Below, in pieces: positions 1-64,000 of a stretch of 64,000 bases of DNA. Position numbers and translations under genes: made by a program. The stretch is taken from assembly GCA_011033025.1 (NCBI GenBank), contig WFMF01000003.1:890041-954040 (forward strand), written 5' to 3'. The notes beneath the pieces are model-generated. The model was not told the DNA's origin. It made no database searches and saw only the letters and a list, made by a program, of their open reading frames with translations. This DNA comes from Beroe forskalii (taxonomy: Eukaryota; Ctenophora; Nuda; Beroida; Beroidae). Numbering within the stretch: position 1 is the stretch's first letter; every line of letters starts with the position of its first letter.

Positions 1-550
1 GTGCAAGCAGGAGAAGTTGGACTCAGTCAAGACTGTATTACAGTCATCAGTGTGCGAGACCGTGAAAGAAGAGATCAAATCCTTCAGTGCAGTTGTCCAT
101 ATTGGTACAGGAGGCTCACAGAAGCCTTTGAGCCAATTGGTGCTGAAGAAATTCGTTCAGGACATTGTTAAGACTGAAGATCGCGGCAATGACGCCATGA
201 CTTTTGGAATGAGTGACGAGGAAAATGAAGACACGAGTGCCAAGGTCAGCGAGCTGTTCGGTGCGTTGGGGGAGAAACCACGAATCGATGTCTGCAGAGT
301 GGGGAATCATGTTCCCGATGGCTCACCGAGGCCGGTGAAGGTAGTGTCTACGTCCTCGACCGTAGCAGATCAGCTGATGCAGAAGGGGAGGAGACTCAGT
401 CATCTGGAGAAGTACAAGAGGGTGTACGTGAATCTGGAACGTTCACTGGAGCAAAGGGAGCAGCGCAGGGAGCTGGTGAAGGCGGTCAAACGGTTAACGG
501 ATTTGGACAAGGATAAGCGTAACTTCATCAGTGTAATTCTGAACATGTAG
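1..550 (+). pseudogene. LINE ORF1-like fragment (C-terminal part)
   Basis: An open frame enters from before the window and ends at a TAG at 548-550. The encoded segment is charged, with an acidic stretch followed by a C-terminal block containing RPVKVV, then a K/R-rich helix with YKRVYVNLERSLEQREQRREL. That block resembles the ORF1-type proteins of invertebrate CR1/Jockey LINEs, which bind RNA and help form the retrotransposition particle. This is family knowledge recalled from memory, not a search result. The true start lies upstream; the first ATG-like codon in view is internal. It is followed at once by reverse-transcriptase linker sequence in another frame, so the endonuclease that should open ORF2 is absent. 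It could also be the tail of another ORF of the element. Confidence is moderate for LINE origin and lower for the exact domain. Confidence 0.6.
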
Positions 551-2290
551 GCAACAACCAGGTCAACAAAAAATTTTGGTCATTCATTAAATCTAGTACA
601 AAATGTGGACGCATTCCTGAATCTGTACAATATAAAGGCAGATACCGTTCTGAAACCCAAGACCAATGTGATATTTTTAACAAATTTTTCTGTGATCAAT
701 TTTCCCAGGCAAGCAAATATGATATTAACTTACAAGATTTCCGGGCCCCTGAGGAATTCTCTCCTGCGGAAATTTTTAGCTATCTCAAAAATGTCAAGCC
801 TAGCAAAGCCCCAGGACCGGACGGAATTAGTGGGCATATCTTGAAAAACTGTGCCGGCGCTCTGTGCTTGCCATTTGCACTACTCTTTAATAAGTCTTAC
901 CAACTCGGAGAGCTGCCACAGGATTGGAAAAATGCTAATGTAGTACCTATTCATAAAAAAGGCAGAAAGGACGACGTTGAAAATTACAGGCCCATTTCTC
1001 TCACAAGTTTGCACAATATCCTCCATGAAAAATGCAAAGACAAAATTTCTACCCTACAGCACGGTTTTTTGCCTAATCGCTCATGCACAACACAAATGAT
1101 AAATTACGTTGACGCTCTTACGTTAAATCTAAATGATAAAATCTCCACTGATGTTATATATTTCGATTTTGCAAAAAGCATTTGATAGTGTTCATCATGA
1201 CATAATTTTAGAGAAACTGAAATTTTCTTATGGCATCGATGGGTACCTACTGAGATTCATTAAAGAATACCTTAAAGGAAGGCAACAGTGCGTATCCATT
1301 GATGGTTCTCTTTCAGGCATGTCCCCAGTTCTGTCTGGGGTACCCCAAGGATCTATTTTTAGGTCCATTGCTCTTTGTCTTGTTTATTAACGATATAACT
1401 GAGGTTATTGATATTTCAACCAAGATTCTTCTCTATGCTGATGATATGAAAATCTTTAGGCAAATAAACAATGAACATGATCGTGTAATCTTGCAACAAG
1501 ATATCAGCTCTCTCCAAAAGTGGGCTGAACGTAATAAAATGCGTTTCCACCTTGATAAATGTAAAGTTCTCAATTGTAAATTAAGTAATAAGGCAAGCAG
1601 TAATTTTGAATATTATCTCTATGATACGAAACTTGACTACGGATAACGAAAAGATTTAGGAGTGCAAGTTATCCCGTCTCTAAAATGGAATGCCCAGCAC
1701 AAAAAACTACTAAATAAGGCCAGTCAAAAAATTGGCCTCCTGCGAAGAAATTGCTCCTTCAATAGAAACACCAATCAACGTAAAATTCTATTTTTAGCCA
1801 TAATTCGGTCACAGTTTGAGCATTGTTCACAAATCTGGAGGCCAGTGCACAAAACAAACACTGATAAGTTTGAAGCCATGCAGAAAAGAGCCATTAAGTG
1901 GGTTTTCAGTGAAGATTTCTGCAGTTACACTAAATCAGAATACCACCTAAAATTGAAGAATCTAGATGTCCTGCCGATGAAGTACAAGTTTGATTATAAT
2001 GACTTGGTCTTGTTCTATAAGATGTTCAATCATCCAAGCCCATTTTCAAGTATCCCTGGTTATCTTAGGAAGAAGCACCTCCCCGACCCAAAATTAACTC
2101 GATATATACTAGAGTATGTCATCATCTGATGAACTCCAATTAGAATGTTCTATAAAACCTAGAATAGACGTTTTCAAAACTCATTTTTCTACCGTACACA
2201 TCTACGTTGGAATGAAGTTCCATTGAATATAAGATCTGAAAATTGCTTAACAGCCTTTAAGACTAACTAAAGGAATATCTCTGGATGAAG
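551..2290 (+). pseudogene. LINE reverse transcriptase, frameshifted, endonuclease missing
   Basis: This encodes most of a non-LTR retrotransposon reverse transcriptase, which copies element RNA into DNA at the target. In order it shows the pre-RT linker (FWSFIKSSTKCGRIPE, about 577-625), SKAPGPDGI (about 800-830), NYRPISLTSL (about 983-1012), QHGFLPNRSCTTQ (about 1057-1098), AFDSVHHD (about 1179-1202), GVPQGS (about 1337-1354), a catalytic LLYADDMKIF box (about 1430-1458) and a C-terminal tail with FFYRTHLRWNEVPLNIR (about 2190-2240). It is broken. There are extra bases in the A run near 1176 and the T run near 1357, an in-frame TAA near 1644, and further indels after 2100. The stretch between SLTSL and QHGF is shorter than usual. 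The YADD residues are intact, so decay is recent or limited. The motif style fits the CR1/L2/Jockey group; the clade cannot be fixed by eye. Confidence 0.88.
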
Positions 2291-3284
2291 GCGGACAGTG
2301 AATTTGACTAATTTTGGTAAACATGAATAATGAGAGAACAGCGATTTGTTGCCAGTGTTTTCCTATGACATGCATAATAAAAGGCAGAAAGGTACAGGCA
2401 AGGGACAGAAGGATTGGTAAGGGACAGGAGACGAGGAAAAGGTTCAAAAAGGGATGCATATTTTGTTCATGATAGGGACCACCAGGATCAGGCTCACCAC
2501 CCACATCACACATTCCATACATCTTTTTGAATATTTCAGAGTTTTATATCACTCAGAGTAATAAAAGCAATTCATCATTATTATTCTATTATATTTGACA
2601 TCATTATTATTTTATTATATTTGCAATTTTACCAACTATGTAATCAACCAATTGTGTGATTTAAGATTTTTGAGGGCGTAATTGTGCAGCATAGAGTAGT
2701 CTCGACTACTCTGCACGTGCCCCACTCATAGCATATGCAACAAGTTAGGCTTTACTATGTTTATGTTTTATTCAACTATGATTATTCAAATCTTTTGGTT
2801 GGGGCACCCTCATGTTTCATGAATGATTTTATATAGGGCAAATGACAATGTATAATTTGTTGTGTATACTATTTGTGATTTTAAATAAAAACAGAAATGG
2901 GAAGGTGTGTAGTGTCGCCCGGTCAGCAACTTGATAGCGGCGCGTATGTGTATTGTGTTTTTTGAAACGTGTGTTTTGAGTGTGAATCCTGGATTTTAAC
3001 ATGTGTTTTTGTGTCGACAGATGGAGTAACTGAGCATTCAAGTGGGCGGACACAAAACTTAATTGTTTTCCCAATCATTTCAACCATTCCTGGTGTTTTA
3101 TAAGTAGCGCTTCAACACTTGTTATAAGAGTCCTTGATTGGCGTGCAGCACCCAATTTTTGGTCGATTTCAATGATTATTTAATGTATATTATATTTTGT
3201 TTAGAAGCCCTCTGCGGTACCCTTCATAGGTTTTCAAACAAACAAAACAAAAATCGTAATTTTACCGGGAGGAGCAAAGGTTTT
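2291..3284. other. Non-coding, AT-rich; one palindrome
   Basis: No exon or element with clear ends is visible. A compact hairpin occurs at about 2691-2712 (AGAGTAG, loop TCTCGA, CTACTCT). The short open frames here have no recognisable domains. Confidence 0.5.
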
Positions 3285-3665
3285 TATGTGCTAAAATGGC
3301 CAAATAAAGTCCAATTCACTGATAAATTGGTTTGTCCATCAATTTTAGCCTAAATGATTAGCAGAACAAGTTTGAAGCTCATATCTCCAAAATGTGGCCA
3401 TAATGGCCATTTTAGGCCCATAATAGGCCACTGGCCTACTGCAGCCACTTTGGCGCGCGCTTATCGAATGCAATAAAAATAAATTAAAAGCTAAGCTCTA
3501 TCTCCATCTGGCGAAATTTCGGTTTTTTTTGGAATTTGGACGCATTTTTTGCTCTGAGGCCTCACATGGGCAATGTTGGACCTATGTTGGTACACGCCCG
3601 GGCAATCCTGGCCAATCTCAAATCCGTGTTTTCCAAAATATGAAAGTTGACCCCCCCTCCCCCTT
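3285..3665 (+). repeat. Dispersed repeat, copy 1
   Basis: The segment matches, in reverse complement, 21805-22260. Shared stretches include TGGCCATTTTAGG-type runs, the GAGGCCTCACATGGGCAATG block and a C-run at the end (about 3651-3662) that faces the G-run at 21810-21819. No terminal inverted repeat or coding capacity is seen. It is probably part of a non-autonomous mobile element whose ends lie near these borders. Confidence 0.65.
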
Positions 3666-3704
3666 TAAATCAGCACCTGGTAATAACAGCTGTATAGTGT
3701 ATAC

Positions 3705-4090
3705 ATTTGCAAACCGTTATTATATAGACAAGTATGTCACGTGTAACGTCGCCCCGTAATAGTAATACAGGTATAGATGTGGCTGCTATACATTTTTTAG
3801 AGTAATTGCAATTGCCAATGGCGCGATGTACACCATGAGTGGTTACATCGTTCTCCCTTTTGATATTGTACACTTTGTTTTGTCGGTCGTTCAGTGTTCA
3901 CATTCCGATGCATTGGTCTGTTGCTGCTGATTTGTACATTACCAACTACGTTATACATTCAGATGTGAATGGATTAGTGAGAATGTGGGAAAGTGTGCGT
4001 ATTGAATATTCACATCGTGATCGCATCTTTTGGATTTGTTTGTATCGTTGCCTTTGCAGAAGTTTATCGATATGAACGTTTTGATACACA
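3705..4090 (+). repeat. Dispersed repeat, copy 1 of a second family
   Basis: This is a direct match to 23816-24238. It starts with ACATTTGCAAACCGTTAT and includes TGTGGCTGCTATACATTTTT and TTCAGTGTTCACATTCCGATG in the same order, with scattered indels. It is non-coding; indels do not keep a frame. Confidence 0.7.
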
Positions 4091-5114
4091 AATTATGTGA
4101 TAACTGAATATGAATAATTCATAAACATAAAGTGATTAAGTGACTCATTGTCGTTCGTGTATATGTGCAATTATACACTTGCTGAATTATAATTCACCAT
4201 GCTGCCCCTCAGCTAAATTTTTGCCTGTCAATAATATGTTAATTAGATTGAAACGGGACAGAACTGCAACAACAGCTTTTTACTAGCAAATTTAGGGACA
4301 AAAAAGTAATGGGAGTACATTTTGTGAGCATTCAGCAGTGCAGCGCATGTAACGTATTCTAGCTCTATGTTTAGAGTGCATTAGTGTAAACTAAGCTTGC
4401 TTCATGTATACCATTTTTGTGTAAACTGTAACTGATGAGGGGACACTGGTGAATTAGGGTAAGTGGTGTGCCAGTTATACAGTACCAATCAGTATCTTTA
4501 GCTACTCAAATTCTGATCAACTGTTTGATCGGAGGATTTGATGCGTGATCGGTGTAATTTCTTGATGAATTTTGGGTTCTGGAGAGCTGGTGCTTCAATA
4601 ATTATACTCCATACCTACCTTCAAGCGTACCTGCTATAAATTCTGCGCTTGTCAGCATGGCCATATGCTGTTAAGTCTACCTATCCAATGAATACCTTTC
4701 CAATGTACGGTAATTATATATTTCTTATAACAAATTGTAATCATTCTTGTTGAAATATTATTTGAATTTACATTGTCAGGTGATTGATCGATGGATCGAG
4801 TTCGACGTATATCCTGAAACTTCCTGCCGCGATGCCGTCTTGAGCCCTATCAATCTTCTTTGCGTTCATAGGTCAGTAATGATAAAGAGATTATAACGCC
4901 TCCCACAACAACCTTCTTACTTTTAGGATTTCAAGATTTATATTATGTGACGGGTACCTTCTACCTATTTATGAAGTAGAGAGGGATAGAGAGTTTATTT
5001 CAAATTTTACTGTGCTGTAAAATATTATAATTGAATTGAATTGAATTAAGGACATCATATAAAAAGGGGGTATAGTAAGGCAAACTTTAATCGAAATAAT
5101 TCCACATTTTTTGG
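4091..5114. other. Non-coding, nothing recognised
   Basis: AT-rich sequence without exon borders, RNA genes or clear repeats. The part near 4160-4220 loosely resembles 24490-24530 (AATTGTAATTCACCA-type motif). Confidence 0.4.
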
Positions 5115-5122
5115 GTTTTGGC

Positions 5123-6409
5123 CTTAGTTGTAGTGAACGCTGAATTTGGTCGTAGTGAACGCACGTTCCAATCATTTTTTAGTGAACGTTTGTGAACGTT
5201 AGTGAACGTTCATAATTGAGGAACAATTTTCTGCTGAAGTATGTTATAAAGTAACGCCCAGGAAACAAACTTCATGTTCCAAACGGCTAACTATAGGAAT
5301 GATTTCATTTTCGTAATCTCAGTTTGATCCAACTATTTTGATCAGTGTCTGGCCGGGGGGGGGTCCTCCTACTAAACTTACTAGTTAACTCATGAAATTT
5401 TGCAGGTCAGTACAGTTTGATCCAAATAAGAAAATGCTGCTTTCAGAATTTTGAATTTCGACCATTTTCACGATTTACAGCCTCTCGAAAACCCCCATTT
5501 TGGGCTAAAAATGGACTTCTTCGTCTATAATGGGCCACAAGGACCAAAAATAAGACTGAAAACTGCTTTTTCCCATGTGACTGATTTCCAGAGAGTGCAC
5601 TAGAACCAAATAATGATGCATTTTTACGCAGAGTATTCCCCAAGTCCAAGTATGTCCGAGAATTTTCTGAATTTTGATCAGTGTCTGGCCGGAGGGGAGG
5701 GGGGGTCCTCCTACTAAACTTACTAGTTAACTCATGAAATTTTGCAGGTCAGTACAGTTTGATCCAACTAAGAAAATGCTGCTTTCAGAATTTTGAATTT
5801 CGGCCATTTTCACGATTTACAGCCTCTCGAAAACCCCCCATTTTGGGCTAAAATGGACTTCTTCGTCTATAATGGGCCACAAGGACCAAAAATAAGACTG
5901 AAAACTGCTTTTCCCCATGTGACTGATTTCCAGAGAGTGCACTAGAACCAAATACTGATGCATTTTTTTAACCATAATTATCCCCAAGTCCAAGTATGTC
6001 CGAGAATTTTCTGAATTTTTGATCAGTGTTTGGCCGGAGGGGGGGGGTCGTCCAATTTTGAATTTCAACCATTTTCACGATTTACAGCCTCTCGAGAACC
6101 CCCATTTTTGGGCTAAAAATGGACTTTTTCTTCTATAATAGTATAATGGGCCACAAGGACCAAAAATAAGGCTGAAAACTGCTTTTCCCCATGTGACTGA
6201 TTTCCAGAGAGTACACTAGAACCACTTTGAATGAATTTTGTTTGCACATTTTGGAGTATTTTATATTTCAAGGCGTGTGCGTCACGTGTTTCGAATGTGG
6301 CTCTCGGAACTTCGGTTTTTTAGAAAAACGTTCTGAACGTGAAACTGTTTTAATGAACGCGTTCACAAAAATTTTTTAGTGAACGTTCCGTACGTTCACT
6401 ACAACTAAG
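5123..6409. mobile_element. hAT-like non-autonomous DNA transposon with 8-bp TSD
   Basis: The element starts with CTTAGTTGTAGTGAACG and ends with its exact reverse complement (17-bp terminal inverted repeats). It is bracketed by a perfect 8-bp direct repeat GTTTTGGC at 5115-5122 and 6410-6417. Subterminal GTGAACG motifs recur in both orientations near both ends (5152-5215 and 6335-6390), as expected of transposase-binding repeats. The 1.29-kb body has no transposase; it is filled by a tandem repeat of about 340 bp. An 8-bp target duplication with short TIRs points to the hAT superfamily, whose transposase would have to come from another locus. Confidence 0.8.
5339..6230. repeat. Tandem repeat of about 340 bp inside the hAT-like element
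   Basis: Two full units and one shortened unit begin with TGATCAGTGTCTGGCCGG-type sequence (about 5338, 5677 and 6018). Each contains TTTCACGATTTACAGCCTCTC, AATGGGCCACAAGGACC and TGTGACTGATTTCCAGAGAG-type blocks. The third unit lacks the segment with ACTAGTTAACTCATG. Each unit starts with a long G run. Confidence 0.85.
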
Positions 6410-6417
6410 GTTTTGGC

Positions 6418-6986
6418 AAATAAGTGCTTTATCGGAAATAATTTGGGCGGACCAAGTTATTTGTTATTAGTGGACATGATCAAGGATGCTCGAAGGTCAG
6501 TCTGATGCACCCCTGGCACCATGCTGAATTCTGACAATCTAAAATCATGAACCAATGACCTTGTGCCCTTAAATGTGAGCTCTGAGAGCCTCCTCAAAGA
6601 AGTACCTATGAGCTCTTAGTCATAAGAGTTTATGAGGGGAATTGAGTCGGTAATTAGGGCTAAGACTTCACTTGCGATAGAATGTTTTTACTGTTATGAT
6701 GCCGCTGGAATACTAACATCAAAAATCGATTCAGCAACCTTTGACTTTAGAAGTATTAGTGTGGACTCCTAAAGTGCTGACAAAGCGTCTAAAAAGCTGA
6801 AATTCGTTTTATTTTTATGTTTTTGGCAAATTTCTAGTGTTATGGAGTTTGCCAAAATATAGTGCTTGCCTTCTTAGTTTCCCTTAAACTCGCCTCTGAA
6901 TACCACACTAAGATTTTGTCATACTTTTCATGTACAGTTTCTTGGATTTCACGTTGGCAGCCAATTGGGCAGTTAACGTTAGTTTG
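6418..6986. other. Non-coding spacer
   Basis: No features seen between the two DNA elements. Confidence 0.4.
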
Positions 6987-7622
6987 GGGTCGTTCACATA
7001 TTACGGAATCAATTTTTGGTCATTTTCAACCCCTATCCATCTGCCACGTAATTAAACGTGATCAAAGCCAAACCCCCTCTTGAGGAGAATAGTACGTAAT
7101 CATGGAACGTAGCCAGGAAGAAGGTGACACAGGCGGCTGCGATCCCCTTTTGGACAGACAACGTGAAAATGTCGTTAAGATGAAAGCTCGCTAACCTGAT
7201 AAGGAATTATACACTAGGTTTGAATGTAACCCGCCACCTCCTTAACTCAAAAATCTACATACGTCCCTGCCCCCCACCTACTTGATATGAGTTGACGCAA
7301 TGAAGTAAATGGAAGGTGTAAAATAGTAACATGTAAATAAGTAAATACTCTAATATTGATTATTTCTCAACTAATTAGAAAAATTGTTGATGAATAAAAT
7401 GTAGAGGAATGGTTTGAAAAATGTTGCTTTTGAGTCGAGATTCTGGAAATTTTCGCCAGAAAAATATCGAGAATTCGGGCAAAAATTTCAGAAACTTGTG
7501 TCGAAAACTGGATACTTCAATTAAATAATCAACCACTGAAACACCCATCCCCCTCACTGCGACACTGCGGTAATTTGAAAATACCCCTCGCCCTCGATGA
7601 TTACGTAATATGTGAACGATCC
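6987..7622. mobile_element. Short TIR element, superfamily unassigned
   Basis: The left end GGGTCGTTCACATATTACG and the right end, reverse-complemented as GGATCGTTCACATATTACG, are near-identical inverted ends. TTTG flanks both (6983-6986 and 7623-7626), a possible 4-bp target duplication. The 636-bp interior has no transposase. Ends of the type TCGTTCA...ATTACGTAA followed by C-rich sequence are, from memory, common in invertebrate non-autonomous elements. Confidence 0.65.
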
Positions 7623-7677
7623 TTTGATGAAGGTACCAGGTACCTATAGCTCTATAGAAAGCTGATTTTTGTTTTTT

Positions 7678-10600
7678 CTCAAATGAATCTCCGCAAAGTT
7701 CTGAGCAATTGTTTTCTCGATTTAGAGCTGACGCCTAACAGTATGCGTACTCTCACGTCGGCAGTGCATGACGCTTTGTATTGCAGCTGTCGTTACAAAC
7801 TTACAAACAGACAGGCATATCCAATTTAACACTGTCTGACGTCGCAGGGAAATTTAGAAGAATAGAAGGCATGACCCCTGACGAAAATTAGGCGCTTTGA
7901 CATGAGCAATTCCTCACTCAAAGTGATAATGACGACATTACTCCAACTGTCCGTGATTTGTGTGTCACTAGTAATATAGACGTCGAAAGAAGAAGGGATA
8001 ATTTTAATTTCTACGATAATTCCACCGATAATGAAAATCTCACACGATAATTCAGATAACTTCAACATCATAATATAATGAACTGTGTCGAGCAATGATC
8101 ATTTCGTCATCTCTTTCGCCTGTTTGTATTGCTATCATTATTTTCGGATACGTTATTCTGTTATGGCAGAACCCTTGTTATGGGCCTTGTTCTTACTTTC
8201 CTTATTTTACCTTGGAAAACACAAAGTTTACCGTTGGTCGCGCAGATATAGGTCTTATTTTCAGAAAATAGGCAGTTGATAGCGTTCTAACCCTTGGCTT
8301 GATGTACCCTAGACATATTTGTGACTTCATTAATCGCTAATTATCCCTTCAATTTGTCGCCGAATCATGTTTACCCGAACGCTCAATCTTAAAAAATAGC
8401 TGTCGTGTGATTTGAATTTGATGATCTTGTGATGATTGATGATAATCATTGTGCACTGCAGGAACTTTGCATGAAAAATGTAAATGTGAATATTGTTTGA
8501 TGTCGCGTTGTCGTGGGGATATTTATTATAACACACTTGTGTCTTGCTTAATCATCTCAGCTGCTGCGCTGGCTAACAAAACTTCGTACATTTGATAATA
8601 CATTTGACAGTAAACATTATACATTCGTAGAGTAAACATTATACATTCGTACATACAGCAAACATTATACTTTCGTACATACAGTAAACATTATACATTC
8701 GTACATGCAGTAAACATTATACATTCGTACATACAGTAAACATTATACATTCGTACATAAAGAAAACATTACATTCGTAAACATTATACATTCGTACATA
8801 CAGTAAACATTTACATTCGTACACATGGTAAACATTAAACATTCGTACATACAGTAAACATTATACATTCGTACATACAGTAAACATTATACATTCGTAC
8901 ATACATTATACATTCGTACATACAGTAAACATTATACATTCGTACATAAATAAACATTAGTAATACACATTTACAGTAAAACATTATACATTTGTACATA
9001 CAGTAAACATTATACATTCATACAGTAAACATACAGTAAACATTATACATTCGTACAAACAGTAAATATTATACATTCGTACATACAGTAAACATTATAC
9101 ATTCGTACATACAGTAAACATTATACATTCGTACATACAGTAAACATTATACATTTGTACATACAGTAAACATTATACATTCGTACATACAGTAAACATT
9201 ATACATTAAACATTATACAGTAAACATTATACATTCGTACATACAGTAAACATTATACATTCGTACATACAGTAAACATTATACATTCGTACATACAGTA
9301 AACATTATACATTCGTACATACAGTAAACATTATACATTCGTACATACAGTAAACATTATACATTCGTACATACAGTAAACATTATACGTACACATACAG
9401 TAAACATTCGTACATACAGTAAACATTATACATTCGTACATACAGTAAACATTATACATTCGTACATACAGTAAAACATTATACATTCGTACATACAGTA
9501 AACATTATACATTCGTACATACAGTAAACATTATACATTCGTACATACAGTAAACATTATACATTCGTACATACAGTAAACATTATACATTCGTACATAC
9601 AGTAAACATTATTCATTCGTACATACAGTAAACATTATACATTCGTACATACAGTAAACATTATACATTCGTACATACATTATACATTCGTACATACAGT
9701 AAACATTATACATTCGTACATACAGTAAACATTATACATTCGTACATACAGTAAACATTATACATTCACAGTAAACATTATACATTCGTAAACATTATAC
9801 ATTACATTCGTACATACAGTAAACATTATACATTCGTACATACAGTAAACATTATACATTCCATACAGTAAACATTATACATTCGTACATACAGTAAACA
9901 TTATACATTCGTACATACAGTAAACATTATACATTCGTACATACAGTAAACATTATACATTCGTACATACAGTAAACATTATACATTCAGTAAACATTAT
10001 ACATATACATACAGTAAACATTATACATTCGTACATACAGTAAACATTATACATTCGTACATATATTCGTACATACAGTAAACATTATACATTCGTACAT
10101 ACAGTAAACATTATACATTCGTACATACAGTAAACATTATACATTCGTACATACAGTAAACATTATACATTCGTACATACAGTAAACATTATACATTCGT
10201 ACATACAGTAAACATTATACATTCGTACATACAGTAAACATTATACATTCGTACATACAGTAAACATTATACAACATACATAAACATTATACATTCGTAC
10301 ATACAGTAAACACATACAGTAAACATTATTCGTACATACAGTAAACATTATACATTCGTACATACAGTAAACATTCGTACATACAGTAAACATTATACAT
10401 TCGTACATACAGTAAACATTATACAGTAAACATTATACAGTAAACATTATACATTCGTACATACAGTAAACATTATACATTCGTACATACAGTAAACATT
10501 ATACATTCGTACATACAGTAAACATTATACATTCGTACATACAGTAAACATTATACATTCGTACATACAGTAAACATTATACATTCATTCGTACATACAG

Positions 10601-12388
10601 TAAACATTATACATTCGTACATACAGTAAACATTATACAATCGTACATACAGTAAACATTATACATTCGTACAGTAAACATACAGTAAACATTATACATT
10701 CGTACATATACAGTAAACATTATACATTCGTACATACAGTAAACATTATACATTCGTACATACAGTAAACATTATACATTCGTACATACAGTAAACATTA
10801 TACATTCGTACAGTAAACATTATACATTCGTACATACAGTAAACATTATACATTCGTACATACAGTAAACATTATACATTCGTACATACAGTAAACATTA
10901 TACATTCGTACATACAGTAAACATTATACATTCGTACATACAGTAAACATTATACATTCGTACATACAGTAAACATTATACATTCGTACATACAGTAAAC
11001 ATTATACATTCGTACATACAGTAAACATTATACATTCGTACATACAGTAAACATTATACATTCGTACATACAGTAAACATTATACATTCGTACATACAGT
11101 ACAGTAAACATTATACATTCGTACATACAGTAAACATTATACATTCATTACATACAGTAAACATTATACATTCGTACATACAGTAAACATTATACATTCG
11201 TACATACAGTAAACATTATACATTCGTACATACAAGTAAACATTATACATTCGTACATATACAGTAAACATTATACATTCGTACATACAGTAAACATTAT
11301 ACATTCGTACATACAGTAAACATTATACATTCGTACATACAGTAAACATTATACATTCGTACATACAGTAAACATTTCGTACACAGTAAACATTCGTACA
11401 CAGTAAACATTATACATTCATTACATACAGTAAACATTATACATTCATACAGTACGTACATACAGTAAACATTATACATTCGTACATACAGTAAACATTA
11501 TACATTCGTACATACAGTAAACATTATACATTCGTACATACAGTAAACATTATACATTCGTACATACAGTAAACATTATACATTCGTACATACAGTAAAC
11601 ATTATACATTCGTACATACAGTAAACATTATACATTCGTACATACAGTAAACATTATACATTCGTACATACAGTAAACATTATACATTCGTACAGTAAAC
11701 ATTATACATTCGTACATACAGTAAACATTATACATTCGTACATACAGTAAACATTATACATTCGCACATACAGCAAACATTATACATTCGCACAGTAAAC
11801 ATTATACATTCGTACATACAGTAAACATTATACATTCGTACATACAGTAAACATTATACATTCGTACATACAGTAAACATTATACACCATACAGTTTCTC
11901 AAAAGAACGTCATCCGTTTATGGTCATTATGTACGAATACGTCAGATTCTGCCACCATCGTTTTGACGTCGTGTTTTATGCTTCTTCATTTGTTGTTTTA
12001 TTTTTGAGTATAAAATCCCTGATTCATGTTGCCCATATTTCTCTTCTCATATTCTAGCTCGGTAGTTAGACTATCTAACACCCCAATACCCCATTTTATG
12101 CCGTTCAGAGTGCACATAATGCCGAGATTTCTAAAGAACGCATCCATTTATGGACATGCTCGACAAGAATAGATTTTAATTTGTGTGACATTTAGTTCAG
12201 CGTAGAGACGGATTAGCTTTTATTGTGGCAGAATTGTTTACTGCTTCCACTGTGCTGCAGAGTTTCCCTCATCTCTAGATCCATATTTCGTATTTACCAC
12301 CAACTAGCGTATTTCCGGAAATTAGTGTATTTTCTTTGCATCTCTTTCCTCAATTTTTCTTTGGAATCCGTTCGAGTTTCCGATATCG
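7678..12388. repeat. Segmental duplication, copy A
   Basis: The left part (7678 to about 8640) and right part (about 11890-12388) match 16832 to about 17790 and about 19980-20507 in the same order and orientation. The match starts at CTCAAATGAATCTCCGC and ends at CCGATATCG. Differences are mostly small indels plus substitutions. Each copy holds a 26-bp minisatellite of different length between the matched flanks. Open frames in the flanks do not survive the indels in both copies. Confidence 0.9.
8625..11886. repeat. 26-bp minisatellite, array 1
   Basis: The unit is about 26 bp with core ACATTATACATTCGTACATA followed by CAGTAA. Roughly 120 units fill 3.2 kb, with truncated units scattered through it. 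Short open frames on the minus strand (repeated YNVY/CMYECIMF) arise from the repeat and are not genes. Confidence 0.95.
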
Positions 12389-12417
12389 GATTTTATTCTA
12401 TGCCATCTTATCTTACT

Positions 12418-12602
12418 ACCGTGGCTTTCTCGTGGCGTTTCCAGGCCAGCGTCACAGTGGCGTCCTCGTGGCTTCACAGTGGCACTACCGTGGCGTCACC
12501 GTGGCACTGCCATGGCGTCTTCGTGGCTTCATCGTGGCGCCGCAGTGGCGTCCTCGTGGCGTCACCATGGCCTTGCCGTGGCGTCACCGTGGCGCTACCG
12601 AG
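12418..12602. repeat. Degenerate 12-bp repeat (GTGGCGTCACCG-like)
   Basis: This GC-rich stretch repeats GTGGCGTCACC, GTGGCTTCATC and similar 12-mers. An 85-bp part recurs at 15392-15476. Two overlapping open frames here are by-products of a period divisible by three. Confidence 0.8.
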
Positions 12603-13007
12603 ATGAATATTATTCACAGAAATCCCCAAACCACAGCTAGATATAAAGTAGGTGTTAAAAATATGCGAAAACCCGTTCGACTATTAATTACTTTAGCGAA
12701 AGCCGTTCATAACATATCTAAATTAATCACATTCCAGGCTGCGCCTGTCATATAGTAAATTTGATATAAATATTTCGTAGCAATATGAAATGACCTTGCA
12801 TAGTTACGTTATCTATGAATGCACATACAATGGTTCATATTATGTTGCCTTTCTAACCCTGAGATATGCACGGTCCAAACTACAGCACTTCTGTACTGTA
12901 GTTTGTAGATTAAAAAAATATCCTACCTTATCGGACATAATTATCACGGCCATTAAATTCACGCTGAGCACATCAGCATACTTACTTGCGTCTGTTTCGT
13001 AGAACTT
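12603..13007. other. Non-coding spacer
   Basis: AT-rich; no supported feature before the minus-strand LINE tail. Confidence 0.4.
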
Positions 13008-13669
13008 CTACTGGGTCATCACATGTTGTGTCCGCGACTGCCCTAGCAGATTCGCCTCTGCTTTGTTCCTGCACCAATCCAACAGCGAATTATTATTCAC
13101 TGTTGTGTAGTCTCCCGTTGGCGGGTTGTCTGGGAATGTAAGCAAAAAATTTGTCAATTTTTGCTTAAACTGCTCCAGGTCTGCTATTTGTGGCAAGCTG
13201 CTAGGGAGGCAGTTCCATAATTTTGGGCCGATCACAGCGAAGGAAGAATCATACAGAGACTGATTATGCTGACTGCTGTGCCTCGAAAGACTAGGAATCT
13301 TAGCCTTGATGCCATTACGGGATGGTGCTGAGAACTGAACATTTACATCATTTGACAGAGGCCATGGAGTATTTTCCACATTTGGATTATGATGTATCGC
13401 TCACGTCTGTGTTGAAGTGACATGAGTCCAAGACATTTAAGCCGCTGCCAGTAATTGAGATGTTGAACACCATTGATCTTGGAGGTGAATGATCGCTGTA
13501 CCCCTTCAATGAGCTTTATGTCTTGGATTGCTGACGGATGCCAAAGTGGACAGCAGTATTCTAAGTGGCAGCGGACAAGAGACTTGTAGAGCGTTACCAT
13601 TGTTGTTCTAAAAGCACTAAGAACCCAAGATGCAACAGAGCGAGCTCGCTGGACAATACTACTCAGCAT
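13008..13669 (-). pseudogene. LINE reverse-transcriptase C-terminal fragment
   Basis: Read on the minus strand, the fragment encodes the part after the RT palm and thumb: LYKSLVRCHLEYCCPLWHP, then VQRSFTSKINGV, then a tail with SFAVIGPKLWNCLPSSL and LEQFKQKLTNFL, typical of CR1/L2-type elements. The two halves are in different frames with a shift near 13343-13379, so it is broken. The catalytic palm is missing, as in 5'-truncated LINE insertions. Its sequence is distinct from the LINE at 1-2290, so it represents another family or subfamily. Confidence 0.85.
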
Positions 13670-14060
13670 GAATTTAATGTCCGTGAAAATTTTGTCCGTG
13701 ATACTAAATCCGTGATTTTCAGGTTCGTGAAAATTAAGTCCGGTATTTCCTCTTAAAATTTCTAGGGCAGAGACGCTAAATTTCTGACTTTATCTCTTTA
13801 AACGCAATAATAAAATTTTTAAGGAAGTTACACTTCTTTGTTATGCTTAGAACCTGCAATATGGAAATTTACCATAATTAACGAAATATATTGAAAAAAT
13901 CTTGAAATCAAGTATTCAAATCTTAGAAAAAAATGGGAAAAATCGAACCGAAAATTTCGAGATTTTCTTTAAATTTGAAGTGGCAGGATCGAGCGTGAAT
14001 ATTAATGTACGTGAAATTTATGTCCGTGAAACTTAAGTCCGTGATAATTATTTCCGATAA
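13670..14060. repeat. Direct repeat blocks with GTCCGTGAAAATT motifs
   Basis: Clusters of GTCCGTGAAAATT, GTCCGTGATA and TACGTGAAATTTATGTCCGTG lie at about 13676-13742 and 14005-14060, flanking a 260-bp AT-rich middle. This suggests the ends of a small mobile element. A single GTCCGTGATATTGG recurs near 62258. Confidence 0.45.
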
Positions 14061-14194
14061 GGTTTTACATACTCATTGCATTCGTATGTAATAGAGATAT
14101 ATTAATTCCTGGTCTTTCGCTAAAGTACATATAGGTATATGGTTGGTTGGTTGGTTGGCGACACCGATTTCAAGAACCTTATTACATGAAATTA

Positions 14195-14640
14195 AGGTAT
14201 CATTTAAACGATTTTATATTGAAAATGTCCAAAATGGCGAAATGGGCGTGGCCCGTAGTGGCTTCGAGGTCGGAGACCAAAACTAACCCTTCCAATCGAT
14301 TCAGCGTCCCAAAAAACATAACTGTAGACAACCTACATTATATATTACGAAGGTCGATTTTATATTGAAAATTGCCCAAAATGGCGAAATGGGGGTGCCT
14401 GTAGTGGCTTCCCTGAGGGTCGGAGACCAAAACTAACCCTTTCAATCGATTCAGCGTCCCAAAAACATGACTGTAGGCACCCAACATCGCCTACTTTTGA
14501 GTTGGCCGAAAATGAAAATTGGCCATGAAATGCCCAATTAAAATGGGCGTGGCCCGTAGGTTTCTGAGAAGGTCGGGGACCAAAAATAACCCTTCCAATC
14601 GATTCAGCGTCCTAAAAACATAACTTTCGACACCTCATAT
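14195..14640. repeat. Three diverged tandem units of about 145 bp
   Basis: Each unit has AAATGGGCGTGGCCCGTAG-type sequence, then GGTCGGAGACCAAAACTAAC, then CAATCGATTCAGCGTCC and AAAACATAACT. The third unit is the most diverged. No coding potential is shared. Confidence 0.75.
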
Positions 14641-14835
14641 GCCTCATCTACTAAAAAGTATATTTTTACCTCAAAATCTCAAATTTTCCCACGCTAAAAA
14701 GGGCGTGGCCATTTCACCATGACAAGGTTGAAAAATTTGTATCACGGCGGAGGTTGTCAGATGGTCTAAAATACCCTCTACAACCGGTCATTAAAGGGTA
14801 TAAATATTTGCATCTGATTTCAGTTAAGTCACCAG

Positions 14836-15265
14836 ACTATATCTACTCTGAGTTTTGTTACTATCTACATTATGATTATCTACTCTGAGTTTTGCTACTA
14901 TCTACATAATGATTATCTACACTGAGTTTTGTTACTATCTACATAATGATTATCTACACTGAGTTTTGTTACTATCTACATAATGATTATCTACTCTGAG
15001 TTTTGTTACTATCTACATAATGATTATCTACTCTGAGTTTTGTTACTATCTACATAATGATTATCTACTCTGAGTTTTGTTACTATCTACATTATGATTA
15101 TCTACTCTGAGTTTTGTTACTATCTACATTATGATTATCTACTCTGAGTTTTGCTACTATCTACATTATGATTATCTACACTGAGTTTTGCTACTATCTA
15201 CATTAGGATTATCTACTCTGAGTTTTGTTACTATCTACATAATGATTATCTATTCTGAGCTTTGC
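14836..15265. repeat. 37-bp minisatellite
   Basis: About eleven units contain CTACTCTGAGTTTTGTTACT followed by ATCTACATAATGATTAT, with T/A and T/C variants at fixed positions. Confidence 0.95.
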
Positions 15266-15391
15266 TACAGGAATTATCTGAGTTGTGAGATACATGCTGC
15301 TTCTTCCCTGATATTTTGTTGCATGTACGATTTCTCTGTGTCGTTAGTTGAGTAAATCAGTATTTATTTTGGGCATAGATCAGTACACCAT

Positions 15392-15476
15392 AGCGTCACC
15401 GTGGCACTGCCATGACGTCTTGGTGGCTTCGTCGTGGCGCCGCAGTGGTGACCTCGTGGCTTCACCGTGGCGTTGC
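15392..15476. repeat. Second copy of the 12-bp GTGGCGTCACC repeat
   Basis: It matches 12490-12577 closely (same order of 12-mers), so this is a copied block and not an independent expansion. Confidence 0.75.
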
Positions 15477-16831
15477 CCTTTATTTCTGCAATTTGAGCAA
15501 TATTGTACGACTACTTGGATATTTGCACGGAAATATCATCACCTAAACCTACGAAGGCCCTTTTAAAATGTTTTGACTATTTCACAATCCTCATCAATAA
15601 AACCTATCATGTCCCAAAATATCGAAGATATTTGATGTGAAATACCGACCCTAAGTCAATATATATACCGGCATAAGTCAATATAGGCCCCGGAATTTAA
15701 TTTCATAATACCAATCCATGAAACTTAGAATAGGGGCCTGTATTTTAAATAGACCCCCATATTTTTCGTAGTTCAAGTTTGTTTTGGTGCATACAAAGGC
15801 CCTAATTGAAAATGACCTCTAAAACTGTTGGACCCCCTGCTGATTGGGTGTTGTCAGTCCATTTTGTCAGTTGGAACCAGCGTAACTTAACCTTACGCAG
15901 TCCGAAACAACGTTTTTCGAACTTGCAATTAACAAAATTGACGTATTTCTTTTTTCTACAACTCATCGACGTGAACTCACGTGCTACAATACAGCAACCG
16001 GCTTCAATTTCATGTGCATTAGTCGTATTTGAACTTGTTTCAACGTAATATAATCAAGTCGAAAATCCCATGTAAATACTTAAATATCAATTTCTTGAAA
16101 TCCCCTAATTTCTACAAAACGTCCACGTGAACTCACGTGATTCACCATTTCATCGTACAGAATATTTCCCATTCCAAGTCAATACAAGACATGAATGAAT
16201 AAACCATTATTAGTTCACAATCGAATCACATAATAGGGCTACAGTAAAAATTTTCGCCATAAACGTAATTTCAACCGTTTTGCGGCCCAATTTTTAGAGG
16301 GTAGCCATGACGACAAATTCAGACTGATCGCCCTGGAACTCGTTTAGATTGGGTCCAAAATTATCAGCTCTTATTTTTATTTATCTTATTATTATTATTT
16401 CACCCTGTGACACCAAATTCTCTAACGTTTCTTTAGCGTGTGATTTTGGCATACGTGTATCAATAAGAACGGTTGCTCTTTAAATAATCCGCCGGGCTAT
16501 GCATATTTTCCAGCGCGCAGCAGTACCAGGTGACGTCATATGCCAGGCGGATTACTAATACGCGAAGTATAGACCTGAAATTTTACAACGAATCGTTCTA
16601 GATAGGTTCCGACTCTCTATTTTTTTCTGATATGCAGGGGTAACCGTCCTGGTCAGGCCGGGAATAGGTCTTATTTTTAGTACAATTCTTGAAACATAAA
16701 AAGGGCCTATGTTAACATTGTGGCCAATATTCAGTTTTTATCCGTTATTTCAAAACACGTTTGTTCGATAAAGGTCCTTTCTATGTTTAGGTGACGATAT
16801 AAGGAATATGCACAGCTCTTTATTCGTACTG
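15477..16831. other. Non-coding, scattered repeat edges
   Basis: No exon is supported. A short block near 16632-16675 (GGGGTAACCGTCCTGGTCAG) is the inverted counterpart of one near 34110-34140 (CTGACCAGGGCGGTTACCCC), suggesting edges of a dispersed element. Confidence 0.45.
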
Positions 16832-19800
16832 CTCAAATGAATCTCCGCAAAGTTCTGAGCAATTGTTTTCCTCGATTTAGAGCTGACGCCTAACAGTATG
16901 CGTACTCTTACGTCGGCAGTGCATGACGCTTTATATTGCAGCTTACAAACTTACAAACAGACAGGCATATCCAACACTGTCTGACGTCGCAGGGCAATTT
17001 AAAAGAATAGAAGGCATGACCCCTAACGAAAATTAGGCGGTTTGACATGAGCAATTCCTCACTCAAAGTGATAATGACGACATTACTCCAACTGTCCGTG
17101 ATCTGTGTGTCACTAGTAATATAGACGTCGAAAGAAGAAGGGATAATTTTAATTTCTACGATAATTCCACCGATAATGAAAATCTCACACGACAATTCAG
17201 ATGTTCAAACTTCAACATCATAATATAATGAACTGTGTCGAGCAATGATCATTTCGTCATCTCTTTCGCCTGTTTGTATTGCTATCATTATTTTCTCGGA
17301 TACGTTATTCTGTTATGGCAGAACCCTTGTTATGGGCCTTGTTCTTACTTTCCTTATTTTACCTTGGAAAACACAAAAGTTTACCGTTGGTCGCGCAGAT
17401 ATAGGTCTTATTTTCAGAAAATAGGCAGTTGATAGCGTCTAACCCTTGGCTTGATGTACCTAGACATATTTGTGACTTCATTAATCGCTAATTATCCCTT
17501 CCAATTTGTCGCCGAATCATAATTGCAGACGCTCAATCTTAAAAATAGCTGTCGTGTGATTTGAATTTGATGATCTTGTGATGATTGATGATAATCATTG
17601 TGCACTGCAGGAACTTTGCATGAAATGTAAAATGTGAATATTGTTTGATGTCGCGTTGTCGTGGGGATATTTATTATAACACACTAATTGTGTCTTGCTT
17701 AATCATCTCAGCTGCTGCGCTGGCTAACAAAACTTCGTACATTTGATACCTAATACATTTGAGTTGTACATCTGTTGTACAGTAAACATTATACATTCGT
17801 ACAGTAAACATTATACATTCGTACATACAGCAAACATTATACTTTCGTACATACAGTAAACATTATACATTCGTACATACAGTAAACATTATACATTCGT
17901 ACATACAGTAAACATTATACATTCGTACATACAGTAAACATTATACATTCGTACATACAGTAAACATTATACATTCGTACATACAGTAAACATTATACAT
18001 TCGTACATACAGTAAACATTATACATTCGTACATACAGTAAACATTATACATTCGTACATACAGTAAACATTATACATTCGTACATACAGTAAATATTAT
18101 ACATTCGTACATACAGTAAACATTATACATTCGTATTGTACATACAGTAAACATTATACATTCGTACATACAGTAAACATTATACATTCGTACATACAGT
18201 AAACATTATACATTCGTACATACAGTAAACATTATACATTCGTACATACAGTAAACATTATACATTCAGTAAACATTATACATTCGTACATACAGTAAAC
18301 ATTATACATTCGTACATACAGTAAACATTATACATTCGTACATACAGTAAACATTATACATTCGTACATACAGTAAACATTATACATTCGTACATACAGT
18401 AAACATTATACATTCGTACATACAGTAAACATTATACATTCGTACATACAGTAAACATTATACATTCGTACATACAGTAAACATTATACATTCGTACATA
18501 CAGTAAACATTATACATTCGTACATACAGCAAACATTATACATTCATACATACAGTAAACATTATACATTCGTACATACAGTAAACATTATACATTCGTA
18601 CATACAGTAAACATTATACATTCGTACATACAGTAAACATTATACATTCGTACATACAGTAAACATTATACATTCGTACATACAGTAAACATTACATTCG
18701 TACATACAGTAAACATTATACATTCGTACATACAGTAAACATTATACATTGTACATACAGTAAACATTATACATTCGTACATACAGTAAACATTATACAT
18801 TCGTACATACAGTAAACATTATACATTCGTACATACAGTAAACATTATACATTCGTACATACAGTAAACATTATACATTCGTACATACAGTAAACATTAT
18901 ACATTCGTACATACAGTAAACATTATACATTCGTACATACAGTAAACATTATACATTCGTACATACAGTAAACATTATACATTCGTACATACAGTAAACA
19001 TTATACATTCGTACATACAGTAAACATTATACATTCGTACATACAGTAAACATTATACATTCGTACATACAGTAAACATTATACATTCGTACATACAGTT
19101 AACATTATACATCTGTACAGTAAACATTATACATCTGTACATAAACATTATACATTCGTACATACAGTAAACTTTATACATTGTACATACAGTAAACAGT
19201 ATTCATTCGTAAATAAGTAAACATTATACATTCGTACATACAGTAAACATTATACATTCGTACATACAGTAAACATTATACATTCGTACATACAGTAAAC
19301 ATTATACATTCGTACATACAGTAAAGATTATACATTCGTACATACAGTAAACATTATACATTCGCACATACAGTAAACATTATACATTCGTACATACAGT
19401 AAACATTATACATTCGTACATACAGTAAACATTATACATTCTTACATACAGTAAACATTATACATTGTACATACAGTAAACATTATACATTCGTACATAC
19501 AGTAAACTTTATACATTCGTACATACAGTAAACATTATTCATTCATACAGTAAACATTATACATTCGTACATACAGTAAACATTATACATTCGTACATAC
19601 AGTAAACATTATACATTCGTACATACAGCAACATTATACGCATACAGTAAACATTATACATTCGTACATACAGTAAACATTATACATTCGTACATACAGC
19701 AAACATTATACATTCTTACATGTAAACATTAACAGTATACATTGTACATACAGTAAACATTATACATTCGTACATACAGTAAACTTTATACATTCGTACA

Positions 19801-20507
19801 TACAGTAAACATTATTCATTCGTACATACAGTAAACATTATACATTCGTACATACAGTAAACATTATACATTGTACATACAGTAAACTTATACATTCATA
19901 CATACAGTACCAGGGCATATTGTGCTCATGTCTCTGTGTTGTACGTCATATTGTACGTCAGGCGTCAGCCCCACCAATTTGTCAGTCATTATGTACGAAT
20001 GCTTGTGTAACTGGGCATTATTAATAACCCATTTGATAACTTGCTCTGCCACCATCGTTTTGACGTCGTGTTTATCAACAGCTTCTTAGGAGTATTTGTT
20101 GTTTCATCGCCATGTTTTGAGTATAAAATCCCTGATTCATGTTGCCCATATTTCTCTTCTCATATTCTAGCTCGGTAGTTAGACAGTAGACTATCTAACA
20201 CCCCAATACCCCATTTTATGCCGTTCAGAGTGCACAAAATGCCGAGATTTCTAAAGAACGCATCCATTTATGGACATGCTCGACAAGAATAGATTTTAAT
20301 TTGTGTGACATTTAGTTCAGCGTAGAGACGGATTAGCTTTTATTGTGGCAGAACTGTTTACTGCTTCCACTGTGCTGCAGAGTTTCCCTCATCTCTAGAT
20401 CATATTTAGTATTTACCACCAACTAGAGTATTTCCGGAAATTAGTGTATTTTCTTTGCATCTCTTTCCTCAATTTTTCTTTGGAATCCGTTCGAGTTTCC
20501 GATATCG
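16832..20507. repeat. Segmental duplication, copy B
   Basis: Direct copy of 7678-12388 with a shorter 26-bp array. Its right border (20507) lies 101 bp before the first candidate exon of the gene starting at 20609, so this copy may supply that gene's upstream region. That role is inference. Confidence 0.9.
17770..19905. repeat. 26-bp minisatellite, array 2
   Basis: Same unit as the array at 8625-11886, roughly 80 copies. It is more regular in its first half; units after about 19100 carry more substitutions and truncations. Confidence 0.95.
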
Positions 20508-20608
20508 TAGGACGGGTACACACCTATTTCTATATAAATTATTCTTATTCTACCCGCCTCACCCAAACAGAGCATGTCCCCTTGCTGCTTTCTCCTTTGT
20601 TTCCGAAG

Positions 20609-20871
20609 ATGAGCTTCAAGTTAGCTGCCGTCCCTCGGAGAACCTCCATAGCAACTTTCCACGTTGCCCCAAGCAACAGTAGCAACCATGGCTCCCCCTC
20701 GGAGAGTAACAACAACTCCCCCTCGCCCAGCCTCTCCTCCATCTCCTCCCCCCGCAGTGGGCGGCAGAATAGGGGGGCCATGACAAGGGCAGACACTGCC
20801 CCCGTAGGGCTGTCTTTCAGTGGTCCTGCAGCTAGAGACAAGGATGCAGCTTCCTTCCTTGTCATGAACGG
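20609..20871 (+). CDS. Candidate exon A of an unrecognised gene (serine-rich N-terminus)
   Basis: The open segment begins at an ATG with A at -3 and stays open to a strong 5' splice site (CGG|GTGAGA at 20872). It encodes about 87 residues: MSFKLAAVPRRTSIATF, then a stretch rich in S, N and P, then basic RSGRQNRG and LSFSGPAARDKDAASF. A pyrimidine-rich tract and AAG just before the ATG also fit a 3' splice site, so the ATG may be internal. Base composition is GC-richer than the surroundings, as in the other exons. RRTS-type motifs suggest a phosphorylated, disordered region. Exon A ends in phase 2, which does not match the frame of the next candidate exon at 24734, so an exon may lie between. 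I do not recognise the protein. Confidence 0.6.
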
Positions 20872-21240
20872 GTGAGAGATTAATGCAGGGGACATATTAT
20901 AGCTGGATTAGGGTTTAGTAATTAGACGGGTGAGAGATTGATAGAATGCAGGGGACATATATTATACCTGGATTAGGGTTTAGTAATTAGACGGGTGAGA
21001 GATTGATAGAATGCAGGGGACATATATTATAGCTGGATTAGGGTTTAGTAATTAGACGGGTGAGAGATTGATAGAATGCAGGGGACATATATTATAGCTG
21101 GATTGGTTTAGTAATTAGACAGGTGAGAGATTGATAGAATGCAGGGGACATATATTATAGCTGGATTAGGGTTTAGTAATTAGACGGGTGAGAGATTGAT
21201 AGAATGCAGGGGACATATATTATAGCTGGATTAGGGTTTT
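20869..21240. repeat. 65-bp minisatellite starting at the exon A splice donor
   Basis: Five to six units run CGGGTGAGAGATTGATAG, AATGCAGGGGACATATATTA, TAGCTGGATTAGGGTTTAGT, AATTAGA. The first unit begins at the exon's own donor, so every unit carries a copy of the CGG|GTGAGA donor sequence. Confidence 0.95.
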
Positions 21241-21425
21241 GAACACAGAGCGAGGATTGGGTGCTTTCATTCAACCATGGAAGCAAAGTTGTGTTCCACT
21301 TTTAAGGTGATGGGTACCAGGACAGGTTCCAAAGTTAGGTCAAGTGACCAAACCAGGTATCAGGTATACCAACCATTGCTGTTATTCCTGGCCTATATTT
21401 ACTTGCTAATAATAAGCATAACTCT

Positions 21426-21800
21426 ATGTCTATATGTATATCTGGATATGACCTGTCACGTCACAATATCAACTATTTATCCACATCAACTATTCGTTCA
21501 GGTGATTGTAGAAGTCTCATCAATCTAGCCCTTTTAATTATTCTTTTTCTTAAAAACCTGCCAAACCAAAACTTGTCAGTTTATAAATCAATGCACACCA
21601 AATCAAGCATAAGGAAAATAAACGTTTTCAATTTCTGGTATCTCATGTTTATGCGAGACAGCAAAACTAGCATCTTCTACTTAATGACAATTAATATCTT
21701 GTTAATCGTGGTAACGTCACCCTGTATAGTCAACCCAGGCCCTTGTTCAAGGCCTTTAAAAGTTTTCTACAATAATGTACAGGGTTTTGTGAACCCAAAT
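21426..21800 (+). pseudogene. LINE ORF2 N-terminal fragment with NPGP motif
   Basis: The frame runs through a hydrophobic stretch (YLMTINILLIVV) to CIVNPGP (NPGP codons at 21732-21743) and LKVFYNNVQGFVN. In many invertebrate CR1/Jockey-type LINEs the ORF2 N-terminus has the same layout: a hydrophobic helix, D-x-E-x-NPGP (a 2A-like ribosome-skipping peptide) and then the start of the endonuclease (xxxNVQGL). Here NPGP is kept but the acidic D-x-E residues before it are not, so skipping activity is doubtful. The frame breaks at the G-run near 21810, where a dispersed repeat begins. Confidence 0.6.
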
Positions 21801-21804
21801 CACC

Positions 21805-22280
21805 TTAAGGGGGGGGGGGGTTCACCCCTCAGATTTTGGAAAACACGAATTTGAGATATGAGTTGGCAAGGATGGCCAGGGCGTATACCAACATTTTGAC
21901 GGTGGTCTTGAGTCCATAGGTCCAACATTGCCCATGTGAGGCCTCGGAGCAAAAATGGCGTCCAAAAATCGAAATTTTTCCTAATAGAGATAGAGCTTAG
22001 CTTTTGGTTGCATTCGATTCGTCTCGACGAGCTGATCATTTTAGTGTATTTGTTTGTCAAAATCGGATGAAAAATGGCCAAGTTATGCCCATGCGAAGCG
22101 CGCTCGCCAAAGTGGCAGTTGGCCTATTTTGGGCCTTAAGATGGCCATTTTGGCCACATTTTTGGAGATATGAGCTTCAAACTTGTTTTGCCCATCATTT
22201 AGTTCAAAATTGATGGGCAAACCATTGGACCTTATTTGGCCATTTTAGCCCATAAAAACCTTCAAAAATTCACTTAATCG
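21805..22280 (-). repeat. Dispersed repeat, copy 2 (inverted)
   Basis: Reverse complement of 3285-3665. It lies between two pieces of LINE ORF2 coding sequence (21426-21800 and 22485-22630), which suggests it inserted into, or replaced part of, that LINE. Confidence 0.65.
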
Positions 22281-22484
22281 CTTATATCTCAGTTAGCGCT
22301 TTTGCCCAAATTGACTTTACTCTTTTTGCTACTCCTCCGCCATTTTTCAATGTTTCTGCATGAAATTTTCAGAATCGCTTTGAAACTTAATTTCGCACTT
22401 ATGTTATTGACCAAAATTTTCAGTTAGGCCTCCAAAAAATTTTTATGCCCATGAGAGCCAAAATCCCCGGGGATTTTCTGTGAA

Positions 22485-22630
22485 AGTTCTGTGAAAGCAT
22501 TAGCTGAAATCCTGACATTAAATTTCAAACTATCCACAGGGAAAAAGATAAATATTTCAACATTCTATTGTGTTGGTAATCTTGAAAATCTTGAATCGGT
22601 CAAAACTTATCTCACTACCCTGGCCGGTAA
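22485..22630 (+). pseudogene. LINE endonuclease-domain fragment
   Basis: About 48 residues with LTLNFKLSTGKKINISTFY and NLENLESVKTYLTTLA resemble the middle of the APE-type endonuclease of CR1-like LINEs, where a strand such as xISTxYR is followed by a helix before the GDFN motif. It probably belongs to the same insertion as the fragment at 21426-21800. Assignment rests on recalled family patterns over a short stretch. Confidence 0.45.
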
Positions 22631-22631
22631 G

Positions 22632-22745
22632 ATAATAATGTACAACATGAGATACCAGGTTCCTTATAATAATAATAATAATGTACAACATGAGATACCA
22701 GGTTCCTTATAATAATAATAATAATGTACAACATGAGATACCAGG
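22632..22745. repeat. Tandem repeat of about 43 bp, three units
   Basis: Units contain AATGTACAACATGAGATACC, AGGTTCCTTATAATAATAAT. The (AAT)n stretch varies slightly. Confidence 0.9.
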
Positions 22746-23815
22746 TGGTACAAAGGCGGGCAAGTGACGCCCTCATCACAGTTCAGCGTAGTGAATTGTC
22801 ACTCCGTGTGACATACACACGTGGGTTGGAGGGAGTATAGCTGGTGGTGTACAGGCGTCTAAGAACAAAGCGTCATCTGTTTTATGCCCTCGGTTTCTTG
22901 TATAGCAATATAGGTCCAGTTTAGAGTTATTGTTCAATTACATCTACATATGTTTTGCATTATGTTAGTTGTATTTTATATAGTAAGTTATGTATCAAAA
23001 CAGCTCCAAAGCATCGTAGTTTTCTCTCCTGCAGAAGACTCACCTTTAGCTAGAAACTCTATTTGTTGAACTTGAAGCACTGCAGAACGGTTGAGTTTTT
23101 CACGATTTTCATCCGCATTCGTCAGACATGCTGTATGGTGCTTTTTAAGTTGTTAGCTAAGTGGTTTGGGGGAAATCAGGCAATTAGGAGGCTAGACCAC
23201 ACTCCACGACCTATTCCAGCAGCATACAATGCAGTGTAGTGCAATGCGGCACGTGACCGTTCTCCGCTTTTCTAATTGGCCGTGAACCTCATGCGCATCT
23301 CTCATTGGCTGTAACCTCCATTCTTACGATCCACTCATGATTCGTGTTTCCATGTTTTAATGATGTACGGGCTCACGGAGTTTGATAATAAAGGTATTAC
23401 TTCACCGTGATCGAGTTGTTTGATTATATACACGGCCGTGTTGTTTTCGCGCGTGCTGCATACGTATAACCATCACTGATGGAGTTACGAAACCAGAGAT
23501 GGAGTTATATAAACACGCGCGAAAGTCTCTCTCTAGAAACTCCATCAGTAGATTTCAAAAGTCCATCAGTAGATTTCGAAAGTCCATCTCTAGATTTATA
23601 TTCGGATTCAGATACGCTAAATTACCTAATGTTACAAAACTTAATTAAACATGCTTACACTGTTTATTTACCCTGTTTATTTACCCTGTTTAGTGTTTAT
23701 TTACCTTCATTTACCCTGTTTTTACCTGACACGGTTACTGTATTAAGCAAATGTACACATGCACAAAAACGAACACCAAATACCAATCAACACAACACAT
23801 TGCAATTACTGTGTA
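22746..23815. other. Intron 1 sequence, small repeats only
   Basis: No exon supported. A local cluster at 23479-23600 repeats CCATCAGTAGATTTC and CCATCTCTAGATTT. The CACGGCCGTG palindrome at about 23432 recurs in part in the foldback element at 24380. Confidence 0.45.
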
Positions 23816-24238
23816 CATTTGCAAACCGTTATAATATGTTAGACAAGTATGTCACGTGACGTCTGCTCGTAACACAGGTATAGAATGGAATGTGGCTGCT
23901 ATACATTTTTGAGAGTAATTGCAATTGCAAATGTCGATGTACACCATGAGTGGTACCTAGTTCTTTCGTACTCAATTTTGATATTGTACCTACACTTTGT
24001 TTGTTCGGTCCTTCAGTGTTCACATTCCGATGTATTGGTCTGTTGCTGATGATTTACACATTACCAATTATCTAATTATGTTGTACTCGTACAATTATCA
24101 CTCAAATGTGAATGGATTCTTGAGAATGTGAGAATGTGTGTGTCTTTAATATTCACTTCGTGATTGTATCTTTTCCTTTTCGATTTGTTTGTACCATTGA
24201 TTTTGCAAAAGTTTATGGAAATGAACGTTTTGATGGAA
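23816..24238 (+). repeat. Dispersed repeat, copy 2 of the second family
   Basis: Direct copy of 3705-4090. Conserved blocks include TGTGGCTGCTATACATTTTT and TTCAGTGTTCACATTCCGATG. Confidence 0.7.
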
Positions 24239-24379
24239 TCTATGTTTTATGCTGATTGCTGCCTCTTCAAAAAAAGCTTCAAAATACTTAAGTCAATGCA
24301 CAAATGTGAACACTAATATAAATAATTCATAAGGTGTCCTGCTAGGGTCTAAATCTATCCAAATTAAACTTACTGAATC

Positions 24380-24594
24380 GGCCGTGTATATACTATATAA
24401 CCACGCGCCAAAGAGACTTTTATCTTCACATATAGCACTCACTGGCGTTCGTACTATATGAGCAATTAGACACTCACTGCGTTCGCGCCTAATTGTAATT
24501 CACCACGCTGCGCGTGGCGAATTGCAAAAGTCTCCCTCTAGTCGCGTGGTTATATAGTCTATATTTCTCAGTAAACAAACACGGTTTTTACATT
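24380..24594. mobile_element. Foldback/MITE-like element
   Basis: Left arm: GCCGTGTATATACTATATAA, CCACGCGCCAAAGAGACTTTT (24380-24421). The right arm 24527-24594 is its diverged reverse complement (AAAAGTCTCCCTCTAG, CGCGTGGTTATATAGT). The interior includes the short palindrome CCACGCTGCGCGTGG. No coding capacity. Confidence 0.65.
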
Positions 24595-24733
24595 GCGTTT
24601 TACAAAACCAAGAGACTTACTTTGAGACTTTTCCCGCCTCTTCGTTTGCAATTATTTTCGAAAGCAGTTGATAACCAGTGGACTCTTTCGCAGTATTCTG
24701 TTGCCGTCTCCCTACATCGTGTCTCATCAATAG

Positions 24734-24957
24734 GTTCCCAACATTCCTGCAACCATCCCTCTCCAACGGATCCGGACTTCATTCCGCCGTGGGGGCGGCG
24801 CTGGTGATGTCGACGCTTCACTCCGCCGGCCGGCGGCAGCGAGCAGTGAGAATGAGGCGCCAAAGTTCGCCTTCTCTGTGTTCGCTGCGGGAGAAGGCGA
24901 AGGAGTGCTGAGTGGGGAGGAGGGACTGTTTGATAGCGGGAATGAGGAGGAAACAAG
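24734..24957 (+). CDS. Candidate exon B (Gly/Ala then acidic)
   Basis: Acceptor CATCAATAG|GTT and donor AACAAG|GTAATG enclose 224 bases with one frame open throughout. It starts at GTT and ends in phase 2, encoding RRGGGAGDVDASLRRPAAAS and then FAFSVFAAGEGEGVLSGEEG and GNEEET. Its end joins in frame to exon C, which continues the acidic run, so the second half is well supported. Its start needs phase 0, whereas exon A ends in phase 2. The alternative frame fits exon A (FPTFLQPSLSNGSGLHSAVG) but stops at 24909. Either an exon is missing or one base is wrong near the G run at about 24790-24795. Function unknown. Confidence 0.6.
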
Positions 24958-24976
24958 GTAATGTCAGTGAGCGGCC

Positions 24977-25045
24977 ATTGTCAGCACTCTCTGTACATGT
25001 TTATACGATAGCTGATGCACATTGTCAGCACTCTCTGTACATGTT
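24977..25045. repeat. 41-bp duplication just after the exon B donor
   Basis: CATTGTCAGCACTCTCTGTA followed by CATGTT occurs twice, starting about 20 bases into intron 2. Confidence 0.85.
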
Positions 25046-25057
25046 ATTACGTTCATC

Positions 25058-25129
25058 TCCGGTATGGTGTAGGGGCTAGCATCTGTGGCTCTCACCCACA
25101 AGACCCGGGTTCGATTCCCGGTATCGGAA
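25058..25129 (+). tRNA. tRNA-Glu (CUC)
   Basis: A full cloverleaf can be drawn. The acceptor stem is TCCGGTA/TATCGGA with one G-T pair, the anticodon stem TGTGG/CCACA surrounds loop CTCTCAC (anticodon CTC at 25091-25093), and the T stem is CCGGG/CCCGG with loop TTCGATT. A is the discriminator and CCA is not encoded, as expected for a nuclear eukaryotic gene. No intron. A TTTTT Pol III terminator follows at 25132-25136. It sits in intron 2 of the host gene, same strand. Confidence 0.93.
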
Positions 25130-26130
25130 CATTTTTCCAAACATTTTGCTAAGTTATTTACAAATCAAAATCGGCGTGTCTCAGTCAAATGAATAATGAT
25201 TTGGCAATTATCTTTCAATATTGTATTTCATATCAATTTCATATAACTTATGTGTTCTTGAATGCGCGTATATCAGCCGGATAGTTGTGTATTTAGAAAG
25301 AGTAATTCGATACCTTGCAAGGGTTTCTCTCCTGTAAAAGTAATGTAGCATTCACTAAATCACCTTCTGTCACGAGCACATACGGATAACGCCATCAATT
25401 CTCCATTTTAAGCCGTGGAAATGACGTAGCCCTCAGACGCCTCTAGTAATTGCAGCTTCCCCTGGTGAGTGACGCGCGGTGGATATGTGCATGATATTTA
25501 TTATGTGTCACGTGATGGTGATTTGGCTAATTCTATTATGTTAAAGTGACACATCCCGGCCGGCGGATGATGTTTGTGTGTAGGAGTTTGTTTCCCGTTT
25601 AGAGGTGATTGTTCATGTTAAAAACTTAAAAAGTATCGAAACCAAGTATGAATGTTGTGACTTGTGGTATTAAAAAGGGCGTGACTGCTATTAAACCTGT
25701 TACCTGTTGACAATTCCCCATTAAACAGTGATGATACTCAATACTCATCTATAAATAGCATGACTTATTATTGTACACTGTCCATTCACTTGAGTGTACA
25801 GAATAGTACACTAGTCGTGCTGATGTTTAGAATCTTCTTGTTGCCACGTAAACTCATGATGATGACGTCATATGAAGCTACCTACCATCTGCCACGTTGT
25901 GAGAAGAGCTGATGTGTACAAAGAGACTGCATATTGTGTACTTCGAGAGTTTAAAGTTCTAAGTCTACATTCAAAGTGTTATATTTTTCAATCATATGGA
26001 TTCATTCACTACTCCAAGAAATACGTCTAGTATAGCAGATTACGGATACCTTTCACACCTGATGACCATTACATGCCATAATATGTTATTTTATAGACTT
26101 ATATTCGCAAATTACTAAATTGGACATTGC
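25130..26130. other. Intron 2, nothing recognised
   Basis: No repeat, exon or RNA gene is supported apart from the tRNA terminator. Confidence 0.45.
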
Positions 26131-26132
26131 CT

Positions 26133-26350
26133 TCTTAGTTGGTGTAATGGTATTCAGTCCTGCTCGTGATCGAAAGATCCAGGGTTCGATTCCCTGCCAT
26201 TCCCATGACTGAGCTAAGGGTGAAAGATATCTTGGTATCTCAAGCCTATTCAGCCACACAGTTCAGCCAAGCTTACAGGAAACTGTGTGGGAGGGTTAAA
26301 TGAGGAGCTGCCCATTGCAGCGAAGTATCGGGCGAATAAAGTATGGATTA
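26133..26350 (+). mobile_element. tRNA-related SINE candidate
   Basis: The head has an A-box-like TAGTTGGTGTAATGG (26136-26150) and a perfect B box GGTTCGATTCC (26183-26193) inside a T-arm-like hairpin CAGGG/CCCTG. The acceptor and anticodon arms do not fold, so it is not a functional tRNA. A unique body of about 150 bp follows, including CACACAGTTCAGCCAAGC and GGGCGAATAAAGTATGGA. This head-plus-body layout is that of a SINE. Only one copy is seen here, so family status is untested. Confidence 0.55.
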
Positions 26351-27154
26351 CACTTCCTTAACCGTCACTGGCTTAATTACTTGGATTTAACTGTATCACA
26401 CGAACGCCGTACATGAATGCGTGACTCTAAGATTTTGACTAAAAAACTCGACCTGTTTAAAATCCATCGGTTTTATTTGGTTTACTAGAGTCGTAATCAG
26501 CACTCCTCACTCAAGCTAGTTTTCCCACGTGCGGTATAATAGTAGGTTTTCTCTGCCCTCGGAGGAGCTGGCTATGTTGTTTGGTGAGGATAAAGCCAAT
26601 TTCAATAATTTGGGTAGATCTACTTTCTTCATCGGAGAAGCAGTCCCCACCAAAGTTACTGCTCAAGGGTGTGTATAAAGTGTGGCATTTTGAATCTAAT
26701 CATGATGATTTCGCCCAAAAATTGAGCAAAAGCATCTCTGAGCAAAAAGAAACAATTGCATAGTAAACCGATTTTCTCATAATCGCCATTACCCATTATG
26801 TCTAGAGAGTAACTCATTCATCAGCCAAAAGTCCTTACAATTATAGCTATTTTACAACAATTTAAATTACAATGGATGGATCATCACTCATTCCTTCGCA
26901 AGATGTAATGCAGTGCATTATAGATCTAATACGTGTTTCTCTCTGTCCATGAGTCTCAGGCTACTTAGGGGGAATTCGAATTCTATGTGATTTGGTAGTT
27001 TTAAAGGTAATAGTTGTATGGGAAGGAAGAAGCTGAAACTATTCGAAATTAAAGAATACTTCATGGTTCAATGGCGCAAGATACATTGCATTTTGTGTGC
27101 ATCAAATTTACGTTTTGTCCAACGATGTTGGACACTAACCCCTTATTATTTCAG
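26351..27154. other. End of intron 2
   Basis: Unique AT-rich sequence ending in a good acceptor (CTTATTATTTCAG at 27142-27154). The 5' part of an open frame starting near 27018 is intronic. Confidence 0.5.
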
Positions 27155-27211
27155 TGACGAGGAAGAGGGAACTCACGTGACAGCAGAGGATTTCGAGACC
27201 AACTCAGACCG
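27155..27211 (+). CDS. Candidate exon C (acidic, 19 codons)
   Basis: Flanked by TATTTCAG| and |GTTAGT. Joined to exon B in phase 2 it gives S at the junction and continues DEEEGTHVTAEDFETNSD, extending the acidic GNEEET of exon B. Both ends are phase 2, so the exon is symmetric. The sensible continuation across the junction is the best evidence that B and C are real. Exon C ends in phase 2, matching exon D. Confidence 0.75.
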
Positions 27212-28226
27212 GTTAGTGCGTCACCCCCCCACTCCCCCATCCCCATCACTTCATCCCCGCCCCCCAGTACGTTACTTCCCCGGTCACTCCCCCCCTCACC
27301 TCCCCATCACTCCCCGGTCACTTCACCCCGTCACTTTCCTCCCCCGCCACTCCCCCTCCCGTCACTTCCCTGCCGTCAATTCCCCTTTACCCCCCCCTCA
27401 CCTACCCTATCACCCCCCGGTCACTTCCCCCCCCAGCACGTTACTTCCCCGCCACCCCCTCCCTCCCGTTACTTCCCCATCACCCCCCTCCGGGCACTTC
27501 ACCCCCCAAAGCACGTTACTTCCCCCGCCACTCCCCCCTCCTCGTTACTTCTCCCCGCCCCCCCTCCCCCGCCCGTTACTTCCCCGCCACTCCCCCTCCC
27601 TCCCGTTACTTCACCCCTCCCCCCCTCCCTCCCCCCGCCCTCCCCCTCCCTCCGTGACTTCCCCCGCCACCCCCACCCCCTCCCTCCCTCCCTCCCCGCC
27701 ACTCCCTCCCTCCCTCCCCAGCCCTCCCCGTCCCTCCCTCCCTCCCTCGCCACTCCCCTCCCTCCCTCCCCTCCCCGCCACTCCCCCTCCCTCCGTGACT
27801 TCCCCGCCACCCCCTCCCTCCCGTGACTTCCCCCGCCACTCCCCCCCTCCTCCCCTCCCTCCCGCCCTCCCTCTCCTCCCCTCCCTCCCCAGCCACTCCC
27901 CGTCCTCCCTCCCCTCCCTCGCCACTCCCTCCCTCCTCCCTCCCCGCCACTCCCCCTCCCTCCCGTGACTTCCCCCCGCCACCCCCTCCCTCCCGTGACT
28001 TCCCCGCCACTCCCCCCTCCCTCCCCCGCCACTCCCCTCCCTCCGTGACTTCCCCTCACCTCCCCATCACCCCCCAGCACGTTAATTCCCCGCCACTCCC
28101 CCTCCTCCGTTACTCCCCCCCCTCCCCTCCCCGCCACTCCCCGACAACCCCCAGCACGTTACTTCCCCCGGTCACCCAAACCCCCCCCGCCACGTCACTT
28201 CCTACCCGTCACTCCCCCCCACGTAG
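27212..28226. repeat. Intron 3: 1-kb polypyrimidine minisatellite from the donor onward
   Basis: Nearly the whole intron is C/T on the + strand, built of degenerate units such as CCGTTACTTCCCCGCCACTC and CCTCCCTCCGTGACTTCCCC. It begins a few bases after the donor and runs to the acceptor ACGTAG. Long frames on both strands here (Pro/Ser-rich on +, Gly/Arg-rich on -) come from this composition and are not genes. The G-rich strand could form quadruplexes. Confidence 0.9.
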
Positions 28227-28313
28227 AGAAGACAGTGTGAGACAGTGGGAAGGTAGCTCCTTGTACTATTTGAGGAGTAGATCAGATAGCGGGGTGTACA
28301 AGTGCCCAGTCGC
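28227..28313 (+). CDS. Candidate exon D (29 codons)
   Basis: Acceptor CCCACGTAG| and donor CGC|GTGAGT. In phase 2 after exon C it reads REDSVRQWEGSSLYYLRSRS, then DSGVYKCPVA. It is symmetric (2-2) and rich in serine and arginine, continuing the disordered style. The donor is close to consensus. The next candidate exon at 36019 would need phase 1, so direct D-E splicing does not keep the frame. An 11-base segment at 28575-28585 after a good TTTTCAG would correct the phase, but a microexon that short cannot be trusted by eye. Confidence 0.7.
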
Positions 28314-28639
28314 GTGAGTGGGCCGTCTTTTGGAGAGTGCAGGCATTCAATAGTGGTTTTAGTGGTTTGAGCATGCGTTTGCATATTATATCCTTCCAGA
28401 TTACAAATCAAAGCACATTCATTGAAATGGGAGTGTGTGTGTGTTGTGGTGGTTATGGTTTGCAATAAAGCTTCACTGACCATTGAGTTTTAAATTTGAT
28501 TTTTTGTTCTTCTGAAAACAACGTAGGGACTTCTCTGCATGGTTTGAAAGTAGATAGAGTTTGATTTTCAGTAACCATCTAGGTATTTGATGGCATTTAT
28601 TACTTAAATTATGCTTCAGCAAAAGCGCTCTTTGCATAA
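28314..28639. other. Start of intron 4
   Basis: No repeat begins at this donor, unlike introns 1, 3 and 7. A GTGTGTGTG run lies near 28433-28443. Confidence 0.5.
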
Positions 28640-31173
28640 TCGCTGATGAGTGACTAGGCGCTGATGAGTGACTAGGCGCTGATGAGTAACTAGGCGCTGA
28701 TAAGTGACTAGGCGCTGATGAGTAACTAGGCGCTGATAAGTGACTAGGCGCTGATAGCACGATAAGTGACTAGGCGCTGATAAGTGACTAGGCGCTGATG
28801 AGTGACTAGGCGCTGATAAGTGACTAGGCGCTGATGAGTGACTAGGCGCTGATAAGTGACTAGGCGCTGATGAATGACTAGGCGCTGATGAATGACTAGG
28901 CGCTGATGAATGAGCGCTGATGGTGACTAGGCGCTGATAAGTGACTAGGCGCTGATGAGTAAGTGACTAGGCGCTGATGGTGACTAGGCGCTGATGGGTG
29001 ACTAGGCGCTGATAAGTGACTAGGCGCTGATGAGTGACTAGGCGCTGATGAGTGACTAGGCGCTGATGAGTGACTAGGCGCTGATGAGTGACTAGGCGCT
29101 GATAAGTGACTAGGCGCTGATGAGTGACTAGGCGCTGATAAGTGACTAGGCGCTGATGAGTGACTAGGCACTGATAAGTGACTAGGCGCTGATAAGTGAC
29201 TAGGCGCTGATAAGTGACTAGGTGCTGATAAGTGACTAGGCGCTGATAAGTGACTAGGTGCTGATAAGTGACTAGGCGCTGATGAATGACTAGGCGCTGA
29301 TGAATGACTAGGCGCTGATAAGTGACTAGGCGCTGATGAATGACTAGGCGCTGATGAGTGACTAGGCGCTGATAAGTGACTAGGCGCTGATGGGTGACTA
29401 GGCGCTGATGAGTGACTAGGCGCTGATGAGTGACTAGGTGCTGATAGGTGACTAGGCGCTGATAAGTGACTAGGTGCTGATAAGTGACTAGGCGCTGATG
29501 AATGACTAGGCGCTGATGGGTGACTAGGCACTGATAAGTGACTAGGCGCTGATGAGTGACTAGACGCTGATGAGTGACTAGACGCTGACGAGTGACTAGG
29601 CGCTGATGAGTGACTAGGCGCTGATAAGTGACTAGGCGCTGACGAGTGACTAGGCGCTGATGGGTGACTAGGCGCTGATGAATGACTAGGCGCTGATAAG
29701 TGACTAGGCGCTGATAAGTGACTAGGCGCTGATGAGTGACTAGGCACTGATGGTTGACTAGGCGCTGATGGGTGACTAGGCACTGATAAGTGACTAGGCG
29801 CTGATAAGTGACTAGGCGCTGATGAGTGACTAGGCGCTGATGGGTGACTATGCGCTGATAAGTGACTAGGCGCTGACGAGTGACTAGGCGCTGATGACTA
29901 GGCGCTGATGAGTGACTAGGCGCTAACTGATAAGTGACTAGGCGCTGATAAGTGACTAGGCGCTGATGAGTGACTAGGCACTGATGGGTGACTAGGCGCT
30001 GATAAGTGACTAGGCGCTGATGAGTGACTAGGCGCTGATGAATGACTAGGCGCTGATGAGTGACTAGGCGCTGATGAGTGACTAGGTGCTGATGGGTGAC
30101 TAGGTACTGATGGGTGACTAGGCGCTGATGAGTGACTAGGTGCTGATGAATGACTAGGCGCTGATGGGTGACTAGGCGCTGATAAGTGACTAGGTGCTGA
30201 TAAGTGACTAGGCGCTGATGAATGACTAGGCGCTGATGAATGACTAGGCGCTGATGGGTGACTAGGCGCTGATAAGTGACTAGGTGCTGATAAGTGACTA
30301 GGCGCTGATGAATGACTAGGCGCTGATGGGTGACTAGGCACTGATAAGTGACTAGGCGCTGATGAGTGACTAGACGCTGATGAGTGACTAGACGCTGACG
30401 AGTGACTAGGCGCTGACGAGTGACTAGGCGCTGACGAGTGACTAGGCGCTGATGGGTGACTAGGCGCTGATGAATGACTAGGCGCTGATGAGTGACTAGG
30501 CGCTGATAAGTGACTAGGCGCTGATAAGTGACTAGGCGCTGATGAGTGACTAGGCACTGATGGTTGACTAGGCGCTGATGGGTGACTAGGCACTGATAAG
30601 TGACTAGGCGCTGACGAGTGACTAGGCGCTGATGGGTGACTAGGCGCTGATGAATGACTAGGCGCTGATGAGTGACTAGGCGCTGATGAGTGACTAGGCG
30701 CTGATAAGTGACTAGGCGCTGATGAGTGACTAGGCGCTGATGGGTGACTATGCGCTGATAAGTGACTAGGCGCTGACGAGTGACTAGGCGCTGATGAGTG
30801 ACTAGGCGCTGATAAGTGACTAGGCGCTGATAAGTGACTAGGCGCTGATAAGTGACTAGGCGCTGATGAGTGACTAGGCGCTGATAAGTGACTAGGCGCT
30901 GATAAGTGACTAGGCGCTGATAAGTGACTAGGCGCTGATGAGTGACTAGGCACTGATGGGTGACTAGGCGCTGATAAGTGACTAGGCGCTGATGAGTGAC
31001 TAGGCGCTGATGAGTGACTAGGCGCTGATGAGTGACTAGGTGCTGATGAGTGACTAGGCACTGATAAGTGACTAGGCGCTGATGAGTGACTAGGCGCTGA
31101 TGAATGACTAGGCGCTGATGAGTGACTAGGCGCTGATGAGTGACTAGGCGCTGATGAGTGACTACTGACTAGG
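28640..31173. repeat. 18-bp minisatellite, array 1
   Basis: About 140 copies of CTGATGAGTGACTAGGCG with common GATAAG, GATGGG, GACGAG and GGTGCT variants. Because 18 is divisible by three, long minus-strand frames appear (repeated SAPSHS/SAPSHL). They lack a non-repetitive start or end and are treated as by-products. Higher-order blocks repeat, for example the variant order around 29540-29760 recurs around 30330-30600. Confidence 0.96.
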
Positions 31174-32515
31174 CGAGTTCAGAGAAAGTGACCTTGATTG
31201 CTTCCTCAATGTCCTATATCCGAGGGATGGGCATTTCAGCCAATGATCTTCTACAACTATTGGCATTTCAGCCAATGATCTTCTACAACTATTGGATTAA
31301 GGAATCTCCATGGTTCTATTTATCACAGTAGTATTTACCATTGGTCCGAAGGCTCAGATATATCCACTTCCTACAGAGCTACACATTTCTTGTGTTCTCT
31401 TTCATCTAACATGGCATTCAATATCTTTCAAAATGTTCAATTTTTCATCTCTTCGTGCACTATTCATATATTAATTATTTTCTTAAGTTGAAACCTGAAT
31501 ACTACTTCATTCCACTGAAAATATACACGGAAAATACCCCCGGTGGGTACATTAACAATCATCATTAAATGAAGGAATATCAACTCAATGGGTGGAAGCG
31601 CTCTATTTTGTGGCTCGCAGAATGTATAACAGAATATTAACCGCTTGATTACCTGCCACCAAGTAGCTTCCCCCCTTCCTTCATGGCAACATGTGACAAC
31701 TCAGAGTATTTCGTGACGACTACAATATACTATTATACCGAGTTTGACAACCACTTTATATACTATTAATTTAGGATTCCGCCACTTGTAAAGTTGTAAT
31801 TTCTCACTTTGAGTTGTCCTTGATATTTCAATGGTGACTGTCGTTGGTTTAATGGCTTTTAGTTTTGTAACTAAGATGAAGTGGGAGAAATACGTCAGCC
31901 GATAGGCGTTAACTTTTAATCTTGACTGCTAATATTTTTGTTCAAATGTTTGTTTTATGAAAACTCGTTTGGAATGCTTCAAGCCCAACATAGATCAAAC
32001 CTCCACCTTTGAGACGTGTGTCAACACGTCCCTCAGCTAAATTTTACAGCACTTTGTAAGACCCGTTCTAGACAGGGAGTTTTAGGAGCAAGCCTGTCTA
32101 GAATGGGGTTTTTCGCTTGCCCGAGCTATTGCTCGAGCAATAGCTTGGGTAATAGTTGAAGGTATTACCCGAGCAATTGTCCATCAAAGTGGCATTATGC
32201 AGCTTTCTGGCGTATCTTTAAACTGTCATCTGAATATTTATCACTCTTAGAGATACCTTGTTATCAATTTTAAATGCACAGGAAAGTGTCTTATCATCAA
32301 AAAATAGTGTTATTGCTACAATAGGCGTATACATAGCAACATTATTACCTAAAGGTGCAGAACGAACCCTGTGCGGGTTTATTCTATTTTATGTGGCATT
32401 AGCGCGTTCATGTTTTAATTCATGTTTTGTCATCAAGTTAATGTTTTATTGTGTTTTTAAAGTTTTCAGTATTTCTACTATCCCTGTTTAGTAAGGCGTT
32501 GCTTTTGCAGGAATT
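31174..32515. repeat. Segmental duplication with 57834-58822 and 61741-62100, copy 1
   Basis: After the 18-bp array, AGTTCAGAGAAAGTGACC onward matches the flank of the second 18-bp array at 57836. The match runs to about 32172, then jumps to sequence equal to 61741-62100, ending at GCTTTTGCAGGAAT in both. About 35 bp (GGCATTTCAGCCAATGATCT...) is tandemly doubled at 31228-31295 only in this copy. Open frames do not survive between copies. Confidence 0.9.
32059..32172. mobile_element. Truncated left end of the TIR element seen whole at 58698-61555
   Basis: Begins AGACCCGTTCTAGACAGGG and includes GCTATTGCTCGAGCAATAGC palindromes as at 58698. It stops at ...GAGCAATTG and continues directly with the sequence that flanks the full element on the right, so about 2.9 kb is missing here. 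Confidence 0.7.
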
Positions 32516-33790
32516 ACACAGTACACACTGTCAGAGTGTACTACAATAACCATACACTACCATACACAGTACACACTGTCAGAGTGTTCTATAACACAGT
32601 AACACCATACACAGTACACACTGTCAGAGTGTTCTATAACCATTGTAAACTACACAGTACACTGTACACACTATAACCACACAGTTCACAGCACACACTG
32701 TCAGAGTGTTCTATAACCATTGTAACTACCATACACACTGTCAGAGTGTTCTATAACCATTGTAACTACCATACACAGTACACACTGTCAGAGTGTTCTA
32801 TAACCATTGTAACTACCATACACAGTACACACTGTCAGAGTGTTCTATAACCATTGTAACTACCATACACACTGTCAGAGTGTTCTATAACCATTGTACA
32901 CTACACAGTACACACTAACACAGTGTACTATAACCACAGTAACTACATACACAGTACACACTGTCAGAGTGTTCTATAACCATTGTAACTACCATACACA
33001 GTACACACTGTCAGAGTACACATAACCATTGTAACCATTGTAGAGTGTTACACTACACAGTACACACTGACAGAGTGTTCTATAACCATTGTAACTACCA
33101 TACACAGTACACACTGTCAGAGTGTTCTATAACCATTGTAACTACCATACACAGTACACACTGTCAGAGTGTTCTATAACCATTGTAACTACCATACACA
33201 GTACACACTGTCAGAGTGTTCTATAACCACTAACACAGTACATACACAGTACACACTGTCAGAGTGTTCTATAACCATTGTAACTACCATACACAGTACA
33301 CACTGTCAGAGTGTTCTATAACCATTGTAACTACCATACACACAGTACACACTGTCAGAGTGTTCTATAACCATTGTAACTACCATACACAGTACACACT
33401 GTCAGAGTGTTCTATAACCATTGTAACTACCATACACAGTACACACTGTCAGAGTGTTCTATAACCATAACTAACTACACAGTACACACTGTCACACTAC
33501 ACAGTATAACCATTACACACTACCATACACAGTACACACTACAGAGTGTTCTACACTACACAGTACACTACCATACTACACAGTACACACTCACAGTGTT
33601 CTATAACCATTGTAACTACCATACACAGTACACCACACTACCATACACACTACACAGTACACACACACATAACACAGTAACTACCTACACACACTACACA
33701 CCATTGTAACTACCATACACAGTACACACTGTCAGAGTGTTCTATAACCATTGTACACATACACAGTACACACCTACACAGTACACACCT
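32516..33790. repeat. 47-bp minisatellite
   Basis: Units of about 47 bp contain CACTGTCAGAGTGTTCTATA, ACCATTGTAACTACCATACA and CAGTA. Both ends are irregular (32516-32700 and 33470-33790), with fragmented units. Confidence 0.93.
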
Positions 33791-36018
33791 AGTCTATTTT
33801 ATTCCCATAACGCGATGAATTGTGCTCATTGACTCGATTTATCACAACGTTGTACATTTAATGTCATGACCTGTAAAATGCTACCATATCCTGCCTCTTA
33901 TCAGCCCTTCCGCAAAGTTTCTGATAGCTAATCACGGTAATTAGGCAATTAAGTAACTCGTCATTAAAAATCATAAAACGTGATGCACATTCATTATTCA
34001 AGCGTGATGATTTTGGTTAGTCGTTACCTTTTTGCTTTTTCAGTTTTCGGTAACATTTTTTCTCTGATACAACTTCTTATGAAAATACTGCACATATAGG
34101 CTCGAATTTCCCCGAACCGCCCTGACCAGGGCGGTTACCCCCTGCGGAAAGAAAATACAGTAGTCTCACGACATGTAAAGAGCGATTTAAAGGGAGTACT
34201 ATTGTCTATTTGCATAGAGTCGTGTTACTTCTCGCATGTTATAACATGTGTTTGTTATGACATATACTGTGATTTAATACCAATTTAAATGCTAAACGAT
34301 GAATCCTTTGCATTTGCGTTACAAAAATGCTCAAATCTCCGAAGTTTTTTTTTGCAAACTTGATGAAACTTTCAGTATATTTAGAGCTTGATAAAAGCAA
34401 CATCTCAGTGAAGTTCAGATTCATTTTTGAGTTTCAGAAACGGAGTTATGACCGAAAAGCCAGTTTTTTTAAATTTAAGCGATAACTTTAAAAGCTCGAA
34501 AAGTATTTTTCGTTCCGTTCGACTACTATAGCACTATAGATGCTCAAACTCATTGCAGAAATGATTTTGAGTGCTCGGCTTCGCCTCGCACTCTAAATCA
34601 TTTAAATGTCTCTAGCTGCGCTGTCGACATTTAAATCATAAAGCCCTGCTGCCGCAGGGCTTTATATTTTCTGCGAGTTCGTCTGATGCCTCTATAGTAC
34701 ATTTAGAGGCTCAAACTCACCGCAGAAATTTAGAGCACTCGATTTAGTGCACCTATTCCAACGTAGCTGGTAAGACTTTGAAACAGGAGACAGCTTATCA
34801 GCTTTCCAGCTCTTGCCAGACCATGAAATAATATGTACCTTGACAGTGTGACCCTTCCGCATTCACTCATTTATAAGCTAACTTACGAACACAGCACTGT
34901 GTCATCACTACTCACTACTCATGACTTATGCTCGTGATACCGGCCTACTTGTCTTGCTCGGAGATTGTGCGTAGAGGACTTATTAGTGCTTTATCTACCT
35001 GTTGACAACGCACTCAGCTGCTGCTGAAATATGTACTTTTGCCAACAGCCGACGGCTTTTGTGTCATGATACCTGTATATAATACACTTTACTTATGGTA
35101 CTTGACTTATAGCGACTTATCGAATCGAGTCTTATTTTCTAATTTTCTTGTACGCATATTGGATCCGATAAACTTGGCTTATTCTGATCATATAGTATAT
35201 TGAAACTTTTAAGATTTCATCGACTTGTCTTAACGCTCTGAGGTGTCTCGTTACTGATATACAAAACGTCAGCTGCCACAAGCTGGGAGTTAATATTTAT
35301 CTTACTCGTTGTTAATTTCCACTTTGAATATGTTCACACCTATTAATAAACATGATGATTGAAAACCCTCGTGAGGGCACCACAAAGGGCTTCTATGAAA
35401 ATTCATAGATAATGATATGATATCGTCCGAGTCTATTCTCAATAACAATTAAGTCATGCGTGGAAATAAACAAGAACAATAAATAAAAATATGAGATGCA
35501 GTTTTCCTATGCCGATATTATATCACAAAGTAAAACTCCCATAGTTCTCCTCTATCCATCTTCTCTTAGTGCTGATATGTGATGTCACCACATGAGCCCA
35601 TTAAGCCCTGCCCAGTCCGCTCTCCCTCAATTTTTTGAGTATAAACTTTAACTTTCATCACTAAATTTTGATTATTGAGGTGAACCTCGTATACATTGAA
35701 TGAACATTTTATTACTAGTCTCATTATACGAGCATTAGGCATGTTGCCTTTCCACTCATTCCTTAATCTCTTACTACCCGCAATTTGATATGTTCGTGAT
35801 TACATTTCTCAGCGTATTATTATTTATTTCGTTTATGAAAAGTTCTCTTTAATCCTGTCTTGGTGTGTGGTATCATGACAAATCCAATCCGATCATTAAA
35901 TCTTTGAACGGTTGAGGGTCATTTTATTTCTTCTATTCCAATTTTACGGATTTTGTTCAAGCAGCCACAATTCGTGCAGGATAGTTGTTTTCACCTAAAT
36001 CGTCCCTAATATCATCAG
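33791..36018. other. End of intron 4, hairpin cluster only
   Basis: No exon or RNA gene recognised. It contains the hairpin cluster listed at 34500-34745 and a block near 34110-34140 inverted relative to 16632-16675. It ends in the acceptor ATCATCAG for exon E. Confidence 0.45.
34500..34745. repeat. Cluster of strong hairpins, foldback-like
   Basis: Successive palindromes: GAGTGCTCGGCTTCGCCTCG + CACTC, CATTTAAATG and ATTTAAAT pairs around GTCGAC, then AAAGCCCTGCTGCCGCAGGG + CTTT. The outer parts share AGATGCTCAAACTCATTGCA and GAGGCTCAAACTCACCGCAG-type sequence as direct, not inverted, repeats. Probably a small mobile element with compound structure. Confidence 0.5.
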
Positions 36019-36400
36019 CTCCTACTTCGCCCATGTCTTGGAAAAAGCCCGCATTCCGGGGGCACCGGAGATGCTCCTCCATAGGGAGTCCTCTGGATCA
36101 GCGCATAGTGCTGCCGCCCCACCCACCCAACTCGCTCAGCAGGAGCAACAACTCCAGCTGCGAGCAAGGCCTGGACAAGGACCGGGGTCTCAAGATGCTC
36201 GCTGGCACTTTGCTCGGCTCCCGGGCCATGATGGCTCACGGCCTGATAGTTGGGTATTCGGCCAATGAGAATGAGACTGGAGGAGGAGAGGTTGAGAGAA
36301 GGAACTCTTTGGGTGGGTCCTCTCCAGCTGCAAATGTGGGGAAGTCCCTCTCCATGTCTCATTTGTCTTCGGGATGGGACAATGCGGCTGGTGTGTTGCT
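36019..36400 (+). CDS. Candidate exon E (127 codons, Ser/Arg-rich)
   Basis: The largest exon, open throughout between ATCATCAG| and TTGCT|GTGAGT. It encodes SPMSWKKPAFRGHRRCSSIG, PLDQRIVLPPHPPNSLSRSN, then LKMLAGTLLGSRAMMAHGLI and ERRNSLGGSSPAANVGKSLS. RRCSS and RRNS look like basophilic-kinase or 14-3-3-type sites, and a short hydrophobic helix (LAGTLLGSRAMMAHGLIVG) lies in the middle. It starts in phase 1 and ends in phase 2; the end fits exon F. Two other frames are partly open, but only this one joins F. Protein not recognised. Confidence 0.72.
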
Positions 36401-36521
36401 GTGAGTGTGAGGGGCTCGTGGATTTGGTGCTGCTTTGAAAGAGTGTTTTGAACCAAAGTATTTTAGCATTTAGCCGTTGTAACCATTTGAGTTATGACCA
36501 ATTTTATTTTACCCTAAGGAG

Positions 36522-37524
36522 CCATCTATGAAGGACGTCCGCTAAAGGGGGACCTGTTCAATGCGGACGTTTGTGGACATAGGGTAGGAGGTGTTTGATC
36601 AAATGCGGACGTCCACAGTTTACTTAAATTTTGGTCGATTTCAAGGATATTTCGGTAAATTGAGCGATCCGTCTAGGCCAGTATCGTGCCAGTATCACGC
36701 CAGTACCACACCAGTATCGCGCCAGTATCAGGCCTACCTCACGCCGTTATTGCGCCAGTATCGCGCCAGTAGCACGCTTGTATCAGGCCAGTACCACGGC
36801 AGTATCGCGCCCATATCAGGCCTACCTCACTCCGTTATCGCGCCAGTATCACGCCAGTAGTGCGCCAGTAGCACGCCAGTAGCACGCCAGTCGAAACTAA
36901 CTTAAAGCCAGGACGCCAGTATCAGATCATATACTGGCGTTGTGATATTTAGAGTGGAAGAATACCGGAACCCGTACCCAGAACCAAGGGAGAGTCAGTT
37001 TTCAAAGGAGTAAAGAACCATCTAGCCTAGGAAGGAAGAGTATGTTGAGTATATATTCTGATATAAGGGAAGGTTATATTCACGGGGGAATAACTATATC
37101 AAAGTAAAGGGATATAAGGGGAAATATATTAATCTGAATAATAATATAATATAATAATAAAAACGGATATCAACAGGCGTGTTACTGGCGTCCTGGCTTT
37201 AAGTTTGTTTCGACTGGTTTGATACTGGCGTGATACTGGCGTGATATTGGCGCCATAGTGGCGTTATACTGGCGCGATAACCACGTGAGGTAGGCCTGAT
37301 ACTGGCACGATACGCCAGTATCGCGCCAGACGGATCGCTCAATTTACCGATATTTCACTAAAAAATCGTGAAATTTCGGGCCCGAAAGGTTTTCAAGAAA
37401 AATTTGGACGTCCGGGGGAATCAGGGATTTCTAAATTGCGGACGTTTGCCGACAAGGGGGGAGAGAGAGGTCTAAAATGGCCGAAATTTTGCGGACGACC
37501 TTTATGGACGACCTTTATGGATGT
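36522..37524. mobile_element. Nested foldback element with CCAGTATCGCG repeats in its arms
   Basis: Outer arms: CCATCTATGAAGGACGTCCG at the left faces the inverted CCATAAAGGTCGTCCGC at the right. Inner arms: 36655-36921 and 37183-37350 are inverted copies (GTAAATTGAGCGATCCGTCT ... AACTTAAAGCCAGGACGCCA). The left inner arm is built of degenerate 12-mers GCCAGTATCGC/GCCAGTAGCACG. The loop, about 36922-37182, is AT-rich and unique. No coding capacity. It lies wholly in intron 5. Confidence 0.75.
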
Positions 37525-37563
37525 CTTCATTCTCTGACAGATCTTACAAAACGTGCAATTCAG

Positions 37564-37666
37564 GGCTGACAGTGCGTCTAACATCAGCACAGATCCAGTG
37601 CAAGAGAACATCAGCAAACTGAGGGATGATTACGCCAACCTCCTTAGGGAAGTGGAAAACTTGCGG
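37564..37666 (+). CDS. Candidate exon F (coiled-coil start)
   Basis: Acceptor GCAATTCAG|G completes the CT of exon E as Leu, and the donor is TTGCGG|GTAAGT. It encodes ADSASNISTD, then PVQENISKLRDDYANLLREV and ENLR with heptad-like spacing of I/L/Y/L/V/L, suggesting a coiled coil. A second AG (TCTGACAG at 37533-37540) would give a longer in-frame piece but not the right phase with exon E. It ends in phase 0, matching exon G. Protein identity is unknown. Confidence 0.75.
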
Positions 37667-37710
37667 GTAAGTTGCCTGAAGTGTTGTATCTCCTTTCTTA
37701 TCTCCTACCT
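37661..37710. repeat. Exon F donor region, copy 1 of a 50-bp direct repeat
   Basis: CTTGCGGGTAAGTTGC and the following CTGAAGTGTTGTATCTCC recur at 39371-39430 with small changes, so the last exon bases and the donor are present twice. Confidence 0.8.
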
Positions 37711-38308
37711 TATTGGCCTTTATTTAGCCGGCCTTTTTTAACCTGCCTTTTTTCAACCAGCCCTATGGACAAAAATTGGATCAGTTTTGAACCGTTTTAA
37801 CCGGCCCCTTGGATAAAAATTTTTCAGGAGGTTGCCAGAACAAGGATTTTTTGCTCTGAAATGACCTCTAAAACCCTTTTATACTTGATAAATTGCATCA
37901 AAAGACCCAAATCCCGGTCTGATATTATGATTTAGGTCGTTATTCGTGTTATGTATTATGACGTTCCAGAGAATTTTACACTAGAAATAGAAATAGTTCA
38001 TTACAGTCAGATTACAGAAATAACGTAATGTCAGACCGAAAACCTTCTACTGGAAAATCCCCGAAATGTTTCAAAGATAAGAATGATTAAGAAGTGTATG
38101 CAAAACTAGAGGTCCTAAATTCTAAAGCCAAGAAATACTGAAGTTAAAAAGGTAGAAAAGGATGGAATCTCAACTTAAATGAGGCCAAGGAACTAAAATG
38201 CTTGAAGTGTCTACTAAAAAGTGGAAATAAAGTTCCTGAGCCATATCCAATAAAGAAAAGTGTATAGAAGTCACAGTCAGGATTGTCACAAAAATGTAAT
38301 TTCACTTG

Positions 38309-39220
38309 CTAATAAACTGTTGTATTAGTTTTTGACTTATGGATGTTGATTTGAGGAGGATCTTCCGGAAACCGGATCTTCATCAGTCCATGCACATATC
38401 GGGAGAAAGGCACCATGAGGTCTTTGTCAAAGAGTTCCTTCAGACGCAGTGGCTCCCACGACAGAAGTGCTGACTTGACATGTTCCAGTAGTGCAAGCCG
38501 TGGGGTGTTGTAGAGAGGGCAGGTGACAAGAAAATGCTGCTCGTCTTCAATGATTGGATCGAAGAATGGGAGGTTGGCAAGCCCTTCTGCATCGTTGTCA
38601 GAGCAAGCTTTGCAGGCCTTTCTCCAGGCCTTTGGCTGGGTGTCTGCTCCTTGGGAGAAATACCTTCCGGTTTCGCCACAGAGCCGGTGGTTACTTGCTC
38701 TAAGTTTGGCCATGCCTTTCTTTCTATCATATTCTCTGATATTTAGATAGTCTTCAAAGAGAAACTCATGCTTAACCATGGCATAGAACCTCAGCTTGTT
38801 GTAGAGCGGAACTGCTGATTTCCATAGGGATATGAATTGTTCTCTTAGCAGTTGACGACCACGTGAAGGCATGATGTCATAGGTCATTCCAAGGGCATTT
38901 CTGAGTGCTTGAAGTCGAGCATACCAATTCAGAGAAAGCTGCTGCTGTTCAATGTAAGCATTTCCAGCCATGGTCTCGGTAGCACTGAGTGAGAGCGATT
39001 CGAGCCTAACCACATAGTCTAATGCTTGCTTGATTGCAGTAGTTGCCAGGGGAAATCTCCCAGTGTCTCCCCAGCAGACTGCATTTGTTGCTTTAGATGA
39101 TAGGCCTAGGGTCCATTTAAGGAACTTAAGGTGTATGTTCTCAAAAGGATCATTAGATATCTTGGTTATCGATGTTCTTGGGTCTGTATCAAGGGCATTG
39201 TTTGCCACTATATAAGCCAA
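38309..39220 (-). pseudogene. LINE reverse-transcriptase C-terminal domain, uninterrupted
   Basis: Read on the minus strand, about 300 residues without a stop. They match the region after the palm in a distinct group of invertebrate LINEs: HLKFLKWTLGLSSKATN, WGDTGRFPLATTAIKQALDY, a helical middle, then NHRLCGETGRYF, CKAC and EDEQHFLVTCPLYNTPR, a C-x2-C ... H-x4-C zinc-like pattern near the end. It ends in TAG at 38327-38329, followed by a short 3' tail. The catalytic palm is not present upstream within the insert, as in a 5'-truncated insertion. Its intact frame suggests a young copy. It sits in intron 6, antisense to the host gene. Confidence 0.82.
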
Positions 39221-39370
39221 GGCATAAAAGTTTCATTTAATCTAAATTAACTGGCCTTTAATTTGACCAGCCCCACTTTAACCGGCCTTTTTTTAACCGG
39301 CCCTTTGGACAAAAATTTCAAAGTCGTTTTGTCATTAAGGGCCGGTTAAATAAGGCCATTAAGGCAGTTT

Positions 39371-39430
39371 CCTTGCGGGTAAGTTGCTTACCTGAAGTGT
39401 GGTATCTCCTTCAATTCCTTATCTCCTAGT
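39371..39430. repeat. Exon F donor region, copy 2
   Basis: Second copy of CTTGCGG|GTAAGTTGC with CTGAAGTGTGGTATCTCC. Both copies are bordered by AACCGGCC-rich sequence and bracket the 1.66-kb segment holding the antisense LINE tail. Confidence 0.8.
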
Positions 39431-39545
39431 TACTTCAAAGTTCAACTTCAAGTCCCTAGGTGCTTTTTGTTACAAAAAAGCTGGCCATTGAAGTGACTTT
39501 GCGGCCGTTTTAACAGTCGCGTTGTTTCTCATATCGAAGGTTTAA

Positions 39546-40940
39546 AATGGGGGGTTCAAGCCAAATTTTTGAAAACATGTTTTTGAGATAATGGTCGACC
39601 CTATAAAGGTATGCCCCGTGGGCCAACTTTTTAGCCGGGCTTGGTACTCCTCAGACCCACTGGCGTCGCCGTGGGGCTGGCGCCAAAAGTGGGTGCACTT
39701 TTCAAAAACTATTTGGACGGGATCTGAGGTGTTCAATCGATAGATAATGGTCCCCTGAATTACCTTATCAATTTTGAAGTCGATTTATCAAGAAATGATC
39801 GAGTTATGGCCGAAATAAGTATGTCCATATATGTCGACCTATTTTTGTTTTTTGTTTTTTTGTCAAGATAAATGTTGTTTCCTGAAAAAACAAAAACAAA
39901 ACCAAGAAAATACAAAACATAAAAAAATACAAAAAAAACAAAAAACAACAGAAAAAAATTCAAAAAACAATAACATAAAAAACAAAAAACATGAAAACCA
40001 AAAAATACGAAAAATATGAAGGGGAAGTCGGTTTGTGCCATTCACGTCGATGAGTTGTAGAAATTTATCAGAAATACGTCAATGTTTAAACATTAAACAT
40101 TGTTTTCTCTTATGTGAGCTCGAACTGACAAAATGAATGTGAAGATGGATTTTCCACACTTAATTCAGCAGAAGGTTACTACGCCAACCTTAATAACTTG
40201 ATAGTATCAATATTTCCTCTTTAATTTGGTTTTTCAATCTATTTTGCATTTTTGTATTTCATGTTTTTTGTTTATGTTTATGTTTTTGTTTCTTGTATTT
40301 TTTGTTTTTTTTTTGTTTTTTATGTTTTATATGTTATGTTTTTTTTTGTTTTTTATGTTTTGTATTTTTTGTTATTTATGTTTTGTATTTTTTTGTTTTT
40401 TTGTTGAGGTGAATGTGGTTTTTTGAAAAACAAAAAAACAAAAACAAAAACAAAAACAAAAAAATTTGTCGGCCACCCCCAAGTTTTGGGCTGATTGCTG
40501 CTTAAGTGGCGATTTGAGGTTCAAATAAACCTCTAAAAAACCACAAAATCGCTTTTTCTCAGGTTGCGTTTTTTCAAAAGTACACTCTATTTAACGGCTA
40601 ATAACTTCAGCTACGATCGATATTTTTGCACAAAATAGACTAAATTCCGCAGAAACAAATGGAGCCGGATTTTTGAATTAGGGCTTTTTCGGCCATAAGT
40701 CGGCCATTTCTCGAGATATCGACTTTAAATTTTTTGTGGTAGCTCACGGGACCATAATATTTATCTATCGATTGCACACCTCAGATCACGTCCATGTCGC
40801 TTTTAAAAAATACACTCATTTTTGGGTGCACTTTTGGGTCTGGAGAGTGGAGGTACCAAACCCGGCCAAAAAGTTGGCCCACTGAGTATACCTTTTGGGT
40901 CAACCATTACCTTTGAAACGTGTTTTCCACCCCCCCTATT
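39546..40940. mobile_element. Foldback element with arms of about 210 bp
   Basis: 39546-39760 and 40730-40940 are inverted copies. Both carry, in one orientation, a G-run end, GTGGGCCAACTTTTT, CCGGG-TTGGTAC, GTGCACTTTT and GATCTGAGGTGT-CAATCGA. The interior holds an A-rich run (39870-40015) facing a T-rich run (40285-40415), which also pair. No transposase. It lies in intron 6. Confidence 0.82.
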
Positions 40941-41072
40941 ACAAGTAAAGAACAAAAACACCGCTGCGGACCAACACAACGAAATCACTTTTTATTATGG
41001 TTTTGGGAAAATTTTATCTCTGAATCTCTTACATCTGATTGTCTAAATCTCTCATTCTCTAATGCTGTTCAG

Positions 41073-41216
41073 GAAACTTACAAGGAAAGCCTCTCCCAAC
41101 TCACCTCAAGTCTGGAGAAGCAGCGAGAGTACTTCGTGGCTGCACTCCAGGACAACACGCTCCGGATCAGACAAATAGACGACCGGGTGGACGACAAACT
41201 CGACCAGTTCCAGTGG
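41073..41216 (+). CDS. Candidate exon G (coiled coil, 48 codons)
   Basis: Acceptor ATGCTGTTCAG| and phase 0 fit exon F. It encodes ETYKESLSQLTSSLEKQREY, then FVAALQDNTLRIRQID and DRVDDKLDQFQW, continuing the heptad pattern of exon F, so F+G give one coiled coil of about 75 residues. The end is uncertain. A weak donor TGG|GTTGAG coincides with the start of a 22-bp minisatellite; read on, the frame ends four codons later at TGA in that repeat. No later exon was found in the remaining 22 kb, so either this is the last coding exon or the next lies beyond the window. Confidence 0.72.
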
Positions 41217-43427
41217 GTTGAGATTTGAGATATTACAGTTGGAGATTTGAACTATTAGGGTTGGAGATTTGATATATTAGAGTTAGAGATTTGAGATATT
41301 AGGGTTGAAGATTTGAGATATTAGAGTTGAAGATTTGAGATATTAGATTTGAAGATTTGAGATATTAGAGTTGGAGATTTGAGATATTAGAGTTGGAGAT
41401 TTGAGATATTAGGGTTGAAGATTTGAGATATTAGAGTTGGAGATTTGAGATATTAGGGTTGAAGATTTGAGATATTAGAGTTGAAGATTTGAGATATTAG
41501 ATTTGAAGATTTGAGATATTAGAGTTGAAGATATGGGATATTAGAGTTGGAGATTTGAGATATTAGGGTTGAAGATTTGAGATATTAGAGTTGAAGATTT
41601 GAGATATTAGGGTTGAAGATTTGAGATATTAGAGTTGGAGATTTGAGATATTAGAGTTGGAGATTTGAGATATTAGGGTTGAAGATTTGAGATATTAGAG
41701 TTGGAGATTTGAGATATTAGGGTTGAAGATTTGAGATATTAGAGTTGGAGATTTGAGATATTAGAGTTGGAGATTTGAGATATTAGGGTTGATTTGAGAT
41801 ATTAGAGTTGGAGATTTGAGATATTAGGGTTGAAGATTTGAGATATTAGAGTTGGAGATTTGAGATATTAGAGTTGGAGATTTGAGATATTAGAGTTGGA
41901 GATTTGAGATATTAGGGTTGGAGATTTGAGATATTAGAGTTGGAGATTTGAGATATTAGAGTTGAAGATTTGAGATATTAGGGTTGGAGATTTGAGATAT
42001 TAGAGTTGAAGATTTGAGATATTAGGGTTGGAGATTTGAGATATTAGAGTTGGAGATTTGAGATATTAGAGTTGGAGATTTGAGATATTAGAGTTGGAGA
42101 TTTGAGATATTAGAGTTGGAGATTTGAGATATTAGAGTTGGAGATTTGAGATATTAGAGTTGGAGATTTGAGATATTAGGGTTGGAGATTTGAGATATTA
42201 GAGTTGGAGATTTGAGATATTAGAGTTGGAGATTTGAGATATTAGAGTTGGAGATTTGAGATATTAGAGTTGGAGATTTGAGATATTAGAGTTGAAGATT
42301 TGAGATATTAGAGTTGGAGATTTGAGATATTAGAGTTGGAGATTTGAGATATTAGGGTTGAAGATTTGAGATATTAGAGTTGGAGATTTGAGATATTAGA
42401 GTTGAAGATTTGAGATATTAGAGTTGAAGATTTGAGATATTAGAGTTGGAGATTTGAGATATTAGATTTGGAGATTTGAGATATTAGATTTGGAGATTTG
42501 AGATATTAGAGTTGGAGATTTGAGATATTAGAGTTGAAGATTTGAGATATTAGAGTTGAAGATTTGAGATATTAGGGTTGGAGATTTGAGATATTAGAGT
42601 TGAAGATTTGAGATATTAGAGTTTGAGATTTGACATATTAGGGTTGGAGATTTGGGATATTAGGGTTTGAGATTTGAGATATTAGAGTTGGAGATTTGAG
42701 ATATTAGAGTTGGAGATTTGAGATATTAGAGTTGGAGATTTGAGATATTATTAGAGTTTAGAGTTTGAGATTTGAGATATAGAGTTGGAGATTTGAGAAG
42801 AGATATTAGAGTTTGAGATTTGAGATATTAGAGTTGGAGATTTGAGATATTAGAGTTGGAGATTTGAGATATTAGAGTTGGAGATTTGAGATATTAGAGT
42901 TGAAGATTTGAGATATTAGAGTTGAAGATTTGAGATATTAGGGTTGGAGATTTGAGATATTAGAGTTGAAGATTTGAGATATTAGAGTTGAAGATTTGAG
43001 ATATTAGAGTTGGAGATTTGAGATATTAGAGTTGGAGATTTGAGATATTAGATTTGGAGATTTGAGATATTAGAGTTGAAGATTTGAGATATTAGAGTTG
43101 GAGATTTGGGATATTAGAGTTGGAGATTTGAGATATTAGAGTTTGAGATTTGAGATATTAGAGTTGGAGATTTGAGATATTAGAGTTGGAGATTTGAGAT
43201 ATTAGAGTTGGAGATTTGAGATATTAGAGTTGGAGATTTGAGATATTAGAGTTTGAGATTTGAGATATTAGAGTTGGAGATTTGAGATATTAGAGTTTGA
43301 GATATTAGAGTTTGAGATTTGAGATATTAGAGTTGGAGATTTGAGATATTAGAGTTTGAGATATTAGAGTTTGAGATTTGAGATATTAGAGTTGGAGATT
43401 TGAGATATTAGAGTTGGAGATTTGAGA
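41217..43427. repeat. 22-bp minisatellite, block 1
   Basis: About 100 units of GTTGGAGATTTGAGATATTA + GA with GAAGAT and GGGTT variants. It starts exactly at the end of exon G. It continues on the far side of each LTR element (48447-48949 and 53895-54484), so the elements sit inside one former array. Confidence 0.96.
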
Positions 43428-43601
43428 TATCGGAAGGAAACGACGATATAGATCATGAAATAGTAACTTCCTATAAATAACAGGGTTAGAACAATATCAT
43501 CAAAATAAAAGTATGAATACATCATGAGGTAATAATATATAAGTAACCTAGAGGAGAGGGGTAACACCGAAGTAATATAAGGTACTTAATATCCCCTGAT
43601 A
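43428..43601 (-). repeat. 3' LTR of Gypsy copy 1
   Basis: 174 bp, ends TATC...GATA rather than TG...CA. Carries the left-type bases shared with the LTR at 48950 (for example CAAAATAAAAG and AATACATCATGAGG). Confidence 0.9.
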
Positions 43602-43617
43602 TCACTCCCCTCCAAAA
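43602..43617 (-). promoter_or_regulatory. Polypurine tract of Gypsy copy 1
   Basis: On the minus strand TGGAGGGGAGTG lies directly before the 3' LTR, the expected primer position for plus-strand DNA synthesis. Confidence 0.75.
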
Positions 43618-44005
43618 AAGGAAATGTACATCAACATAAGCTTGAATTTCAAGCAAAAGATACCTTTTCTTTACAAAAGACAAAAGGCTATTAAAATTTC
43701 ATTACAAAGTTTCAAGGTGTTAAAAATGAAGATATCCAATTATTGTCAATAATTCACTAACCATTCCTATCAAATTTTACAACTAAATTTTATGCATTAA
43801 GAATTTCAAATCAATGTAATTCAATGTTAAATAAATCAATTTCAAAATTCAAAGATTCCAACAATGGACCAGGTGAAATAGTTTTCTTTAGCTGATTGAC
43901 ATGAGTACTGATATCGGACAAATGGTGACCAGGAACCAACTAAAACGCTCAACCATTAAACAAGAGTAATGAAGCCCCATCAGGATTTTCAGTGATCATA
44001 AACCC

Positions 44006-47000
44006 TCAGGTATGAATAGATTCAATCAATCTTGAAACGGGTTTTACAGTTCTACCCGATCTTGTTGTAACAGTACTATCACTCTGCGGTTGGTCAACTT
44101 GTTCAATTTGAGCATTTGACTGCAGAACTTTTCTGGAGAATGAATTTTTGTCCATTGTGTCACTTAACTCAGCATTTGGTCCTGTTTGAGGTACTATGGG
44201 TACTTGAATCACCCCTGAATCATCTGGTTGGATTATGGTCTCCTCACATGTTATTGGTTGTGGGGTATATGATGCTTCAATAACTTCCCCAGCTTTCTTG
44301 ATTAGGTCATGGTGGATCACCTTGACCTTTCCCTCTTTGTCCCTGACTGCATAGTTTGCAGGACCTATCTTGCGGTCAATGTAGTAAGGGCCATCTTTCC
44401 ATTTGACACTTATCTTTGGATTTTCACCAAAGGAACGTTTGACTAAGACCCGTTCATTCTCCTCAAAATTGTGCACTCTTGTGTTCTTGTTAGCCTCCTT
44501 TTGGTAAGCTTGTGCTGCTTCACTCCTGTTCATGAGAGCATCTTCTAACATTGCCCTTCTTCCCTCCTGGTCTTCAGGGTTTTTTGAGGTAACATCATAT
44601 AGGTTTTCGACAGGTGTTCGTGCATTTGACCCATACATTAACATGAATGGCGAGTAGCCTGTGGATCCATTAGTCTGATTGTTAAGGTGAAGGACAGCTT
44701 CTTGTAGAACTTGGTTCCATTGATTAGGTGCCATTGACCTCGAGTTCAACATTGCTGATATCCTTGATTTTATGGTACCAATTGTTCTTTCTGATGCTGC
44801 ATTGCTTTGTGGGTGGTATGGTGATGTGTGTCTTTTCTCAATTTTCAGGTTTTCACACATCTTTCTCACCACTTCTCCATCAACATTTCTTCCCTGGTCA
44901 GATTGAAGAATGCCTGGTAGACCAAGCTTGCTGAACCAGTGGTCCCATAGTACCTTGGTGATGGATTGTGCTGTTTGGTCTGTGAGTGTACCTGCTGCTG
45001 CAAATTTCGTGACCATGTCAACCATGACCAAAAAGTAGCGCTCTCTTTGTTCAGTTTCTGGCATTGATGCAATGTCAATTGAGAGTACTTCGGGGAATAT
45101 TTGGGATTACAACACTTTGAACTTCTGCCTTGGGGTTTCCAATGCTTTTGTCTGCTTGCAAGTCCTGCATGCATCTGTTATTGTCTCCACGTCCCTGGAC
45201 ATGCCTTTCCACCAGAAATACCTCCTGATGAGAGCTAATGTGGTTTCGAACCCTGGATGGCATTGCCCATGAAAGTTCTTGATCAATTCGGAGGTCATAC
45301 TTTTCGGTACGACAGCTCTGTCCCCCTTCATCAAGATACCTTTTAGAGCATCTACCGACATTCCATTCAGGTTTCTGAATGGACCATTTGTTATTTTTCC
45401 TTTACTCTGTAACTGGTTAGCTGCATGGCGGATATTTCTGTCCATTTTTTGTGAGCCCTTTATGTCCATCACTGGGGGCTCTGTCATATATACCTGATCT
45501 TCAACTGTTTCCTCATAAGCTTCTTCAGTGTAAGATCCTTTAGAATCACGACTGAGAAAATCAGGTATGGTGTTCAGTTCTCCAGGGACGTAATGTATCT
45601 CAAGGTCCATGCTGTCTAGTTCTACTAACCACCTTCCGATTTTGCCTCTTGGGTCCTTCTGGTTTCGTATACCCTGGAGAGGTTTATGGTCAGTGTAAAT
45701 GTGAACCTTGCCATAACAGTAGAGTTTCCACTTACGACATGCATCAAGTATCCCAAACAACTCTCGTTCTGTTGTGTTCCATTTTCTCTGCACGTCAGAT
45801 AGAGTCTTTGAGTGATAAGCAATGACTTTCCATTCAGAGCTTGATCCTTTTTGGCACAATGTAGCTCCAGTGGCTATTCCTGATGCATCAGTATGTATGT
45901 GGAAGTCTTTTGACCAGTCTGGTAGGTGCAGGTTTCCAGCTTCTCCCATGCAGCTTTTAAGGGTTTCAAATGCTTTTTCATGGACCTGCTCCCACTTGAA
46001 TGGTACTGATTCTGACAGTAAGGTGGTCAGAGGTTTCACAATGGTAGCAAAATTTGGGATAAACCGTCTGTTAAAGTTAGCTACCCCAATCAACCTCTGA
46101 ACCTGCTTTTTGTTGGTAGGACACGTTATCTCTGTCAGCTTTTGATGTTTTCTGGATCAGGTCTAACTGTTTTTCCATCAACAATGAAACCCAACACATT
46201 CATCTCATTAAGGGCAATCTCACACTTGTCACTCCGTAGAGTCAGGTCATAAGCTTCAACAGCCTGAAAAACCCTTTTCAATGTGTCATAGTGTTGTTTG
46301 ACTGTCTTTGATGATATGAAGATATTATCCACATAGGCATCCACCCCTTGGAACCCTTCATTCTTCACTTCTTTGCAGATGTTGTCAATCATCCTTTGAA
46401 ATGTTGATTGAGAGTTTATCAAGCCAAATGGCATTCTCTCGAACTCAAACTTTCCTCTAGGGATTGTGAATGCTGTTTTCTCCTTGTCCTCCTCTGCTAT
46501 TGGGACACACCAATAGCCAGATGCTAAGTCGAGTTGTGAGAAGAAGTTACATTCTAAACAATTCTCTATGATGTCATCTGCGTTGGGTATGGGGTATTTG
46601 TCTGGCACGGTTGTTTTGTTTACCTTGCGGAAATCAACTACAAATCGTTTTGTCCCATCTTTCTTGCCAGTTAGCAGTACATTGCTGTTGAACTGAGATT
46701 CTGAATGTCTTATGATACCATTTTTCAGCATCTCATCTACCTGTTGGTTGACTTCATTGACATCCTTGTTGGGGATTCTCCTCACCTTATCAAATGTAAC
46801 TTGGTTGTTTTCTGTTCTGATGTAGTGCATGCCCACTTTTGACATTTTGGGTGCCTTAGGATTGTGGGTGAAAACATGGCTGAACATGTTGGTCAGGTCA
46901 GCAAACATTTTCCTGTCCTTAGGGTCAAGTTTTTTACCATACTTGCAGGGCTTGAGTTTTTCACCCTGGTCCTGACTGAGGAATATCCAGTCTTCCCCAA

Positions 47001-47340
47001 GCTTGACCCTATTGTCTTCCCAGTCAAACTGGGTAAGTCCAAATGACTCCATGAAGTCCTGGCCAAGCAGTAGGAGCTTTGGCTGTCCTGGGATTGTTGT
47101 TGGTCTCACTGCATGCTGGGCTACCAAACTCATGCCATTGAAGAGGATCTTACAGCTTATTGCTGGTTTGGTGGCCTGTTGACCTCCAATTCCATTGATA
47201 AATGAGTCTGGGAGTATATTTTCTTCCCTAAGACCTTCAGGAATTAGGCTGGAGGAAATAAGCGAGGTACTAGAGCCACTGTCAAATAAGATCTCAACCT
47301 CTTGTTTGACTCCATTGTTGAATTCTACCCATCCATATAG
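44006..47340 (-). pseudogene. Gypsy pol: protease, RT, RNase H, integrase (copy 1, broken)
   Basis: Pol copies the element RNA and integrates the cDNA. Visible in order: protease FDSGSSTSLIS (about 47252-47285), RT with RFVVDFRKVN, SQLDLASGYW, RMPFGLINSQSTFQRM and the active-site box YVDN (46324-46335) where YVDD is expected, RNase H with HTDASG, TERELFGIL and TDHKPL (about 45690-45890), integrase with an H-x3-H/C-x2-C finger (about 45130-45270) and a D...D...E core (SDQGRNVDG, NAASERTIGT), then a GPY/F-type module (WKDGPYYIDRKIGPANYAV). Breaks: one base lost near 46136, one near 45137, two near 45089; the last two together restore the frame. The YVDN change would abolish catalysis. Stop at 44006-44008. 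Confidence 0.92.
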
Positions 47341-47343
47341 TCA
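47335..47343 (-). promoter_or_regulatory. In-frame TGA-CTA between gag and pol: possible readthrough site
   Basis: Gag ends at TGA (47341-47343) and pol continues in the same frame as CTA TAT GGA TGG. UGA followed by CUA is a known leaky-stop context in animals and viruses. The same bases occur in copy 2 (52799-52804). No frameshift is needed to join gag and pol at this point. Confidence 0.55.
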
Positions 47344-48249
47344 TCTTGGACCTCTGGCTTGGTTTTGGGTTGAGTTCCCAGGTGGGTTGAAGTTACTGGA
47401 ACCTCTACCTGGAGTTGGGCACACCTTCAGACTGTGGCCTGAACCTTGGCAGCGCAAGCATTTCACGTAACATTCCACTGCCTTGTGTCCAGGTTTATTG
47501 CAGGATCTACATACCATGACTCCTTTTCTTGTCCCTTGTCCTCGAAACTTCTTGCTTGAGAAGAAGCAATCATTCTCATAGTCTTCCTCATCACTTTGAC
47601 TATAGCGGGACCTTCTTCCATCAATGGATCTTTGCATTTCATTGACCTGCTCTGTCAGTCTTTTTGCCCATTCAGGTGGCTCCTCTGAAGCAACAAAGGT
47701 AAACTCCTTCTCATCTTTCACCTTGACATTGATTGGCTCTTTTGAGCTCCCTACTTGCTCAATCTTTGGAGCTATCCTCTTGTACAATTCAATTGCCTCA
47801 TTCTCAGTCATGCCCTCTTTAATCCTGTCCTTGTTATCATCAAACAATTTCCTGCCTCTTGGACACACTGATAGGTATCTCAACATAACCATATAAGCAC
47901 AAACTCCAGCTTTTTTCCCTTTGTGAAACAGTTCAAAGAAGAAGGACTTGTAGTCTGACTGAGAAAGTTTTACTTGGTCATATCGCTGTAGCAGTACTAA
48001 CTTATGAGGTTCCCCATCACGTAGAATCTCTAACTCATCAAGTGCGTCTTTGATGTTTGGTTTCTGAGCTGCAATGTCTATCATAGCTCTTTCACCATCA
48101 GAGGCATTTTTACCAGCATATACAGGAAACAAGTTCAACTTTTGACCATCAGTGAGTAAAGCTGTTGCTGCTATGTACTTTTAACCCCATGTCTCAACTT
48201 TTTCATCCTTTCCAAGGGCAGGAACCTCAATAGCTTGAGTGGCAGACAT
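47341..48249 (-). pseudogene. Gypsy gag (copy 1) with an early TAA
   Basis: The ATG at 48247-48249 opens MSATQAIEVPALGKDEKVE; codon 23 is TAA (48181-48183), and the same frame then stays open to the TGA at 47341. The body has a capsid-like helical region (LVLLQRYDQVKLSQSDYKSF, LRYLSVCPRGRKLF) and two C-x2-C-x4-H-x4-C zinc knuckles (CRSCNKPGHKAVEC, CLRCQGSGHSLKVC, about 47420-47512) that bind element RNA. The early TAA is also in copy 2, so it predates the duplication. A start after the stop is possible, but no good ATG follows soon. Structural role inferred from family knowledge. Confidence 0.88.
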
Positions 48250-48272
48250 TTTTAGATGATTTGAGGAAGTTA

Positions 48273-48446
48273 TATCGGAAGGAAACGACGATATAGATCA
48301 TGAAATAGTAACTTCCTATAAATAACAGGGTTAGGACAATATCATCAATATAAAAGTATGAATATATCACGAGGTAATAATATATAAGTAACCTAGAGGA
48401 GGGGGGTAACACTGAAGTAATATAAGGTACTTAATATCCCCTGATA
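48273..48446 (-). repeat. 5' LTR of Gypsy copy 1
   Basis: Carries the right-type bases shared with the LTR at 53727 (CAATATAAAAG and AATATATCACGAGG). Confidence 0.9.
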
Positions 48447-48949
48447 GAGATATTAGAGCTGGAGATTTGAGATATTAGAGTTGGAGATTTGAGATATTAG
48501 AGTTGGAAATTTGAGATATTAGAGTTTGACATATTAGAGTTTGAGATTTGAGATATCAGAGTTGGAAATTTGAGATATTAGAGTTGGAGATTTGAGATAT
48601 TAGAGCTGGAGATTTGAGATATTAGAGTTGGAGATTTGAGATATTAGAGTTGGAAATTTGAGATATTAGAGCTGGAGATTTGAGATATAAGAGTTGGAGA
48701 TTTGAGATATTAGATTTGAAGATTTGAGATATTAGAGTTGGAGATTTGAGATATAAGAGTTGGAGATTTGAGATATTAGATTTGAAGATTTGAGATATTA
48801 GAGTTGAAGATTTGAGATATTAGAGTTGGAGATTTGAGATATTAGAGTTTGAGATTTGAGATATTAGAGTTTGAGATTTGAGATATTGGAGTTGGAGATT
48901 TGACATATTAGAGTTGGAGATTTGGGATATTAGAGTTGGAGATTTGAGA
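48447..48949. repeat. 22-bp minisatellite, block 2
   Basis: Between the two Gypsy copies. Its unit variants (GAGCTGGAGA, GAGTTTGACATATTAGAG, GATATCAGAG) occur in the same order at 53895-54120 after copy 2. Confidence 0.95.
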
Positions 48950-49123
48950 TATCGGAAGGAAACGACGATATAGATCATGAAATAGTAACTTCCTATAAAT
49001 AACAGGGTTAGAACAATATCATCAAAATAAAAGTATGAATACATCATGAGGTAATAATATATAAGTAACCTAGAGGAGAGGGGTAACACTGAAGTAATAT
49101 AAGGTACTTAATATCCCCTGATA
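48950..49123 (-). repeat. 3' LTR of Gypsy copy 2
   Basis: Differs from the LTR at 43428 at about one position (CACTG for CACCG). Confidence 0.9.
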
Positions 49124-49521
49124 TCACTCCCCTCCAAAAAAGGAAATGTACCTCAACATAAGCTTGAATTTCAAGCAAAAGATACCTTTTCTTTACAAAA
49201 GACAAAAGGCTAATAAAATTTCATTACAAAGTTTCAAGGTGTTAAAATGAAGATATCAATTATTGTCAATAATTCACTAACCATTCCTATCAAATTTTAC
49301 AACTAAATTTTATGCATTAAGAATTTCAAATTAATTCAATATTAAATAAATCAATTTCAAAATTCAAAGATTCCAACAATGGACCAGGTGAAATAGTTTT
49401 CTTTAGCTGATTTTACCTGAGTACTGATATCGGACAAATGGTGACCAGGAACCAACTGAAACACTCGACCATGAAACAAGAATAATGAAGCCCCATCGGG
49501 ATTTTCAATGATCATAAACCC

Positions 49522-52500
49522 TCAGGTATGAATAGATTCAATCAATCTTGAAACAGGTTTTACAGTTCTACCCGATCTTGTTGTAACAGTACTATCACTC
49601 TGCAGTTGGTCAACTTGTTCAATTTGAGCATTTGACTGCAGAACTTTCTGGAGAATGAATTTTGTCCATTGTGTCACTTAACTCAGCATTTGGTCCTGTT
49701 TGAGGTACTATGGGTACTTGAATCACCCCCTGAATCATCTAAGTTTGGATTATGGTCTCCTCACATGTTATTGGTTGTGGGGTATATGATGCTTCAATAA
49801 CTTCCCCCAACTTTCTTGATTAGGTCATGGTGGATCACCTTGACCTTCCCTCTTGTCCCTGACTGCATAGTTTGCAGGACCTATCTTGTGCTCAATGTAG
49901 TTAGGTCCATCTTTTCATTTGACACTTATTTTCGTTTTTTTCACCAAAAGAACGTTTGACTAGGACCCGTTCATTCTCCTTAAAATTGTGTACTCTTGTG
50001 CTTTTCTAGCCTCCTTTTGGTAGGCTTGTGCTGCTGCACTCCTGTTCATGAGCATCTTCTAACATTGCCCTTCTTCCTCCTGGTCTTCAGGGTTTTGAGG
50101 TAACATCATATAGATTTTCGACAGGTGTTCGTGCATTTGACCCATACATTAACATGAATGGCGAGTAGCCTGTGGACCCATTAGTCTGATTGTTAAGGTG
50201 AAGGACTTCTTGTAGAACTTGGTTCCATTGATTAGGTGCCATTGACCTCGAGTTCAACATTGCTGATATCCTTGATTTTATGGTACCAATTGTTCTTTCT
50301 GATGCTGCATTGCTTTGTGGGTGGTATGGTGATGTGTGTCTTTTCTCAATTTTCAGGTTTTCACACATCTTTCTCACCACTTCTCCATCAACATTTCTTC
50401 CCTGGTCAGATTGAAGAATGCCTGGTAGACCAAGCTTGCTGAACCAGTGGTCCCATAGTACCTTGGTGATGGATTGTGCTGTTTGGTCTGTGAGTGTACC
50501 TGCTGCTGCAAATTTCGTGACCATGTCAACCATGACCAAAAAGTAGCGCTCTCTTTGTTCAGTTTCTGGCATTGATGCAATGTCAATTGAGAGTACTTCT
50601 CGGGGAATATTTGGGATTACAACACTTTGAACTTCTGCCTTGGGGTTTCCAATGCTTCTTGTCTGCTTGCAAGTCCTGCATGCATCTGTTATTGTCTCCA
50701 CGTCCCTGGACATGCCTTTCCACCAGAAATACCTCCTGATGAGAGCTAATGTGGTTTCGAACCCTGGATGGCATTGCCCATGAAAGTTCTTGATCAATTC
50801 GGAGGTCATACTTTTCGGTACGACAGCTCTGTCCCCCTTCATCAAGATACCTTTTAGAGCATCCACCGACATTCCATTCAGGTTTCTGAATGGACCATTT
50901 GTTATTTTTCCTTTACTCTGTAACTGGTTAGCTGCATGGCGGATATTTCTGTCCATTTTTTGTGAGCCCTTTATGTCCATCACTGGGAGCTCTGTCATAT
51001 ATACCTGATCTTCAACTGTTTCCTCATAAGCTTCTTCAGTGTAAGATCCTTTAGAATCACGACTGAGAAAATCAGGTATGGTGTTCAGTTCTCCAGGGAC
51101 GTAATGTATCTCAAGGTCCATGCTGTCTAGTTCTACTAACCACCTTCCGATTTTGCCTCTTGGGTCCTTCTGGTTTCGTATACCCTGGAGAGGTTTATGG
51201 TCAGTGTAAATGTGAACCTTGCCATAACAGTAGAGTTTCCACTTACGACATGCATCAAGTATCCCAAACAACTCTCGTTCTGTTGTGTTCCATTTTCTCT
51301 GCACGTCAGATAGAGTCTTTGAGTGATAAGCAATGACTTTCCATTCAGAGCTTGATCCTTTTGGCACAATGTAGCTCCAGTAGCTATTCTGATGCATCAG
51401 TATGTATGTGGAAGTCTTTTGACCAGTCTGGTAGGTGCAGGTTTCCAGCTTCTCCCATGCAGCTTTTAAGGGTTTCAAATGCTTTTTCATGGACCTGCTC
51501 CCACTTGAATGGTACTGATTCTGACAGTAAGGTGGTCAGAGGTTTCACAATGGTAGCAAAATTTGGGATAAACCGTCTGTTAAAGTTAGCTACCCCAATC
51601 AACCTCTGAACCTGCTTTTTGTTGGTAGGACACGTTATCTCTGTCAGCTTTTTGATGTTTTCTGGATCAGGTCTAACTGTTTTTCCATCAACAATGAAAC
51701 CCAACACATTCATCTCATTAAGGGCAATCTCACACTTGTCACTCCGTAGAGTCAGGTCATAAGCTTCAACAGCCTGAAAAACCCTTTTCAATGTGTCATA
51801 GTGTTGTTTGACTGTCTTTGATGATATGAAGATATTATCCACATAGGCATCCACCCCTTGGAACCCTTCATTCTTCACTTCTTTGCAGATGTTGTCAATC
51901 ATCCTTTGAAATGTTGATTGAGTTTATCAAGCCAAATGGCATTCTCTCGAACTCAAACTTTCCTCTAGGATTGTGAATGCTGTTTTCTCCTTGTCCTCCT
52001 CTGCTATTGGGACGCACCAATAGCCCATGCTAAGTCGAGTTGTGAAGAGAAATTACAACCTAAACAATTCTCTATGATTGGGTATGGAGTATTTGTCTGG
52101 CACAGTTGTTTTGTTTACCTTGCCAAAATCAACTACAAATCGTTTTGTCCCATCTTTCTTGCCAGTTAGCAGTACATTGCTGTTGAATTGAGATTCTGAA
52201 TGTCTTATTAAATACCATTTTTAAGCATATCATCTACCTGCTTGTTGACTTCATTGACATCCTTGTTTGGGATTCTCCTCACTTAATCAAATGTAACTTG
52301 GTTGTTCCCTGTTCTAATGTAGTGCATGCCCACTTCTGACATTTTGTGTGCCTTAGGATTGTGGGTGAAAACATGGCTGAACATAGGGTCAAGTTTTTTT
52401 TACCATACTTGCAGGGCTTAAGTTTTTCACCCTGCTCCTGACTGAGGAATATCCAGTCTTCTATTGACCCTATTGTTTATCCAGTCAAACTGGGTAAGTA

Positions 52501-52801
52501 TGAATTACTCCATGAAGTCTTGGCCAAGCAGTAGGAGTTTTGGCTGTCCTGGGATTTTTGTTGGTCTCACTGTATGCTGGGCTATCACACTCATGTCGTT
52601 GAAGAGGACCTTACAGCTTATTGCTGGTTTGGTGGCCTGTTGACCTCCAATTCCATTGATAAATGAGTCTGGGAGTATATTTTCTTCCCTAAGACCTTCA
52701 GGAATTAGGCTGGAGGAAATAAGCGAGGTACTAGAGCCACTGTCAAATAAGATCTCAACCTCTTGTTTGACTCCATTGTTGAATTCTACCCATCCATATA
52801 G
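49522..52801 (-). pseudogene. Gypsy pol copy 2, heavily broken
   Basis: The integrase and RNase H half (about 50087-51490) is open as one frame, and the RT end (51384-51902) as another, with a one-base loss near 51388. Upstream, the RT front (51920-52500) has several deletions, including about 10 bases near 52077 and about 50 bases in all relative to copy 1. The C-terminal part after 50087 has many indels. The RT box is again YVDN (N codon 51834-51836). The protease DSGS is intact near 52735-52746. Confidence 0.9.
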
Positions 52802-53703
52802 TCATCTTGGACCTCTGGCTTGGTTTTGGGTTGAGTTCCCAGGTGGATTGAAGTTACTGGATACTCTACCTGGAGTTGGGCACACCTTCAGACTGTGGTC
52901 TGAACCTTGGCAGCAAGCATTTCAAGTAACACTCCACAGCCTTCTGGTCGGGTTTGTTGCAGGATCTACATACCATGACTCCTTTTCTTTTCCTTGTCCT
53001 CAAAACTTCTTGCTTGAGAAGAAGCAATCATTCTCATAGTCTTCCTCATCACTTTGACTATAGCAGGACCTTTTTCCATCAATGTTTCTCTGCATTTCAT
53101 TGAATGGTTCTGTCAGTCTTTTTGCCCATTCAGGTGGCTGCTCTGAAGCAACAAAGGTTAACACCTTCTTAGTTTCACTTTGACACTGATTGGCTCTTTT
53201 TAACTCCCTTGCTCAATATTTGGAGCTATCTTCTTGAACAACTCAATTACCTCATTCTCAGTAATGCCCTCTTTAATCATGTCCTTATTATCATCAAACT
53301 ATTCCCTGTCTCTTGGACACACTAACAGGTATCTCAACATAACCATATAAGCACAAACTCCAGCTTTTTTCCCATTATGAAACAGTTCAAAGAAGAAGGA
53401 CTTGTAGTCTGACTGAGAAAGTTTTACTTGGTCATATCGCTGTAGCAGTACTAACTTATATGGTTCCCCATCACGTAGAACCTCCAACTCATCAAGTGCT
53501 TCTTTGATGTTTGGTTTTTGAGCTGCAATCTCTATCATAGCTCTTTCACCATCAGAGGCATTTTTACCAGCATATACAGGAAACAAGTTCAACTTTTGAC
53601 CATCAGTGAGTAAAGCTGTTGCTGCTATGTACTTTTAACCCCATGTCTCAACTTTTTCATCCTTTCCAAGGGCAGGAACCTCAATAGCTTGAGTGGCAGA
53701 CAT
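52802..53703 (-). pseudogene. Gypsy gag copy 2, broken
   Basis: The ATG at 53701-53703 and the early in-frame TAA (53635-53637) are as in copy 1. A central capsid-like piece (53299-53592) is open and differs by several conservative residues. The zinc-knuckle region has indels (for example GCAGCAAGCATTTC for GCAGCGCAAGCATTTC). It ends at the same TGA followed by CTA. Confidence 0.85.
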
Positions 53704-53726
53704 TTTTAGATGATTTGAGGAAGTTA

Positions 53727-53894
53727 TATCGGAAGGAAACGACGATATAGATCATGAAATAGTAACTTCCTATAAATAACAGGGTTAGGACAATATCATC
53801 AATATAAAAGTATGAATATATCACGAGGTAATAATATATAAGTAACCTAGAGGAGAGGGTAACACCAGTAATATAAGGTATAATATCCCTGATA
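53727..53894 (-). repeat. 5' LTR of Gypsy copy 2
   Basis: Right-type LTR with several homopolymer and short deletions relative to 48273-48446. Confidence 0.88.
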
Positions 53895-54484
53895 GAGATA
53901 TTAGAGCTGGAATTTGAGATATTAGAGTTGGAGATTTGAGATATTAGAGTTGAAATTTGAGATATTAGAGTTTGACATATTAGAGTTTGAGATTTGAGAT
54001 ATCAGAGTTGAAATTTGATATTAGAGTTGGAGATTTGAGATATTAGAGCTGGAGATTTGAGATATTAAGTTGGAGATTTGAGATATTAGAGTTGAAATTT
54101 GAGATATTAGAGCTGGAGATTTGAGATATTAGAGTTGGAGATTTGAGATATTAGATTTGAAGATTTGAGATATTAGAGTTGAAGATTTGAGATATTAGAG
54201 TTGGAGATTTGAGATATTAGATTTGAAGATTTGAGATATTAGAGTTGAAGATTTGAGATATTAGAGTTGAAGATTTGAGATATTAGAGTTTGAGATTTGA
54301 GATATTAGGGTTTAGATTTGAGATATAAGGGGGTTTGAAAAATTTAATTTAAGAGTTGGGGAAATTGAGAATTTGAGTTGAGTTGAATAGATTTGGAAGA
54401 TTTGAAGGATATTGAGTTGGAGATTTGGATATTATTTGAGATTTGGATATTTAAATTGAAATTTTAGATATTAGAGTTTGAGAA
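53895..54484. repeat. 22-bp minisatellite, block 3, degrading at its end
   Basis: Regular to about 54300, then increasingly irregular (AAAAATTTAATTTAAGAG and similar) until it abuts the 18-bp array at 54485. Confidence 0.92.
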
Positions 54485-57400
54485 GTGACTAGGCGCTGAT
54501 GGTGACTAGGCGCTGATGGTGACTAGGCGCTGATAAGTGACTAGGCGCTGATGGGTGACTAGGCGCTGATGGGTGACTGGGTGCTGATAAGTGACTAGGC
54601 GCTGATGAGTGACTAGGCGCTGATGGTGACTAGAGCTGATGGGTGACTAGGCGCTGATGAGTGACTAGGCGCTGATGAGTGACTAGGCGCTGATGGTGAC
54701 TAGGCGCTGATGGTGACTAGGCGCTGATGAGTGACTAGGCGCTGATGAGTGACTAGGCTGATGAGTGACTAGGCGCTGATAAGTGACTAGGCGCTGATGG
54801 GTGACTAGGCGCTGATGGGTGACTAGGTGCTGATAGTGACTAGGCGCTGATGAATGACTAGAGCGCTGATGAATGACTAGGCGCTGATGGTGACTAGGCG
54901 CTGATGGTGACTAGGCGCTGATGAGGTGACTAGGCGCTGACAGTGACTAGGCACTGATGGTGACTAGGCGATGAGTGACTAGGCGCTGATGAATGACTAG
55001 GCGCTGATGAGTGACTAGGCGCTGATGAATGACTAGGCGCTGATGGGTGACTAGGCGCTGATGAGTCACTAGGCGCTGACGAGTGACTAGGCGCTGATAA
55101 GTGACTAGGTGCTGATGAGTGACTAGGCGCTGATGAGTGACTAGGCGCTGATGGGTGACTAGGTGCTGATAAGTGACTAGGTGCTGATGAGTGACTAGGC
55201 ACTGATGAGTGACTAGGCGCTGATGAGTGACTAGGCGCTGATGAGTGACTAGGCGCTGATGAGTGACTAGGCGCCGATGAGGACTGGTCGCTGATAGTGA
55301 CTAGGCGCTGATGGGTGACTAGGCGCTGATGAGTGACTAGGCGCTGATGAGTGACTAGGCGCTGATGAATGACTAGGCGCTGATGGGTGACTAGGCGCTG
55401 ATGGGTGACTAGGCGCTGATGAGTGACTAGGCGCTGATGAGTGACTAGGCGCTGATAAGTGACTAGGTGCCGATGAGTGACTAGGCGCTGATAAGTGACT
55501 AGGCGCTGATGAGTGACTAGGCGCTGATGAGTGACTAGGCGCTGATGGGTGACTAGGCGCTGATGAGTGACTAGGCGCTGATAAGTGACTAGGTGCTGAT
55601 GAGTGACTAGGCGCTGATGAGTGACTAGGCGCTGATAGGCGCTGATGAGTGACTAGGCGCTGATGAGTGACTAGGCGCTGATGAGTGACTAGGCGCTGAC
55701 GAGTGACTAGGCGCTGATGAGTGACTAGGCACTGATAAGTGACTAGGCGCTGATGAATGACTAGGCGCTGATAGGTGACGAGGCGCTGATGAGTGACTAG
55801 GCGCTGATGAGTGACTAGGCGCTGATGAGTGACTAGGCGCTGATGAGTGACTAGGCGCTGATAAGTGACTAGGCGCTGATGAGTGACTAGGCGCTGATGG
55901 GTGACTAGGCGCTGATAAGTGACTAGGCGCTGATGAGTGACTAGGCGCTGATGGGTGACTAGGCGCTGATGAGTGACTAGGCGCTGATGAGTGACTAGGC
56001 GCTGATGAGTGACTAGGCGCTGATGAGTGACTAGGCGCTGATGAGTGACTAGGCGCTGATGAGTGACTAGGCGCTGATGGGTGACTAGGCGCTGATGAGT
56101 GACTAGGCGCTGATGAGTGACTAGGCGCTGATGAGTGACTAGGCGCTGATGACTAGGCGCTGATGAGTGACTAGGCGCTGATGAGTGACTAGGCGCTGAT
56201 AGGTGACTAGGCGCTGATGAGTGACTAGGCGCTGATGAGTGACTAGGTGCTGATGAGTGATAGGCGCTGACTAGAGTGACTAGGCGCTGATGAGTGACTA
56301 GGCGCTGATGAGTGACTAGGCGCTGATGGGCGCTGACGAGTGACTAGGCGCTGATGAGTGACTAGGCGCTGATAAGTGACTAGGCGCTGATGAGTGACTA
56401 GGCGCTGATGAGTGACTAGGCGCTGATGAGTGACTAGGCGCTGATAAGGCGCGACTAGGCGCTGATGGTGACTAGGCGCTGATGAGTGACTAGGCGCTGA
56501 TGAGTGACTAGGCGCTGATGAGTGACTAGGCGCTGATGAGTGACTAGGCGCTGATGAGTGACTAGGCGCTGATAAGTGACTAGGCGCTGATAAGTGACTA
56601 GGCGCTGATGAGTGACTAGGCGCTGATAAGTGACTAGGCGCTGATGAGTGACTAGGCGCTGATAAGTGACTAGGCGCTGATGGGTGACTAGGCGCTGATG
56701 GGTGACTAGGCGCTGATGAGACTAGGCGCTGACGACTAGGCGCTGATGAGTGACTAGGCGCTGATGAGTGACTAGGCGCTGATGAGTGACTAGGCGCTGA
56801 TGAGTGACTAGGCGCTGATAAGTGACTAGGCGCTGATGGGTGACTAGGCGCTGATGGGTGACTAGGCGCTGATGAGTGACTAGGCGCTGATGAGTGACTA
56901 GGTGCTGATGGGTGACTAGGCGCTGATGAGTGACTAGGCGCTGATAAGTGACTAGGCGCTGATGAGTGACTAGGCGCTGATGAGTGACTAGGCGCTGATG
57001 AGTGACTAGGCGCTGACAGGCGCTGAGTGACTAGGCGCTGATGAGTGACTAGGCGCTGATGGGTGACTAGGCGCTGATGAAGTGACTAGGCGCTGATGAG
57101 TGACTAGGCGCTGATGAGTGACTAGGCGCTGATAAGTGACTAGGCGCTGATGAGTGACTAGGCGCTGATGAGTGACTAGGCGCTGATGAGTGACTAGGCG
57201 CTGATACTAGGCGCTGATGAGTGACTAGGCGCTGATGAGTGACTAGGCGCTGATGAGTGACTAGGCGCTGATGAGTGACTACGACTAGGCGCTGATGAAT
57301 GACTAGGCGCTGATGAGTGACTAGGCGCTGATGAGTGACTAGGCGCTGATAAGTGACTAGGCGCTGATGGTGACTAGGCACTGATGAGTGACTAGGCGCT

Positions 57401-57833
57401 GATGAGTGACTAGGCACTGATGAGTGACTAGGTGCTGACTAGGCGCTGATGAGTGACTAGGCGCTGATGAGTGACTAGGCGCTGATGAGTGACTAGGCGC
57501 TGATGAGTGACTAGGCGCTGATGAGTGACTAGGCGCTGATGGGTGACTAGGCGCTGATAAGTGACTAGGCGCTGATGAGTGACTAGGCGCTGATGAGTGA
57601 CTAGGCGCTGATGGGTGACTAGGCGCTGATGAGTGACTAGGCGCTGATGAGTGACGAGGCGCTGATGAGTGACTAGGCACTGATGAGTGACTAGGCGCTG
57701 ATAAGTGACTAGGCGCTGATGGGTGACTAGGCGCTGACGAGTGACTAGGCGCTGATGAGTGACTAGGCGCTGACGAGTGACTAGGCGCTGACGAGTGACT
57801 AGGCGCTGATGAGTGACTAGGCGCTCATCAGCG
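54485..57833. repeat. 18-bp minisatellite, array 2
   Basis: About 185 units of the same CTGATGAGTGACTAGGCG repeat as at 28640-31173, with more broken units. Minus-strand SAPSHS frames are by-products. Confidence 0.96.
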
Positions 57834-58822
57834 CAAAGTTCAGAGAAAGTGACCTTGATTGCTTCCTCAATGTTCCTTATCCTATATCCGAGGGATGGGC
57901 ATTTCAGCCAATGATCTTCTACAACTATTGGATTAAGGAATCTCCATGGTTCTATTTATCACAGTAGTATTTACCATTGGTCCGAAGGCTCAGATATATC
58001 CACTTCCTACAGAGCTACACATTTCTTGTGTTCTCTTTCATCTAACATGGCATTCAATGTCTTTCAAAATGTTCAATTTTTCATCTCTTCGTGCACTGAA
58101 TTCATATATTAATTATTTTCTTAAGTTGAAACCTGAATACTACCTCATTCCACTGGAAATATACACGGAAAATACCCACCGGTGGGTGCATTATTGTAAC
58201 AATCACCATTAAATGAAGGAATATCAACTCAATGGGTGGAAGCGCTCTATTTTGTGGCTCGCAGAATGTATAACAAAATATATTAACCGCTTGATTACCT
58301 GCCACCCAGTAGCTTCCTCCCTTCCTTCATGGCAACATGTGACAGAGTATTTCGTGACGACTACAATATACTATTCTACCGAGTTTGACAACCACTTTAT
58401 ATACTATTAATTTAGGATTCCGCCACTTGTAAAGTTGTAATTTCTCACTTTGAGTTGTCCTTCATATTTCAATGGTGACTGTCGTTGGTTTAATGGCTTT
58501 TAGTTTTGTAAGATGAAGTGGGAGAAACACGTCAGCCGATAGGCGTTAACTTTTAATCTTGACTGCTAATATTTTTGTTCAAATGTTTGTTTTATGAAAA
58601 CTCGTTTGGAATGCTTCAAGGTGTATACATAGATCAAACCTCCACCTTTGAGACGTGTGTCAACACGTCCCTCAGCTAAATTTTACAGCACTTTGTAAGA
58701 CCCGTTCTAGACAGGGAGTTTTAGGAGCAAGCCTGTCTAGAATGGGGTTTTTCGCTTGCCCGAGCTATTGCTCGAGCAATAGCTTGGGTAATAATTGAAG
58801 GTATTACCCGAGCAATTGCTCG
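57834..58822. repeat. Segmental duplication copy 2 (flank of the 18-bp array)
   Basis: Matches 31174-32172 with small indels, including the first about 125 bp of the TIR element at 58698. Confidence 0.9.
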
Positions 58823-58918
58823 AGCAATAGCTCGGGCAATCATTCCTGTCTAGAAAGCACTCTTACCCGGGCAATAGCTCCCACTGATACACGTGACCGT
58901 GTCACGTGGGTTGAAAAA

Positions 58919-60813
58919 AAAAAAAAAAAAAAAAAAACACAGTATAATACAGTATAACTTGTTTGAACAAAATAATACACTTTAACACATCAAATAAGAG
59001 AACATCATTGCTTACTATGTAATCCTATAGTATCAAAAAGGGAATTAACTTTATCCACCCAATAATAAGTAACACTGCAACATTATATTAACTCACTAAA
59101 TAATGGATTTCATGCTGTTCACCCAATTCAACACTACATGCAAAATTATTGTATCACAGGAATTATATGGGATTTTAGTCTTTTCACCCAAGTTTAAACA
59201 GTTATTTATCAACACACTAGATAATTTCGCTAGGAATTTCGCTGTACTACAGTACCTACATTACGTTACATTACTATATAAACATGGAATAAGAGAATTA
59301 CGTCTATTCACCCAATAATCCACTACATTGCGTTACTAAAACATCAATTATCAAATAAACTGATCATCCACTACTTGGCAAACACACCAAATAAGGGAAT
59401 CGCGCTGTATACCCAATGCTAGATCACATACCAATATAATACATACAAAAAATTAGGAAAGGAAGTTAGCTTACTCACCCTGTACTATCAATGCTATAAT
59501 TCTGTAATGATGCCTATCACAAGGATTAAGGAATGCTTTGAGTTGTAGCATATTAAAGTTTAGTAACACACCAAATAAGGGATCTTTCACTGTCTAGGTT
59601 CATCCAATACTTCATAGAAGTGTAGTACTAACTATCACAGCATCACAGGAAAAAAATAATATTTTCACCTTATAATACATCTAACATCAAATCAACGCAC
59701 CAAGGGAATTTCATGATATGTTCACCCAATACTAAATATAAATATTATATGAAGAATTACTATTGAGGAAACTTATTAGTTCACCCAATAATTCATAACA
59801 CAATACTATAATCATATTAACCCATCAAATAATGCAATTTGCCCTGTTAACCCAATAACATAATCAACAAGTTGTTACATCAAATTAGTGAATCAAATCT
59901 GCCCATCCATCACCATTCACCATGCTACATTATTATTATTATTATTAACATAACAAATAAGCTAATAACCTGAATATAATCCGTTCAGTACTCACTCATT
60001 AATTTGTCATATTACATAAACAACTTAATAAGAGAATTTAGTCTGTTACCCAATAATACATAAAATTATGTCAATATCACAAATAAGTAAAGGTAGAAAC
60101 AAAGTAAAATATGATATAAACAAACTAAAAATAGGAATTTAATCTAGTCACCTAATATTATATAACATAATACTTAATAGGTATCTTTATCAATTAATAG
60201 AATAATAAATAATAATAAATTAGAACTAAATCTGTATAAATGTACCTAACACGACATAATAACCTTTTACTTGTTATAACATGTAGGATAGTAGGATGTT
60301 AGAATATCAAAAAAGGGAAATTACTCGGTTATCCAATACTACGTAAGTTTGTTTTAACCATCAAATAAGGATATCCAATATTCATCATGTTCAACCAATA
60401 CTTTATAACATTCCATTAAGTACATCAACTTACCATAAAAGGGAACTCACTCTTTTACCAAATACCATTTAGCATCGTAGGAACTTAAACCGTTAATTTA
60501 GGGATTCTGCCCAATCAAAAATTCGTTTTTATGTATACAAATATGGTAGTTTATATCTCTGCACCTAACAAATTTTTTCAACAAATTATAGAATGATAGG
60601 TTCTCTTACTAATAATTAAATCATATTAATAACATCGAATTATTAAAGACGACTGTTTGAACTGCAGTGTGCACGGCTTGAGTTTGTATGGCGTACGCCA
60701 TATATACATGTTATTTATTTTGGTCTGCGTGCCGCACGGACCTGGGCATTGTGCACCAGGGGCACATGGGGTGCATTTCGAACTGCCTGTGTAACACACC
60801 AAATAAGGGAATT
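58919..60813. repeat. AT-rich, very diverged tandem sequence
   Basis: Starts with an A run (about 58916-58938). Phrases such as CACCCAATA, CAAATAAGGGAATT and GTTCACCCAATA return every 100 bases or so, suggesting an old tandem repeat. No coding exons. Confidence 0.5.
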
Positions 60814-61512
60814 TAGTATGTTTACCCACAATACGAAACAACAGTACAGAAGGGTTTGATTCTGGTCCCCCATACAAGAGCATCAGATACAGGACATTCT
60901 AGTCCATTTCTTGTCCTGGATACTAGTAGTAAAATAAGAAAATGGAGGAGAAGCCTTTGCCTTTTTCATCGCCTTAAAAAGAAATTGAGCATATGTTTTC
61001 GGCTCAAGCCAGTTAGGCAGATAACTTCTTGGGTTGAGGCCATTGGGGTTTATTACCCAAGTGGTACTTATAGATAAGCGTTCAATAGTTTTCATAGTCA
61101 CCTGCCCTCTGCTATTTAGACTTTTTGGCACGCCAACATATCAGCCTCGCCGCTCGCGGCACGACCGTTACTCCTCAGACTTAATTGTTAAATGTGAGGA
61201 GTCTTGTCGTTCGGCACAGCGCATCTTCGGAAGCGCATCTACATACATACATACATGTCACGTGGGTTGATCATGACACAACATGGAATAGGAAGCTGAT
61301 TCATAGCTGTTGCAGTGACGCAATATCTGTTTTGTTATTGTAACATTATACCTTTCTTTTGCACGTGATATGACAGATGACAGGAGCTATAGCTGGAGCA
61401 ACCCTGTTTATAGCTCGAGCAACCCCGTCTAGAAAGATTTTCGAATCCAATGATTGCTGGGGTAAGCGTGAGGGTTCATCCTGTCTAGATAGTAACACTT
61501 GCCCGAACAATT
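60814..61512. repeat. 700-bp direct repeat, copy 1
   Basis: TAGTATGTTTACCCACAATA onward equals 63304-64000 apart from small indels. It includes (CATA)n and the CATGTCACGTGGGTTGATCA block. A minus-strand frame shared by both copies (NSRGQVTMKTIERLSIST) may be chance, since the DNA itself is nearly identical. Confidence 0.9.
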
Positions 61513-61740
61513 GTTCGAGCAAGAGCTCCTTGAAGCTCCTGTCTAGAACAGGTCTAAGAGGGGTTATCATTCCGCTGATTTTACTCCGAATATTGCCTTT
61601 TTTGTCACCGGTTTCTGAGGCCCTAAAGTTGATACTCTTTGAAGTACCTACCTCTCATCGTGAATCATTCATCCCAATATCTAAACTACATTATTATCTT
61701 TGGGTGGCTACCAAATTTGGAACTGCTCTCGACATTTTGT

Positions 61741-62100
61741 CCATCCAAGTGGCATTATGCAGCTTTCTGGCGTATCTTTAAACTGTCATCTGAATATTTA
61801 TCACTCTTAGAGATACCTTGTTATCATTTTAAATGCACAGGAAAGTGTTTTCCATAAATAGTCTTATCATCTAAAAATAGTGTTATTGCTACAATCGGCG
61901 TATACATAGCAACATTATTACCTAAAGGTGCAGAACGAACCCTGTGCGGGTTTATTCTATTTTATGTGGCATTAGCGCGTTCTGTGTTTTTAATTCATGT
62001 TTTGTCATCAAGTTAATCATGTGTTAATGTTTTATTGTGTTTTTAAAGTTTTCAGTATTTCTACTATCCCTGTTTAGTAAGGCGTTGCTTTTGCAGGAAT
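61741..62100. repeat. Segmental duplication copy 2, distal part
   Basis: Matches 32173-32515. Lies just to the right of the TIR element that copy 1 has largely lost. Confidence 0.9.
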
Positions 62101-62401
62101 ACGCTGTGCTTTTGCCTTATTTCTTCTCCGCAATATTGGGCTACCCTGAAGGGCGGGAAGGCCACACCCTGAAGGGCGAAAAATTTAAGCCACGATTTTT
62201 TCCAAAATTCCTTCCCCATCAAGTTGCTTATTACGAATAGAAAATTTCAGAATTTTGTCCGTGATATTGGATCGCTCTGAAGCCTCACCTTTTTTCCCAA
62301 AATTTAAACTTTCGAATTCTTTTAAAATCCACTCACGCATCATTCAAAGTGATTTCAACTGCAAACTCGGACGGTAAAATGGACCTGTGGCCGTCCGAAG
62401 G
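62101..62401. other. Non-coding spacer
   Basis: No feature seen beyond short GAAGGGCG repeats near 62149-62180. Confidence 0.4.
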
Positions 62402-63303
62402 ACGGGTACACACTACACAGTACACACTACACAGTACACACTACACAGTACACACTACACAGTACACACTACACAGTACACACTACACAGTACACACTAC
62501 ACAGTACACACTACACAGTACACACTACACAGTACACACTACACAGTACACACTACACAGTACACACTACACAGTACACACTACACAGTACACAGTACAC
62601 ACTACACTGTACACACTACACAGCACACACTACACAGTACACACTACACACTACACACGACACACTACACACTACACAGTACAAACTACACAGTACACAC
62701 ACTACACAGTACACACTACACAGTACACACTACACAGTACACACTACACAGTACACACTACACAGTACACACTACACAGTACACACTACACAGTACACAC
62801 TACACAGTACACACTACACAGTACACACTACACAGTACACACTACACAGTACACACTACACAGTACACAGTACACACTACACAGTACACACTACACAGTA
62901 CACAGTACACACTGCACAGTACACACTACACACTACACACCTACACAGTACACAATACACACTACACAGTACACACTACACAGTACACAGTACACAGTAC
63001 ACACTACACAGTACACACTACACAGTACACACCACACAGTACACACTACACAGTACACACTACACAGTACACACTACACAGTACACACTACACAGTACAC
63101 ACTACACACTACACACTACACAGTACACACTACACAGTACACACTACACACTACACAGTACACACTACACAGTACACACTACACAGTGCACACTACACAG
63201 TACACACTACACAGTACACACTACACAGTACACACTACACAGTACACACTTCACAGTACACACTACACAGTACACACTACACAGTACACAGTACACACTA
63301 CAC
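62402..63303. repeat. 14-bp minisatellite
   Basis: About 64 units of CACACTACACAGTA. Starts after GACGGGTACACAC, a phrase also at 20511. Two long plus-strand frames (HSTHYTVHTTQYTL repeats) are by-products. Confidence 0.96.
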
Positions 63304-64000
63304 TAGTATGTTTACCCACAATACGAAACAACAGTACAGAAGGGTTTGATTCTGGTCCCCCATACAAGAGATTCAGATACAGGACATTCTTGTCCATTTC
63401 TTGTCCTGGATACTAGTAGTAAATAAGAAAATGGAGGAGAAGCCTTTTGCCTTTTTCATCGCCTTAAAAAGAAATTGAGCATATGTTTTCGGCTCAAGCC
63501 AGTTAGGCAGATAACTTCTTGGGTTGAGGCCATTGGGGTTTATTACCCAAGTGGTACTTATAGATAAGCGTTCAATAGTTTTCATAGTCACCTGCCCTCT
63601 GCTATTTAGACTTTTGGCACGCCAACATATCAGCCTCGCCGCTCGCGGCACGACCGTTACTCCTCAGACTTAATTGTTAAATGTGAGGAGTCTTGTCGTT
63701 CGGCACAGCGCATCTTCGGAAGCGCATCTACATACATACATACATGTCACGTGGGTTGATCATGACACAACATGGAATAGGAAGCTGATTCATAGCTGTT
63801 GCAGTGACGCAATATCTGTTTTGTTATTGTAACATTATACCTTTCTTTTGCACGTGATATGACAGATGACTAGAACTATAGCTGGAGCAACCCTGTTTAT
63901 AGCTCATAGCCCCGTCTAGAAGATTTTCCAGATCAATGATTGCTGGAATTAGCGTAGGGTTTCATCCTGTCAGATAGTAGCTGCTGCCCGAACAATTGTT
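63304..64000. repeat. 700-bp direct repeat, copy 2, cut by the window end
   Basis: Copy of 60814-61512, directly abutting the 14-bp array. The last bases repeat the inner part of the TIR element's right end (GCCCGAACAATTGTT), so a second copy of that end probably follows. Confidence 0.9.

Follow-up and report, generated by a model that had tools for sequence, protein, structure and literature searches.

Tandem arrays copy exon-intron borders in kinesin, myosin and one unnamed gene of the ctenophore Beroe forskalii

In the genome of Beroe forskalii, short tandem repeats copy exon-intron junctions in a sizeable minority of the introns sampled. Arrays spanning a border are of both the donor and the acceptor type and were found at the donor of exon A of an unnamed gene and in 12 introns of kinesin and myosin genes. 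We consider it probable that these border arrays are "mirages" of the kind known from amphioxus, i.e., that tandem duplication is rampant and is filtered by selection, with the copy on the exon side staying intact.

Results

Exons of the window gene

The window (the whole stretch of DNA that was analysed, 64,000 bases, i.e., bases 890041-954040 of contig C358 in an assembly of 216 Mb) contains a gene for which seven exons had been proposed in a sequence-only reading. On the plus strand between 20 and 42 kb the coding potential has peaks at exons A, B, C, E, F and G, and the peaks end within 6 bases of the donors, while exon D gave no peak at the threshold used. The exons are as follows:

20609..20871, plus strand, exon A: coding-potential segment 20606-20872, score 29.6; donor score 8.1; 3' end in phase 2, next to the repeated donor
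24734..24957, plus strand, exon B: coding segment 24791-24958; a long open frame begins in phase 0
27155..27211, plus strand, exon C: coding segment 27153-27212; phase 2 joins to B and D, by hand
28227..28313, plus strand, probable exon D: open frame, phase by hand; weak donor, none above 3
36019..36400, plus strand, exon E: coding segment 36042-36395
37564..37666, plus strand, exon F: coding segment 37550-37660; ends at donor TGCGG/GTAAGT, score 9.9
41073..41212, plus strand, exon G: coding segment 41064-41207

With phases assigned by hand, the joins B-C, C-D, E-F and F-G are in phase and the frame is broken at A-B (2 to 0) and D-E (2 to 1). Since the frame of exon B starts in phase 0, it has no direct join to exon A. 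On the minus strand, an open frame over exon A (20575-20865) has a higher coding score than exon A itself (38.7 vs 29.6). Most of the proposed exons hold up, with gaps left in the gene model. TMCC (PF10267) was considered as the identity of the coiled-coil part in exons F and G and rejected, as the resemblance is weak (E 0.006, below the cut-off); a search of the genome for this family gave no match, and the gene was left unnamed.

Three other features were observed in this part of the contig. The 5' flank of the gene (20045-20507) has a copy 8 kb upstream at 11948-12388 with 93% identity, intron 2 contains a tRNA match at 25058-25129 (RF00005, 56 bits), and a reverse transcriptase fragment (PF00078) is located at 1254-1643.

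Arrays at the donors of the window gene

The repeats that lie at or near the donors of this gene were located with TRF and by eye, and donors were scored with a splice matrix trained on kinesin introns of the same genome:

20868..21239, plus strand, 65-bp minisatellite over the exon A donor: TRF 20882-21239, 5.6 copies; context read by eye; six donor copies
27212..28226, plus strand, intron after exon C with pyrimidine-rich repeat: TRF rows between 27289 and 28132, from +77
39372..39428, plus strand, duplicate of the exon F donor: 57 bases at 82% to 37660-37707, including seven bases of exon and the adjoining intron
41215..43430, plus strand, 22-bp minisatellite at the exon G donor: TRF 41220-43430, 100.6 copies; first unit start 41215 by eye
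48447..48952, plus strand, 22-bp array resumed between the LTR element copies: TRF and element ends
53895..54483, plus strand, continuation of the 22-bp array: TRF

At exon A the array repeats the donor, as had been claimed. The 65-bp unit includes the last four bases of the exon (ACGG; ACAG in the copy at 21123), and the donor copies at 20872, 20930, 20995, 21060, 21123 and 21188 reach scores of 8.1, 8.1, 8.1, 8.1, 10.6 and 8.1, so that donor-like sites are indeed multiplied. The 22-bp array reported at exon G is also present, to within a few bases: it begins 2-7 bases from the donor, depending on the choice of donor and array start. The donor of this exon is ambiguous, with a score of 6.2 at 41213 and below 3 for GTTGAG at 41217, the site chosen in the sequence-only reading. 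The second donor copy described for intron 6 was recovered at 39379. Its score of 9.9 equals that of the original exon F donor, from which it is separated by 1.7 kb including an inserted stretch with inverted ends (37705-37736 / 39337-39367, 84%).

Two further repeats had been described less accurately. A pyrimidine repeat does occupy most of the 1-kb intron after exon C; however, by TRF it starts at +77 and not at the donor, and no donor copy was found in it (TRF 27289-28132 in the intron 27212-28226). The doubling in intron 2, behind exon B, lies some 20 bases in as stated, but about 26 bases of it are visible in the sequence instead of 41 bp, and it is not among the TRF output. In the window gene border-spanning repeats were seen at donors only.

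Two copies of one LTR element (43431-48446 and 48953-53894, minus strand, 95% alike) interrupt the 22-bp array, both lying within it. In the first copy the end repeats measure 171 bp (96.5%), and its open frames match RVT_1, RNase H, rve and protease. In addition, the window contains two 18-bp arrays (28641-32514 and 54484-62100) with flanks that are 91-93% identical, the second copy being interrupted by about 2.9 kb. A mobile element was rejected as their source, as the flank was found just twice, both times inside the window, which points to a local duplication.

Elsewhere in the genome, 104 homeodomain matches were counted. COX1 is located on a 13.3-kb contig, where TGA is read as Trp; AGA occurs at three positions that we take to be conserved Arg and ATA at several that are presumably Ile, so that it reads best with these two meanings. 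No tRNA was found in 2.8 kb searched with the bacterial code. This mitochondrial code and the number of homeodomains are consistent with a ctenophore.

Arrays at exon borders of kinesin and myosin genes

Kinesin and myosin exons of the same genome, found by homology, served as a sample. A subset of the matched genes was fetched, about 167 kb besides the initial loci, and introns were placed by a home-made spliced profile alignment, giving 133 introns in 24 stretches. The 110 predicted kinesin introns were reduced to 94 by merging across exons shorter than 40 bases, and 39 introns were added, hand-picked for consistent joins from 69 rows (many of them repeated between profiles) before TRF was run on those stretches. 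Arrays with a period below 9 or a score below 60 were excluded from the counts.

An array is present at a border in 18/133 introns, with 10 donor and 10 acceptor contacts. In 12 introns the array reaches or crosses the border, at six donors and at six acceptors. In the kinesin gene of L051 the unit contains 42 exon bases, which encode LSLVDLAGSERAAK of the motor, and 45 intronic copies precede the acceptor. The unit in K212 includes 24 exon bases before the donor, and here the array spans nearly the entire intron. Exon bases are likewise part of the unit in L050 (18 bases; donor array with a 45-bp unit, TRF 22 copies), in J240 (17 bases; donor array with a 49-bp unit), in L047 (31 bases) and at the acceptor of M225 (23-bp unit). 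The M225 locus (L060 and L061, reverse complement) also contains, at 3897-4376, two adjoining alternative copies of a myosin exon that are perhaps mutually exclusive.

In most border arrays the units differ among themselves (TRF matches 67-100%). In the kinesin and myosin sample 12.1% of intron bases lie in arrays, vs 1.8% of exon bases, a difference that fits free formation of arrays and their purging in exons. The intron value is close to the 13% of tandem repeats given for the genome of the ctenophore Hormiphora (PMC8527503).

Border contacts compared with chance

Contacts were compared with a null in which each array is randomly relocated within the intron that holds it and may extend into the exon by at most one unit or 60 bases, whichever is less. 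For the 133 introns 20 border contacts were counted vs 11.5 expected (P about 0.001), an approximately 1.7-fold excess, and 12 spanning arrays vs 6.8 expected (P 0.017). The excess is seen in introns of more than 600 bases (spanning 7 vs 1.7, P 0.0006; contacts 9 vs 3.2, P 0.001), whereas introns up to 600 bases show no significant excess (contacts 11 vs 8.3, P 0.12; spanning 5 vs 5.1). When the C897 gene is left out, 15 contacts vs 10 (P 0.025) and 8 spanning arrays vs 5.9 (P 0.19) remain. The six added stretches alone give no significant excess (contacts 6 vs 4.0, P 0.12; spanning 3 vs 2.4, P 0.42), and neither does the window gene alone with intron 7 excluded (1 contact vs 0.74 expected).

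A point test was applied to the 22 bases centred on each border, which were counted as recurring if at least 18/22 matched nearby; 77/110 donors and 86/110 acceptors entered it. No enrichment was found, with recurrence at 4/77 donors and 3/86 acceptors. Random intron positions recur more often than borders (10.7% downstream and 8.7% upstream, n=1380), and exon interiors do not recur at all (0/630).

These numbers bear on two claims of the sequence-only reading. Chance placement had been called unlikely; contacts exceed chance moderately, and the claim was overstated given the share of sampled intron bases that lie in arrays anyway. An origin linked to the donor is not supported, as acceptors are contacted as often as donors and, in the 22-base test, borders are repeated less than random intron. 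The observation itself was largely right and its donor-specific interpretation was not.

A pure filter model predicts no excess, so that the observed contacts count against it. Alternatively, exon borders could be true hotspots of tandem duplication, e.g., via breaks coupled to transcription or splicing. The overall contact excess speaks for such hotspots, as do the 4-fold excess of spanning arrays in introns above 600 bases and the nearby duplications at 4/7 donors of the window gene (A, B, F and G), a gene that had been picked for them. However, shorter introns lack a significant excess, the point test ranks borders below intron interiors, and dilution of long, unmasked introns by transposons could produce the excess seen there. 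The border excess is modest and may stem from this dilution, and we regard hotspots as an improbable alternative.

Arrays in paralogous kinesin genes

The 56-bp array of L051 is absent from its paralogue L057; the intron before the exon is present in both. Conversely, L057 has a 58-bp acceptor array at 1-1154 with about 20 units, each containing about 40 kinesin exon bases (it lies outside the modelled introns and is uncounted in the statistics), and L050 has no array reaching the border that corresponds to it. These differences between paralogues indicate that an array can be gained or lost while the intron itself persists.

In L057 the intron before the exon without the L051 array has its donor displaced into a partial copy: at 2490-2990 the predicted donor lies within a copy of the start of the next exon, with CTAAGCCTG before the donor and CTAAGTCTG after the acceptor. 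In this one paralogue pair, the predicted splice sites would be compatible with a possible sliding of the intron that adds three codons.

Decoy splice sites and reading frames

The copies of the border that lie in introns keep their splice signals. The splice dinucleotide is preserved in 99/102 aligned intronic copies from seven border-spanning arrays; ten arrays were aligned and seven pooled (left out were both arrays of the window and the one at the L050 donor, 7630), and the local alignments clip unit ends. Conservation of the splice site is intermediate within the unit, with 19/35 to 52/54 positions at least as conserved, and gives no sign of selection for or against decoys. Some decoys match the score of the real site, and it is exceeded by the copy at 21123 (10.6 vs 8.1) and by copies in K212 and L051.

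At 5/6 donors placed by homology an in-frame stop follows within 41 bases past the border, and at 4/6 acceptors one is found within 42 bases upstream. In the window gene, reading on past the donor reaches a stop after 1 base at exon A, 13 bases at G and 72 bases at F; splicing from a later copy at A or G would therefore yield a truncated protein. At the acceptor array of L050 (unit of 30 bases) the 400 bases read upstream contain no in-frame stop, so that extra copies could be used here without truncation and could add ten residues per 30-base copy. Judged from the reading frames, the copy that is spliced is presumably the one on the exon side.

Intact decoys that in some cases outscore the real site, and an acceptor array that could lengthen the protein, might suggest that the arrays serve splicing, the surplus donors or acceptors influencing which site is chosen or titrating factors. 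Against this, conservation within the unit does not peak at the splice dinucleotides, alternative use would bring a stop at most borders examined, and the compared paralogue does without the same array. On these sequence features a function in splicing appears highly unlikely.

Assembly and mobile elements as sources

It is very improbable that the arrays are an assembly artefact or a product of wrong exon borders. The out-of-phase joins A-B and D-E, the higher score of the minus-strand frame over exon A and paired homeodomain matches, which suggest some duplicated haplotypes in the assembly, would fit such an error; however, the kinesin and myosin borders rest on conserved protein sequence, and the units in most border arrays differ from one another.

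A derivation from mobile elements, introner-like or transposon-borne, is scarcely credible: a dispersed repeat starts exactly at the end of the 65-bp array (21239; 78-79% to contig C714) and the LTR element copies sit inside the 22-bp array, but three copies of the dispersed repeat (L002, L003 and L005) run on upstream without the 65-bp array, and units elsewhere copy local exon and intron. A transposon origin of the 65-bp array was rejected on the former ground. None of 42 matches outside the window covers this array, in a search that skips simple repeats. The 22-bp unit of exon G has 115 matches in the genome at up to 3 mismatches, and among the matches listed all are in the window's part of C358.

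Discussion

Border arrays as filtered duplications

Tandem duplication filtered by selection is the reading that best joins these observations. Its observed elements are border-spanning arrays at borders placed by homology, their presence at donors and acceptors, the scarcity of arrays in exons, the intact decoys and the difference between two paralogues. According to this reading, a short tandem duplication would arise over a donor or an acceptor. The copy attached to the exon would preserve the coding sequence and the splice site, and the remaining copies would turn into intron; with the exon-side copy intact and the others intronic, the change should be nearly neutral. The array could then expand or contract by slippage or unequal exchange. 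Selection would purge arrays within exons, so that the surviving arrays would stop right at the exon borders on either side of an intron, and the spliceosome is presumed to take the exon-side copy, i.e., the first donor or the last acceptor.

A further-reaching version appears doubtful to us: border minisatellites would occur throughout the genome and turn over fast in a lineage that branched off early in animal evolution, would be seeded with a preference for splice borders, and would offer a route for moving introns, as if the upstream exon in L057 had captured one array unit. Near-identical competing sites provide a natural test of the choice of the exon-side copy by the spliceosome, and of scanning vs exon definition for acceptors. 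Likewise, arrays specific to one paralogue suggest a way, open to test, in which introns could slide and new intron positions arise.

Comparison with known systems

Titles and abstract openings of the ctenophore papers listed do not mention border arrays. The resemblance to amphioxus genes noted in the sequence-only reading is borne out by the mirages, minisatellite-like tandem duplications of 5' and 3' exon-intron borders with many copies that carry AG/GT signals (PMC3087553, PMC3902484). Mirages are described for globin genes, Adh3 and others (PMC3087553) and for PGBD5 (PMC3902484), with units of 10-72 bases in Adh3 and 150-160 bases in globins (PMC3087553), and it is suggested that they leave regular splicing undisturbed (PMC3087553, PMC3902484). 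The arrays of B. forskalii share with them the border-spanning units, the occurrence at donors as well as acceptors and the AG/GT kept in nearly all copies. They differ in that many of the sampled genes are affected, with up to 45 intronic copies. The repeat behind exon C is unlike mirages, as no donor copy was found in it.

Intron gain by tandem genomic duplication, as outlined in PMC4974935, is similar in that splice sites arise from tandem duplication; in the one pair compared, L051 and L057, the intron is present in both genes and the array in L051 only, with the L057 donor displaced into a partial copy. Introner-like elements, as summarized in PMC4457414, also link a repeated sequence to introns; here, in contrast, the units are local border copies and no single dispersed family, as far as tested with the 22-bp and 65-bp units. 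In the sample from this ctenophore, the phenomenon known from single amphioxus genes extends to roughly one intron in seven.
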